Source: Nereocystis luetkeana (lineage: Eukaryota > Sar > Phaeophyceae > Laminariales > Laminariaceae). From it: DNA of 64,000 nt. Below the pieces are notes generated by a model. That model was given only the letters and a program-made list of their open reading frames with translations, did not search any database and had not been told where the DNA came from. The stretch is taken from the NCBI GenBank assembly GCA_031213475.1, contig JARUPZ010000025.1, positions 4,260,532 to 4,324,531 of the forward strand, in the 5' to 3' direction. This document shows, piece after piece, positions 1 through 64,000 of this stretch. Position numbers and translations under genes: made by a program. Numbering within the stretch: the stretch's first letter is position 1; every line of letters starts with the position of its first letter.

Positions 1-659
1 GAACTGTCTGTGGTGGTCTATCACTCATTCGTCAACACCACGGGCGTATAGTTCGTATGGTACGACTGTTCATCTAGATTTGAATTATGTCGGAGAGGGG
101 GAGCCTTCGTGCGTGATATTCGCTGTCGACAATAACCGTTGCAACACCCACTATAGGTAGCAACAATTTACGTAACATATCAATCATTCCATGCGCGGCG
201 TTCCGAACTCCCAATCTTTGTTATTGATCCTCCAAACAAACGACATAACCTGTACCCTGTATCTCGCACTGGGCGCGGTCATCCCTACGCCTGAATGTCC
301 GCATCACACGACGCAACCAGTGGCATGCAGCTGATCATCCATGCGACTCGCTAAATACCCCAGGGGTTTCCGATTTGTGCAAGTGATGGCTGATTGGTCG
401 CTACTATCCCGACGTTCTAGATCTCCGGCATTGGAAGGATGGGAAGGTTCGTGGTCGTACGATTCGTGCCATAAATGATGTCAGTAATCCTCAGCCCCCC
501 TCTTACCTTTACCCTGTCCACACTAGTTTTTCACACCTCGTTTAGACTCGTAACGCGACTCAGCCTCGCTACTCATCAGCCGCACCCCGTGCCAACCTGC
601 GCACTTCCTTCCCTTTCGTCCCTTTGTTGTGTCTTCTGCAATCAACTTCTTTGTGCCAG
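1..659. other. Unassigned 5' flank, probably intron or upstream exons of the MLO-like gene
   Basis: No exon could be supported here. The first recognisable exon of the downstream MLO-like gene starts at 660 in phase 0, after a pyrimidine-rich stretch and a CAG acceptor at 657-659. MLO proteins normally have two more membrane segments before the part seen in that exon, so earlier exons must exist, either in this stretch or beyond the window edge. The short open frames here show no MLO-like or other recognisable pattern. Confidence 0.5.
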
Positions 660-805
660 TACAACGACAAGCATCTGTTCGAGCAGATACACATGACACT
701 ATTTCTCGCGGCGCTGTTTCATTCCTTTCCTATCGGGATGGTGGTTCTCTACTCCAGGCAGACCATACGCCGCTGGGACTTGTTCGAAGACGACGAAATG
801 CGCAG
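660..805 (+). CDS. MLO: MLO-like gene, first visible exon: third membrane helix and start of large cytosolic loop
   Basis: The exon opens after a CAG acceptor and ends at a GTAGAT donor in phase 2. It encodes YNDKHLFEQIHMTLFLAALF and then a hydrophobic helix with SFPIGMVVLYSRQTIRRWDL. This matches the MLO signature in which a histidine-led helix of the HIFIF-LA--H type is followed by a basic stretch, a tryptophan and an acidic W-x-x-(W/F)E-type end. Here the end is WDLFEDDE. It is one of the two strongest pieces of evidence for the family. Confidence 0.75.
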
Positions 806-3800
806 GTAGATACCTACCCAGCACGGGCCCATGCCCCACCCACCACCGTCGTCTCCCCCAACCTCTCGCGACAAATATGATTGTTGAACAGTGTGGGTGT
901 CTCTATGCAAAAAGAAGGCATCGTGAAATGCTTCAACGTGGTATGCGCACTCTTGTGGGGATAGAGTACGCGATACGCCCGAAAAAACTCGTATCGTCCC
1001 CCTGCCTCAGTCTATAACGTGGTCTGCGGGGACTACCGTACGACAGACAGGTTTGAGGGAGGCAACTACGTAAACGTGCCTCGCGCAAATTGAGCAAACG
1101 CTTTACGAGGTGCAGACAACTCGAGAGGTGTTGTGTACTGTTTGACTGTGGTCATTCGTGAACTCTGAACGCAAGCAGTTTCACCCCGTAATATGGGAGT
1201 GAGAATATGGAAGGAGTACGAACAGCGATGGGTTGGACCGTCTATGATCTGCAACGATTTTCGAGTGTATAGATCGTGTGCGGAGACACGAAACGCATGG
1301 GCATGCGCGCGGCACCGAGAGCCTTTGTGCGTTGTTTGTGCATTGTCGCTGATATCGGGTTCTGTGAAAAACGAAAAAACCTTTGGTCGGATACGCGACA
1401 GCGAGAACTATCGATACGACCGCACAAGTACTGGCTCTGGTTGGCTCGACACTTGATCAATATCGTCGACACCATCGTCACAAGATTTATTTAAACCACT
1501 GATCACAGTGATACAAGCCACCCCGCCGTTGAAGCCGCGTATTTCCTCGATTCGTCTATGATCTAAATGTAACCCACGCTGCGATAGAGGTTGCATTACG
1601 CGATATACGGGGCTTTTAGTTGCGGGGCTGTTCAACGGTGTCTATCCCAATTGTCGCTAGAACGTCAGTTGTCCTCCTTCATTATTTCTCGACCCATGTA
1701 TACAGCAGGGTACGTTTATTCTCGGTCCGACGTTGGTTTCTTTCGAGGTAAGGTCTGCGGTCAGATAAAGAGCTCCTGACGTGAGGGGCGTCCGAAATAC
1801 ATGGATGAACGCCTATCCTAGCATGCATCGTTTGGATGCTCTCGCGACCAGCAAGAACCTCGTCGATATGGTCAATGTCACGCCCGTCATCAGTCTCGGC
1901 ACAAATCGGCACCGCCGGCAGTCCTCACCACCATCCCTACTCCAACGACCACCACCGTCACCGCCACTATTACGCTTGCTTCACCGTTATCTCTGCAAAA
2001 CCGGCAATATCTCCAGAACCAATCGAGCCTAACGTAGTTGTTCGTGTCTTCCTCCTCGAACCGCCTCTGCAAGGTACAAAGACTTAAAGCAGCAGTACCG
2101 CCGGACTGCAGCAAAACTGGGACTCAGACATTCGCAGCTTAAAAGAGGTGTAGGCCTCTTCAAGTGGGTGAGTCAATCGGGGATTGACCGGTTTATGGTA
2201 TCCCACAGGTATTGCGATAGATATGCTAATTTTGGCCACTCTGCTCAGGCGCGATGACGTGGAGAACATCGTTGTTTGACCTCCGTCGTTTTATACGCTT
2301 TGCTTGAGCTAGGAGTACAGGGAAAAAAGGCCGCAGGTGTAGTCTGAAAATGTGTGTGCGTTTCCTAATTGTTTTACCTTCTTCCTCCGATCGTCCGCCG
2401 ATCTGCATGGTTACGTGCCGTCAAAATTAACGTATCGACCCTTTTCCGCTCAACCTCGGTATCTCCCTTCGCAGGCCTGTTTGTGGGCATCACATCCAAT
2501 GCTCTGTCGGAGACTCTCCGAATTATCAGAACACGTCAGCTACCATGCCTTACGGTCCCAGTTCATCAAGAACAACCAACTGCCTAAGTGAGACTGGAGT
2601 CGCGTTTAGGTTCGTCTTTTGCTGGGTTTGATCAAATTCGGTTTGTGCCTTGTTCGGTTCGTTTGTCTTCTGTTGTGTTTCGTTCGGTTCGGTCTCGTTT
2701 GGTTTTAAACGAGTCAGTTCCAACTCCCCCCTCTTCTCCATGGCCCGCTTCTTTGTAGGATCTCACCCTCTGCAGCCTCTCTCTTTCAACCCGATCGTCT
2801 GTACGCATTCACGCCCGCAAACCACCGCGACCATTCTCCCCTTTCCAGGAACTTTCGTTTTGCAGCGTACTTGAAGAAGTGTGAGCAAGAGGTTGTGATC
2901 GGTTTGGCGGAGATCAAGCACGGTGTGTGGGTTGGCCTGATCCTGTTCGTTGGAGTGGAACTGTATATCAAGGGGATCATGGGGAAGGCTACATCTAACG
3001 CGGTGCGACGTGTTGCTTTTCTTCTCGTTGAAGAAAGAGAAGCCGCTTGATCCTTTTACTATCACTTCACACAATACCTTTGCATGCCACGCTTAATAAG
3101 CTAAACGTTGATGGTCTTAACTCTAATCGAACGGTCGCACTTGGGCCGCGTGAGGGTTGGTCAAAGAACGCGTCGCCATTCCTACTGATACAATACGGTA
3201 GTGTGGAGGGATGGTTGTTAGCTTACTCGGTTCATAGCTGGTGCGATATTTATGTTGTGTGTGTTAACCTCGGTCAAATCACACCGGGTACACACAAAAT
3301 GCACAAATACTGCACGATAGTTGCTACAGTGGGTAGGATGTGGCTTAACTTTATGAATTGACCAACGGTCCTGATGTACGGTGAAATTTATAACTCTGTA
3401 TTATCTGAGGACGATTTTTACGTTTTAACGGTGTTTGTAGTGTTGGTGAATCAATGTGCTGTGTTTAAGAGACGATGTCTCTCGATGGCTATCAATTTCG
3501 CCCCCACGTGAGCAATACGCCTCTAACTCAAGAAATGTCGTCCTGTCTTCAGCCCGCGGACTATATATTGCTCCTTGCGGACTTTTCAGATCAAACTAAC
3601 AAATCGACGCAACGACCAACACAAGTGCTGCTTGTTCCACGGTTTCTCCAGTAGCCTTACTATTAATAGCCACCTGGTATGGTATACACAAAGCGAAATA
3701 AGTTGAGAAACTCCTATGGTGACAAGTAGTATTATGCTAACTTAGAGCGCAGACTCTGTGATGTTATTGTATAGGTATAATTTAGAATTTTGCTCCTCGT

Positions 3801-6800
3801 TAAACAGTACCAGGTGATGCTTGCAGTAGCTGTAAACAAAGAGCATTCAAAACTGTCTCAGGCTGAATGTGCTATCTCCCAAACTATTGACATACCTGGT
3901 ACTCATCGCCCTATTTGTTTCGGCACAATTTCGACAGGACGGAAGGGGGCTCTTCTTGCTCGCGGCCGTGCTGGTCATCTTCGCAGCGCTGGCAGTCCAC
4001 TTTAAGCTCCACCACATCTACAGTGCTTTGGTGGACACGTATCGGCCAAGGTAGGATCATTGTATTATAAGTATACCCTGGATGTTCATACTGAATGCGA
4101 CGTAACCGGCATGGGACACTAGAAGGAGTCGTTGAATCCAAACACCGACCACTATGGCATACCCTGGTACCTCTGATTAGCTGGAGGTTGAGATGTGTAG
4201 GCGTCTTACCTACAATACGATGGTTCGTACTCTGGGCGAGAATTGTGATCCCACTTAGATACCTCTATGATCGTGCTGCAGGCACGTGTTGTCTCTTTGG
4301 CCCTTTTTGCAGCGTCTCAGGTAACTCTTTTTACCCGTTTTATGCATGTAAGGCGCACGGTTCGAAGGTTGACTCGTGTGAAAAGGAGAGTCGGCGACAC
4401 GGGTACATTACTCTGCGTTGTTACGTTTGGGGGTCACGTGGCGATTCGCAAGCTCTGTCCTCCACGATCCACCTTTTTTTTTTAAAGGCGCAAGCGAGTT
4501 ACCTTGACGGGGTCAGCGTGAAAACAATGTTTCGGCCAAAGTGCCCATGCCGATGTTTCATTGTGCGGTCCGACGGATGCGGTCTGTGATTATTGGTTGC
4601 TGCTTGAATACTCAATTGCGAGGACGGCCGATGAGCCAGTGTTATCGATTTACCACCGTATCGAATCAGGACGTTGACGTTTTCTGCCTTGGGTGAGTTT
4701 TGTACGCTAGTACCGGGTCGGCGCCCTGCCACGGTACAGAGAGGATGGGGTTGACTAGCAGCTCTGGGCTACTCGGGCAAAGTGACGTCATGAGCGACAT
4801 TTATCGCAAACTTGAGCTTGCACCCTTTTGGTAATCCGCTGCGCCAACACATTTGTCATTGATTAAAGTGATTATAAACTTTTGCCCGAAGGGCCAACAC
4901 GTGGCAGTGCAAATGGGGGTAGCCCTTCACCCTACCCCAGGTCGCTTGTTCCGCTGCTCTCGCTGAACACCCACCTCGCCGTTGCTGTTCATCACCACTC
5001 GTATATGAGTGTATAACAGTTTAGGCTCCTGGCACTTGCTGTCGTTGTGACTGACGGACTGCTTCCTCCATCCAATTAGACGCGCGCGGGAGAGTGGCTA
5101 CTCTGTAGTGTATCGGCCATGCGCATTGTTGTATTTACACTCGCGACGTCGACCGCCTTGGCTCTGTTGGTTACGCTCGTCCGAGATGTCGTAGTTTATC
5201 AATAGTTATGAGGCTTGTAAAACGCCACTCGCCCAAGTTTAGTCTGAACGCGGTTGTAGAATAGGTGTGGCACCCGCACTGTAGCAACAGTGTTACGGTC
5301 ACGGGGTTACATTACTAGTCAGCCCGCTAGACACAACCAACCCTGACCTCGACCGCTTTCTGCCCTGCGTGTTGTTGGCACCCGCTGCTCTCCCCTCTCT
5401 CCCCTCTATCAACATCGGGCCAACTAAACGATGACACGGGGAATTGCACGGAGAGAAGGGACGACCTGTCACAATATCTTGGCCCTGATGCTCCTGCCCA
5501 GATGGTAAGTAGCCCCCGCCAGCTATGATTCACAACACACAACAGCTAGCAAACGTAAGGCCAGAGCGGAATATGGAGGAATCTGCGAGTTATGACGTGT
5601 TTCAATCATACGTTCAGGTACGGAAGACACCGGGTCCGATTGCGGTAGCACCTGCTTCCTCTGGCACCTTTCATTCAGGATCTGCAGTACCTACCTCACC
5701 CAACCAGATTGTTGAAGACAGTTGTGTAGGCTTCATCCGCCTCGAAGAGCAGTCGCATCGCCTAACCGCTATCGAAACATATTCGTGAGTCACAAATGGG
5801 ATATACACGGTGTAACCCTTCTATTAAGCAGGTCCGTCAGCAAGAGACGTGTTTTGCCTGGCACTCGTCGCAACTGTTTGACTAGTGCTTGACTCGTTTG
5901 TTTTGTTTCGTACCTCTGCTGCTCCTGCTTGGTCTAATCTGGAGCGGTGTCACGTTCGTTTTGAAAGTGGGGGCAGTACGTGACGGAAGATGGCTTCTAT
6001 CGATAGTGCGCCCGGCCGTACGAAATACTCGGGCATGTCGCATCGATTCCAACGTTCAGGACAGTTTTTGTTGTGTAAACCTAGTGGATTGTGCTCGTGA
6101 GGAAATCATAGGCTCTTCCATTGTCTTATAAAACCACACTACAGCCCACGAGATGCGGTTTACGTTAGAGGTTCACCCAAGATGCTGCTCTAAGGCTCCT
6201 CGCTTAAGAAGCCCCATACCTCGCCCGAAAACTGACTTCAGCACATCGCAACGTTCGTCCCGGTGAATCATCATTTACCCCTGGTATACACAAAAGGTAT
6301 TTTCGAAACAGGATCAGCGTTTCGACTCTTTGAGGTTGAGGAACCTCCTCATTGAAAACACAACAACACAAAGTAGTGGAAATGTGCCACCTCTATGGGG
6401 GACAGCTTCGTCACATGCAACCTTGGTTGTCGCATGCAACGGCTGCGGGTGTTAACCAATGTTCCAAGCCAACATCTACACTACGCCGCTACACTTTTGT
6501 TTCGTACACCTAGCCTGGTGTACGTTTCGTTCGCTTGTGCCGCTTTGCATTTTCCTCTCCCAACTACGTAAACATGGATCGAATAGATATCCTGGAACGC
6601 CTTTCATTCTCTCGAGCAGCGCCATCACCATCATCATGACCACCACTGCCCATCACACTTATCATGGCCACTTCCGTCCATCGCTCACCTCCGTGAGCAC
6701 CACGACCGTCACAATGAACACGAAACAGAACCACCCGAACCCACTTCTACCACTAATGTGGACAACACCTACAGATTCAGGAGGACATGTTCTGGTTCGG

Positions 6801-9800
6801 CAAGCCACAGCTGCTGCTGACTGCGTTCCAGACCATGCAGTTCGTGCTCGCCGTCATGGTCAGCGCCCTTATTTGGTGAGACGCACACATTCAAAAATTG
6901 TGAGAGGGAGACGTGTATAATTTTCCTTGTAGGGGTAGCACTTTTCATCCTTAGTACTTCGTGCCTGATCGAGTTCCTTCGCCAACTTAGGTTGTAATTC
7001 CCTACATATTTTACAGACTCGTGTTCGGGACATAAGAGGGCGTAAGAAACTTTGAGGTTTTCTTCAAAGCCAATGTTTAGAATGATAAAAAAGCCCTTAC
7101 TCTTTCTTCACGTCCGGAGTTTCCGAAACAAAGTTGAACACCTGCACCGTAGCGTGCGTCGGCCGTCAACCATTCCATCGCCCCCACAACCCCAACCCGT
7201 GATCTCCTTGGTCTTTGGTCATGCGACGACGGCCCCGGACGACATGAGGACACCTCCCACCTCCCGGTTGCCTTTCATTTGAAACGCCTGGCAGCCCCCT
7301 CAGAGCGTTCTCGCTCGTGCCTGCGGTTGGCACTACGCGTTCGATAGTTATATCTCGTTTCCGAACACAAATATCGCATTGCCCTACATGAAAGAAGTCC
7401 CGCGGCCGAACCTGACGCTGCGTTTTCGATGTCCTGCCCGACACGCAAAAGGCAGGACTGGCACACTTGCACCCAGGCGTTTCACACGGACAACGTCCAT
7501 CAGCCGAAGCTCTACTCACTGTGTTCATACTCAACGCGATATTTTATTACTCTCATCCGTTAGCTCCCTCGAACTTGGGTTTGTGTATGGGTATAGACAC
7601 TGACTCGTTGCACGCAGTCGCCAAGCGGGGCTCTAGGCTGTTTCTGTCCTTGGCCCCGTCGTGTGAACGTAGGAAACACAAACTAACGCCGTCTTGCCAA
7701 GGAATAAAAAGGGATGGAGGTACCAAGGGCTTCGTAAGGCTCGTCGCTATAGGAACTCAAGACCCCCACTCAATCTACCATGTTGGGCACGGTTGCGCTA
7801 GCCACGCGATTTGCACGCCCCAAAGGCATAGGGAAACCTCCAACATGTAGGTGCATTGCACTTCACATTGGAAGTTAACTGGGTAGGCCGAGGACAAGCT
7901 CGGTCAGTCGAACAACTTCGGCGGTGTGGAATCCTTTTTGCTTGGTTGTTTGATGTGTTCCGCCGAAATCTCCACACGCGACGGCCTCGAAACAGATAGG
8001 TGTTCACAATACGTGATCAGTCGAACATTGTTGGAGCGTGGAATCTGTTTGCTGTTGGTAAGTTCCGCCTGATCTCCTTACACGACGGCCTCGGAGTAGT
8101 TGGTATTCACACCAAGCGATTTGACTGTCGAGACATCTGGATCGGCACAAAGAGGAATTATTTCATGGACTGTGTAGGCGTTGAGTGTGCTGTCAGACGA
8201 ACGGTTTAAGAGCGGCGTAACTCTCATTGGTTGTTCTTTAGATACCCGCAATACAGTTCCTCGCCAAGCTGATGTCCAGTTGATAGTATAAAAAACTCCA
8301 TGCGGATGACACTCGATCAAACAACGCTGTCGTACTGACTGGACACGCTACAAAAAGTCTCCTTCGCAGGATGACAAATAGGTGAGGTGTCCGGCGAGCG
8401 TGCTCCACCGTTGTACGTCGAAATGGATACATGTTGTCCTCACAATTTCACCTCACCCACCCACCGCCCTAGGGTCCAAGGACAGCAAACGCCCATTGTT
8501 GGGGCGTTAGGGTACAGCCGTGGCGCTATCATTCTTTTTTTCGAATTCCGTTGACGCCCTGTTATGTTTGGCGTGTGTCCAATGTGTTCGCTTGTGTTCG
8601 TATAATGCGACACCGTCCAAACAGGTTCGGAGCTGGCCAAAGCAGAGGATTGGTAATCGTCGCCGAGATCTTGGTCGCGGTTGGGGCCTTCGCCATCTAC
8701 ATCGTTGTGCTTCCAATGTTCATCCCCAGGTTCACCCAGGTGCTGCTAGTAGTTTGGTTTGCAGAGCAGTTCGTTAGAATATCGACATCATTTTGAGAAA
8801 TGCCTTGGTATTGTATTGGGCCTTGGAACGTACTCGCAGGGAAATACGTTGTTTTCCCACACGGTGAACGTAGGCATTCTTTGTTTAGACGTCTGTGGTA
8901 AACACGCCGCTCTAGGTGTTCTTGAGACAGAAGCGTTGTTGCTGCGCGCACGGTACCCAGCTTTTGGCAGGTCTTGCACCGCCCTTGTCGACCTATGACG
9001 GGGGACCATACCAGGTACCAGGTATTAAATTGGGCCTACGGTGCACACCAACACCAATAATTTCCCGTTTGGTTTGCCAGCAATTCTTGATTCTATTCAC
9101 TATGGCCCCCCGTTCCAGTATTACGCTCTCGTCATAGCCGGTATCCGTGCGTTTCTCCTGAACCGCAGTGTATAACGTAGCAGGTTGACCGTTGCAACCG
9201 AATTCGAAGTCACCGTACAACAAACCACTACACGGTCACCCGCACGTGAGCAGCCTCAGCCAGCGGGCATGAAAAACGTTTGTGATATCCACATCGTGAA
9301 TACGTAGGCGACAACCCGCCCAGAGGCCACGTTGACGCCACTCCCACTGCCTCGCTCCCGGGACTTACTTTACGCAAATAACATCTTCGCTCAATTCACC
9401 GTGTGTACGCTATCGCCCGTTCTTGTGTGGGTGTGCGTGAGGTCTCAGGCCAACGAAGGGTGCCCGGTGCCTGCAGGATTAGTCCGACCGCAATGATGCA
9501 TGCATTGATGTGGAAGTCACAAAAGCGCTAAACAAATATTTCACTTTATACATTTTGGCTGGAAGTTAGAACGAAGCTTTTATCTCCTGCAACACCAGAT
9601 GCTGTAAAAATGCCGACGCAAGGGCAGGGCGCTCCTGTCAGCGCTCACGAGGTCCACCGCGACACCAAGTATGTGCCTATGAATCATGTATGTAGTGGAT
9701 AAGAAAATTTGGGCGTTGATCGGCCATGTATGTCGCAGGTGACACACATCGGCGGAATGGTCAACATGAACATCCTCAGCGAAACGCTCTTGAAGCAGAA

Positions 9801-12800
9801 GAACTCCTTCCAGCGCCGTACGCTGCCCCCCACCCTTCGCCAGGTGACGCACCGTTACGATTGGTGGCGACCGACTGGGGACTAGAAGCGGGCGAGATGT
9901 GCATGCTTGTGTCGGTGGCACGCGAGAGAAGGGATGATGGACTGAGAGGGATAGGAAGAACACGCGGATACAGCTGCACATATATATATGATATATTTGT
10001 TTTTTTTCATGCGCGTTGTCTTCTACCCGTTCAGGACTTGGGGTAAATTTTGTTTCGTTTGATGTTCTACTTCGTGTGGCGGTTGCGGTCGAATCTGGTG
10101 TCTGCTGCTACAGTGTGCGCCGTAGATGTGTTGTTCTGTTGGACGATTTTGCTCTGGTTCTCGTTGTTGCTGTTGCTGTTGTGTTTAGGTTTCTTCTGTT
10201 GATAGTGTTACAGGTTTCGTCGATGGAGCCAGCGGTTATTGTTCCTACCAAACCGTACTGAATTTGATTTTGACGTCGGATTTTTGAGTGTATGCTGCTG
10301 CCGGGAATCTGCAGTCGCTGGGATGTGTCATTGTTTGGCAATACTTTCGCTGTTGTTGTCGTCTTTCACGTACACATACTAAAAGTCGATATTCTGATAT
10401 TTTATCGACCCCTGTGTATTTATCGATTGTAGTTCAAGGATCAGCTCTGCGTGAAAGTGCCCGAGCTAACAGACGCAACACAACGGACGGACTACCAACA
10501 GAGAAGTGCTCTTTGTTTTCCAAAACTCACTCTAGATGTGCTGGGGTGACAAGCCTGCACATAGCCTTTTCTTGTAGCGCACTCGTTAACTAATACGGGT
10601 GCTGAGGCAACGACATTTCTCTGTGCCATCCCGCCTCATACGACATCCTAAGACGGTCAACGACACTGAAACCAAAATAGGCCCCTGCAATTGAAACAAA
10701 CCCGAACACGACCCGTGGAACAAACTTGGACCAAAATTAAGCAAAGCCGGCGCTGAAAACAAAACAAAGACCGACACGAAGCTGGGGAAATAGGTCCATA
10801 TCAAGACCTATAAACCTGAATTGCAAACGGCATTTGAACTCCGAATCCAAACCGAACGGAATAACAAACCATACCAGATATCGGTGATGGCGCGGCTGAA
10901 GTCTAACGAGGAGCAGGATCATGGGCGGTTCATGGGAACCCGAAAAATGATGTCTGGACAAGCATTCCGAGAGGGGATGAAGGTCAGTGTGTTGTGGATA
11001 TAGTTTGTTGTGAGTTGGTGTCTCTGCGTTGTTCGGTACAGGACGACAACTCGAGAGTGCTTAAGTTCCGGCTGTCCCGGTTCCACTTTGTAATATATCG
11101 ACCACGTCAACGTTGAGCCGTCTGATGCTGATGTGTTCGAGGTTCGAGCTACTCTGTTTATTCCAAGCGTATCGGATGTGTCGCGTCGGCGACGCAGAGA
11201 CCTCTAATCCTCATCAAGGACACAGATCAAGACCGGCTTAGGCGGTTATATCGCACGGATGTGTCGATCTTGGGGTCTCCTATGTACGGACGAACGTTCT
11301 CGCCGAGTTGCCAGCGCGGAGTAGGCGCGCTACACAAGAAGGACGTTTTTACAGTTGGGCTTGTAGCATCATACTACGAACAAAGGTAGCGCAGCAAATT
11401 CGGCGGGACTTCGTGTTTCGCCAAGTAACAGTTTACCCTATCGGGGCTGTCCTGGGTGCATAAAACAATGCCATCCGTCCACCTACTCGTCTAACACATC
11501 TTTCGTTTGACACACATCCTATCCCCCCGTCAGTCTGTTCGCCACTTTTTACATCTTCTACTTGAAACACCAAGGATCAACCATAATCCAAAAATTCGCT
11601 TTTGCGGTAAGCGCCGACTCAGCCTCCTCGACTGTCAACCATCCCAGGTCATGGTCGGCGTTCATTTCTTCATCGTAGCATACAACACCGATCAGATTGA
11701 GCAAAACGGAGGAGTTGGCGTCGCGTGGGTGGCTGAGATTGTGCTTGCAGGTGAGACCGTGAAATGTTAACCCCTTCCTTCGGTCCACAGATAACCTGCC
11801 AACAAAGACGAAATCTACCCCCCCCCCCTCTTACCCCCCTGAGCTCCCCCAACATGTGCTCTCACATTTCTCAATTGGGTGCGATGCTTTTGAGTGCCGA
11901 TATCAGCTCGTCACCCCACCGAGGTTCCGGCCGTGAAAACCACTCCGTTCGTATCGCGCAGCTGTGCCCCCGCTGACCTTCGCACGATAATCCCACCCTG
12001 TTTTTCCTCCTTCTCTCCCTCGAGCTCGTCAAGACCCCTTGCAGATGCGAGACGCTACGGTTGATGATCCTGAACCCGTGTGCCGTTGGTGGGGATACAC
12101 CCAGTATGTCGCTTGGTTTCGGTCTCTACCTGCTGTTTAGGCGTTCTACACAAAAGAGAGGCCCACCCTATTTTTTCTGAGGCCCTCCTCGCTGGAGGGG
12201 CTCCACACACCACCGAAGAACTGAATTCAGCAGAACATCAAATCGCATCCCCGTGAATAGTCCCAAGGCCCAAGTACACAATTGCGTCGCTTTTCGGAGC
12301 AAGATCGGCGTCCCTACGAGTTTGGCTTAAAGGAGCCCCGTTAGTCAGAAAAAACAATTACTGGATGATGTGCCACCTCTATTGTAGGCCGCGTCTGTTC
12401 TGAACGGGACTAGGGTTGTACCCCCGAATTGCGCTCTCCATCTAGTTGTTTGCTATTTTGATGGGTATTTAACAGAGGCGACGTTTAGGCGTGTCCCCGA
12501 ATCGGCTGAACCAGCCCATCGCTTGAAAAATCTAAAGACGCAACAACCGAAACGTGGTTGTGCGATGAAACGAAGAAAAGAGTGGAACCTGGCGAACGAA
12601 ACTCCAAACGACCGAGAAATACGACGACAACATGTTTCTACAACGCTAGCGTTATTACAACGATATTGCGTGGAGGTGCCCGATCTGTCGGCAACGTTTC
12701 GGCCGACACGCGCTACCCCTATCGTTGCAGGCATCGAAGATACCTCAAGGAAGGGCATATACCAGGTGTCAATCACATGCGATGTGGGTGTGGCACAGGT

Positions 12801-15800
12801 AGAGCTCCATATTTCTTGCCCCCTTCATGCCGCTGCCCCCCCCCTCATTCAAGAGTAGACCATGGCTACAGAATCACGAAGGAAGCTCGATTGGGTGGGC
12901 CAACCTAACGCCGCTACGAGCGATTGAATACGATTGCCTTTGGTTTTTTAATCGCATTCAACTTTCTCTCGGCGATTGTCTAGCCTCCAAGTACAGCTTC
13001 AGTCTGGATTAGTCTGAAAGAAGAATGTATGTGTCGAGCGATGGTAGAGGTGGCACTGAAGTGTCTGTGAAGATCACTTGTAAGATGAAAGAAAAGACGG
13101 TTTGAAATTGGCGCTAAATTGGCCTCTAGGGAAGGAATCTTGATAACAGAGATCAAGAGGAGAAATGAAAAGGAGAAAAGAGAAACGGGAGAGGAGAAGG
13201 AGAGGAGAGGAGGAGTAGGAGTGATCCAGGTAGGGGGGACCTTCGCCTGATCATCATGGAACAATGCCCACTCTACGGGCAGTTGAAGTTGACCTTATCA
13301 TGGAACAATGCCCACGATACGGACAGTTGAGGTTGGCTCAATCTATTACTTATAGTTATTGTTCCGCCTGATAGTCCGTCCCATAGCAACATTCCTGTAA
13401 GAATATTCTAACGTTAAGCTGGCTCACCTGCTCTTGTTATGTCAACGTTTCAACAGAAGTAAGTTGAACATACAATGTACCCCACTATTACGGGGGACCA
13501 TAGTTAATAGGACCAAATATTGTAAGTAAAAATGGTTAAATGTATAGTTTTTTATGTATACCATAGGTCCTATTAACTATGGTCCCCCGTAATACAAGTA
13601 AGACAGACTCGCAACTTATCTGCATACGTATGACATTTACCCGAACATCGATGGTACCATGTTCGTATACTCATATGAGTGCGTATTGACTGCACATCAC
13701 AATAGAGACGTATCTGGATCTCAATGCCAATATTCTACAGCAGTAACATGGTCGGGCATTTCAAACGTGTAACTACCACAGCAGCTGTAAGTCGTGTCTC
13801 GATCTAGATGACCGAGCATAAGATAAGGCAACTATTGAGACAATTGCTCTACCTAACTCTCTCGGCGATGGAAAGAGCTCTCTCGCCGAGGAACGCGCCT
13901 ACGCAAAAATCGCGAGGATGTATCCGCCGCTATTACATGTTCTGTGTAATCGTCTGGGTCAAAGCAAATCGTCAACGAGGTGCATCGCAGGCAGTGACAA
14001 CTTGCGTGTGCTGCGGTGGTCACTACCGTGCATGCAAGCGTTTCGAACTATACCCGATTTGTACTCAGTGCTCGAAACAAATCATGCGTGATACGGTACG
14101 CAGTATTATTTTACGTATTGGACCTCGGTACTCTGCGATAATGTACCCGCCTATACAGATTGGTTCGTTTTGTGTTCGGTCAACATTACGAAAAATATCC
14201 GATTTGAGAATATCTTGTCCTGCCCCTTATTTCAGCAAATACACCCCCTCCCTGCGCCGCTGCTCTGTGTGCCCGATTCCAGGCATCGCACTGCTTGTAG
14301 AAATTGCAACCCACTTCATCTTGTGGCGGGGAACGGCCTGCTTCCACTTCAATCCTTTCGTGGAAGTGTCAAACAGACCGATCAACACCCCGCACAAACC
14401 GGCCGCGACCATATACCCCTCCACCAGCCGGCGCCAGCTGTTGGAGGGCAGTGCCTACGGGTCCCGAACCCCGTCCGCAGGTAGGTCTATCACGCTGCTT
14501 CCACCCGAACCACTCAACACGTGAACGGTGGTTATGCGTACTATTGACCTAATTGGCTGGGCATGATAACCATCTAGGAAAGATAAATGATTGGTGGGGC
14601 ACACCGCAACGTTTTGCTCGGTAACCCGACGTGAACGTGACACTCGCTCATTCGAACGGAGTACGAAGATCATTTCTCCACCAGGACGGATTGTATGTTA
14701 CGCTTGGTCAAACGGTCGTGGAGGTGGTTCTGTTAGTTGTTTCACTGGCAACTTGAACCATTTACCAATCAGCTTACCGACATTGTTGATTGGCGTTCAG
14801 GTACAATGGTTGTTGCCATGCGTATACTGTAGTATGGAGAGCTCGGTGATGACAACACAACCGTACGTATTCTTAGGCCATGTGCACGACCACCTGACGA
14901 GGGCATGGTCGTGTTGGTTTATGTCGCAGTACTGTAAAACTATTATATAGTTAGCGAAACAAGCTTTGGTTCAGGGGTTCGTGGCGATACGAAACGTTTA
15001 TGGGAATTGACGAGGAAGTTCAAAGAAATTTGGCAGTATATTCGTCCAGGGACCCCGGCGATCAGAACGGCTTCGGCCCATAGTACCCCTTCCCCCCCCC
15101 ACCCTTCATTTGATATAGGTTGGGTTGGCGCCGGTTGGCAGCGACACTATATAGCATGCCGCTGACTACGTGAGCTAGACAGCCAGGGTACCGTTTTTTT
15201 TTTTTCTTGTGGTCGCTCACAGCTGGTTGCCGAGCTAGCTCATTTGTGCGAGGTGAACGACCTTTACTCCGCACAGGTGGGAATGATCGTATCCCGTAGC
15301 GTTCAAGGTAAGTCACCCAAGAGGCAGTTACATAGTACTCGCATTGCTGTCTATGGAATTGCCTACACCTGAAATTAAATCAACTCATCGAAGCTGTCAT
15401 CCGTGTTCAAGTTCGCCTCTCAAGCGGTTCATAGTAGGATGCAGCTCACCCTTCATGCGATTTGCCGGACACCTCACGGCGCGTCGCGCTTGGTGTAAGC
15501 AATGTCTGTTGCCTGGTCGGTAAAAACTCGGCATGCTCCGTCCCGGCATTGTAGGTATGCGAGGGTCTATGGTCATACAACTTCGGCCATGCATGAGATC
15601 GAGTACATCTCTCCTATCGAGTACACCCCCCCCCCTCCGCCCCCCGCCCCCCCTTGGCCGATGCATGGTAGACTGCCGTCCGTTTCACATGTAGACCCCC
15701 GCCGCTAATCTTACCCAACCCTCCTTTGATGAACACTCTACTCTCTCAAACCCCTGGAGCCGCCCCCCTACCGCCTTAACCACATTGCACCCATCCTATA

Positions 15801-18800
15801 GTCGCCAACATGTTTCGCTCACGCCCACCCACCCACGCACCCGTCTCCCATGACCAAAACCCCTCTCGAAACTGGGGCAGGTCACGACCAGGATTTGGAG
15901 AGCTCTTCACCCGCCACCTCCACGCGCAAGGAAACCCGCAGGGTTTGCTCTGTTTGGGCCTGTTTCGGGTGGCGTGGTGGAGGTGAAGCTATCGCTGAGG
16001 GAGATGGGTGCTCCACTTGGCTGGATGGTGCACCTCCGCAGGCCGTGGTGGGAGCCTGGAGGACGTTGGATCTGGTGCTTATCCTGGTTGTTCTGGGCTG
16101 CGCTATCTCGACCGGACGGGTGGACGGCGTTACTCGAGTGGTGGTCCACGCGATCCAGGTGGGTAAGGAGGTCTCTGGTGTATCAAGGCGACGGCACGGT
16201 AGTTCCTCGGCTTCGTTTGCCACGGGTAGGCCAAACCCGTAGCGCGAATAACTCCGCCAATACAACCGAACCAGACTTGGATACCGGGGGATCTTTGAAG
16301 CTTAACCATAGCTTCCATTGCGGACCATGTCAAACCATCCACGAGTGGTGTTGGTTCAGATTTATGGGCCTGCTGTCCGCTTTGGTCGGTTCTTCGGCGA
16401 CACGATAACAGGTAGCACTGCTACCGTATGTATCGTGCAATTCATTTGACTTACTGCGGATGTGTTCGCCTGAGGTTGTCGCCGGTATATAAGTAGCCAG
16501 TCCAACTCGCTGTATTCCGGCATTGAGCGGCCGTCACTGCTGGAATGTTTTACGATCACGACGACATGGTTAGGGTAGGGTGTTTACGGGTACCAGATCA
16601 ACGCCCATCGTACTCTGCGTGATTGACTATGCTGTGTAGCCTCCTGCGGCTTCCGTAAAGGGTTGGTATTCTGGACAGTTGTGTTTTTTTGTTAAGATAT
16701 CCACCGTCCTGTGATCGAGATTTTGTCTAGTTTTCATGGACATAACGTTAACAGTGCAATATTGTACAGCATGAAATCGTTGTTTTACTCTACGGATTGA
16801 CGTGCGGTTAGTTTTGTGGCAGTGAAGCTCCATCGCCATTCTGTCACGGGCTTCACAAGGGTTTTCCCCGGTTGCTTCACCTTGGACAGGGAAAGCAGTG
16901 TGCATCCCTCCCTATTGGCCCGGACTCAGATAGCCTACGAACGACCAATGTCCCCCCCAGCGCCAATTTCCACTTCTCAGAGGGGATTCATACTGGTCGA
17001 TCGAATACGCCGCATCCCACCCTCAACCCTGACATACGCGGGTTACCTTTCGTCGAATAAATCCATTCCATCCTACCGGCATGACGCGCGGGCCGCAGCC
17101 ACGCACTCCATCGTGTTGCCCACTGCTACGTTTCGTTCAATATTCCATCGTATCCCGACTGCCGACTGAGGTTCCAGCTCTGATGCCCCCCCCCCCCCCC
17201 CCTCCCGAATCAAGCCTCGTTTCCTCTGCGGGAAATAAATACAAACTATCCCGGCGATCGGTACTTACTTTCTTGCAGGGCGTAGTTGTCCTGCGGCTGT
17301 GGCCCCTGTGGCGCTGTCCCCTCCCGCCCGCGGTTGAGCATGGCACCATTCGCAACGTCGACGGCGGCACAGTAGATCACGCCCTGCTGGACGACCGCAC
17401 CGTGGACACTGTTATGGAAGAGACGCTAATCCTGCTGCGCAGGCAGAACCCTCAGGAAGGAAGCTTCGGGGCAAGGTGGGGGGTTGCATACCTCGTGATT
17501 CCGTGGGTTCAGTAGTTGGGTTCGTCGGTTGGGTAGGTGGATGCGTTGTTGCGTCTGTGAGCAGGTGGGGGCGTATCCAGGTGAGATCGTGGACTAGCAG
17601 TCGAGCCTTCTGCCCTCCAGAAAGGTTCGGTTGGGGCGGGAGATGGCGTTATATTGATCGTCACAGTTGATATCTCCGCCTTGCTCTTCGTGTCATGTGT
17701 TACTGGGTGAACGACTCAAGCGGAAGAGCGCCGGCTACTTGACGACGATGTCGGTTTCGTCGTCCATGCTTCACCTCAATCGACCGAACCCTTTGAACAC
17801 AATTTCCTCGGTCGTTCCGATCGGGGTTACTGCTGCTGCATCGCATTCACGACATACAATGACACCCCTGAACAGGTGTTTGTTGTGACGAAGCGTGCCC
17901 GCATCCCGATCCCCCTCCCTGCGCTGAACACCTTCCCCTTTTAAACTTGTACTTCCCGTGCTTTGTTGTCTTGTCGTCCTGATTTCGGTTGGGCTGAAGA
18001 GCCATCATGGAGGAAGAATCGAACAATGCCATCGCCGCTAAGCACTCAGTTTGTCACCACGACAAGCCGTCAATGGACACGCTGGTGGGTAGTGGTTTGT
18101 AGTGACGATTGATTCCCCTTATACTTTTATGTTCTTTGTGGCCTATGGTTGGTTGGAGTTCCTGGTGTTGTTGTTCTTGAGTTCTGTGGCCAATACGTTA
18201 GCCCTTCGACTCTCTGTCGTTCCGGCCTACGCTAGATTGGCATTGTGATATTGTTTGTACCCAACGTTCTCCCCTGTTTCAGATCATTGATGTTTTTGCT
18301 GTGGCTCACGGGGTCCTTTCAGCACCCGATGCTAAGCACTTAGACGTCATCACGCCTATATTCGATGGCCTCAGCTGTGCAAAGATCGTGGGGTCTGAAG
18401 TCAAACGGAAAGCCAAGTATGAGTTCGAGGCCCCTTCGTCCTTCACACATACCCCCGCCACGAACAGAACCCAGCGTAGTTGGCTCCAACACAAAAGAAA
18501 AACATCAGCCAAGCCATTCCCACATTGTCTCGAAGCCACTCCCGTATAGATGTACGACGCTTCGATATATATACCAAAATCAACAACAACTTGAGCATAG
18601 ACTATGCCGTGAGAGACTGAATCGACACTCTTTCAGACGCTGACTCTACGCCGCCATTCCCTCCGTCCTTGGAGATACACTGAGGGAATGGCACCGATAT
18701 CCAGTCTTGGTGCTGTTCCGTTCTTTCCCCTGAGGGGATTGTCTCTTTTCAATACACCAGTCTACACATCACACACACCTCCGGCCTCACTACCCGATCA

Positions 18801-20518
18801 CCAATCAACCCACCCACGGACGAACGAAATCACCCACGAACCCACCTTTCCCCGGTATGCAGAGTTCGTTGCACACTGAGAATCGGGAGAATACAGCGGA
18901 AGCAAAGAGCGAGAACCAGGGCATCGAACACGAACACGACGGACGTAAGGAGGGAATCGCCAATGTCGGGGTGGCCATGGCCCTCCACGAGGCAATCTCA
19001 GCTCACCAAGATCTTGTCCAGGCTAGCGGCCCGCTATGCTTGCCGATTCTCAGGGCCATGCTCGGTCTGGACCCTCACAAAACAACGCCCGAAGATGACG
19101 CCAAGGCGTTCGCCATTGCCGCGCGGGCGGTCACCCTCGCCGGCAGCCTTAGCCGAACAGAGGAAGCCCCTGGCCGCAACGCGAATAGTACCACTCGCCG
19201 AGCGATCCACAGAAGCAGGTCGTCGTCGGTAGATGTTTCGCATCCCCAAGTCCCGTCTTCGCCATCTTCGAGCGACCTTTCTGATGGTGACACCTACGAC
19301 GGTTCTGGTCGGGGCGCTTTGGGGAACAGCCAACATGATGGTGGCAAGCGTGGGCGCATTTCTTCGTTCCTGAGCGGGAGCAGGCACTACCGGAAAACAA
19401 AACATCCCCAACATCACCAACAACATCGTCAGCAGCGCGAGCAGCGGCACGACCAGCAACTGTCGTATCACCAGCAGCAGCTTTTGTTGTACCAGCAGCA
19501 GATGCAGGTCCAGATGCAGCAGCAACAGCTGCAGTATCAGCAGTACCAACTCATACATTCTTACCCGTCAACTAACTTTGGATCCGGCACAGACTACCAC
19601 GAGCCGCCCCCCGACACCCATAATGCCGACCAGGGCACGCTAAGGACGCTCCGCGCTGAACACAAAGGCGAGATCACAACGTCCTCGGCTATACCCAGGG
19701 AGGGGGACAGCAAAGTCGTTCAACACCCGCTTTTCGATCCTTTGGGGCCGGGTGCCGTAGGCAGCGTCTCCTCTCTCAGACGTGATGCCTCCGTGAGAAG
19801 TTTCAACAGCACATTACACAGTTACAGCCGGCATTCACGACGAGGTCCCCACGGTCCGAACACGTCGGACACCACCGGCGGTACAATAGCTGCGGCGATC
19901 GAAGACCTCGAGCGACCGGTCCTTCCGTCCGCGGGAAACACCGCAGGCCCCCAGTTCGGGGCCATCAACGTGACAGGAAGAGGGGCGAGAGGTGATGCGA
20001 GAGGTACTGGGGGTGGGAGGTCCGAGATGATGGGGGCAGGGCGGGTACCGTACTCCAGCGGACGGTCCATAGCCCACACCAGCGGCCACCGCTCGGCTTG
20101 GAAGGGTACGCCCGCTAGGACGCTCAAAGGACCCACTAGTTCGGCACACGACACCCCCCTCATATTTTCGGATGATGAACGGGCCGTGCCTGTCCGGCCT
20201 CACGGTTTAGCCGGCAGCGCTAGTCGCGGTAGCGATGATGCAGGAGGAGTCGCCCGCAGAGGCCTCGTCCGAGGAAGTGCGGCGGGAAGTGTTGGCGGTG
20301 CTGATGCTCGTGGCGCCGGACATGAGCGTGTTGGCCTTGGTGACCGTATCTCGGGGACCGCTCGTGGGGGTCCTACCGAAGAGGTCATGAGAGACGGAAA
20401 AGCACCGGATGATATCGCGTCAGGGGCGAGAAGCTTGGCGACCGCGGGGACCTCGACGAGGCCGCCGGCGTACGCTAGCACTCGCATAGTTCAACCCAGA
20501 GGCAGCAACGCCGAGTGA
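660..20518 (+). CDS. MLO: MLO-family seven-transmembrane protein with long Q-rich tail (5'-partial, 15 exons)
   Basis: Fifteen exons join in one frame: 660-805, 2074-2163, 2849-2962, 3862-4050, 5459-5504, 6775-6875, 8625-8739, 9739-9843, 10878-10982, 11696-11750, 15881-16158, 17279-17475, 18000-18084, 18283-18416, 18865-20518 (1137 residues plus stop). MLO hallmarks appear in family order: a membrane segment HMTLFLAALFH followed by RRWDLFEDDE, LRHSQLKRG then NFRFAAYLKKCEQ in the large cytosolic loop, two helices in exon 4, EDMFWFGKPQLLL before the sixth helix, and a seventh helix in exon 7 ending LPMFIPRFTQ. Known plant MLO proteins are plasma-membrane proteins with a cytosolic calmodulin-binding tail; they act in calcium-linked cell signalling and powdery-mildew susceptibility. 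The role in this organism is unknown. Exons 1-9 are well supported by pattern and phase. Exons 10 and 13 are the weakest, and the borders of 14/15 have alternatives. An extra helix (VLILVVLGCAIS) in exon 11 and the very long tail are unlike plant MLO. Confidence 0.72.
3862..4050 (+). CDS. MLO: MLO-like gene, exon with helices 4 and 5
   Basis: After a CTCAG acceptor the exon enters with one base and reads without a stop for 62 codons to a GTAGGA donor in phase 2. It carries two hydrophobic segments, around LLTYLVLIALFVSAQ and LLAAVLVIFAALAV, separated by a short polar turn (FRQDGRG). These correspond to the paired helices of MLO that precede the G-x-K-L-x-x-I motif. Here the post-helix motif is HFKLHHIYSAL. 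Phase fits both the previous exon (2849-2962, donor GTATAT) and the small 5459-5504 exon. Confidence 0.7.
6161..6401. mobile_element. MITE family B, copy 1 (intron of the MLO-like gene)
   Basis: This is one of five diverged copies of a roughly 240-base element. Ends are inverted: GTTAGAGGTTCACCC at the left and GTGCCACCTCTAT at the right. Internally it shares the block with GGCTCCTC..TTAAGAAGC..CCATACCTC and CTGACTTCAGC with the copies near 12.1, 33.6, 37.4 and 46.3 kb. It has no coding capacity, as expected of a non-autonomous DNA transposon. It has no visible effect on the flanking exons. Confidence 0.7.
6775..6875 (+). CDS. MLO: MLO-like gene, FWFGKP exon (loop 3 and sixth helix)
   Basis: The exon encodes QEDMFWFGKPQLLLTAFQTM followed by QFVLAVMVSALIW. 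Plant MLO proteins have a nearly invariant (S/D)D-x-FWF-(G/S)-(R/K)P motif just before the sixth helix, so this is diagnostic. The acceptor is CCTACAG at 6774, with an in-phase alternative ATTCAG at 6780. The donor GTGAGA follows 6875. The preceding 46-base exon (5459-5504) ends at a strong GTAAGT donor and adds DDLSQYLGPDAPAQM in the correct phase. Confidence 0.78.
12142..12389. mobile_element. MITE family B, copy 2 (intron of the MLO-like gene)
   Basis: The same family as the element at 6161, more diverged. It begins near GTTCTACA and ends with TGCCACCTCTATTGTAGG. It keeps the internal TTTCTGAGGCCCTCCTCGC and GAATTCAGCAGAACATC words. The terminal inverted repeat reads about CTACGATAGAGGT in the better copies. 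Confidence 0.6.
13488..13592. mobile_element. MITE family A, best-preserved copy (105 bp, TA target duplication)
   Basis: This near-perfect hairpin element starts TTACGGGGGACCATAGTTAA and ends with the inverse complement, flanked by TA on both sides. The inverted repeats run about 35 bases each and leave only about 35 AT-rich bases in the middle. It is too short to code. The TA duplication and terminal structure suggest mobilisation by a Tc1/mariner-type transposase encoded elsewhere. Four relatives lie at 27.5, 36.6, 40.8 and 45.2 kb. It lies in the long intron between 11750 and 15881 of the MLO-like gene. Confidence 0.88.
18865..20518 (+). CDS. MLO: Last exon of the MLO-like gene: disordered, glutamine- and glycine/arginine-rich C-terminal tail
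   Basis: This is the longest open frame in the window, 551 codons to a TGA at 20516-20518. It starts with a charged region, then an alanine-rich helical part (AFAIAARAVTLAGSL), a serine-rich segment (RSRSSSVDVSH), a glutamine/histidine-rich block at about 19405-19550 and a glycine/arginine-rich segment near 19975-20060. It has no predicted membrane segment. An ATG lies at 18857, so this could instead be a separate intronless gene. I prefer a terminal exon because a CAG/AGAG acceptor lies just after that ATG and the phase fits the upstream exon. The opposite-strand frames of up to 174 codons are shadows of its GC-rich codons. Confidence 0.7.
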
Positions 20519-23500
20519 GGGTAGGAACCACGTTGGAAATAAAGGCGGTTGGAAGGAGGTAGGGCATGACGGAGGGAGAGGGAGAACGAGAAAGGCAGCA
20601 AAGGAAGGGTTAACGAAGTAAGTGAGGGAAGAAGATACTGAACATGACAACATACGAGAAAGAAAGAAGGGAATGTGCACAGGGATGAGAATAGGGGATG
20701 TTAAATGATCAGATTAAGGGATAGCATATTATCACCTAGAGACGTGGCAGGGTGCAGAGGGCCGTGCAAGAAACTATCTATATCTTGCCTTGGAACGCGA
20801 CGAGCGTGCAATTTTCTAGGGCTTGTGTCGACGTCTGGGGTCTACAGGTGTAGGTAATATGAGGACAGCGGCGGTTTTTGTATGTACCCGACAACCCACA
20901 CGGAAGTCCGCTGTTTTTGAAAGAAATATGGAGTGTCGTGTAGTTTATACGTATTGGTCGCCACTGTGAGAATTTCTTGAACATGCGCTGCGTCGTGATT
21001 ATGGAAGGGGTTGCGCTGGATGTCATCGCATCGATAGGCACAACCAAAGGGCCAACTGACTGCATGCGTGAATCGGCGGCCTTCGGGCCGGCTTGTGTGG
21101 AAGGGACATACCCGTTTGGTTTTGGCGCTTGAGCTCGGACATGCATGTGGAAACATGGAAACGGACGGAAAGGTCCATGCGATGAGGTAAGGTGGGTTGG
21201 TGTTCCGGCGCATGCGCTGTGTTTAGGGTGGGTCTGTATTCAGGGAAGAGGGCAAGGATCCGCATGCGTTCGTACGCGCGTGAGAACGATGGCTGGGGCT
21301 TGTATGTTCTTCCGAAAGAATGGCAAGGGTGCCCGAACAGGCCGCATTGTTCACATCTCTGATTTGGTTGCTCAACTGTTCGGGCCCCCATTACCTTTTG
21401 GATCTCACTTGCTCTTTTGGGTAGATATGTTCCACGATATGAAAACGCAACGCGACAACAGCAGTCATCCGATCGATGTATCGGCAGTTCTCGCAATCGA
21501 GTTGTTAGTGAGTTGTTGGTTTCTCAGGTCGAAAGGCACATTGTATACAGACCATGGGCGTTGGGAGTACAGGCCAAGTATCGTCCCCCAAGCGCTCGAG
21601 GCAACACGATGACTCGACTATCTGTACACGTCGAGGTTTCGAAGATACTGTATGTGTTCTTATTATCGCTTTTTGTTGACGGTGGTTTATAGTGCGGTTT
21701 CGTGCCCGTGAAGCTCGACAAAGTAATGTCTCTTCTTCGGTTATTTTCTTGTGGGTTTTTCGAGTGATCACCCGAATCGTCAAGAGCAGAGGAGTCAAAG
21801 GTGGAGGAGAACCTCTACAGTTGACGGCCGTAGAAACGATCTGGTGAACGCCGAACTCAGAAAGAGACAGACGTCCACCAACGAGGGTATATAGTTTTGT
21901 GTGGCATTGATTATCAACCCCCAAACCACCAAAGAAAAAACTCTTATCGATCGGGGAAAACCCGATTTTTTAGAGAGAGTCGGATGGAAGCTAATAATGC
22001 TGGTATGTCCGTCTGGGGCTTATGAACGAACCCTCAAGTTTTAACACCGCCCCAACACGCCTCCGAACGGCCGCGAATCCCTACTCCCCGATGGTTGGCC
22101 CACCCCCAGCGAGCACACCCCGTCGTAGCTCCACTGGCGCATCGAGAACGAAACCTGACGAAACTGAACCACCTCGCCTGGTTCGCGTTTTGCTCTTCCA
22201 TCTCTGTGCCATGCCGAGAAGGTCGACAAGGTCTGTTGGCTGCATTGATGACAACAGCATAACTTTGTACTATTATTATATGTCCACACACGTTCGTTAG
22301 GGACTTTCCTGAAGCGTTCGACGATCATCAACTCCGGCATATATCACAAACCAGCACAGAAACAAAATCGAAGCACATAAACGGCAATGTTTAACACCGA
22401 AGACATTCCAACGTTCATCTCCGCGCGGATGGTTTTATCTAACAGGTAATAGTCCGTAGCGCGCGTTACTGCGACGCGTACGATGCTTTACCACCTTCCC
22501 TATTCTCCCAAAACCACCTTTGACACCGCTGATTACAACACCGACCACGTCAAATTTACGGAGGTAGGCAGTGCACGTGTTGGCGACTACGCGTCCCGCA
22601 AGGGTTGAAACATCTTCGGCGTGCACTGGATGATAACCGCCGATTACAGCTTCTACTAAATTGACGCACACATACCACAACGGCTTTCAGTCAAGACTAC
22701 ACAATATTATAGGTCGGCATTGGTCACCCCTGTCGTGAACCGAGATACTCCAAGGGTAAGCACAGGGGACTATACACCACCAAAGTAGCAACAACTTCGG
22801 CATATATCTTTTTAAGGTGTATCTAGTATTTTATTCATCGTAGTTGTCTTTTGTCCGTGCTCTCTTTCACCCGTTGCAGAAACCCGCTCAACGGCCATCT
22901 CGTCCAGCACCAACCCTTCCTGGCTGTCGAACGTCCAATGAATACCACACATGTGCCTGCGCATCACGCCAAAGGAGCATCACACGGGATTTAGTCGTCG
23001 CACAGGTTATTCGATTCGTCACGCACTAGCCGACGCACGAGGTTACCCGTACCGGAGAGGCAGACGTGGCCAAGGTGTGGATTTTTGGGATTGTACGATA
23101 CGTGCTTCCCCGGTGCTCAGGAAGCTCTCACCTACTCTTCGTGTACCTGCCGGATGGGGCGTTGCCACCTATCTTGTCGATGTCTCCCTTGAACGTCAGG
23201 CAATCAACTCCAGTATAAGGGATGAAAGGTAGCCCTTAATCGTTTGTCAACACGGGGTCCTTAGGCTCATTCTTATCGGGGTTCGTTTCTTTCATAAATT
23301 ACAAAGTTTGGAAATAATTGGAGAAGATTGTATCAATATGCGGAGGCGGTTTCTCACTATCAGTGAAATTGTCCAGACGAAAATAATCAAAACATTTAAC
23401 ATTCACGTGTTTGGATAACAAAAATCACGAAAATATGGAAGATTGCAAAATTTGCGCGAAAAATCAAAAATGCGGAAACCACTCTCCTGCCAGATTTGCC

Positions 23501-24888
23501 ATTGATACCACCAAGCGCCGCGCTCAACTCGGGTCTAGAGGCAACGGCAACCGGGCCAGCACACCCCCTCAAGGCTTCGCAATTGAGCCAAACGTCCATC
23601 CAGCCGCGCCCTGTCGATCGCGAAACACACCACTGTTCAGGTCACTGACCTGTAGCAGTCCTACTACTTTATTCCTATTTCCACGTTATGGTGTTGATCT
23701 GTGCCCCACTCTGCCACCGTGTGCGGCGGGTTCGACATCGCAACTCCGCTGATGGTGGCTGTGCTTCGGATATGTTACAAATCACAGCTTAAGACTCCAA
23801 ACGCCCCAACTAATATACCGACTACATTACACGACCTACCGCCCGCTATCACACGTGTCATGCACTTTGTCGATCTGAATCATAAGCACTACGTCGCTCC
23901 CACTCGAACCACCATTGGTGCGAGTTAGCCTAACATGCATTGTTTGTTAAATATGCCAGTCCATACGACACCCTCTTACCGGTGGTACGGACTTTGGTGA
24001 CCATCGTCGAGCTTTGACCAAACAATCGTTGTCTTGCACTGGTGTGTTCACCCATATAGATCTAAGGTGGATGATATGTAACAACCCGCGATAACCTGCG
24101 ACCTTTATGTACCTGGCAAAGTTGTCCCCGGCAAATCGACAGCAGATGGGAAACGAATGTCTCGGTTGGAATACATCCACGTGGTGGAACTACATAGTGA
24201 ATTTCAGGGGGGATGGGCAAGCCTAGGAAGCGGATGTGATATACCTCACTCGTTGAAGATGTGTGATTAGGAACACACTACAAGAGTGGCACGCGTTCGT
24301 CGCTGTTCCGTGCCTCCAGGTGGAGCTCTTACAATATTTCCCGCCTCGTTGCTGGACATAAACGAAACGCCTGACCACTGATGTGATACCGTAGACCAAA
24401 GCGCGTGTGAGAGGCACAGCGGCATCTGCACCTTTAGCACCGTCGCGGAAGCACGGTTCTAGACTGCATGCTCAGTGAGTTGCGACTCTGTTTGACGGCC
24501 TGCGAATAAAACAGGTGCACCCACGACTTCTAAGGACAAGGTGATAGGTGTGAAACAAACCGACTTATGGAAGAATCCGCAAGGGACCCTCATGTCATGC
24601 AAGGGATCGGTCAGAATGTAGAGTGTCTACACGCTCGTGCTTTCGTTGAATTACCAGTCCGTGGCATGCTTGAGCCTCATACTTCATTCACTAAGAACGA
24701 TGGAGGCGCCATCTGTCTCAGCCGGAGCTACGACCACGTATTGGCCCGAATATGAAAACAGTCAGCTCGGGCCCATCTAGCAGGTGCGTTCAAACTATTC
24801 CATCCGCTACGGATTCCAACGAACTTCACGAGTCGCACTGTGCGGCGCCATATCCTATGAGTTGTCATGCGGTACAGACAAAGGATAT
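20519..24888. other. Intergenic region without a supportable gene
   Basis: This lies between the stop of the MLO-like gene and the last recognised relic of the minus-strand haloperoxidase pseudogene. The first part is presumably 3' untranslated sequence. The longest open frames (155 codons on + at 21145 and 157 on - at 21023) overlap each other on opposite strands and match nothing I recognise. Relics of the last haloperoxidase exons were looked for on the minus strand and not found. No repeat family seen elsewhere in the window was recognised here. Confidence 0.5.
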
Positions 24889-25374
24889 TCGGGGGAGCAT
24901 GTAGGTATCTTCCAGTCCTCCCGAGCGCCCGGTTATCTCTGCCTTCCGTGTTGTGACCCTCAGCAAATCCTTATTGGTGGAACGTCGGTCGTCGAATTCG
25001 ATGTCGAATTTGCCGTTTACGAAGTTGAGGAGGGTTCCCCCGACGGCCTGTCACGTCCCGCAATCCAGACAACCACACCAAATCAGGCGACAGAAGGGGG
25101 AGGGAGCGGCAACGGGTCGAGGTTCCGTGGAATACTCTTGCGCAGAAATATAGCACGGCGAGGGAAGTATACAATCATACGTTTCCTACGGTGGCAAAAC
25201 CTTTACGGGCCGTGTGATCGCAGCTCGGCGCGACGGGTGAGTTACAGCTTGTCATCGGTGCTGTGTTTAGTGGATAAAGGCTACAGCTACATTGCGCGTC
25301 ACATACGCCGGAGCATCACAACAAAATCAAAACAATGTTGTCCTTGACACTGTTGGTAGCACGTGATATCTCAT

Positions 25375-25582
25375 CTCCGGACGGGCGGACATGCGAACGT
25401 CCCACTTCTGGTACCACGGAGGTCTTTGGGCCAGCTCTCCGGTTCGACAAGCCTCATCACGTGAGACACGAAGAAGTTGACGAAACCTACGGAGCGCGTG
25501 CCTTCCTATACAAACGCTTTTTTCGCCAGAACGGTTGATGTCTCCTCCCTCGATTAAAACGAGGGCGGCTCGGTACACCTCC
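25375..25582 (-). pseudogene. Relic of haloperoxidase exon 9 (lysine/arginine vanadate-binding motif)
   Basis: The CAG acceptor is kept next to 25582, and the reading opens with YRAALVLIEGGDINRSG, matching YRATLIIINDGAISRAG of the intact gene. The frame is then lost and GFVNFFVSHVMRLV is read in a second frame. One base missing after that valine returns the first frame, with TGELAQRPPWYQKWDVRMSA. The length is still 208 bases because the insertion and deletion cancel. The lysine of YQKW and the later Arg-Pro are still visible. The exon is followed by AT instead of the GT donor. Confidence 0.88.
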
Positions 25583-27547
25583 CTGCGAAGCGTGGAATTT
25601 CTGTCTCATGGTGATAATATATTCCTTTCTTCACACGGACACGTATTGAAGTAGTTTCGAGATACTAAACTGCAAGAAAGGGCGCATGGTACAGATAAGG
25701 TCGAAGTTGGGTGCTCGCGAACCGCGACTGTCACCCAGGCCCCGGTGGTGGCGTTATCGAAATGCCTCGTGTGTGGACAGGTGTCATCAGCGGGCGGCAT
25801 TCGTTACCTCCGCGACAACCGAAATATCGAGACGAAGGTCTACGCGAAGACATCGGGTGCAGTACCAGCAATAATAGTAGCATTGATTCAAGGTGGCATA
25901 CTTAAGTATTGAATATATAGAGCCATCCCACAGAAGGGGTGTACCAGACGTCCCTGAGCCCCTCACAATAGGAGCTCAATATCTCACCCGATACAACACT
26001 TTGAAGAAATTCGTTCGGGCCACCCGACCGGCGAGTGTATGCGCTATTTCAGAAACGACTATAATGCGAGTAAAAATACCATCCTAACTGGTAGTTCCTC
26101 TCTCAAGGAACTCGAATAGTCAGAAACCTCTGGCCATAAAAGTGCAACCCCTACCGTGGCGTGAATCTGTCGGTGAATGCAAGCCTTGAAAGGTCGCGGG
26201 TGTTGTTGCCGATTCACAGATTCACGAAGTTTTCCTCCTCCGACAAGGCAGGCTTGCCACCCGTTCGGAAAAAAGTGCAAACGGGTAGACCGTGCGTTTA
26301 CCGTTTTAGAGAGTGAGGGCCAAGTGATAAAACCAGCAACAGTTAAACACCAGCATTACCTAGTAGTAGTGACCGAGTGGTCCTCAGGGAATACAGTACC
26401 AACTTAATCCAATAATCAATATCCTGTGCACGCCACATGTTTGCGACATATCTATGTGCCCCTCGTAACATGTAGAGAATACAGTGCAGGTGGCTAGGCG
26501 GGCGTATATTGACGTATATTAACACGTGCGTATCATACAGATATATCAAATACTCAAATAAGATTACCGTCCGCTTCTTTATTTCCTTGATGTATAGACG
26601 GCTATTATAGGCGTTCCCTTATCGTAAGAGCAAAACGTAGATATGCATCGCATTCGAGAGTGACTCGCTTACCTTTTTTCTTTCTGTCAAATTCAAAAAT
26701 CAAGAAAGAACGAAGTAATGATTCATTTCCTGTACTACAGGAGCGTTGGCATATACCGTTAAAACGAGCCGACGCATATATATCAGAAGAGCTCCCATGG
26801 CAAGCTCTCACCAACGACTATCTTAGGCGCATGTTTATCTTCGCCTCTACGGTCGCGATAACAAATCTGAATTCGTGAAAACTTCTAATAAGATGCATCA
26901 TCAGTGGTAGTTGTTCCGGACGAACACGTGGTCTGCTGAGAACGGTTTTCCCGTGGAGTCCACCGTGAGCTGTCTCACTAGCTAGCTGCTGATTAATCAC
27001 AACACAGCGCGTAACGATCACGGCTTCGACAGTGAGTGGACGAACACCAGCGAGGTGCACGATTCGCTGTCTAAGGGACGCTTCGCCAACCACTTTAACG
27101 CCAATGCGAAACCAACACAGACAAGAGCTACGAGTGCCACGACATTCCAAAGTAAAAGGCCAAAACACCGCCGATGGTGCCGGTATAAACGCGACACGCA
27201 AACATAGGCTGCCGCTGTCTTGCTGCTTCTACTACCCAACCCAACCCAAGCTTTGTCCAGATAAAAGCACCGGCCGGAAAATACTCTAGCGTGGGGGTTT
27301 AGAACGTCTGGTTCTCGAAGCGAACAAGTTTACCGGCCAAGACGTGGAAAAGCCGTTTCCCGGACACGCTTCCCGGACGTGGTGAAACACTATATCAGGA
27401 AGACCAAGGGCCCTTTCTCGAAACTGAGTGCGGAGGGCCGAAGCAACCGCGTCTGTGGATCTTCTCTGCTATCTGATTGGATCCGCCACCTCGTTCATAT
27501 TGGCGAACAACCGGCACATAGGCCGAGTACCCTGTCAATCGTTCATT

Positions 27548-27653
27548 TTACGGCGGGCAATAGTTAACAGGACCAAATAGTGTTGGTAAAAATGGTTAAA
27601 TATATAGGTTTTTATGTATACCATAGGTCCTGTTAACTAGGGTTCCCCCGTAA
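27548..27653. mobile_element. MITE family A, copy 2 (inside the haloperoxidase pseudogene)
   Basis: This 106-base inverted-repeat element is closely related to that at 13488. It shares GGTAAAAATGGTTAAATATA and TTTATGTATACCATAGGTCC with that copy. The right flank is TA; the left flank has drifted to TT. It lies in the former intron between the relics of exons 7 and 9. Confidence 0.82.
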
Positions 27654-30600
27654 TAGTACGTACTGAGAATATGAGTGGGAACAGGAGTGTCACGAATATA
27701 CCGCGAACATGACACATATAACGTTTTGTCAATAATACGTGAGTCAGAGCTTCCTGGTATGAACAAAGCGAAATTATGAAAATGCAAAGCTTACAGCAAA
27801 TTACACGAGAGGGGCTTACCTAGCGTGCACATAAGGGCAGTACAGCACCGCCTGGGACATGAAATATATCACCCGTGGGCTCGACCCGAGACATACTGCT
27901 GCAAATCCTATGATAGGACATGCGTATAAACAGATGTATAAACTACACCTCACAAGCACGTGGGACGGGAATACCAGGGACCCGCAGCTATCGTTCCCGG
28001 TGTCGATGGATAATGCGCGATTCGATCGACGAGCGCCGAGCAAGATCAGTTCTGGTGTGGACGGTGGGCGTTACAACCGGTACACCTCCCTCTCAAGCGT
28101 GTCAACTTTGTGTGTCGTCAGAAGATGTCAATATTATTTCGACACCGGTCCATAGTTGGACCGCTCAAATAAATACTGGGTCACAAACGAGGGCGCGTCA
28201 ACATTTTCGAGCACACGGTTGAGGGCAGGTGATCAGGGAATATCACCACGTACGTGCGCGTTGTGGCTTCGGTCAGAAGTTGTACCTGCAGGCAGCTGCC
28301 GACAAGGGGCTATATCGGCCGCTGACCCGACAATCGAAGAAGCGCGACGACGTTTCAGTTGTAGGCATCGTTTTGCAGCAGTAGTAGCGGCTCCTCTATG
28401 GGAGCGAAGGATAGGTACTCACGTAGTTGGTGGTATCAGTAGCTACGGGGTTCGAAAAGTCGCGTATTGTGCGGGTTTACCTCTTAGTAGGTTCTACCGC
28501 CTACGCCTAGTCAGGTGCAGCGCCGTTGTGAAAACGGTTGAAACGGATGGAGATTGTGTTGAACGTGAGGGCGAGTGAACAATTGGGAACCAGCAGTGGC
28601 AAGGGAGTCATTCGTACTGGCGCAACGGATGGTGGTCGGTGCACAACTGCCAGCGAAATTCACGGACGACCAGCTAAATACCAATGTTTCAGCTGTCTAT
28701 GGGCATAATCTGTCGCATGTATGGGGATTCCGCGCCAACGACTGGGCCGGTGTAAACTGAGGGCTGCATTGGTGAATGTTTTATGCCACGACGCATTGCA
28801 CATCACGCCCTACGAACCAGACTTGGTTTGCTGGAACATTAGCAGCGCAGTCACGCCACGAAGGGCCGGGTCACGTTCGAATGTGTGTTCATTGTTTTCA
28901 CACTAGCACGTTCCAACGCGTGACGCGAACATAACCATTCTTCGATCATCGTTGGACTGATGGGTAACGGGCAGACAACCCGACAAAACTGCCTGGAACA
29001 CCAAGACTCCAAACTATCATCATCAGCGCACGCAGCTTTAGCATCGTTTGCCGTTCATACGAATAGGCTCGTTTGAATAATCTCTAAGCTGTACGAAGAC
29101 GAGTTCGTCATAATCGGTCATGTCTTTTACTCCCGGTGCAAGCGTCGCCCGCTGAGGGGACACGGTAATGGCGTCCAAGGCGACGTCTTCCGCCCGTACC
29201 TGGTTTGACCCCAACGATTCGGTAACGAGCACAACGTGCGAGACTGAACAACTCAGCACGGTACACGCTTCACGCGACAAGCGGCGTCTTGACGTATGCA
29301 GAATATTCAGCAGCTGAATAAATAATAGAAGCATGGGTGGTATTGCATGGCACGGAAAACAAAAAACCCCGCCGACGATGCAAAATCTAAATGTGAAAAC
29401 ACGTCTTTTTTCGGCAGTCGATCTCCAACTCAGCAACGATTGAATGGCGAACGCGAGGCAAAAGACAATTGTTCCGGAACGTGATACGCTCAGCATGTGA
29501 AGCAAGCGATTTCAGCGACCACACGCTTGATCATGAATTCACAAGCCTGGCCAACCCCGGAAAAGGTGGCAAACCGCAACTGAAAAGCGAGGGGTATTTC
29601 GTGGACACCAAGGGCGGCGGACCGAAACAGCTCCGACTGTGAATGAATATCGTCTGGGTTTTGGCCAGACGGCGACACTGTTCATATTATCAGCAAAGCT
29701 CAGCATAGAGGCCAAGGTATCCGTCGATCATCGGAGGTGAATTTCGCTGAGAGAAAGCAAGCTACGGGACCAGCCGTGTTCTGATCAACAGTCAATACGA
29801 TAGATAGATAGATAGACATTCGTCCACACCTGTGGCAGGGCCAACACCAAAGCCATGTCCCAGCAGTTTACACGTTCTCCCATCTATGTGCTATCGGTTC
29901 TAAGGTACCTCACTGACAAGAACGAAGTGGTGGCCGTGCGCGTATGTAACCGTCACCACCAGTAGGTTCCGTCAGAAAGGGGCTTGGATTGATATTCATG
30001 TTGCATATGTATACCATCTGCAGTAGTAGTAGAGCCCACACCCAACGCACACACACGTGAGGTAATACAGCCAGCAAATCGTCCAGTGACACGCAAGCAC
30101 ATTTACACTGCCCATGGTATGACGCGCGACCTGTTTGAGATGCGTCGGGAAAACCTCGTAAAACCCTACCGTGGGACACGTACGTGCTCTCTGGGTGCAG
30201 CGGAGGTGCATGTATGTTATCGAACACCTAAGATAGGTGAGCATGTCTGGATCACCCTATGCCGCCACAGTTGGTTCGTCTTCGACGTACTTTGAGGAAG
30301 TAATGCTCCAGGTCACGACCATCCAGTGGAGTACCGTGCATTGAGCCGCTTCCGAGTTCAGTGTCAGTGCTACACTGCCGTTATACCCGTACAGGGGCAT
30401 CTCAGAGATCATCCGAAACGACGCAGGTGGATTGCGTACGTGCAAAGAGAACAACGCGAAACTGACAAAGCAGTACTGGTGGGTTGCTTTGTTGCCCTTA
30501 ATTTTCATTGGACGAGACACACTGGGCGGAGTGACCCTCTTGTATCCTGGCCTTATCGAGCATCTAACGTTTCTTGTGTCGCCATGTTCACTGTCATGGG

Positions 30601-32101
30601 ATTGTTTGGTAGTCCGTGACAACTGCATTATATAGGAGCATCCAAGTTCGAGTGGGATACGGAGTCAGTAATCCGAGTGACGTGAAGGTGGCTTAGAAAA
30701 TGGAGGTACCCTCTCCTACCGTAGGACGAGGCTGTACAACATCGGCTCACAGTTGACATAGCAGCATGTGTCAGAAAATTACTACTGCAAAACGACTGCG
30801 GGTCTATACAGCCACTACCGAGCGCATACCACCACATCCTCGGAGCTGAGGGCAGAAGCACTTGGGATGCTTTAGGCGGGCCTGTGGTGATACACCGTAA
30901 ATAGCGAACGCGGGTCAACCGGGAGGCCATGCCAGGGAATAAGCAGCCACGATTCAAACGAGATGTATGTGCGAGAAGGAAGGCCCGAGCACGGAGACAG
31001 AAAACAATGTCCGGAATATTCGAACGGACAAACGGCGAGATTTTACGAGGCACGAAGCGGGGACGATAATGTTGTCAGGGATATTAGGGCCCATGTCAGT
31101 GTGTAGCCTTGGGAGGTTCGATTCACGCACTGCTCCCCGCTGTAGGCAACTGATGAGCAAGACAGTCTATATTGTCTACCCCGTCTTCGTCCTGCCCACC
31201 ATGGAATCGGAACATTGCGTCACGTACAGGGAACCAGCTCAGGCCGTCGACATGCACGGTCACTGATGGAGTTGCGATCGCTTCACTCGTAGTGGGCCAT
31301 TCTTGGTGTTCAGCATAGAATAGCTGGAGTCACCACGAGCTTGTTCGGGAAATAAGCGCGGCATTCCACATTCGGGCGGCTAGGTAAAGGACATGGTTAG
31401 GTTGGGACACTGAATCACATGAACACCACCGCTCGGACAAACGGAGCACACCGGTCAGGGTTTAGCCGGTGGGAACGTGGCCGTTCGAGACATTCGGACG
31501 AGGTATATAGTTCTTGGGGAGACGCTATTTCATACCTGGTAGGAAATGCTCTCCTTTACTAAGCGGGATCCAATCAGTGTAAATGCCACTTGAAATGATT
31601 GCATTAACAGATGATCACTACGTCCATGACATCTGACACTTATCGTCTTGAAATGATTACATCAACTGTTACAGGTAGGTGGTTGCACAGCCGGGGCAAG
31701 AAATCACCTCCTAAAGTATCTGCACAATGCACTGAGTATATAACGTCAATGGGAACCATTACCGTTGCGGAAAATGAACGTTAGTATGGCTTTTTTTCCC
31801 ACTAATAATATAGAAACCGTCGCTTTCCGGTATTCGCTATTTTGGGTTTCGTGCGTACGCCAGCCAATCTTAACAGTGCCGCACGAAGAGGGTCGTAAGC
31901 CATTTGCGTAGCTGAAAGCATTCCGTAATAATATAGCATGCGTTATCACGGACTTATCGTTCGAGCCCATGATGCGGGACTCGCTTGTTTACGTTACACA
32001 TAAGTCTACTAAGCTCGCCATCATCCCATTCAGTTCGAACGACCATGGCGAACGTAATTCATGACCGCAGGACGCGTGGATGTGGCTGAACTTTAACGTA
32101 C

Positions 32102-32247
32102 CCGGCGGGACTCGCCATGTCAACGGCGATACCCACAGGCCGGTTGATCAGCAAGCCGTCTTCGTCTCCGGCCAGCACCTGCTGACACGGTTCGAAGCAG
32201 TCTTCAACAATGACATCAGTGAGGGCGTTGAAGGCCACTCTGTCGGC
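32102..32247 (-). pseudogene. Relic of haloperoxidase exon 3
   Basis: This is the best-preserved exon of the dead copy. It is 146 bases, the same as the intact exon 3 at 49426-49571, with an AG acceptor, an open frame and the identical CCGG/GTACGT donor context. About half of the residues match the intact copy (for example AGDEDG, GIAVDMA and PAG), so the duplication is not recent. The plus-strand open frame over it at 32080-32352 is only its shadow. Confidence 0.88.
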
Positions 32248-33490
32248 CTGAAGCGTTCAAGGCGACATTCGAAGTCGTTAAGCACGGTTGATGATACCTG
32301 CACGAAGGGAAACCGAGACTCTCCAGCATGTAGGTCATATGCTAGGTTATAGTCCTGTATACAGCCGAACGTAAGTTGCTTTAACGAGATCTGATGGGAA
32401 AATCGAGCAGATTATATCCCCCATTGTCAAGAAGGTCCTACGGTACTGGTTTGGTTCCTCCACGGCCGTGTGATTGAAGAACGCCAGCAATCCAGAGTCG
32501 GGGATATGGCGCTCGACACTACCTACTATGACCTTCGTGGTCGTATGGTGTTTGCCAGCTGGTCATGGCGCTTGGCAGATGATCACCGCAAGTTTTTCAA
32601 ATGAATAAACGTTACTTGTGCATAGCTCCTGGTTGGCGACGGACATACAGCGAACTCAAACAATGCGTACGTCGAGTTGTGTTGCCACGGTGTCAACCTT
32701 TCCCTGTGATTAACGCGATCCGAATAATCGAGGCCGAAATCCATATCAAATATCAGCGATCGGTTTGTGTGTCGCTCGGGACGGATGAATTCTTAACCTA
32801 CTGACTCATACCCTCGATGGCGCTAGCGGGGATAGATAACCAGGGGCATGTTCGAGTATCAAGATAGATGAGGACGCAATTCCTCCCCAGCTACGAAGAC
32901 GAGGAGCCCATGAAAATACTGCCAGTAATCCGCTTCTACGTACACGCCTCCCGTTCACAAACTACCCGGCCAGATATTAGCATCGACCACAGGCTTAACA
33001 CAGCGGAAAGGAGTTGCAAATATTGTCCTACGTTCTCCAGCTGCTTGCGCCCGTCCGACGGAAATGTGTGAGCTCAAATTTCACCTCCTCCATTCACGGC
33101 CAAACGTTTTTGTTTCGTGGTCTGGCAAACTATGGAAAGCACGTATAAGTCATTTTTGGATGATGGCCTATAAAGCCAATATAGCACAACATTGTCCTCT
33201 GAATTTTAACGCGGCAAAATATCGTGCTCGACCCTCAGGTGAACGTGTTCAAGGATGTCGTGTGACAGCGATTCGTGGGACGTGGCCGCGGAGGAACCGT
33301 CTCCATTATGTTGGTGAAGCGCGTCAAGCGATGCCCTGACCTCGGTCTCCGCCGAATCAACTTGCTGGGCAAGCGCGCGGTAGCTCTTTCTGTGGGCAAT
33401 ACTTGAAATGGTGACAAATGAACTATCAACGAAGTTGGGCACTGTTGACCGTGTTTTAACTCATCAAGGAAAGCAGTGATTTTCTGTGGC

Positions 33491-33580
33491 CGACGATAAA
33501 GTTGACAGAACGGGCGCATTGCACAGGCTCATATTCGACGATAAAGTTGACAGAACGGGCGCATTGCACAGGCTCATTCG
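33491..33580. repeat. 45-bp tandem duplication
   Basis: Two consecutive units, 33491-33535 and 33536-33580, are identical over about 42 bases (CGACGATAAAGTTGACAGAA onward). They differ only at the end (ATATT versus ATTCG). The near identity marks a very recent duplication. It sits between the exon 2 relic of the haloperoxidase pseudogene and a family B MITE. Confidence 0.93.
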
Positions 33581-33583
33581 CGC

Positions 33584-33827
33584 CGTTCTACGATACAGGT
33601 TCACCCAAAATTATTTTTCCGAGGCTCCTCACTTGAGGAGCTCCATACCTCACTTGAAACCTGACTGCAGCAAACATAAAATTGGGTCCCGATGGATAAT
33701 CCCATCCCCCAAGTATAAAATGTCGTCATCTTTCGAAACAACATTGGCATCCCGACTATTGTGGGTTAAGGAAGCCCGTCATTCCGAAAACATTTTTGCG
33801 GAAATGTGCTACCTCTATCGTAGAACG
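33584..33827. mobile_element. MITE family B, copy 3 (clear terminal inverted repeats)
   Basis: This is the clearest copy of the family. The left end is CGTTCTACGATACAGGTTCA and the right end is CTACCTCTATCGTAGAACG, which are inverse complements over about 17 bases. The interior contains GAGGCTCCTCACTTGAGGAG, a short palindrome shared with other copies, and no reading frame of note. It immediately abuts the 45-bp tandem duplication. Confidence 0.8.
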
Positions 33828-34223
33828 TAATATTCAAACTCACACCGTGGATAGAACCGGGCCACGCCCAATACCGCACTACACATATTTGGTACCTTGT
33901 CTGCTTACGCCTTCAACCGGTGCTGGCCTATCACCACAGCAGTGCTGGGGCCCAAAACATAAATGTTTCAGTGCGAGAAGAAATCGTGTTTACGATATAC
34001 ATGTTCCAACAACTGAAGCCCGTCACAGCACCTTGTTTACGACGTTACTCCTCACCGTGCATGGTATGTAACCGAATTATCCAATGTTGTTGCCGATGGT
34101 CATCCTTGCATGTTATTAAACGAGGTGGTGCGATCAACCTCACCTGTAGCGAGCCCCTCGAAAACGAGCGTGGCTTTCGTGATTGGTACGTCACGAGCTC
34201 CTGGAGAAAAAAAGTGTTGTAGT

Positions 34224-34565
34224 GTCGCCCCGGTGGTTCAAGTGGTTAACCTCGAATTGTACTTGTGTTTGAGTCCTGGGTTCGAGCCCCAGGTGGGTCG
34301 GACATTAGAAGACTTGATTTGCAAAAATAAAAATATTAAAGGATTCAGTTGTTGAGAGCGCCTTGCAGCGTGGGTAGGCACAATTCGATGCGAGTCGACG
34401 AGGGGAGAAAAGGCTGAAATCTTCTCGCGATAAAAATGAAGGCACGTACCGTAGCGGGAAGGGGGTAGAAGAGTCTGCCACGTGACCACCGATCTGAGGT
34501 ACGAGGTGGAAGGAGAGAGAGAAGACGATGTGCGAAGATAATAAATGGGATGAGCGAAAACAAGC
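34224..34565 (+). mobile_element. tRNA-derived SINE, full-length copy 1
   Basis: The first 80 bases resemble a tRNA. A box-like GGTGGTTCAAGTGGTTAACC is followed by the B box GGTTCGAGCCCC, and CTGGG/CCCAG pair around a seven-base TTCGAGC loop as in a T arm. A body of about 260 bases follows, ending near ATAAATGGGATGAGCGAAAA. Further copies lie at 42244-42586 (reverse, long poly-T), 43395-43697 (reverse, degenerate) and 48331-48590 (5'-truncated). An internal RNA polymerase III promoter would drive transcription, with mobilisation by a LINE located elsewhere. The 187-codon minus-strand open frame over this region is not a gene. Confidence 0.87.
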
Positions 34566-36584
34566 AAACAATAAGTAGTGTATTTCTCAAGCAATGCGTG
34601 TGCCACACACGAATACAATTAATTGGTGAAGATAGTGGTTCCCCCACCTTTCTGTATACCCGTGTGCGCCGAGAAAACACATGCATGCGAAGTGAGTGAC
34701 GGTACTCACATGCCGTTGACGTCGAGAGCACTATCGTTGGCTGCCTAAAGGAAGCGCCCGCGGCTCCAATAATTATCATCAACTGTGTTCGTCGATGGCG
34801 ACTCTGCGTGATCCACACCGCCAAGTAGCCCGTAGGCGGCCTGTTCGTGTCTCGACGAGGTTGCATTTTCTCCTGGGTCGGGTAAATAACAATGGCGATT
34901 ACCGCCACAGCTACAGCCGATCATGCAAACCCCTCATGTTGCTACCCTGTAGCCGGGGACACTCTTGATTGATTCTGCTTTTCGGCTGATACTCAGACAT
35001 ACGTTCTAGGGACCCGATGCACGGGGTACGAGTGCCGAGTAAGTACGTATTTGGTGTGTCCCGAGGCCAACGCGGGGGTTCTACAGCCTGATTTAACTAC
35101 TGCTCTCTGACTGGCGACAGTACGTGCAAGGGTGAATGACCTGCCAATGGGCAGAATCGATACGCTCCGTCGCGATCTCTCTGTTCAATGGGTTAACCTG
35201 CGTTTCGTGACGTGCCCTCCAACGTGTCATCTGCCCGTGAAGTAACAACTTACATTGCTGTATCGTTAATAGTTTTGCACCGGTTAGAAGTTGCGTGTTT
35301 CAAAATACAACGTACAGCAGATAGATCAGTGTCGTAGTGTCGCGCGTCGTTGCAGTAGACGGTGCGTTACCTGTACAGATGGGGGGATGCGACGATAGTT
35401 GAGTGTCAAGCGTGGGCTGGACACGGCGTTAGCATCAATATCTTTGGCAAACGCCACTCGTTGTGTCCATGGCATTCCATGGAGTGCATTACAACAAGTT
35501 TCCAAAGGCGGAGCCGCTAGCGGGAGCTGGAGGACTAGGAGCATCTCGTAAATTCTGATTCGGCTCCGAACAACATAATTGTCGAAGAAAATGCAATGAA
35601 TGTCTTTATCCAGATTCGAGAGACGGCCACACCAGTGTTTTTGGCCAGACAAATATTTAGATACCCAGTTGACCGCATTGCGTGATACTTCGGTCCTTCG
35701 AATACGGCGTCACATCGTTGCAGTCACGTTCAGGCCATACCCAACAAATTACCGTACGCGTATATATGTACGGCCAACTCTTCGGCCCACTGTTTTATCA
35801 AGGCCGAACAGTTTGAAGTGCATGATGCCATAAACTTCTGGTACTGACAGCAATCGAGATTGCAATCGAGTAAAGCACAGTACGATAGCGGTGTGCATAT
35901 GCAGGCAATCTTCATCTCGGTCCTTTGTCGTACCCACGCTGCTGCTGTCGCTTTAAACGATTCCGGGAGCCGTTGTTTCTTTTTCACTTTTAAATGCTGA
36001 ACCGCATTGATGAGGGTATCAAATTACGGTATTTTGATAGAGAAAAAATGAGATAACGGATATACTTCGAAAATTACGCACGGCAATTTATATGTAATAA
36101 ACGAACGCCTCACAGCTGTGCTCCAAGATTCGTCTACCGACCTCCTTGCAAGCTGCGTGTGTGTGATGCTTCGACCGCGCGTACAATATTTTTTAGAACT
36201 CAGGCCTGTTATCTGACCACGAATTTTTCGTATTAATTGCGTATAGTACATGATTTCACATCCGATTGTCGTCGGACAGCAACGCGCAGACCTTGTTCCA
36301 ATCAAACCGTCCACAGAAAAAGCTCGACTCGACATTAATGAGCGACAGCTCATTCGAAGGCTGCTGTACAGCCCCACAGGACTTGTCAACTTTTTTTCTT
36401 GGAGTTGTACACAATTGGTTTGCTTTCTAAAAAAAACCGTCCGTTCCCATTTTTTGTTTCGTTCCCATTTTTCCGTTTTGTCTGTTATTGGCAGACTTAA
36501 TATTTGCATGTATGTGTGAACTATGTGCCCCAGAGCGGAGTTGGTCGCTGCTGATCGCCTGGATGTGGCTAAAAATATGTGTTT
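34566..36584. other. Gene-poor spacer with one dispersed-repeat fragment
   Basis: No gene is recognised. At about 35967-36025 a fragment with TTTCTTTTTCACTTTTAAAT and GCTGAACCGCATTGATGAGG recurs in diverged form at about 40195-40250, 42665-42735 and 63275-63340. A long minus-strand open frame near the end of the interval is listed separately. Confidence 0.5.
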
Positions 36585-36668
36585 GTACGGGGGCGTATAG
36601 TAAATAGGACCAAATATCGTTGGTAAACGTAGCGAAATATATAGGTTTCGTATGTACCGTAGGTCCAA
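36024..36668 (-). other. 214-codon open frame of unknown status
   Basis: An unusually long open frame for this AT-rich spacer. Its N-terminal part overlaps the family A MITE at 36585, so that part cannot be an ancestral coding start. The middle contains basic stretches and short words such as EKWERNKKWERT, which also occur in a minus-strand frame near 38.7 kb because the DNA word TTCGTTCCCATTTTTC is repeated there. No domain is recognised. It may be a chance frame or part of an old repeat. No function is proposed. Confidence 0.2.
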
Positions 36669-36688
36669 TATAATATGGCCCCCCGTAA
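36585..36688. mobile_element. MITE family A, copy 3
   Basis: This 104-base relative of the 13488 element starts near GTACGGGGGCGTATAG and ends GGCCCCCCGTAA followed by TA. The terminal inverted repeats are more diverged than in copies 1, 2 and 4, so it is older. Confidence 0.78.
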
Positions 36689-37366
36689 TAACACCACGTA
36701 CTTATATATATATAGTATCCCTCGTTACCGTTGATGCCACCAGGAGTATTTCAGCCAACTACTTCCCTGTGTACCGTCTATGGCTTTGGGGCAACGCAAC
36801 ATAGTTGTATGTTGCAACGACGAACCGTCTTGACGTCGTATGTAATTGAAATGACATTTTGGCTGTACGCGTGGCGATTTGCACGGTATAGTGCACCCCT
36901 CGCCGATCCAGTCTACCGCGTGCTGATGATGCAGACAAGAACCCTGCAAAAAAACGAGTCGGTCGACAGTCGATTTACAGTTCGGGAACACGAACCGATG
37001 GAGATATGGCTGCGATGTACAGAGGTATCTGTACTTACAGTTGTTACGGTTAATAGAGGGTTGCGGCAGCTGCACGTCGATAAATCTAGGCCTACACACC
37101 GAGGCCAACAGTTAGTTACTGAACTATTGCGGCGTTGAATATCACCTATTTCTACGACCAGGCGTTTCCGCAAATATATCGGATCAGCTTGCACACCATC
37201 CCCGCCTTACTCGAACGTATGTATCGGTTCCTTGAGATCGATTAACCTTGGACAACGACCGATAGTTTCAGGCTGAACTCAAACATGTCCGGTGGTTCAC
37301 GTACTCTACGACTATGGAAGGTCGACAACAGTGTATCGTGAAGATTGCGATAGGACGGTTTGACCT

Positions 37367-37605
37367 GTTCTACGATAGAGGGGGCACATTTCCGCTCTTT
37401 TGATCCTGAAAGACGGAGTTCCTTGAACCCAAATCGTCGGAATGGCAATTTTGATTTCGAAAAAAAAACGTTTGTTAGACTCGGGCCATGGGATTATTCA
37501 CCGCAATGCATTTGTTTTTTTGCTGGAGTCAGTTTTAGGGTGAGGTATGGGGCTCCTACAGTGAGGAGCCTCAGAATAAGTAGGGTGAACCTCTATCGTA
37601 AAACG
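37367..37605. mobile_element. MITE family B, copy 4 (inverse orientation)
   Basis: The ends are GTTCTACGATAGAGG and CCTCTATCGTAAAACG. The internal block appears as the complement of the other copies, with GTGAGGTATGGGGCTCCTAC and GAGGAGCCTCAGAATAAG. This fixes the family as insertions in both orientations. Confidence 0.78.
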
Positions 37606-40025
37606 CCTCGTTTACTTCACTCGCGCTGCAGAAATCGCTGCGTTTCCTGCGCACGTGTATTGCCTGGAGGGAGACGGGTGTAAAAATACAAGCGTAGGTT
37701 CGATGCCACGAATACATGATTCTGTCCGCGCTTACCCCCAAAAGCTCAATCAATGTACTACTACTGAGAGTGTTTATGTCAAAATCTTCCTAATCTCGAA
37801 GACGCACGGGCCAGCCGGTATGTTAAGTCTCTCACTTTCTGCGACTCTGTATTTATTTGGAAGTACAATGAGTTCACAACAAACTGTATTGTGTGTAGCA
37901 TGCATAGCATTCCATGAGGTCCATGACCTAACTTGACATGACACCTTGACTATGCGTGGTGCTGTACAAGGACTCCACATCGACCGCTGTAGTGCTCTAT
38001 ACACACACCATACGTGTGTGTGCGTACAACACGTTGTTATGGGTTGGAGGTATGCTTAATCCGCTACAAATGACTTTATACTACATACAGCCGAAGGTAT
38101 CGAACGAAACCTCACTACGCACACAAAAAATTACGCGCGCATTCCTTCGTGACCGCAAAGGCAAGAGGAACTAACAACAACTACTGAGGATAAACGTTTC
38201 AAACGCGATTGATTATAACCCTAACTGCAGTAGAACGAAACATATCCCGAATATCAAGCAAGCTTCTCAGAGGATTCAAGGGAAGTTGGTTGGTGAGCAC
38301 ATTGCAATTATTTGGATGCCGCGAAATTTCCAGCAAAATAAAAGCATCTGCGCCATATTTTCGTTCGAACTCACATTAATAATTTAGCACATTCATTCTC
38401 CGTCAAACGTGCGACACAACGACTTGCTAGATCCCTCGGTTAACCAGTATCCCTGCCCGGTTGTAATTTGGGTTATATAGAGTTCCGTCGGAGTCGCAGA
38501 TACCGATTGCTCTATGTATGTGCAGTGTCATCAGATTTATTTGCGGAATGAAGCGGTCGAAGAAACTGGGACAACGTTTGATGAACAGTTTTCGCAAAAA
38601 CGAGACAAACGAATACCTGGCAAGAAATGTTGTCAATTGGCTTCTTCAATACCTGATTCCTCAGATTTTAGGCTTCGTTCCCATTTTTCAGATTTATTTG
38701 TCTGTTCAGATTGGTATGTGGGTTCGGCATACTTTGAGCATTCCCGCCCAGTTCCTCCCTCAAATGTTTGTACCCTGGTATTTCGGGAGATTTTTTTAAT
38801 TATGGTGTAGAATGGACTATATATCCACTGCGCTAGCGAGTTCGACAAAATTGGTATCCAAATAACAAGATATTAGCGATAGAGCGTAATTAATTCATAG
38901 AAACTGGTGGGGCAGATATCTCCATGAGTTCCGACGTCTCGTATCTCAGAGAAAGCGCCTGATGAACTACGTTGAGATGAGAGATTCTTCCAAGAATTTC
39001 GAATTATCTTATCTAAATATTCCCTGCAGTGCTGGGCCACACGTCGACAGGATAATATGTGTTCGATATTTAAAATAACTAAATATCCCCGATACTCGGT
39101 CCAAGTCGGTACGTTGTTTTGTGCACGGCTATTTATTTGTGTGTTGCCGTCTGTCCCAAACCAACAGTGATGAAGGTATCGGTACAGCAGTAGTATGTGA
39201 TAGATTGATTTCGAGTACCAGGGTACCAGGTATGTTTTTCCTCCATACCTAAAAAATATATCAGTAAACGCAAACTTGATCTGTGCAACATACTCTCATG
39301 CGTCACATACCGTACGTATGTATGCATGCTATCGTATATCGTATATCGATACCAGATATATATTATGCTGCTGCTGGTATTATTGCTGGCATTATTCGTA
39401 CCCATACCGCAGTATAGTATGGTTCGTAAAAACCAATCAAATTTCCCTCTAGAGTGCTCCATGGGGCCGGGTGGGGGCGTACTGCTACATCTACCACAAG
39501 AATAGTATATTCCCCGCATGCATACGAAACTGGTCGAAGAACGCGTGATACGATAAGGAGCACCGCTACCACAAATTCTTGAAACCGAGGTACCTGCCAC
39601 AACATGGACGACTACAACAACAACCGTGAAGGTCAAGAATGTTCGGATATATCGTCAACAATATTGGACCTACTTTTCGTTCGGGTCAGAAGGCAGGCCA
39701 TCGGCAGGGAAAACTATGCATTCGTTCTCGTCAAAAAAGGATACCCTGCCCTTGGTGCAGCCTGCGTGCGTCCACTGCTGCTGCTGCTGTATGTAGGAGA
39801 TAGATAGATTTTCTCTTCATTTTAGTTGATGATGTCCACTTCTTCTGACGAATGAATGATGAACGCGGTTTCTTGCTTGGATTGCTTGGAGAGGGGGCAT
39901 GTTCCGACGAGAATGGAAAGAACAAAAAAAGCAGGATTCGAGTCGTTGACATCATCAGCATATATATTTACCACTTAAGTCTTGACTATATAGTTGTGGA
40001 GGGACGGGACCTCAAAGCACGCGTG
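37606..40025. other. AT-rich spacer, no gene recognised
   Basis: Contains a fragment of the dispersed family D at about 38395-38510 (TATCCCTGCCCGGTTGTAAT, GTCGCAGATACC) and a GGTACGTTGTTTTGTGCACG block at about 39105 that recurs near 42.7 and 63.3 kb. The 167-codon minus-strand open frame at 39133-39636 runs over low-complexity TATCGTATATCG sequence and is not supported as a gene. Confidence 0.45.
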
Positions 40026-40122
40026 TTAACCCCTTCAGGACCGCAGTCCCGTTTTGGGGACAAACTACCCGGAATTTGACTGGTTTGTCCGCAAAAACGG
40101 GACTGCGGTTCTAAAAGGGTTA
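40026..40122. mobile_element. MITE family C, copy 1 (palindromic, TTAACCCC ends)
   Basis: This 97-base near-perfect palindrome starts TTAACCCCTTCAGGACCGCA and ends in the inverse complement with an AAAGGGTTA terminus. The loop is about 17 bases (TACCCGGAATTTGACTG). The arms share GTCCCGTTTTGGGGACAAAC with the copy at 42733. The TTAA-like terminus would suit a piggyBac-type target, but only two copies are available to judge this. Confidence 0.8.
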
Positions 40123-40751
40123 CACATACCAGTATTAGTTTACGCTCGTCCCGATATCACTGACTGGTATTATTGTGGCATTCATACCACTCGGTGAGAC
40201 CGTGTCTTCACTTTTTGTAACTAAATGCCGAACCGTATTGACGAGGGTACGTCGTCCCGAATCACGGTGAAACGATGGACTATTAATAGGCTGTCGATCA
40301 ATTCCCAAGTTAGCACACATCAATTTCCAGTATACACGATACAACGTTAGCTGCGTCCGAGGAGTTCGTCGATAAAACAACTCACGAGCTGGTTCTGTAT
40401 TACCCGTCGATCGCGGGGACTACTGCACATTTTTCAATGCACCCACTCCTACTGTATAAATCAAACGTGTTAGTGCCAAATTTGTGTGTATAGGATAAGG
40501 TTTGGCGATCGACATTTTTTAGGTGTGCCAGCGCGCAGCTAGCTGACGTGTACGTTTATACTCGATTGCCGGTGTCCAATCAATACACAGTCCAAAATGA
40601 TCAATGCAAACACGTAGCCACAGTCAGGTGACTTGCACATCTCTAATAAGCAGCACATGCGATCGAATCTGTTTGTCATCGGAGAACGATATGCGTGGGT
40701 TTTTTACCAATCATACCATTCATGTACGAAAGGGAAAGGAGAACACAAGTA

Positions 40752-40857
40752 TTACGGGGAAACATAGTTAATAGGACCAAATAGTGGGAGAAAAAACGGT
40801 GAAATATATTTGGTTTTTATGGACACTGTAGGTTCTATTAACTATGATCCCCCGTAA
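40752..40857. mobile_element. MITE family A, copy 4
   Basis: This 106-base element is flanked by TA on both sides. The left end is TTACGGGGAAACATAGTTAA and the right end is ACTATGATCCCCCGTAA. The centre is AT-rich, as in the other copies. Confidence 0.85.
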
Positions 40858-41584
40858 TAGATGCTCGACACTTTAGTTTGACATGGAATATATATGTGGA
40901 TCAATCGTGATACGCAAACGGCGCCGGGAGGAAAATCTTTTGAAATGATATATAAGTGTATTTGGACTACTACAGTACTACTACGGTATATATATTATGC
41001 CCTCTGGTAGAGTGTTTAATGCTGATCGCCTTGATGTAGCCAGGCTACTACCCTTTCTTTGGGTGCACGCGTTCTCCTTGTTGTTGCGCTTGATGTCACC
41101 GATGATCACCAGCTAGCTTTTCTCCTCTCTATTCTCCAAAAAAAGTCATTGGGCAATCGGAAGTAGTCGTATGTCGCCATATTATCGGAGCGACATGACG
41201 TGTTGCCTTCGTCGTGGTGAAATATTGTGATGTACAAAGTGTTTCCAGTACCCTATCTATGTCTCGTATACCTATGGTATGAACCACGTGCAAAATACCT
41301 ACCGTTCGTTACTGACTGGTGGTATGTTCCATCCGTTGTGATGCTATCTTTTTGTTCATGGTGGAGATGTACTTCGTATATCAACACACTCACAATCACG
41401 ACCGCAAATACGAGACGAGTTGACGATTGGGCTAAAACATACAGCAGTTCAGCCATAAAATAGCTACTACTGTATGCACCTTTCTTTGGAGCACGACACA
41501 CGTCCCTAATACCGTGCAAGATCGGCTGTCTATATGTGGTGGTGCTCCTCAAAAAATGAAGCACATCATGCAATTTCGACTCCT

Positions 41585-41760
41585 CCTGTAGAGTCTCCTG
41601 AAGAGGCCCCTCTGCGTCATGCTTTAGTTGAACACTTTGTAATTCTGTACGTATTTTCAATCCAAAGTGGAAATAATCACTTCTCGACGTCTCTTTGTTG
41701 ACCACTATCCCCGTCCAGTAGCAATTTGGGTTAAGTAAAAACAATCCGAGTAGTCTAAAT
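41585..41760. repeat. Dispersed repeat family D, copy
   Basis: The segment contains CTCTGCGTCATGCTTTAGTT and, about 80 bases on, ACTATCCCCGTCCAGTAGCA followed by AGCAGCTCTTGAAGC. The same words occur in the same order and spacing at about 62290-62460 (CATCTGCGTCATACTTTAGT, AATATCCCCGTCCAATTGCC, ACAGCTCTCGAAGC), and in part near 38440. It is diverged, without visible ends or coding capacity, and could be an old transposon remnant. The 163-codon minus-strand open frame at 41253-41744 covers it and is not supported as a gene. Confidence 0.6.
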
Positions 41761-42243
41761 ATTAGCAGCTCTTGAAGCCCAGTGTTACCATGTGTGTGCT
41801 AAGACACAGTCGAGTGAGCCTGAAACTAGCGTGCACATTTATTTCACTTGAACACGGTACTCTACAGTACTTGTTATGATACACCTGCTAATGCGAAGAA
41901 GCGATCTAGAGTCTGCTCCCAAATCTGAATATTATGACCGTGCGTTCGCTGTGGCGGCCTTGTTTCACCACTCCCTTCCCAGGACATAACATACGTAGTA
42001 CCAGGTAGCTTGATATCGTGTTTAGGTCGGAATTTTACGTAGGGTGGGATATATACCTTTCGCCTGCAAGTTCGACCATATACGTATAGATCGAAAGTTT
42101 CGCGAGATCACCTGATTCAAATTATTGTTTTCGGCCGATATCTCGACGATCCCGAATAATGCCTCGTATCTCAGCAAAAAAATATGAAAGTGTCTGATAT
42201 GATACGTTTTTATTAAAATATGTCTCCGGCTATTTCCGATGTT

Positions 42244-42586
42244 GTTTTTTTTTTTTTTTTTTTTTTTTTTCTCATCCCATTAATTATCTTCGCACATCTT
42301 CTCTCTCTCCTTCCAACTCGTAACTCAGATCCGGGGTCACATAGCAAGCTCTTCTCCCCCCTTCCCGCTACGGTACGTGCCTTCATTTTTATCGCGAGAA
42401 GATTCCAGCCTTTTCTTCCCTCGTCGACTCGCATCGAATTGTGCCTACCCACGCTGCAAGGCGCTCTCAACAATTGAATCCTTTTTTATTTTTGCAAATA
42501 AAGTCAAAGTTCGACCCACCTGGGGCTCGAACCCAGGACTCAAACAAGTAGATTTCGAGGTTAACCACTTGAACCACCGGGGCGAC
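42244..42586 (-). mobile_element. tRNA-derived SINE, full-length copy 2 with long poly(A) tail
   Basis: The reverse-oriented relative of the 34224 element. The tRNA-like head lies at the right (CCACCTGGGGCTCGAACCCA, then TTAACCACTTGAACCACCGG), and the left end carries an uninterrupted run of about 27 T, the complement of the poly(A) tail. The intact head, long pure tail and close match to copies 1 and 3 mark it as the youngest copy in the window. Confidence 0.9.
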
Positions 42587-42659
42587 CGTATAGAACCTTC
42601 GTATCCCCAGAGTAGGGCCAAGTCAGAAGTCGACACACTAACTGTGGCCCATACTCAGA

Positions 42660-42732
42660 ACCCCGGTCCAGTCGGTACGTTTTGGTGCGCGGCTATTTCT
42701 TTTGTTCGACCGGTCCTGAACCGCATTGACGA
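42660..42732. repeat. Dispersed repeat family F fragment
   Basis: Contains GTCGGTACGTTTTGGTGCGC, GGCTATTTCTTTTGT and CCTGAACCGCATTGACGACG. Related stretches lie at about 35967, 39105, 40195 and 63275. It directly adjoins a family C MITE. Confidence 0.5.
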
Positions 42733-42830
42733 CGACCCCCTTTTAGAACCGCTGTCCCGTTTTGGGGACAAACTACTTGGAATTTGACTGGTTTGTCCCC
42801 AAAACAGGACTCCAGTATTAAAGGGGTTAA
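42733..42830. mobile_element. MITE family C, copy 2
   Basis: A palindromic element matching that at 40026. It shares GTCCCGTTTTGGGGACAAAC and GAATTTGACTGGTTTGTCC and ends AAAGGGGTTAA. The left terminus has drifted (CGACCCCCTTTTA). Confidence 0.78.
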
Positions 42831-43109
42831 TGCCTGTAAGTTTGCAGAGTGGCGGATGTTCTGTCATCAAAGTATAATATCAACATATATATACCCTGGT
42901 ACGGTAGTATCTCATAAGTATGAGTTTGTATCACGTACTCCCAGGTATCACATACAGGACTACGGTGTACCTAGTACCATTTCGTAGTACTGACATCATC
43001 AGTGTGACCAATATCTCGAATGTAAGAAAAACAAATTATCTCGTTGTGGATGTTCTACGGTAGAGCGAGGCCAGCTACCACGTGCCTGGTATTTGATACC
43101 CTTTTGTGC

Positions 43110-43360
43110 TCCAGATTGATCGAACCAACCAAAGACGGGAAAAGAATACTGCGATTAATTATACATTTGTTCAAGCTAACAGGAGTAACGGCGACTAAAC
43201 GATGTCGAGAACATTGGGATGCATCATCACCATGCGACCGCTTGTTCGGGCCTGTTCGGGTCGGAAGATCGGGCATCCGCAGCGAGTATTTGAAATTAGG
43301 GTCCAGTCAGACGGCACGCTACCCCTGACGCTGCCTGCGTACATCTTGCAAAAGGGTTTC
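43110..43360. repeat. Dispersed repeat family E, copy 1
   Basis: Shares GATCGAACCAACC(A/G)AAGAC, CATCATCACCATGCGAC and a distal (G/C)TGCTGCCTG(C/A)(G/T)TAC block, in the same order, with the segment at 63655-63880. Both copies are diverged and have no visible termini or coding frame. Confidence 0.65.
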
Positions 43361-43394
43361 GTTTTGTTTGTCTTTTTATTCATCACTTTTCTTT

Positions 43395-43697
43395 GTCACC
43401 CTAACTCTTTGGAGGTTTTACCCTCAGCGATCTTCTGGACAACAAGCCGTGGTCACAGGTGTCGTCCCTTCTCCCCCCCCCGGTACGTGCCTTCATTTGT
43501 GTCGCGCATAGGGTTCACCATTCCCACTGCTCGTCGAGTTTCATTGAATGTTTGCTAACTCACGTTCTCGCGCTTTCCGCTCATAATCAATTGTTTACGC
43601 AAGAAAAAACCCAACGACCGTTCACGCGGTGTGACTTGATATCACGAAATGGATCTTGATAGGCACGCGGCCCACCTACCCACGAAGCCACCGGGGA
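43395..43697 (-). mobile_element. tRNA-derived SINE, degenerate reverse copy
   Basis: GGTACGTGCCTTCATTTGTG matches the reverse copy at 42244 (GGTACGTGCCTTCATTTTTA). It is followed by a TCGTCGAGTTTCATTGAATG relative of the body and, at the right, CCCACCTACC..AGCCACCGGGGACG, a decayed tRNA-like head. Many substitutions mark this as the oldest of the four copies. Confidence 0.65.
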
Positions 43698-45182
43698 CGC
43701 CGGTTCTGTTGATCATATTGACCATGTGTATTCTCGACCCAAGATGACGCTTTTGCTTGCCCGGTGAGGAGGTAGGTTCCTAAGGGGGCAGCACTATAGA
43801 CGCAGAACTGACGTTTTGGAAACCAATATATACATGGGTTGGATAAACCCGAGGATGGACGTGATCTCACAAGTAAGTAAGTGCGCTTGGTAAACTTGTT
43901 CTATTTGACACATACATATATATCCAGGCATTATTACATGTAGGTACGGTCATAAAAAATATTGACTGCCCGAACAAAAAATGCTGTAGTTTCCCGTGCG
44001 AGGAAGTGCATGACTGTTACGGGCATTAGTCGATTGAAACACAGCAGCAACGTCCTTAATCGATGGAACTTCGTTATAATGTCTCTATGTTTTTTGCATC
44101 TTCTCTTTCATTATTCCTGTTTTTGATTGTTTTGTTTTTCACCCGTCGTTCGGTTTTTCTCTCTCCGTTTTATTTTTATTGGGGTTTACAAATGCTAACT
44201 TGGATAGGATCATGGCAACTTCTTGGTAGCGAGAAAAATCGAGATGGCATTCACAGCCGTGAGTACCGCTCCGTCGCGCACTGGTGCTGCTTTGCTGCCT
44301 GTTTCGTACAAGGTACTTCTTTGGTTTCTCCTATTATTATGGAAAAGCTGCATCTGCTTCTGCCAGTTCTGTCATCACGCAGGAGGAATGAATTCAGGAA
44401 AATGATATCATCACTTGGGAACATATCGCTCGTAACTGTTACTACCATGCACCCGTATTTACCTGAGCTCAACTCCACGAGGAGGTACCTCCTTCAAGCA
44501 GTGTAATCATCTTTTTGCATAGGCCCCCTATCCTGGCCTAAATATACAGTTATATACATTGGTGTAGGAGGCACGAATACACACAGCACGAGGCTAAGAG
44601 TCAGAGACAGACCGACGGAATGACGGGACACCCAGAACCATGGCGTTCTCATCACGTCTTGTGATGGGAACCCACGAAGCAAATTATCAGGCGTAAGAAA
44701 CACGCATCAAAAGTGTACTTCGTCTGAATGCAGTCATCGAAAGTGTGTAGACACATGACCACCAATATACACATAGATTGGTCAATTTGAGTGTGTGTGG
44801 ATACGTGAAGTTTTTTTTTTTAACTTACAGACCAACCCGGCGCAAGTCATCTAGGTGGACTTCACGATTTTGACACCGATACGTGTTGCAGTCGGAATTG
44901 AGCTCCTGATCGCGTCCGTACGAACCATTGGGGGTATGCCGTTTTTATCCCCAGGTCCTCGGGTTAACTACAAACTCAGATCGAAAGATAACGGACAACG
45001 TGATGTCGGGCTATAATGGCCGGTACCGCGCTCCGAACGGGGTAACGTATATCCCTGGTATCAAGATGTGCACGGGTACTGTTTTTACTTTCACTTACTC
45101 TTACTGGTACAAACAATACAATGGCAAGCAAAATATTAATACAAGGTACATCAGGGTACGTATGTAGATACCGGTTGCACCA
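43698..45182. other. Spacer without recognised gene
   Basis: A 147-codon plus-strand frame at 44063-44506 begins with a hydrophobic, phenylalanine/leucine-rich stretch arising from T-rich DNA, and shows no family pattern. Nothing else is supported. Confidence 0.4.
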
Positions 45183-45288
45183 TTACGGGGGACCATAATA
45201 TGCAGGATCTACGGTACAAACGAAAACCGATATACTTCCTATTTTCCACATCATTTCTGGGTACTATTAATGTTATGGTCCCCGGTAA
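45183..45288. mobile_element. MITE family A, copy 5 (oldest)
   Basis: The left end is TTACGGGGGACCATAATATG and the right end is TTATGGTCCCCGGTAA followed by TA. The interior has diverged from the other four copies, but length (106 bases) and termini are kept. Confidence 0.75.
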
Positions 45289-46261
45289 TACCCTCGTACG
45301 GTTGGTCTCGTCAAGAAGATTGGCAGTATTTGATATATTCGTGCATTATGTTCGATATTGATCCGAATTCAGCTTAACGGTTATTAACATTGTTCCGTGC
45401 ACCGGGTTATTGTCGCGTTTTTGTGGCGTGTACTATGGTCTATTAATGATGGACTGAAATCGAAATTTCCGACAGAACGAAGTGAACACGCGACCCCGCG
45501 GGTGTCACCTCATGTTCACAACAGGCTATCAACAAACATGTCACAACCCACAACGCATGTATGTATGAAGTCTAGAGCCACTCAATTTGAGACGCGAAGT
45601 AATTTCTCTCAACCTCTCCGTTCCAAATGCCAACATCAAAACCTGGCAAAACCCAAGAAAGACCCGGAACCCACTAGCGGCTCGTCGTCCAGAACCTTCT
45701 ACGAAAGAGCTCGACACACATACTATAGACACAGCGGATGAATTCACCCAGGGGTTGGTCAGAGACCGGCGTGGTGTTCTGCCCATCCTTGTCATTCAAC
45801 AGTCGACCCCGCCCTTCTACCTACTACAGACAGAGGTCACCGTCTACTGCTACGTCGGAGAGAGACGCCGATACATTCTCTACACATCTTGTTCTTTGCA
45901 CCACAAAGAGTGAGTGGCCACTTGAAAACTAGATTTGTTTTACTCGTCGAGCCTATATCAGCCGTCGCAAAACAATGATATGGAGAGCTGTTGGCAATAT
46001 TCACGGTGCGCCAATGTCAACTTGAGAAGCACGTCGTGGGACACAAGTTCACCCATTTATTAGAATATTGATCGAGGCGGAGAGTTGTGACGTAGCACGC
46101 ATTGGTTGTAAGTAGTGGGATGCCCTTTCAGCTTGAATGTTTTGCGGGCGTGATCAGAGCTCGGACCGTAGTCTCATATTCAGGCCTCTGCGTGCTGTTC
46201 AATTCAACAATCACCTCCGGCGGCACACTATCTATGTACACCTTCACCTTCTAGTCTAGAG

Positions 46262-46499
46262 GCGTTATATGATGATAGAGGTTCACCCTAAGTTTTCTGA
46301 GGCTACTGACTTAAGGAGCTCCATACCGCACCCGAAAACTGATTTCAGCCAAAATCAAAATGCATCGCGGCGACTAATCCCATGGCCCACGCCTACAACA
46401 CGTTGTTTTTCGAAATCAAGATTAACATTCCGACGATTTGGGGTCGAACCTTGGGATTCGGAAACAAAATCGCGCAAATGTACTACCTCTATCGTAGGC
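46262..46499. mobile_element. MITE family B, copy 5
   Basis: It starts near GATGATAGAGGTTCACCC and ends TACTACCTCTATCGTAGG. The interior includes TCTGAGGCTACTGACTTAAG and CCGCACCCGAAAACTGATTT, shared with the copies at 6161 and 33584. It lies about 0.57 kb upstream of the vBPO start codon. Confidence 0.78.
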
Positions 46500-47067
46500 C
46501 GAGTCTCTGCAAGTCGAGAATGCTCTCCGCAAACCCTCAGATCTGGGCTTATGACGATATGACCTTGCCTCGCGTGTATCAGTGAACCCTCGATTGTCGG
46601 CACACTGCAGAAGGACCGCGTGTGACGTATACAGAACTTCAGAGAGCAAATTGCGTAGGTGTCGCACAGTGATGCGTGTCAATTTTAATGCAGTTAAAGT
46701 ACTGTGTAGCGTTACGAGTACGTTCTCGGATTGTTTGGACTGCATGCTGTACACCATGCCAGTATTACAATATGGTTGTCAAAATACTTTTCCTTAATGT
46801 CCCACGCACATGCGCAGAGGATTCAGTAATGAACAAACCAACGCCTCACATCTCCCAAGCACTATATACGTTTTTGACAGATAAGGCTGTCTTATTCGGA
46901 ACGTACAAAGTGTGTCGCTACCGCTATACCCCGCCTTGATCTCACGACACTCAAACCACACACACTAACTAGTTCAACTCGTACACCCCTGTTCGTGTAC
47001 CGCCTACATACGAAGAAATATCAACTACTGCAGGAGGAGCCGATCAAGGACTTCGTCTTCTAGCTGA
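46500..47067. other. Putative upstream region of the vBPO gene
   Basis: This stretch should hold the 5' untranslated leader and core promoter of the bromoperoxidase gene. No clear TATA box at a fixed distance or other element can be assigned. The start codon at 47068 is preceded by GTCTTCTAGCTGA, so an in-frame stop lies close upstream and supports that ATG as the first one. Confidence 0.4.
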
Positions 47068-47304
47068 ATGAAGGGGCTTACGGGATCCGCTGGTGCTGTG
47101 GCTGTTATCGCCCTCGGACTCCACCCTGTAACAGGGGCAACCTCAATAAGACACGGGCTGGCCGACCACGGGTCAACTGGCCGTGGCAACGATGTAGGGT
47201 TGCCGTCGGCGAGCGCGTCGGACAGCGGTGCTGCACGTGGTCGCCACAGCCGTGGACGCCGCCTCCAGGACGTCAACGATGATGCTCTCGACGTCAACGG
47301 TACG
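47068..47304 (+). CDS. vBPO: vBPO exon 1: signal peptide and variable N-terminus
   Basis: ATG at 47068; the exon ends at a GTAAGT donor in phase 0. MKGLTGSAGAVAVIALGLHP gives a short hydrophobic core typical of a secretory signal, with probable cleavage after VTGA near residue 23. Residues 24-79 are rich in Ser, Gly, Arg and Asp (for example RGRHSRGRR), unlike the conserved enzyme body, and probably form a pro-segment or flexible leader. Confidence 0.8.
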
Positions 47305-50300
47305 GTAAGTTTCGGAATTCGCTTCGTATGCGTCTACACCACACACCAAACTGGTAGATAGATGGACAGGTAGGGGTATGTCAGCTAGCTCCCTCTCGAA
47401 CTGAATATGGGTGTGGTATGTACATATACATACGGTGTTGGGCATGGACTGCAACACGTATCCTTCTTGAGGTCGCAGCATTTACGTACAACTGTTCAGG
47501 CCTGTCTTCGAAAGGTTAACTGCGCACGTCGACTCGTCCAAAACCTACCAGCGAAGACAACCAGGGGAATCTAAAAAGTCGGTTGCGAGGAAGCTTACAC
47601 TACAGTAATTCATGCGGGGAAGCAGTTTTAGAACAACATGACCTGGTGGGCTTCAGCAATCGGTACATACCGGGTACGCGGATTCCTCTTACAAATCCCA
47701 AAGCTTCAATCGCGATGGTCCAGACCTGGTTGCGGCTCGAATTTCGCCTTGTAGCTGGACGCATGTTGCAAAATATATTCGAGACACGACTGAACTTATG
47801 AATAGGTAGAGTACCACAGTGTCTGGCACCTAAAAATCGTACATGTCGCTTGACGGGGTTGGATACCGAGTGACACGTTGGATGGTGTAGCGAAGTACGC
47901 CCCCCTGATGTGTCGTTGCTGTTGTTGGGCTTCCACCGTTCGACGTACTCCTTTCCCTTGTTATCGTGCTCGTCGCCCATGTCGCCCACAGCCGGCAGAA
48001 AGAGCTACCAACGCGCTCACGCAGCGGGTAAATTGGGCGGAGACCGAGTTCATGGCATCGCTTGACACTCTTCACCAAAACAATAGAGACCATTCCTCCG
48101 CCGCCACATTCCACAAGTCGCTGCCGCACGACAGCCTGGGACAGGTGCGACCGCTCTGAGCCACGTTTTTTTGCCTCGCTCAGATAGAGAAGGCGAACGT
48201 GTGTTGCAGTTGGGGTCAAAGAAAGCACGCAAGTAAGTGTATCCTTTAGGTATGTTGGATTTGTTAGCAGTAGATAGATAGGACAATGGCGCGATGATAC
48301 AAAGTTGGACGTGGAACGTTTTATATGCCCTTTGACTTTATTTGCAGATAGAAAAAAAAAATAAGGATTCAATGGTTGAGAGCGCCTTGCAGCGTGGGTA
48401 GGCACACTTCGATGCGAGTCGACGAGGGAAGAAAAGGCTGAAATCTTCTCGCGATAAAAAATGAAGGCACGTACCGTAGCGGGAAGGGAGCACGAATACC
48501 CTGCTATGTGACCCCGGATCTGAGTTACGAGTTGGAAGGGGAGATAGAAGAAGATGTGCGAAGATAATGAATAAGATGAGCAAAAAATAAATCTAAAATG
48601 GATACATGACTGCTGTGTACACTCAGGGAAGGATCGCAGAACAAACTGTGCAATGCTTCTTGTAGCGTTTCGGTGTTAGTGCGTGTTGGAAAGCTGTCAC
48701 CGGGGACTTGTTAATAAATGGCGCGCACATACACGGAACTGAAGTACGTAATTTTTCTTGGTTATAGAAGCCCTCACGCCTGTAATTGAAGCCGAAGTGA
48801 ATCGTCTTTTCCAATAGATCATACGGAAACATAAATAAATGAAACACTTTACTCCCAGCCTGATAAACACCCAGGGAATATATTTTTTTGCGAACGGCAG
48901 CAAGAGTATGAGGCGGTACACCTAATCCCATGAGATCGATCTCGACTCCGATCGTATGGTGGTAGGAATATCTTATCGCTTTGGGCACAGCACGACGTTC
49001 GCCACCGCGGCACCACAAACAGAAGTACGGTGACCTTGTTGATTTAATCGGCCGTCTTCCGCACTGGTTTAGGGAGAAAAATGATCGTTTCTCTTTTCTG
49101 CTTCAAGCTAGCGGTGATAAGCTGGCGAACCCCGTAAATCATTCGAATGTCTACGCGGTAGTGTCTAACGCGATATACCCTGGCACGTGCATTCTGGCGT
49201 TCCAGCGTCATCTGACGGCAGGGGACTAACGCTATCATCTTCAAAGCTTCTTGCACATGGGCCACCGAAAACACTTAATATACCCCGTTTCTTGCCGAAA
49301 CAATACTCGGGGCTACGTGTACGGGAAAACGATGTCCTTGGGGTACATGCTGTACAGTACTAGCTTACCCTGAGCTTGATTTATTCCAGCGTGTTGTTTC
49401 GATACCATCGCCCCCTACGCTCTAGGTCGACAGCGAGGCCTTCGAAATCCTCACCGAGTGCATAGCGGAAGGCGATTTCGACAAGTGCGAGCAGGTTCCA
49501 GCCGGAGACGAGGACGGTTTCCTGGTCAACCCGCTCGGGGGCATCGCCGTCGACATGGCAGGACCCGCCGGGTACGTTTGTGTACATTAATATGCACACG
49601 CATTACAGTCTTGAATTGCTTGGATCATGCCCTTATCTACTTAATAGGACGAAATATAATTTATCGTTTCTTTGTAACATGAAACGGCTAGTCCAAACCT
49701 AGGTCATAGAGGGCGTCCGCTGTTTGCTCCACCCACCAATGCCCGTAAGATTGGCGACTCGGCTACTTTGGAGGCAGGTCGTGGTTCAATATCAGTAGAG
49801 TAGTTTAGAACCTAACCTGGTTACATATGTATTGACCATGTCGAAGGCACAGATTTTCTGTACGTCGTGCGATGTTCGGGGGGCATGACGTAGACGAGGT
49901 ATCCCCAAACAAATACCCTCTGCATCCATCGCACAGTGGAATCAGTGTGAGATTTCATATTTCAAAGACGACCTTGACTCTGGACGACTTGCTTCATCTC
50001 CACTCAAGCGCTCGTATCCTCCCGCTCTTGTGCGGTATGGTTCTTCTTGTTATGGCCAACCCACCCCTCCTCCTCGTTCCTGCTTTGTTCGTGGCCCGGG
50101 TTCCCGCCTAACGTTCGAATGGTGGCTCTTCGTTACTTCACATGGCTCCTCCCGGCGGTGTGTCAATATTTTCGGCGGGGCATCTTTCACCGCGGCGATC
50201 GGGTTGTTCCCGTGTACAACGACGTCGATGACTGGCGTGCGGGCGATAAACAACCCAACATTTTACCACTTTGGTCCGGCTTGTGGCTTGGCATCACCTT

Positions 50301-53300
50301 CATGGCTGTTCGCAAACTTCGACCTCTATGAGCAGCCCCGCCTTGACCATCCCTAGTGCTTCTGGTCTCAACTCTGCGGACCTGGTGAGTCGCACTCGAT
50401 GGTAGTTGTACGAGCCCGAAGTGGTTTGATGAGAGACTGGTTGAATGAGTTTCTGATAGGTTCCACCCTGCCACGTACGAGCCGGTTTATCTCACGGCCA
50501 CTGTTGTCGCCTTTTGGTAGGCCTTGAGATTTGTAAATATTTACTTCTTTTCCCTAGCACGAACTCGTCGCGCCCACCTCGGGTGGACGACATATGAGAC
50601 GTGCCCGCGCCGAATCGGATGCGTTTCATCACTAACCACCCAGGCGGCTCAATTGGCGGAACTGTATTGGATGGCCTTGACGAGGGACATACCTTTCTCA
50701 ACATACGGCAAGGACGAGACAACTCGGGCGGCAGCAGGTAATACCCACTAGTTTGTTTACATCTGAAATGAAGATGCTATCAAAATAAATTTCGCTGGTA
50801 CATAATGGTCATCCGTCTTAAGGGGAAGGTTGGGCGTAGATCCCTCGACCGAATTCGACAAAGACGGCCGTAAAACTAACAGCAGTTGAGACCGAAATGA
50901 TGTGTTACCCATCTGTCACCTCAGAATACAATCTCGAGAGCGTGGCGCTGGCGGGTTCTCCTGTTGCCGATGGTAAATACATACTGGCATTCAATACGAT
51001 CCAAGTATCCCGACCCAGACAAGCTGTGCTTGTGAGTCAGACAATATTGCCTCGATCGAACGTAGATGCGAGAGCGTCTTAATGTTCACCAGGGTATCAT
51101 ATAGCTTTGTTGTTGTCCTTGTTACGTTTGTGGGCGCACGTGTATGTATCGTGCCCACCGTTACTCGATACACAGCGGTTCTCATTGACTCCATTCCATC
51201 GACAATATGCATTCGGATGAACCTCAGATAACCTGGCCACCATGCCGGGGTTCGCAAACATGAACGGCGTCGCGGTCGGGTCGGATGGCAGAGCTGACCC
51301 ACAGACACAGCTGTTCCGGTCCTCTGCCCTTGGTGTCGAGAGAGGTCCCTTCATTTCTCAGGTGCGTTGTGCAACGTCGTCCGGTGTGTGCAGGCTTTGA
51401 GAAAACGACTGCCCAGATATTTAATCCGTGGGAATCGCTCGGTTCAGAGTTTTGACGTTCCCCGTTTTCAGGTTATCGTCTACCGCCTCGCGCTCGCGTT
51501 TCCGCAGTGTCTGAGTTGGATACCAGCATTATCGAGTCTACGTAGCTCAAACAAAAGCTTCACGGAAACGCCGTCATTCCTTGCGTTATTCAGATATTCG
51601 TCAAAGCCCCAGCGTACCACCCGTGCTCTTTGGCTGATACTTTTGCGTATTACAGCACGCCGGTTGGCGCACGTGAAAAGTGTACCGTGCTTAGTTGTCC
51701 CGTCGCACGCTTGTTATTCCCGTTACCTTCTGTTTTGTGCCAAACCAGCTGCTGGTGAAGGACTTTACGTTGGACTCCATCGAAGTGACCCCTCAGCAAA
51801 CGACGTTCGCGTCCGGAGTAGACTACATGGCCGACTACGACGAATGGCTCTTTATACAGGTTAGAAAAAATACGAGCATACGTATCGAAGTAAAAAGACA
51901 AAATTGTACGCTAATGAAAGTTATTCGTAGGAGCTTCCTGCTCCGGGTATTTTGTTCAAGTGCCCCCCTGGTTAAGCGGTGGTCCGATGAAGACATATAT
52001 ATATTCAATAGCACACTGGCGTATGTGCTACAATCTTAGTGTGTGACATGTTAAAGTCGCGCAATCACCTTTGAATGAGACACACGCCTGTCTAACGTTG
52101 TCCCGCTTAGCCAAAACCAATAGTTGAGCAAGGAATTAATTGCGTGCTCTGCAGCTTGATATCAAGCATTTATGAAGAGACCAACACTGTAAGCGCATTT
52201 TGGTTTTTTATTTCGTGCACTATTTGATGTCTTTCTTAAAGGCCGGCCTTCGGAGGGCCAAGCCAATCCTGTAGGTGCTAAAGTATATGTTAACAGACAG
52301 CTAGATCGTGGTCTCCATCGGGGTCGAAACGACTGGAGTGGGCGGTTATCGACGGAGCACCTGCGATCGCAGCAAGTTGAAATACCCGATTGGTACTGCA
52401 GAGGGCTTATTCGTCTGGTTCGAACCTGTTTGCTTGCCGCACCCTTCAACACATACTCCGCTCGGTTTGAACGGTTTCAGAACGGTGGCAAGCCGGACTC
52501 GCAGGAAGAGGTAGACCCCGTGAAGCGGTACATCCGAAACGCCCGCGACCTATCCAGGACAGTGGCCACTGATACCATCAATACGTGAGTACCCTGTCTC
52601 TTGCGCGTGTTGTGATTCCAACTGCTAGCTGCTGCTGGCGACGCCTCAGCACTTGACTGAGAACGATGAGTAATTGTCCTTCTATGATCAAGGCAGAAAC
52701 AGATAGAGATCCCTGATGGTAGTTGTCTGCAGTTTAATTGCTTCCGGCAAACGCCAACTCTCACCCCAGGTGGCATTGCTCGATCGCCTTCACTTACACC
52801 CAGAGTTCGCACATTTTTTCGCACCATCATTTATTTGTCACTTCAGTAGGCGAGCGATCTCAACATGTATCGTGGTCGAAATGGGGTTCCTATCCTGACA
52901 GTGTACGTACGTTCCATTGCTCGGCAGGGAGGCGTACCGAGCCACGCTAATCATCATCAACGATGGGGCTATCAGCCGTGCCGGCTTCAACGGTCCGTAC
53001 AGAGAAAGCGGTCGTCAAGTCGGTTTCGTAAACTACGGCGTGTCCCACGTTATGAGGCTTGTCGGAACCGGCGAGCTGGCTCAGAGGTCCTCCTGGTACC
53101 AGAAGTGGAACGTTCACAGGTTCGCCCGTCCGGAGGTGAGGTTCTACTTCATTTCCCAATGCCGCTGATAACCACCCTTTTTATTCCGTTATGTGTTCTG
53201 CGTTCCCAGATTCGATACCCCATATAGGTCGAATTACCTTCAACGATACTGATACCAGCATAACACATACCGATATTTTATGGTCACCCACTCGCGTACT

Positions 53301-56300
53301 GCACACCGCCCGCAGTTGCACAAATCTCAGAGTTCTCACCACCGCAACGAACCTAACCTGGTACGCTTCCCCACGCGTTTGATATAACCGGGTAAAAATA
53401 TAACAACATGTCGGAACGCGTCTCTCCCCCCCGCATGGAACGCGCCCTCCGTCCGTTCTCGTTTGGCGCAATGACAGGCCGTTGGCGGAACCCTCCACAA
53501 CGTCATCAACGGCAACCTCGACGTAGAATTCCACGCCTCGCTTCTCAACAACACCGAGTTGCTGACGAGGGTGGCGGCACGGAATGCCGAGATCACTGGG
53601 CAATCTGGAGGAGTAGGACAGACCTACCTCCTTCCACAGGTGATGAGTAATACAAGTTGCCCGTGTCGCATGACAAACAAAAATGGTTGTTGGACCTCAA
53701 GGTGAAAGTCGCGCAGCGATTGATAATTGGCCAACAGCTGGAAATACCTTGAAACACCTGTGCAACAGGCCTGATGGGAGGTTATTCACCGCCGGTCCAA
53801 GCGAACACCGTAGCCCCGCCTGAACCAGTAGGTGTCTCCAACATTCGTCCGCTCATATATTCTCCGTGAGTACTTCGAGTAGCAGCTGGATCCTTCGGAT
53901 TCGCATCCCAACCTCCACCCAATGTTAAGACCTGCACATACATGTAGACCGATTTTTTATATGGCCGAACGTGCTAGTCGACAGTCTATTCGTGCTCGAC
54001 CATCGAATAGCTAGACAACTTCGTACCGATAATGGAACCCACGCGGACTTCCATGCGGCCAACAAGCCGACTCTCCTGATCACAGATTATATTATTTGTG
54101 CCTTCTACCTAGAATTCGTTCACCGTGTGCGCGCTCGTTGTTGTTTTCACAGGCTGTCAACAAGGGCTCGCCAACTCACCCCTCGTACCCCTCTGGGCAC
54201 GCCGTCCAGAACGGTGCCTTCGCAACTGTACTCAAGGTGATGTCGTCGTTTTGACCCACACCGCAAGCGCTTTGATATACGTTCAGACAACGGTACTTTA
54301 CAAATATTGTCATGACCCGGCACCGAGTGAGAATTGCAGTCTGAGCTCCAGCTTGGAGCAAGTTTACCGGGGGTTCATGGTTTTTATGGTAAACCCTGTA
54401 GACTCATGTTATCCCTTTCAAGCTTCAACCAGAGGAATTTCACAGTTTCAGCCTTACGCATTACATCTTTCGTGTACCTCGTTTTAGATCAGCCCAAGCC
54501 ACCTGTTGTCCGGTAAGGATGTTGCCAGGGACCCAACGATCGCACTTGCCTCATTTTGGTATTACCGCATACGTTAGCTCTATGGGCAAACGAACCAGCA
54601 CGTACTAACCCACAGGTAACCCCGTTAGATACGCCCGGTTTTCGTGCCCACAGTATCCGGGTGTTTGACGCCAGTATCTCAGTACATATTGTGTTCCATG
54701 TTCGTTCGGCTGACGCCGGTTGATATCACAGCGAACGGGTGCTATGGTGCTCGATTGAGACGTGCATGATATTCACGTAGAGCGGAGGGGTTCGTGCGAT
54801 GTAGCCACCCTGTTTGTTTGATCGCCATCGATTTTTCCATGCAATTCACCCCTTAGAAGGACATTCATCATTATTGCAGTGTTGAAACGTAGTTTTTCGA
54901 GTGGACACACACTTTGTCTCGATGGGTATTGATGACCTGGGAAACTCGCGATCTCGTGTCATGGCAGTCTAGACAGCTGGCACTGCGAAGCGACACCAGG
55001 CAAACCCTCAGCTCACCGTCATGAAACAACCGCACGCAAGTTCCTTTACGATGTTGTCTTCGTTTCATCTGCCTCCACCCGCCACCGTATATGGCAGGCG
55101 CTTGTCGGGCTGGAGCGTGGTGCTTCGTGTTTCAACAATCCCGTGTTTCCCGATGACGAAGGATTGATCCTCCTGCCGTACACGGGTGACGACTGCCTGA
55201 CGTACGAGGGAGAAATCAATAAAATGGCCGTCAACGTCGCTTTCGGCAGGTAAGGATAAGTGGTTATCTTCATCTCGACCGCCGGGGAGTATAGATATTT
55301 GCGATCCGTCTGACATCGTACTAGCCACATCTGGCTCACCAATACTCACGAAAGCTTGCCCCGGCCGGAGCGTCGTGTATTGAAGTATCGTATCTACGAC
55401 GTGCGTTTTCTTGCATTGTTTGCTGCAATGTTCAGGCAGATGATCGGTATCCACTGGAGGATGGACGGCCAGGAAGGCTTACTTCTCGGTGAAATGGTCG
55501 GAGTGCGGATTCTGCAGCAGGTGAGACAACAACATATATCCAATACATCTCTAACGACCTCTTTCCCTCGTCATTACCCCAATTATCCGATATCCTTCGC
55601 GTACAGTTAGAGATGCAGTGGTCGTTCAGCGCACGCGGAGGATGGTCAAATAGTTGCGGAATGTTTTGTATTCAGCACGCCCTCTGCCTGATGCAGTGTT
55701 TCGGAATTAATCGTGGCTACGGAGCGGTATATTATGCGCTATTGATTACCGAAGGGAAGGCAGTGATGCATCACGGGCGTCGTAATAGCGGGTACTCTAG
55801 GCGATGGACTGTTATTCAGCAGAAGAGCCAGTGCGTAGACGATAGCTTGACAGCGTAGGGATATGGCATCGCTGAGAATATCGCTAAAGAAAGGGGTGAC
55901 TCAAAAGATCCGACGAGCGCCGCAAATGGGTTGCAGATCAGCTCTCCGCCACAAAACATCGGCATGCCCATATTGCCCTGGGTGTGTCCGAGAAGAGATA
56001 TTACTTATGGTAACCCGAAATGATGATAGGATTAACTATTGCATCTCCAGTAGGACCCTCAAAGCACGTATAGGTACCCTCTTAGAGGTACCGGAGAGAA
56101 CCAGCGCAATGTAGGCACATCTCGTCATGCTGCAGGCGTCTTTGCGGAATGTAGTATAAATGACCCTGATGAAAGTGGCGCCGACGTATAGTCCCGCCAC
56201 GATGGCGTGAACGCTTCAAGGTATTCCCGGGCTCATCCAATGTCCGCGTTGCTGTTGACGACATGAATATACCAATAATAGGAGGGTGACGGTCGACCGC

Positions 56301-56542
56301 TACAGTGTGTCAATATGTCGGAGATAATAGCCTTGCAAGCGTGAAAAAAATAAAATTATGATGCACGTGTTTCTTACATCGCGTCGACACATTCGCAGGA
56401 GGCCGTGGCTTTCCCAGAGAACGAGCCCTACGAGTTCCGTCTCATGTCAGGCCAGACAATCAGGCTCGAGGCGGACGGTTCATTCTTCGTCGACAACAAG
56501 CGATGCAGCGGCGACGCCTTTGTGGGGGCTGACTTGTGCTAA
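47068..56542 (+). CDS. vBPO: Vanadium-dependent bromoperoxidase, secreted, 14 exons, intact
   Basis: The enzyme oxidises bromide (and iodide) with H2O2 using a histidine-bound vanadate cofactor. Exons: 47068-47304, 47992-48144, 49426-49571, 50357-50384, 50644-50737, 51228-51361, 51749-51859, 52481-52584, 52928-53135, 53478-53639, 54153-54236, 55098-55249, 55436-55520, 56399-56542. All phases agree and give 613 residues, close to Ascophyllum nodosum vBPO (557 mature) plus a signal peptide and leader. Residues 1-23 are a hydrophobic signal peptide, so secretion to the wall or apoplast is expected. Vanadate-pocket residues by recalled alignment to A. nodosum K341, R349, S416-G417-H418, R480 and H486 are K395, R403, S473-G474-H475, R538 and H544. 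H468 sits at the bromoperoxidase-type H411 position. Other conserved stretches are AAQLAELYWMALTRDIPF, FHKSLPHDSLGQ and SSWYQKWNVHRFARPE. No stop or frameshift interrupts the chain. A decayed paralogue lies head to head upstream. Confidence 0.93.
48331..48590 (+). mobile_element. tRNA-derived SINE, 5'-truncated copy in vBPO intron 2
   Basis: Starts at CTTTGACTTTATTTGCAGAT, corresponding to the position just after the tRNA-like head in the copy at 42244. It then follows the body closely (GTTGAGAGCGCCTTGCAGCG, CTTCTCGCGATAAAAAATGA). The tRNA head is absent, as in a 5'-truncated reverse-transcribed insertion. It lies in the intron between vBPO exons 2 and 3 and in the same orientation as the gene. 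Confidence 0.88.
48623..49018 (-). other. 131-codon antisense open frame in vBPO intron 2, unknown
   Basis: The frame reads through words such as GVEIDLMGLGVPPHTLAAVR and LEKTIHFGFNYRREGFYNQE. It is longer than most chance frames here and lies between the SINE and vBPO exon 3. No domain is recognised and no splice or start context supports it. It may be a chance frame or the remnant of a transposed sequence. Confidence 0.2.
50925..50972 (+). other. Possible cassette or duplicate exon in the vBPO gene
   Basis: A 48-base stretch between CCTCAG and GTAAAT enters with two bases and leaves in phase 1. It could therefore be spliced between exon 5 (ends phase 1) and exon 6 (enters with two bases) without disturbing the frame. 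It would read YNLESVALAGSPVAD, which resembles the start of exon 6 (NLATMPGFANMNGVAVGSDG). I left it out of the gene because exon 5 joined directly to exon 6 already gives the family pattern. Confidence 0.35.
52928..53135 (+). CDS. vBPO: vBPO exon 9: lysine and arginine of the vanadate pocket
   Basis: Reads TEAYRATLIIINDGAISRAG through GFVNYGVSHVMRLVGTGELA to SSWYQKWNVHRFARPE. K395 and R403, eight residues apart, correspond to K341 and R349 of the A. nodosum enzyme, which bind vanadate oxygens. Acceptor CAG at 52927, donor GTGAGG after 53135. The exon has the same length as its relic in the dead copy. Confidence 0.93.
54153..54236 (+). CDS. vBPO: vBPO exon 11: PSGH catalytic motif
   Basis: An 84-base exon encoding AVNKGSPTHPSYPSGHAVQN and then GAFATVLK. 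S473, G474 and H475 match the vanadate-binding Ser-Gly and the acid-base histidine of the family. H468 matches the histidine that typifies bromoperoxidases, where fungal chloroperoxidase has phenylalanine. The acceptor is TTTTCACAG and the donor GTGATG. Confidence 0.95.
55098..55520 (+). CDS. vBPO: vBPO exons 12-13: second arginine and the vanadium-ligating histidine
   Basis: Exon 12 (55098-55249) reads ALVGLERGASCFNNPVFPDD and on to YEGEINKMAVNVAFG. Exon 13 (55436-55520) continues QMIGIHWRMDGQEGLLLGEM. The codon of the pocket arginine R538 is split by the phase-2 intron (AG at the end of exon 12, G at the start of exon 13). H544 in GIHW corresponds to H486, which bonds vanadium directly. Cys pairs in exon 12 (SCF, DCL) match the disulphide-bearing loop of brown-algal enzymes. 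Confidence 0.93.
56399..56542 (+). CDS. vBPO: vBPO last exon and stop
   Basis: Begins EAVAFPENEPYEFRLMSGQT and ends in GADLC and a TAA stop at 56540-56542. The YEFRLMSG and FFVDNKRC elements and the terminal cysteine match the beta-strand tail of known vBPOs, so the 3' end of the gene is complete. Confidence 0.92.
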   Translation, partial: EAVAFPENEPYEFRLMSGQTIRLEADGSFFVDNKRCSGDAFVGADLC

Positions 56543-59270
56543 CGTCTCGAGTGAAGGCCTCCCTTAGGTGCCCAACTTGGGAGGTGTCAAAGGCACTCGT
56601 TCTTATAGCATACTGGTGGGCACCAATCAACGCACACAGATATCAAGGAGTTTGTGTATCGACGTTAGGCGTTTCCATGTCGCGTTCGTGCATTCCGTAG
56701 ATTTCAACTGAATTTCAAACGTTTGTCGTTGGAATGTCAACCTTGACGTCCTCGTCATGGTATCAGAGACGTTGTGGCCGCTATTCGTATGCCTCGTTCA
56801 CGCCAAAGAGTAGTATTACACTCCATATTATCGCCTTAATTATTCAGCGGGTAGCCTTTAGGTTGGATCCCCCGGGAACTCCCTTTGATCGCCCACGGCA
56901 GGTCCGTCTTGCGCAAAGTATTTATGTATGTGTTTCTGAAGGGGAATCAGGGTTGACCGATAAAACCTCAGTCATGACTGGAGTGACGGTTGTATTCTCG
57001 GCAAAATGTGTTCTTTGTACTTGTTCAAGTAGTTGTGGTTGTTGGTAATCTGTTTTGTGAAAGCAGTTGATATGTATGTGACCATGTGGAGGGACATGCG
57101 AAAATCGCAAAAAATGCTAGATATGCTTCGATAATTCGATAAAATGGCATGCATCCACCCTCGTTTCGGGCAACTTCAAAGACATTAAGCCCACAGTCGT
57201 ACAAAGCAAAGTAGCTATTGAAATAGGACCACAGGTGTTCCCACGCGGTTGGATGGTTTGGGCGAATCTGGCCGGCCCTCGTGGACATATAGTGTCCCCG
57301 TTCCTCGATTTCCGCCGGACCGGCTAGACATTTCGGTATTGAATGGATTGTCAAGCACACTGGTGGGTATGCCTATACTCACTAACAACACCATCAGCAC
57401 ATGCAGGGGTAATCACCACTGTGTTGTCAGTTATCGTCTGCCGCTTTCTTTGTTGCAAAATTAGATTGATAAAACGTTTTAACATTTCTGTGTAGTAGCT
57501 ACTTTTTCTTCTGATGTGTTGCACGTGGAAGGTTTATCTTGAGTACTGTATACGTCGCCCAGCCAGCAACACTGTTTTCAATACATAGGAAGGGAGCCGA
57601 CCACCACCGTCGGTATTCCGTCCTCCGCGCGAAATGAAGTATGGCGTAATTATAAGTTGTCCTTGCTCGTTTCCCTCTGGTGGAGTTAATGTCGATGATA
57701 GCCTGCATTGTGCGTCCCATGTGAGCAATCATTTGTCAATGTGTGGCAGGGTCGTTAAGTATGAAAACAACATATATGTAGCTGATTGAATGGACAGTCC
57801 CGTTTTTTGGGTGCGCGCAAAACGGTTTCGGGTGGCTCGTACACCACACCCCGGTAGAGGTTTCTCCCATCGCGCGCAGGTGCCGACGCGCGTAAATGTT
57901 CTCGTTGGACATCGTAGTGTCAGAGCATTTTCTAGGAGGCAAGTCATCACATGTCTCCACGGTGTGTGATTGTTGTATGCCCCGTGATGTGTCATACAGA
58001 AGTAGGGTTCGTTGATTGAAGAAGACTTGACCGCATCGGCAAGGAAAGTTTTCAAGGCAAGGACGTTGCAATGTTGCTGAAAGCGGTGTGTATGCCCCAG
58101 AGTCCAGGCACTACATCAAGCCACTGGCAATGGCCGGGTAGAGATTTGTTGAATGATGCATCATGTATCACCGTGTACGATGCCCTTGTTCGTTCATAAT
58201 AGCGGATTTTTTATGTCAAATCATCTCCCGGTTTGAAGGTTCATCTCATATTTCTAATGGAGTACGAACATGTCAACATCGTGATTATCCGACTAACTGC
58301 AAGGCAGTTGCTCCTAAGCTTACGCTAGGACCCTGTCGACTGCCACGATGCACACAGCCGGCTGCGCTATCAAATTCAACGCGACACATTGAATGGATCA
58401 AACACACAGGCTAACGTACGTTACAGAAAAACCAAAGGCTGTTACTGTGTCAATCGCGAAACTGGGATAGTTCCAGGGGGTATTCGCGAAAGGATCTGAA
58501 GATACTCAAGCGGTATATATATATATGGCGGGGCATATCAACCTGCATATCACTCTTCTTGCGGTGGTGTACAAAAGCATATATATCTCCATGAACAAGA
58601 TTCATTGATATTAAACAAACCTAATTACGTGAATAATTCCGTTCAGTATATCCGACGTTATCTATCTGACATGGCGACGCTTGTCTACCGTTGTTGCTGA
58701 AAGCAAAATGGCGATTACCGATCTAGTAGATACAAAACGATCGCGACATCTGTGACAATAAACCGACTCATTGAACGTGCCAACGCGCGCGACTAAAATC
58801 GTTTCTGGTCCCACCAGAACACCTAAATTATTGGTGCGCGAAATGTCGCCGAAGGAAATTCGGGCGGAGCGCAAAGTTATCCTGAGTATATATATATTTC
58901 ATCTGACCTGAGATATTTGGATCCAAGACTGGTCACCAACAACTGCGAAACAATGTTACGCAGGGAACATCGGCCAATAGCGTAAATGCACGTGGCCCCC
59001 GTTCGCCTAGTTCGTGTATACCCCTACAAAACAACGTAACCCGCCCGAGAATCGCCAGAAAAAAACAGGTCCGTTGTTTACCGAAACGCCTGGGTGGCGC
59101 CTCGGTAGCTTTGCTATACGTGTACCTTCTTGCCTGGTGTAAATTCAAAACACCGATGACCTAGTGAGAAACAATCCCCCCTGGCCGTGGAGTTTATCAA
59201 CTTCACTTGCGCCTCTCACGAAACCGGTGTAGGGGCATGTGCGCACTGCACCAGATCTCTTCGTCGCAAC
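56543..59270. other. 3' flank of vBPO, no gene recognised
   Basis: The first few hundred bases are presumably the 3' untranslated region. A minus-strand frame at 57025-57360 contains SYFNSYFALYDCGLNVFEVA and similar protein-like text without a recognisable family. Another pair of overlapping minus-strand frames lies near 57.7-58.1 kb. None is supported as a gene. AT-rich microsatellite-like TATATATA stretches occur at about 58516 and 58887. Confidence 0.4.
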
Positions 59271-59572
59271 CTAACGTAAAGAGTCGTTTTTCGAAGTCCC
59301 TTGTCTCCCATGCGTGGGGAACGTATACATAAATGCGTAGTGTGAGAATGAACCTGTACCATATGTCACGGGATGACACATTTGATTTTTAAGTGTACCC
59401 ATACGAATATTCATTGACTGGCGGTATCGTTTCTCCGGTGCAGTTAGTCCAACAGCATCATCAATAAAATTCGTAACTCGTTCGGTAAAAAGTACACCCA
59501 ACCGACCAAGTTCGCGCCCACAGAACAGAAGTGAAAGGTATCGATGTGGGGCGCGTGGAAACTGGGCAAGCT

Positions 59573-60226
59573 TCAACACTGAATGCAAGTCGCTATACAC
59601 CCACCTATGCAAGTCCAACACACCCCGAACGCTCGGCAAAATGAGACTGAAACCGTGGTTGCAGGGAAAATAATTATGACGACACGCAATGTCGGTTCCC
59701 ACAGGTTCCTAGGACGTTTGCTGCCTTGACTTTGCGCGCATGAATACAACAAAGCGTTTGACGTACTCCTTTTCGAGCACGCATTGATACAGATTCCAGG
59801 CAGGGTAGAACAAATACCGACTTTCGAGTTCCCCCTGTTACCCCCATCTCCCCTTTTAATGAAACAAATATCAAGTCCCAGCCGTAAATATCCAGCATCT
59901 ATCTCTCGGAGAGTAATCGAGCAAACATGGCACAAAAAATAATCATCAATAGAGCGGGAACAAGCAGAGAAAACCCACCCAAGTTCACAAAAACAAGAAC
60001 ATCGCGGTTTTCGAAACAAAAGGGACAAAACTGACAAGTATACCATAGTAGCAATAAACAGTAGCACCCAAAATGTCCTAACTAACGGTGTTTCAGGAAT
60101 TTCGAGCACCTTTGATACCACCTCTCTACCACCGGGAAAGTGGTGCCTTGGGATCGCGGAGAGTTTGGAATCTTGACGGGGGGGGAGAGACCGCATTGCG
60201 TGCTGCGTGTTCAAGTTCGCGTTCAA
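59573..60226 (-). CDS. Hypothetical 217-codon open frame with one membrane helix (doubtful)
   Basis: The longest intron-free frame in the right flank. It starts MNANLNTQHAMRSLPPRQDS. Around residues 50-70 a hydrophobic helix reads TFWVLLFIATMVYLSVLSLL, followed by basic RKPR and a cysteine-rich stretch. A second frame on the same strand (59271-59702) overlaps its end and contains RELGRLGVLFTERVTNFIDD. No family is recognised, no splice signals or neighbours support it, and composition does not separate it from chance. It is listed because of length only. Confidence 0.22.
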   Translation of the reverse strand: MNANLNTQHAMRSLPPRQDSKLSAIPRHHFPGGREVVSKVLEIPETPLVRTFWVLLFIATMVYLSVLSLLFRKPRCSCFCELGWVFSACSRSIDDYFLCHVCSITLREIDAGYLRLGLDICFIKRGDGGNRGNSKVGICSTLPGICINACSKRSTSNALLYSCAQSQGSKRPRNLWEPTLRVVIIIFPATTVSVSFCRAFGVCWTCIGGCIATCIQC

Positions 60227-61652
60227 AAATAGTATCGTGTTGTTGGTAGCAGGAAATTTCCATCGTGTGCCATGTCTCGTGTCTCAGTCTTCGCTGTTTC
60301 GCCAGGTCACAAATCGATACGATATATCCAAAGGTCAAAGCATGGTACGGTCATTCGGTACGTCAAAGTGAACCGACACACTTATCGTCATGTCGGTATC
60401 GAACTGCATGGATGAGCGTATCTAAATATATAGCTGGTGTTTGATTTTTGATGTGTATGCTGCCACTGCGTCCTTAAATTTTCATACCAAACAGAACTAC
60501 TCATAATAAGTACGACGTATACATATTATATATTGTGGCTCAAATTTGATGCTCCCAACTATTGCATACAGCAGGACAAACACTGCTGTAAACACTGATA
60601 ATATATACCTGGTAGCTACCAGCTACGTGTGTGTATGGTACAAGTATCAATTTCGGTAGTACCCTGGCATGTATGTTTCGTATGAAGTGAAATTTTGGGT
60701 GGTAGGGCGAGGGCATCATAGGTTGACACATGTATGTTTGTATTAGACACAACGTGTGACCGCAGGAGCGACGAATGCCATAGCTGCCACAGAATTTCCA
60801 AACCAAAGATAGAGGGAAACAGCCGAGACGTCTGCAATATTGGAATTTGTCACCACTATTCCACTGTTCGTTCAGATCGAAAGTAAGTGAGGCCATCGGT
60901 AGCGACGATTTAAATATTTGGGTCTGCGAAGGCCATACCCCCCCGGGTTCCACCCGCTTACGCCTATTATTATCTCGTTCGTGGTGACCCTTGATTTAGG
61001 TGTGGTCGATTTCATCACAACAAGCGTGTGCGTTTTCCGACCGTTGTACTATCATACTATCCTGAGTCGAAGTCGTTTACGTCAATATATCATGTCGTTG
61101 ATAGTTTTGTGGGCCGACGTAAACCCAAGCACGCCGGCTGAACAAGGTATTATTGACGAACGCTATCCGCTGTGTACATGGGATACCATGGAGTGCACCA
61201 TCAGAAGAAGCTCACAGAGTTGAAGCCGCTTGTTGGCTCCGTGGAACATTGGGATCTCGTCCAGTCTGTGACCCGGCATTCGAAAATTAGAACATAAAGA
61301 GGAAATGCTTTGCATCAAAGCGAAGCTTCCGGAGCAAATTCTTTGTAGCATTCAGTTGAGTTTATGCAGACTACCACATCCGCTGTGGAGTCGGCCAAAT
61401 GTGGCTCTTGCCAGCTTTCCGCAATGCATTGTGGGTGGAAAGGCCGTCGATAATGCATATATATGGTTATATCGCGCCCTTCACGCACAGACAGGCCATT
61501 TCCGACAGATTTTGATACACATACATTAAGGACCGCCTTCTAGGTGTATTGCAAGTAAATAAAGCCTGAAACGTTCAAATTGTATGAGGTCATTCAATTC
61601 TATTGATTGGACCAATTATATCGCAGAGTGATGCCGGTGTGTCCGGAGAGGC
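60227..61652. other. Spacer without recognised gene
   Basis: Only short frames on both strands, none with a recognisable pattern. The 137-codon minus-strand frame at 60540-60953 has no supporting feature. Confidence 0.4.
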
Positions 61653-61656
61653 AATC

Positions 61657-61721
<65 letters not shown>
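61653..61721. repeat. (CA)n-(TA)n microsatellite
   Basis: A short CA run passes into about 28 uninterrupted TA units. The uninterrupted length suggests an active, length-variable locus. It explains the isoleucine/tyrosine-repeat frame at 61607-61810, which is not a gene. Confidence 0.95.
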
Positions 61722-61724
<3 letters not shown>

Positions 61725-62267
61725 GTTTCCTTCGTGCTAATAACGCTGCTGCTGTTGTTGTATTAGGGGCAGTTCAGCCAGCCGTTATTCTCATTCTTTA
61801 TAAATATTGAACCTCGTATATTCACGTCCTGAATAATGCGCTAAACAAATAGGCTTGAATACAACAGACCTTGAATGCCTATCAAATGAACGTGCACAAT
61901 CATACCGCTATGATGTGCTGGCGGTACGATCCATGCGATAAAATATATCAAATCGCGTACCTGGTATGTATATAGGGCGAACTACTCCGTCGGCAAAAAA
62001 TACATTGTTTTGTACATATATATATATATACTAAGTATCAATACGAACAGCATTCACCACATATCCTAGAGAAACTAATGGTTAGCGCGTGAAAGAAATA
62101 ATAAAACACTAAGTTTGACGCTAGAGAGTACCAGGTAGTGAAATACCAGGTACTCCACTATTTTCCAGGAAGACACACTACGAAACACCGCAAACTCATA
62201 TATATAGATACAGCAGTGGGATCGGTGGAGAAGTATTTAGTGGTGTATACATCCCGCAATAATGTCG

Positions 62268-62460
62268 GTCGTCGAGGGCTTTTCTTGAGAAGGCCATCTG
62301 CGTCATACTTTAGTCTCACTCGCAGAAGCATAGGCCTTTCCGATCAAAACCGCTCCCAAACCAGATTAAAAGCCTCATGGTTGAGCAATATCCCCGTCCA
62401 ATTGCCATCATGGTGAAAAAAGGACCAATCTCAAGTCGCAGATACCAACAGCTCTCGAAG
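62268..62460. repeat. Dispersed repeat family D, second copy
   Basis: Shares CTGCGTCAT(A/G)CTTTAGT, ATCCCCGTCCA and CAGCTCT(C/T)GAAGC with 41585-41760 in the same order. The downstream stretch near 62705-62765 (TTCGCTTGCGAGTTCGACCA) also resembles 42058-42080 (TTCGCCTGCAAGTTCGACCA), suggesting the repeat unit extends a few hundred bases. Confidence 0.55.
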
Positions 62461-63654
62461 CTTTGAATTACCGATATTCCGGTAAGAAACGGCCCAGGCA
62501 AACTGGGACGAGCTGTTTACCTATTTCTCGAAAATAAATGTGACTGGACAATACTTGGCACAATACACTGGTAAGGAATGTACCCTTCTCTGTTTCCTGA
62601 TATATATATATAGATAATATGCCAGTGCGTTCGGTATTTCGAACGAATTTCATTCTTCCCTCCCTGAGGCACTTGCACCTTGACATCGAGGGTAGCTCAG
62701 GATTTACGGGTAGGATGAACTCTATGTCCTTCGCTTGCGAGTTCGACCACGTTGTGATAGATCGACTTTGTCTAGACATTATTGCGTGCTTTACTCGTTG
62801 TTTAAACCAGGTGTGTATGTCTTAATAATTCTGATATATCGTGTCTCCGTAAAAGTGCCGAATATGTTATGTTGATGGAGGGATATTTTTCCAACATTTA
62901 GAATGTATGGTATATTGCTATCCCCGACTAACAGTGACAGGCTGCAAGTCGACACAACTATTAAATAATGTGATCAACACTCAGAACTACGATACATACC
63001 CTGTCTAGTAATAATAAGTACGTTTATTTTGATGGACAGCGGGTTATTGGTAGATGCTTCTTCGGTGGTCGTTTTGATGGACAGCGAGTGGTTGTTTTTT
63101 TTTGGACGAGATGGAGGGAAGTTGGTTGTAGTAGTCGTCATGAGCGTCACATCAGTTCTGATTTGTCGTAGGATGCTGCCGCGCGTTTGTTCTGGAGAGT
63201 TCTTCACTTTCTGTTATTATAGTCGTATATTAGAACAACACTACACATTGTCGGACGGCAAGCATTGGAACAATACGTACGTTTTTGTGCGCAGCCTTTT
63301 CTTTTTCAGGGTCGGCGCCGAACCGCGTATACATACGGCGATATCAAACCAGATAGACTAGTTCGGAGTACATATTGTTGTCCTTATACATGAAAACTAT
63401 TCGGAAATAGCCCATAGAGATATATGGTAGTATCACATACCCCCAGGCATTGCCTACCACTACTACAGGAATACTGCGGTAAATATAACCTACTCCTGGT
63501 ACTTCTCTGACCGACTGTTTTTTTGTATGTAGAAGCCGAACATGTTTTTCTCTGGAGCCCTGCATGATGAGGGAGTGGGGGCAGGGCAGCTACCACATAA
63601 GTATATACATATTACACATATTCATATTCGATAACATGGATATGTGTACAATTA

Positions 63655-63880
63655 TGATCGAACCAACCGAAGACACGATGAAGTGCACCGCTCACATATA
63701 TTCTCCGAACCAAAGTAGCCGTGAAGGTGGAGAGCATTCGGATGTATCATCACCATGCGACAGCTCGTTCAGGTCGGTTCAGGTGTAGTAACACGGGTTA
63801 ACGGAAGCGACCATTTTACACTACTACTGGGCTCCGGTCGGATGGCGAACCTGCCCCTGGTGCTGCCTGATTACGCCTTG
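63655..63880. repeat. Dispersed repeat family E, copy 2
   Basis: Starts GATCGAACCAACCGAAGACA and contains CATCATCACCATGCGACAGC and CTGGTGCTGCCTGATTACGC, paralleling 43110-43360. The last 120 bases of the window after it hold nothing recognised. Confidence 0.62.
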
Positions 63881-64000
63881 TATAATAAGCGATGTATCTC
63901 TTGGATTTTATCGATGGTGTATTGTCCGGCGCAAGCTTACGCCATCATTTCCTGCCCGGAGAGGAAGTATAATATATATCTCTACGGGAACAATTTTTAC

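What the first reader, a model, noticed from the sequence alone, without database searches (positions are those of the whole stretch)
24889..56542. Head-to-head pair of vanadium haloperoxidase genes, one intact and one dead
An intact 14-exon vBPO on the plus strand and a collinear set of six exon relics on the minus strand face each other across about 13.7 kb of repeats. Identical exon lengths for three relics show that the duplication included introns, so it was a DNA-level inverted duplication, not a retrocopy. The relics still show about half amino-acid identity in exon 3, so the event is old. Brown-algal haloperoxidase families expanded by local duplication; this is a view of birth and death within one locus.
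Basis: partly seen in the sequence, partly recalled or inferred. Interest (0 to 1): 0.75.

Follow-up and report, generated by a model that had tools for sequence, protein, structure and literature searches.

The report
Intact and dead algal haloperoxidase genes
A working haloperoxidase gene of a brown alga, probably a kelp, faces an old decayed copy of the same kind of gene near one end of a very large family cluster: a clear but ordinary example of genes being born and dying by duplication.

Summary
The plus-strand gene at 47068-56542 is as described: 14 exons, GT-AG introns, 621 aa, seven vanadate-site residues kept, close to Ascophyllum bromoperoxidase 1QI9. The minus-strand relic is larger than reported: 34935 down to 22875, traces of 13 of 14 exons (E14 not found), E6 and E8 twice. 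It is dead: 8 stop codons in 537 comparable codons, frame-breaking indels, lost splice sites, and near-equal divergence at the three codon positions.

The pair is not isolated. It lies near one end of a cluster with at least 45 exon-9 places over 1.6 Mb of one contig. The relic belongs with the intact gene plus six sampled array genes; two other clades are rejected. It is nearest the intact neighbour (85/86 support), but two rival branchings inside that group are not excluded. Six paralogues carry all 14 exons and 15 of 44 adjacent copies are in opposite orientation, so introns and orientation do not show one inverted duplication. It is an old unprocessed pseudogene in a known, strongly expanded kelp family.

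The parts
47068..56542 (+). Intact vanadium haloperoxidase gene, 14 exons, 621 aa: 47068-47304, 47992-48144, 49426-49571, 50333-50384, 50644-50737, 51228-51361, 51749-51859, 52481-52584, 52928-53135, 53478-53639, 54153-54236, 55098-55249, 55436-55520, 56399-56542
   Evidence: Gene model with AG/GT at every intron edge; phmmer to 1QI9 E 6.9e-204 over query residues 70-621
22875..34935 (-). Decayed haloperoxidase relic (unprocessed pseudogene), traces of E1-E13 in order with E6 and E8 twice
   Evidence: Exon-by-exon tblastn/blastn and alignments; 12 of 14 exons E<=0.01, 0 of 20 shuffles
34712..34935 (-).
   Evidence: tblastn E 5e-7 for its 3' part, 0.11 for its 5' part
33246..33392 (-). Relic exon 2, 80% DNA identity, one 1-nt deletion, acceptor lost
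32102..32245 (-). Relic exon 3, no internal indel, splice dinucleotides kept
30833..30884 (-). Relic exon 4, stop codon
30260..30349 (-). Relic exon 5, acceptor lost
29580..29715 (-). Relic exon 6, first copy, both splice dinucleotides lost
29089..29199 (-). Relic exon 7, no internal indel, donor lost; 5' intron flank still similar to the intact gene (score 84, next best 49)
28426..28527 (-). Relic exon 8, first copy, three stop codons, acceptor lost
27402..27530 (-). Relic exon 6, second copy
26165..26264 (-). Relic exon 8, second copy
25375..25585 (-). Relic exon 9, five indels of 1-2 nt, donor lost
24889..25047 (-). Relic exon 10, 72% DNA identity to the intact gene against at most 63% to any sampled paralogue; donor lost
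24429..24512 (-). Relic exon 11, 14-nt deletion that cuts into the vanadate-site Ser codon, stop codon
23147..23300 (-). Relic exon 12, stop codon
22875..22955 (-). Relic exon 13
34225..34600 (+). Dispersed repeat (tRNA-like head by eye) in relic intron 1; other copies at 42251-42585 (-) and 48334-48586 (+, in intron 2 of the intact gene)

Best explanation
The window holds one working and one dead member of a large tandemly expanded vanadium haloperoxidase family of a brown alga (kelp by inference). An ancestral 14-exon gene was copied at the DNA level; one copy stayed under selection (47068-56542 +). The other lost its function early after the split and has drifted since: stops, indels, exon 14 no longer found, and a partial repeat of the E6-E8 block, most likely from unequal exchange between or within copies. 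In synonymous change the split is about as old as the split of the intact gene from the sampled array genes farther along the contig. Shown: the structure, the decay, membership in the group of intact gene plus array. Inferred: that the neighbour is the direct sister, the early loss, the unequal exchange, and the order of events.
For: Gene model and 1QI9 match. Relic exons in order with homologous edges. Intact gene Ka/Ks 0.18-0.20 against five paralogues; relic branch at codon positions 1, 2, 3 = 0.30-0.31, 0.24-0.25, 0.36-0.39 against 0.05-0.06, 0.05, 0.20-0.22 on the intact branch (three array genes as third point in turn); 8 stops in 537 codons, within the neutral simulation's range at rates 0.15 to 0.37, so this count does not pick one rate. 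Tree: relic+intact 85/86, E1-E5 91/92, E10 alone 85/84; AU rejects two other clades. Intron flanks: intact gene most similar, mean z 3.41 over 30 flanks, next L047 2.73. Genome search with the relic: the neighbour is the best non-self hit for E9/E10, E3 and E2 (that query held a few linking residues from the intact gene).
Against: The sister relation is not significant against REL+array (p-AU 0.26) or REL outside both (0.11), and drops to 64/49 without E10; E6-E9 and E11-E13 alone do not join the two. By exon DNA score the neighbour is best in 5 of 13 exons (E1, E2, E3, E5, E10); in E4, E6-E9 and E11-E13 another copy scores higher. By peptide score another copy leads at E1, E4, E5, E7, E8 (second copy), E9, E12 and E13. 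With the relic split into a 5' and a 3' part, only the 5' part joins the intact gene (82/83); the 3' part is unplaced. As many intron flanks pass z 3 with L047 as with the neighbour (12 each). Only 11 paralogue loci were in the trees, of about 50 exon-9 places listed.
Confidence: 0.72

Rival explanations
1. Relic and intact gene are two separate old lineages kept side by side near the cluster edge from before the array expanded; they are neighbours but not each other's direct duplicates, and the inverted order came from a later inversion.
For: REL+array and REL outside INT+array are not rejected; Ks INT-REL 0.74 is close to Ks INT-array 0.69-0.73; 15 of 44 adjacent places are in opposite orientation.
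Against: Best tree joins them (85/86); E10 and intron flanks favour the neighbour.
Confidence: 0.3
2. The relic is a composite of two dead tandem copies: a 5' copy (E1-E8) and a 3' copy (E6-E13) fused by deletion. This is compatible with either reading of kinship.
For: E6 and E8 occur twice; the copies are 61% and 52% alike, less than each is to the intact gene (63-70%). L049 is another copy in which E1-E8 are clear and only weak traces follow. The 3' part does not join the 5' part in the best tree.
Against: Two neutrally drifting copies of one internal duplication are also expected to be less alike to each other than to a conserved gene; holding the two parts together is not rejected (p-AU 0.38 all exons; 0.32 on E6+E8). 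An array copy shows an internal E3-E11 block duplication (L022, L051, L023).
Confidence: 0.4
3. The relic is a processed retrocopy.
For: None found.
Against: Exons are separated by intron-sized gaps at homologous positions, with some intron flank similarity.
Confidence: 0.01

Closest known systems
Ascophyllum nodosum vanadium bromoperoxidase (PDB 1QI9)
   Same: phmmer match over residues 70-621 of the intact protein, E 6.9e-204; Lys, Arg, Ser-Gly-His, Arg, His of the vanadate site stand at K403, R411, S481, G482, H483, R546, H552 (residue roles and species name of 1QI9 recalled)
   Different: About 70 residues more at the N terminus than the crystal chain; halide preference of the window gene unknown
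Saccharina japonica vHPO clusters (Ye 2015 PMC4421812, passages seen; Yuan 2025 PMC11765636, abstract, results and discussion seen)
   Same: Same family; dozens of tandem copies on one chromosome, rich in transposable elements
   Different: 'pseudogene' occurs 0 times in Ye's main text and 0 times for Yuan in the search listing; the window gives a worked example of a dead copy
Paralogues L032, L033 and L045-L048 in the same genome
   Same: All 14 exons recovered, 63-96% aa identity per exon outside E1 to the intact gene
   Different: Of 27 comparisons of 3.2-kb array pieces, 16 match over 3.2 kb with introns at 93.7-100%; the other 11 match over 216-2006 bases at 77-91%. Many array copies are thus far younger than the window pair

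Membership tests
Ascophyllum-type (group 1) vanadium haloperoxidase | Full-length homology to a solved member | tested here: met
   1QI9, E 6.9e-204, residues 70-621
Ascophyllum-type (group 1) vanadium haloperoxidase | Vanadate-site residues K, R, SGH, R, H | tested here: met
   All seven in identical alignment columns; roles recalled, not from a call
Ascophyllum-type (group 1) vanadium haloperoxidase | Pfam PF01569 gathering score (a general PAP2 model, not specific to this family) | tested here: not met
   23.7 bits against cut-off 27.2, E 4e-5; the PDB match is far stronger
Ascophyllum-type (group 1) vanadium haloperoxidase | Peroxidase activity and halide preference (bromide or iodide) | not testable with these tools
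   needs expressed enzyme
Unprocessed (duplicated) pseudogene | Intron-separated exons in parental order | tested here: met
   13 of 14 exons in order
Unprocessed (duplicated) pseudogene | Disabling changes and loss of constraint | tested here: met
   8 stops, indels, lost splice sites, near-equal codon-position rates
Unprocessed (duplicated) pseudogene | No functional transcript | not testable with these tools
   no RNA data
Direct inverted-duplicate pair | The two are each other's closest relatives | tested here: inconclusive
   85/86 support, alternatives p-AU 0.26 and 0.11
Direct inverted-duplicate pair | Same arrangement at the syntenic locus of related species | not testable with these tools
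   no other brown-algal genome held
Processed retrocopy | No introns | tested here: not met

The most novel reading that the evidence does not exclude
The window pair may be what remains of the stem locus from which the large array grew: the intact gene branches outside all six sampled array genes, and the relic with or next to it. The middle of the gene (E3 to E11) may be a recurrent place of unequal exchange that makes and kills copies: an E6-E8 repeat in the relic, an identical E3-E11 block duplication in an array copy, and a copy in which only E1-E8 are clear.
Probability: 0.25. Interest if true: 0.45.

Novelty: new member of a known kind. Interest (0 to 1): 0.3.

Why it matters
Vanadium haloperoxidases underlie iodine and bromine chemistry in kelps, and their gene numbers vary widely between species. 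A well preserved dead copy beside a constrained living one gives a neutral yardstick for the family and a reminder that counts of intact genes leave out losses. It does not change what is known about how the family expands.

Tried and rejected
Retrocopy: rejected, exons are intron-separated. A relic from a different haloperoxidase clade: rejected by AU tests. A recent internal duplication of E6-E8: rejected, copies only 61% and 52% alike. A second exon 7 between the E6/E8 second copies: an alignment with the intact E7 scored 31 against a shuffle maximum of 27, but the relic's own E7 gave nothing (18, at the shuffle mean), so left open. The 48-bit hit of the relic's E12/E13 to C25:5594812 looked like a closer relative; I read it as an effect of E12 and E13 lying in one open frame there, so that two exons score as one. 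tRNA and Rfam scans of the window gave nothing. Two versions of the chance control counted zero everywhere, also for the real relic, which I put down to the frame field; they are discarded and one search replaces them. The splice-edge printout used rough edges and is not used; splice losses are read by eye. The neutral simulation of stops fits rates from 0.15 to 0.37, so it does not date the death.

Left out of trees: L036-L040 (C4 and C17 copies, only E6/E7 to E13 recovered at most), L049, L050 and the 3.2-kb array pieces; 11 paralogue loci were used of about 50 exon-9 places listed. The 45 places were typed; they include the window gene, and two of them (4901121, 4906407) belong to one internally duplicated copy. 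The AU trees had a background topology that I fixed by hand.
Full report
What is there. The window is G000:C25:4260532-4324531 of a 465-Mb genome in 1987 contigs. On the plus strand, 47068-56542, there is a 14-exon gene with AG and GT at every intron edge, an ATG start and a stop, coding for 621 aa. Its protein matches vanadium bromoperoxidase 1QI9 (Ascophyllum; species recalled) at E 6.9e-204 over residues 70-621, and K403, R411, S481, G482, H483, R546 and H552 stand in the vanadate-site columns (residue roles recalled). Pfam PAP2 is matched only below its cut-off (23.7 against 27.2 bits).

The relic. Exon-by-exon comparison finds exons 1 to 13 in order on the minus strand from 34935 to 22875; exon 14 was not found. 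Twelve of 14 exons reach E<=0.01; 0 of 20 shuffles gave any, the other strand of the stretch gave none, and three other window stretches on both strands gave one weak E14 hit (E=0.008). Exon 11 is weak by tblastn (0.023) and is seen as a DNA alignment with a 14-base gap. Exons 3, 4, 5 and 7 have no internal indel; the other nine have them in the alignments. By eye, splice dinucleotides are lost at E2, E5, E6 and E8 acceptors and at E6, E7, E9 and E10 donors (first copies of E6 and E8). E6 and E8 occur twice; the two copies are 61% and 52% alike, while each is 63-70% like the intact gene, so the repeat is old.

Decay and age. Against five paralogues the intact gene has Ka/Ks 0.18-0.20. Intact against relic: Ka 0.316, Ks 0.738. 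With three array genes in turn as third point, the relic branch has 0.30-0.31, 0.24-0.25 and 0.36-0.39 changes per site at codon positions 1, 2, 3; the intact branch 0.05-0.06, 0.05 and 0.20-0.22. With L041 as third point the figures are 0.31, 0.26, 0.50 and 0.05, 0.03, 0.14. Eight stops fall in 537 comparable codons; neutral simulation gives means of 5.6, 8.4, 9.5 and 11.6 at rates 0.15, 0.25, 0.30 and 0.37, and 8 lies within the range of each. The near-equal positions, more than the stops, say that the relic has been free of most constraint for most of its separate history (inference). Intact-relic Ks is close to the 0.69-0.73 between the intact gene and three array genes, so the pair split at about the time the array lineage split off.

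Kinship. A genome search with the intact protein gave 82 matches, a lower bound by the tool's own note. From its list I counted 45 exon-9 places on C25 between 4.20 and 5.81 Mb, the window gene included, four on C4 and one on C17. A further gene at L050 was not in that list. Trees used 11 paralogue loci. All exons: relic with intact gene 85/86; E1-E5 91/92; E10 alone 85/84; all but E10 64/49; E6-E9 and E11-E13 do not join them, without rejecting it (p-AU 0.43 and 0.37). AU tests on all exons, user trees with a fixed background: relic+intact 0.82, relic+array 0.26, relic outside both 0.11, relic+L041 9e-5, relic+L042 clade about 4e-45. By DNA score per exon the neighbour wins in E1, E2, E3, E5 and E10; in E4, E6-E9 and E11-E13 other copies score higher. 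By peptide score other copies lead at E1, E4, E5, E7, E9, E12, E13 and the second E8. Intron flanks favour the neighbour in the mean (z 3.41 over 30 flanks; L047 2.73), though both have 12 flanks over z 3. Split into 5' and 3' parts, only the 5' part joins the intact gene.

What this means for the reading. A DNA-level copy is shown. An inverted duplication as one event is not: six paralogue loci carry all 14 exons (the chaining there keeps exons in order by design), and 15 of 44 adjacent places on C25 are in opposite orientation, 7 of them head to head. Much of the array consists of blocks of young copies: of 27 comparisons of 3.2-kb pieces (26 between successive fetched pieces, one with the window gene), 16 match over 3.2 kb with introns at 93.7-100%, and 11 match only in part, at 77-91%. 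One array copy carries an identical second E6-E11 stretch 5.3 kb on, with the junction inside E3. L049 shows E1-E8 clearly and then only weak hits, the best an E10-like stretch with two stops at E 0.025. These look like younger cases of the kind of damage seen in the relic.

Literature. [quoted passage not shown] Yuan 2025 (PMC11765636, abstract, results, discussion) reports 88 genes, 58 tandem duplications on LG3 and abundant transposable elements. Jensen 2026 (PMC13198595, abstract and one results section) reports about 70 further sequences. A search for papers holding vanadium, haloperoxidase, brown algae, pseudogenes and tandem together found 0; in a looser search, none of the 11 listed papers held both 'haloperoxidase' and 'pseudogene'. 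That covers only the held open-access library.

Verdict. A good, well resolved example of birth and death in a known family; interest modest.

Noticed in passing
G000:C25:4799595-4884574, 4906407-5007102, 5053285-5098239: Exon-9 places of the haloperoxidase array have regular spacing of about 17 kb, 20 kb and 22.5 kb in these three runs; the fetched pieces within the runs are 93.7-100% identical over 3.2 kb.
   Followed up: partly
L022, L051, L023 (G000:C25:4899621-4908125): An array gene with a tandem internal duplication of 5286 bases from inside exon 3 to past exon 11; the two E6-E11 stretches are identical over 3219 bases, so very recent or an assembly fault.
   Followed up: partly
L049 (G000:C25:5227500-5237499): A haloperoxidase copy in which E1-E8 are clear; in the following 4.3 kb only weak hits follow, the best E10-like with two stops (E 0.025).
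   Followed up: partly
C25:5594770-5595012 (L034, L029): Exons 12 and 13 lie in one open frame, as if intron 12 were lost in this paralogue.
   Followed up: no
window 34225-34600, 42251-42585, 48334-48586: A dispersed repeat of about 350 bases with a tRNA-like head by eye (possible SINE); a capped genome list (40 of 771 candidates scored) shows 40 places over nearly all of the 293-base query, the window's own included, the other 39 at 92-95%. ARAGORN and Rfam do not call it.
   Followed up: partly
window 18857-20518 +: A 553-aa open frame rich in glutamine and serine, without a Pfam match at E<=0.01.
   Followed up: no
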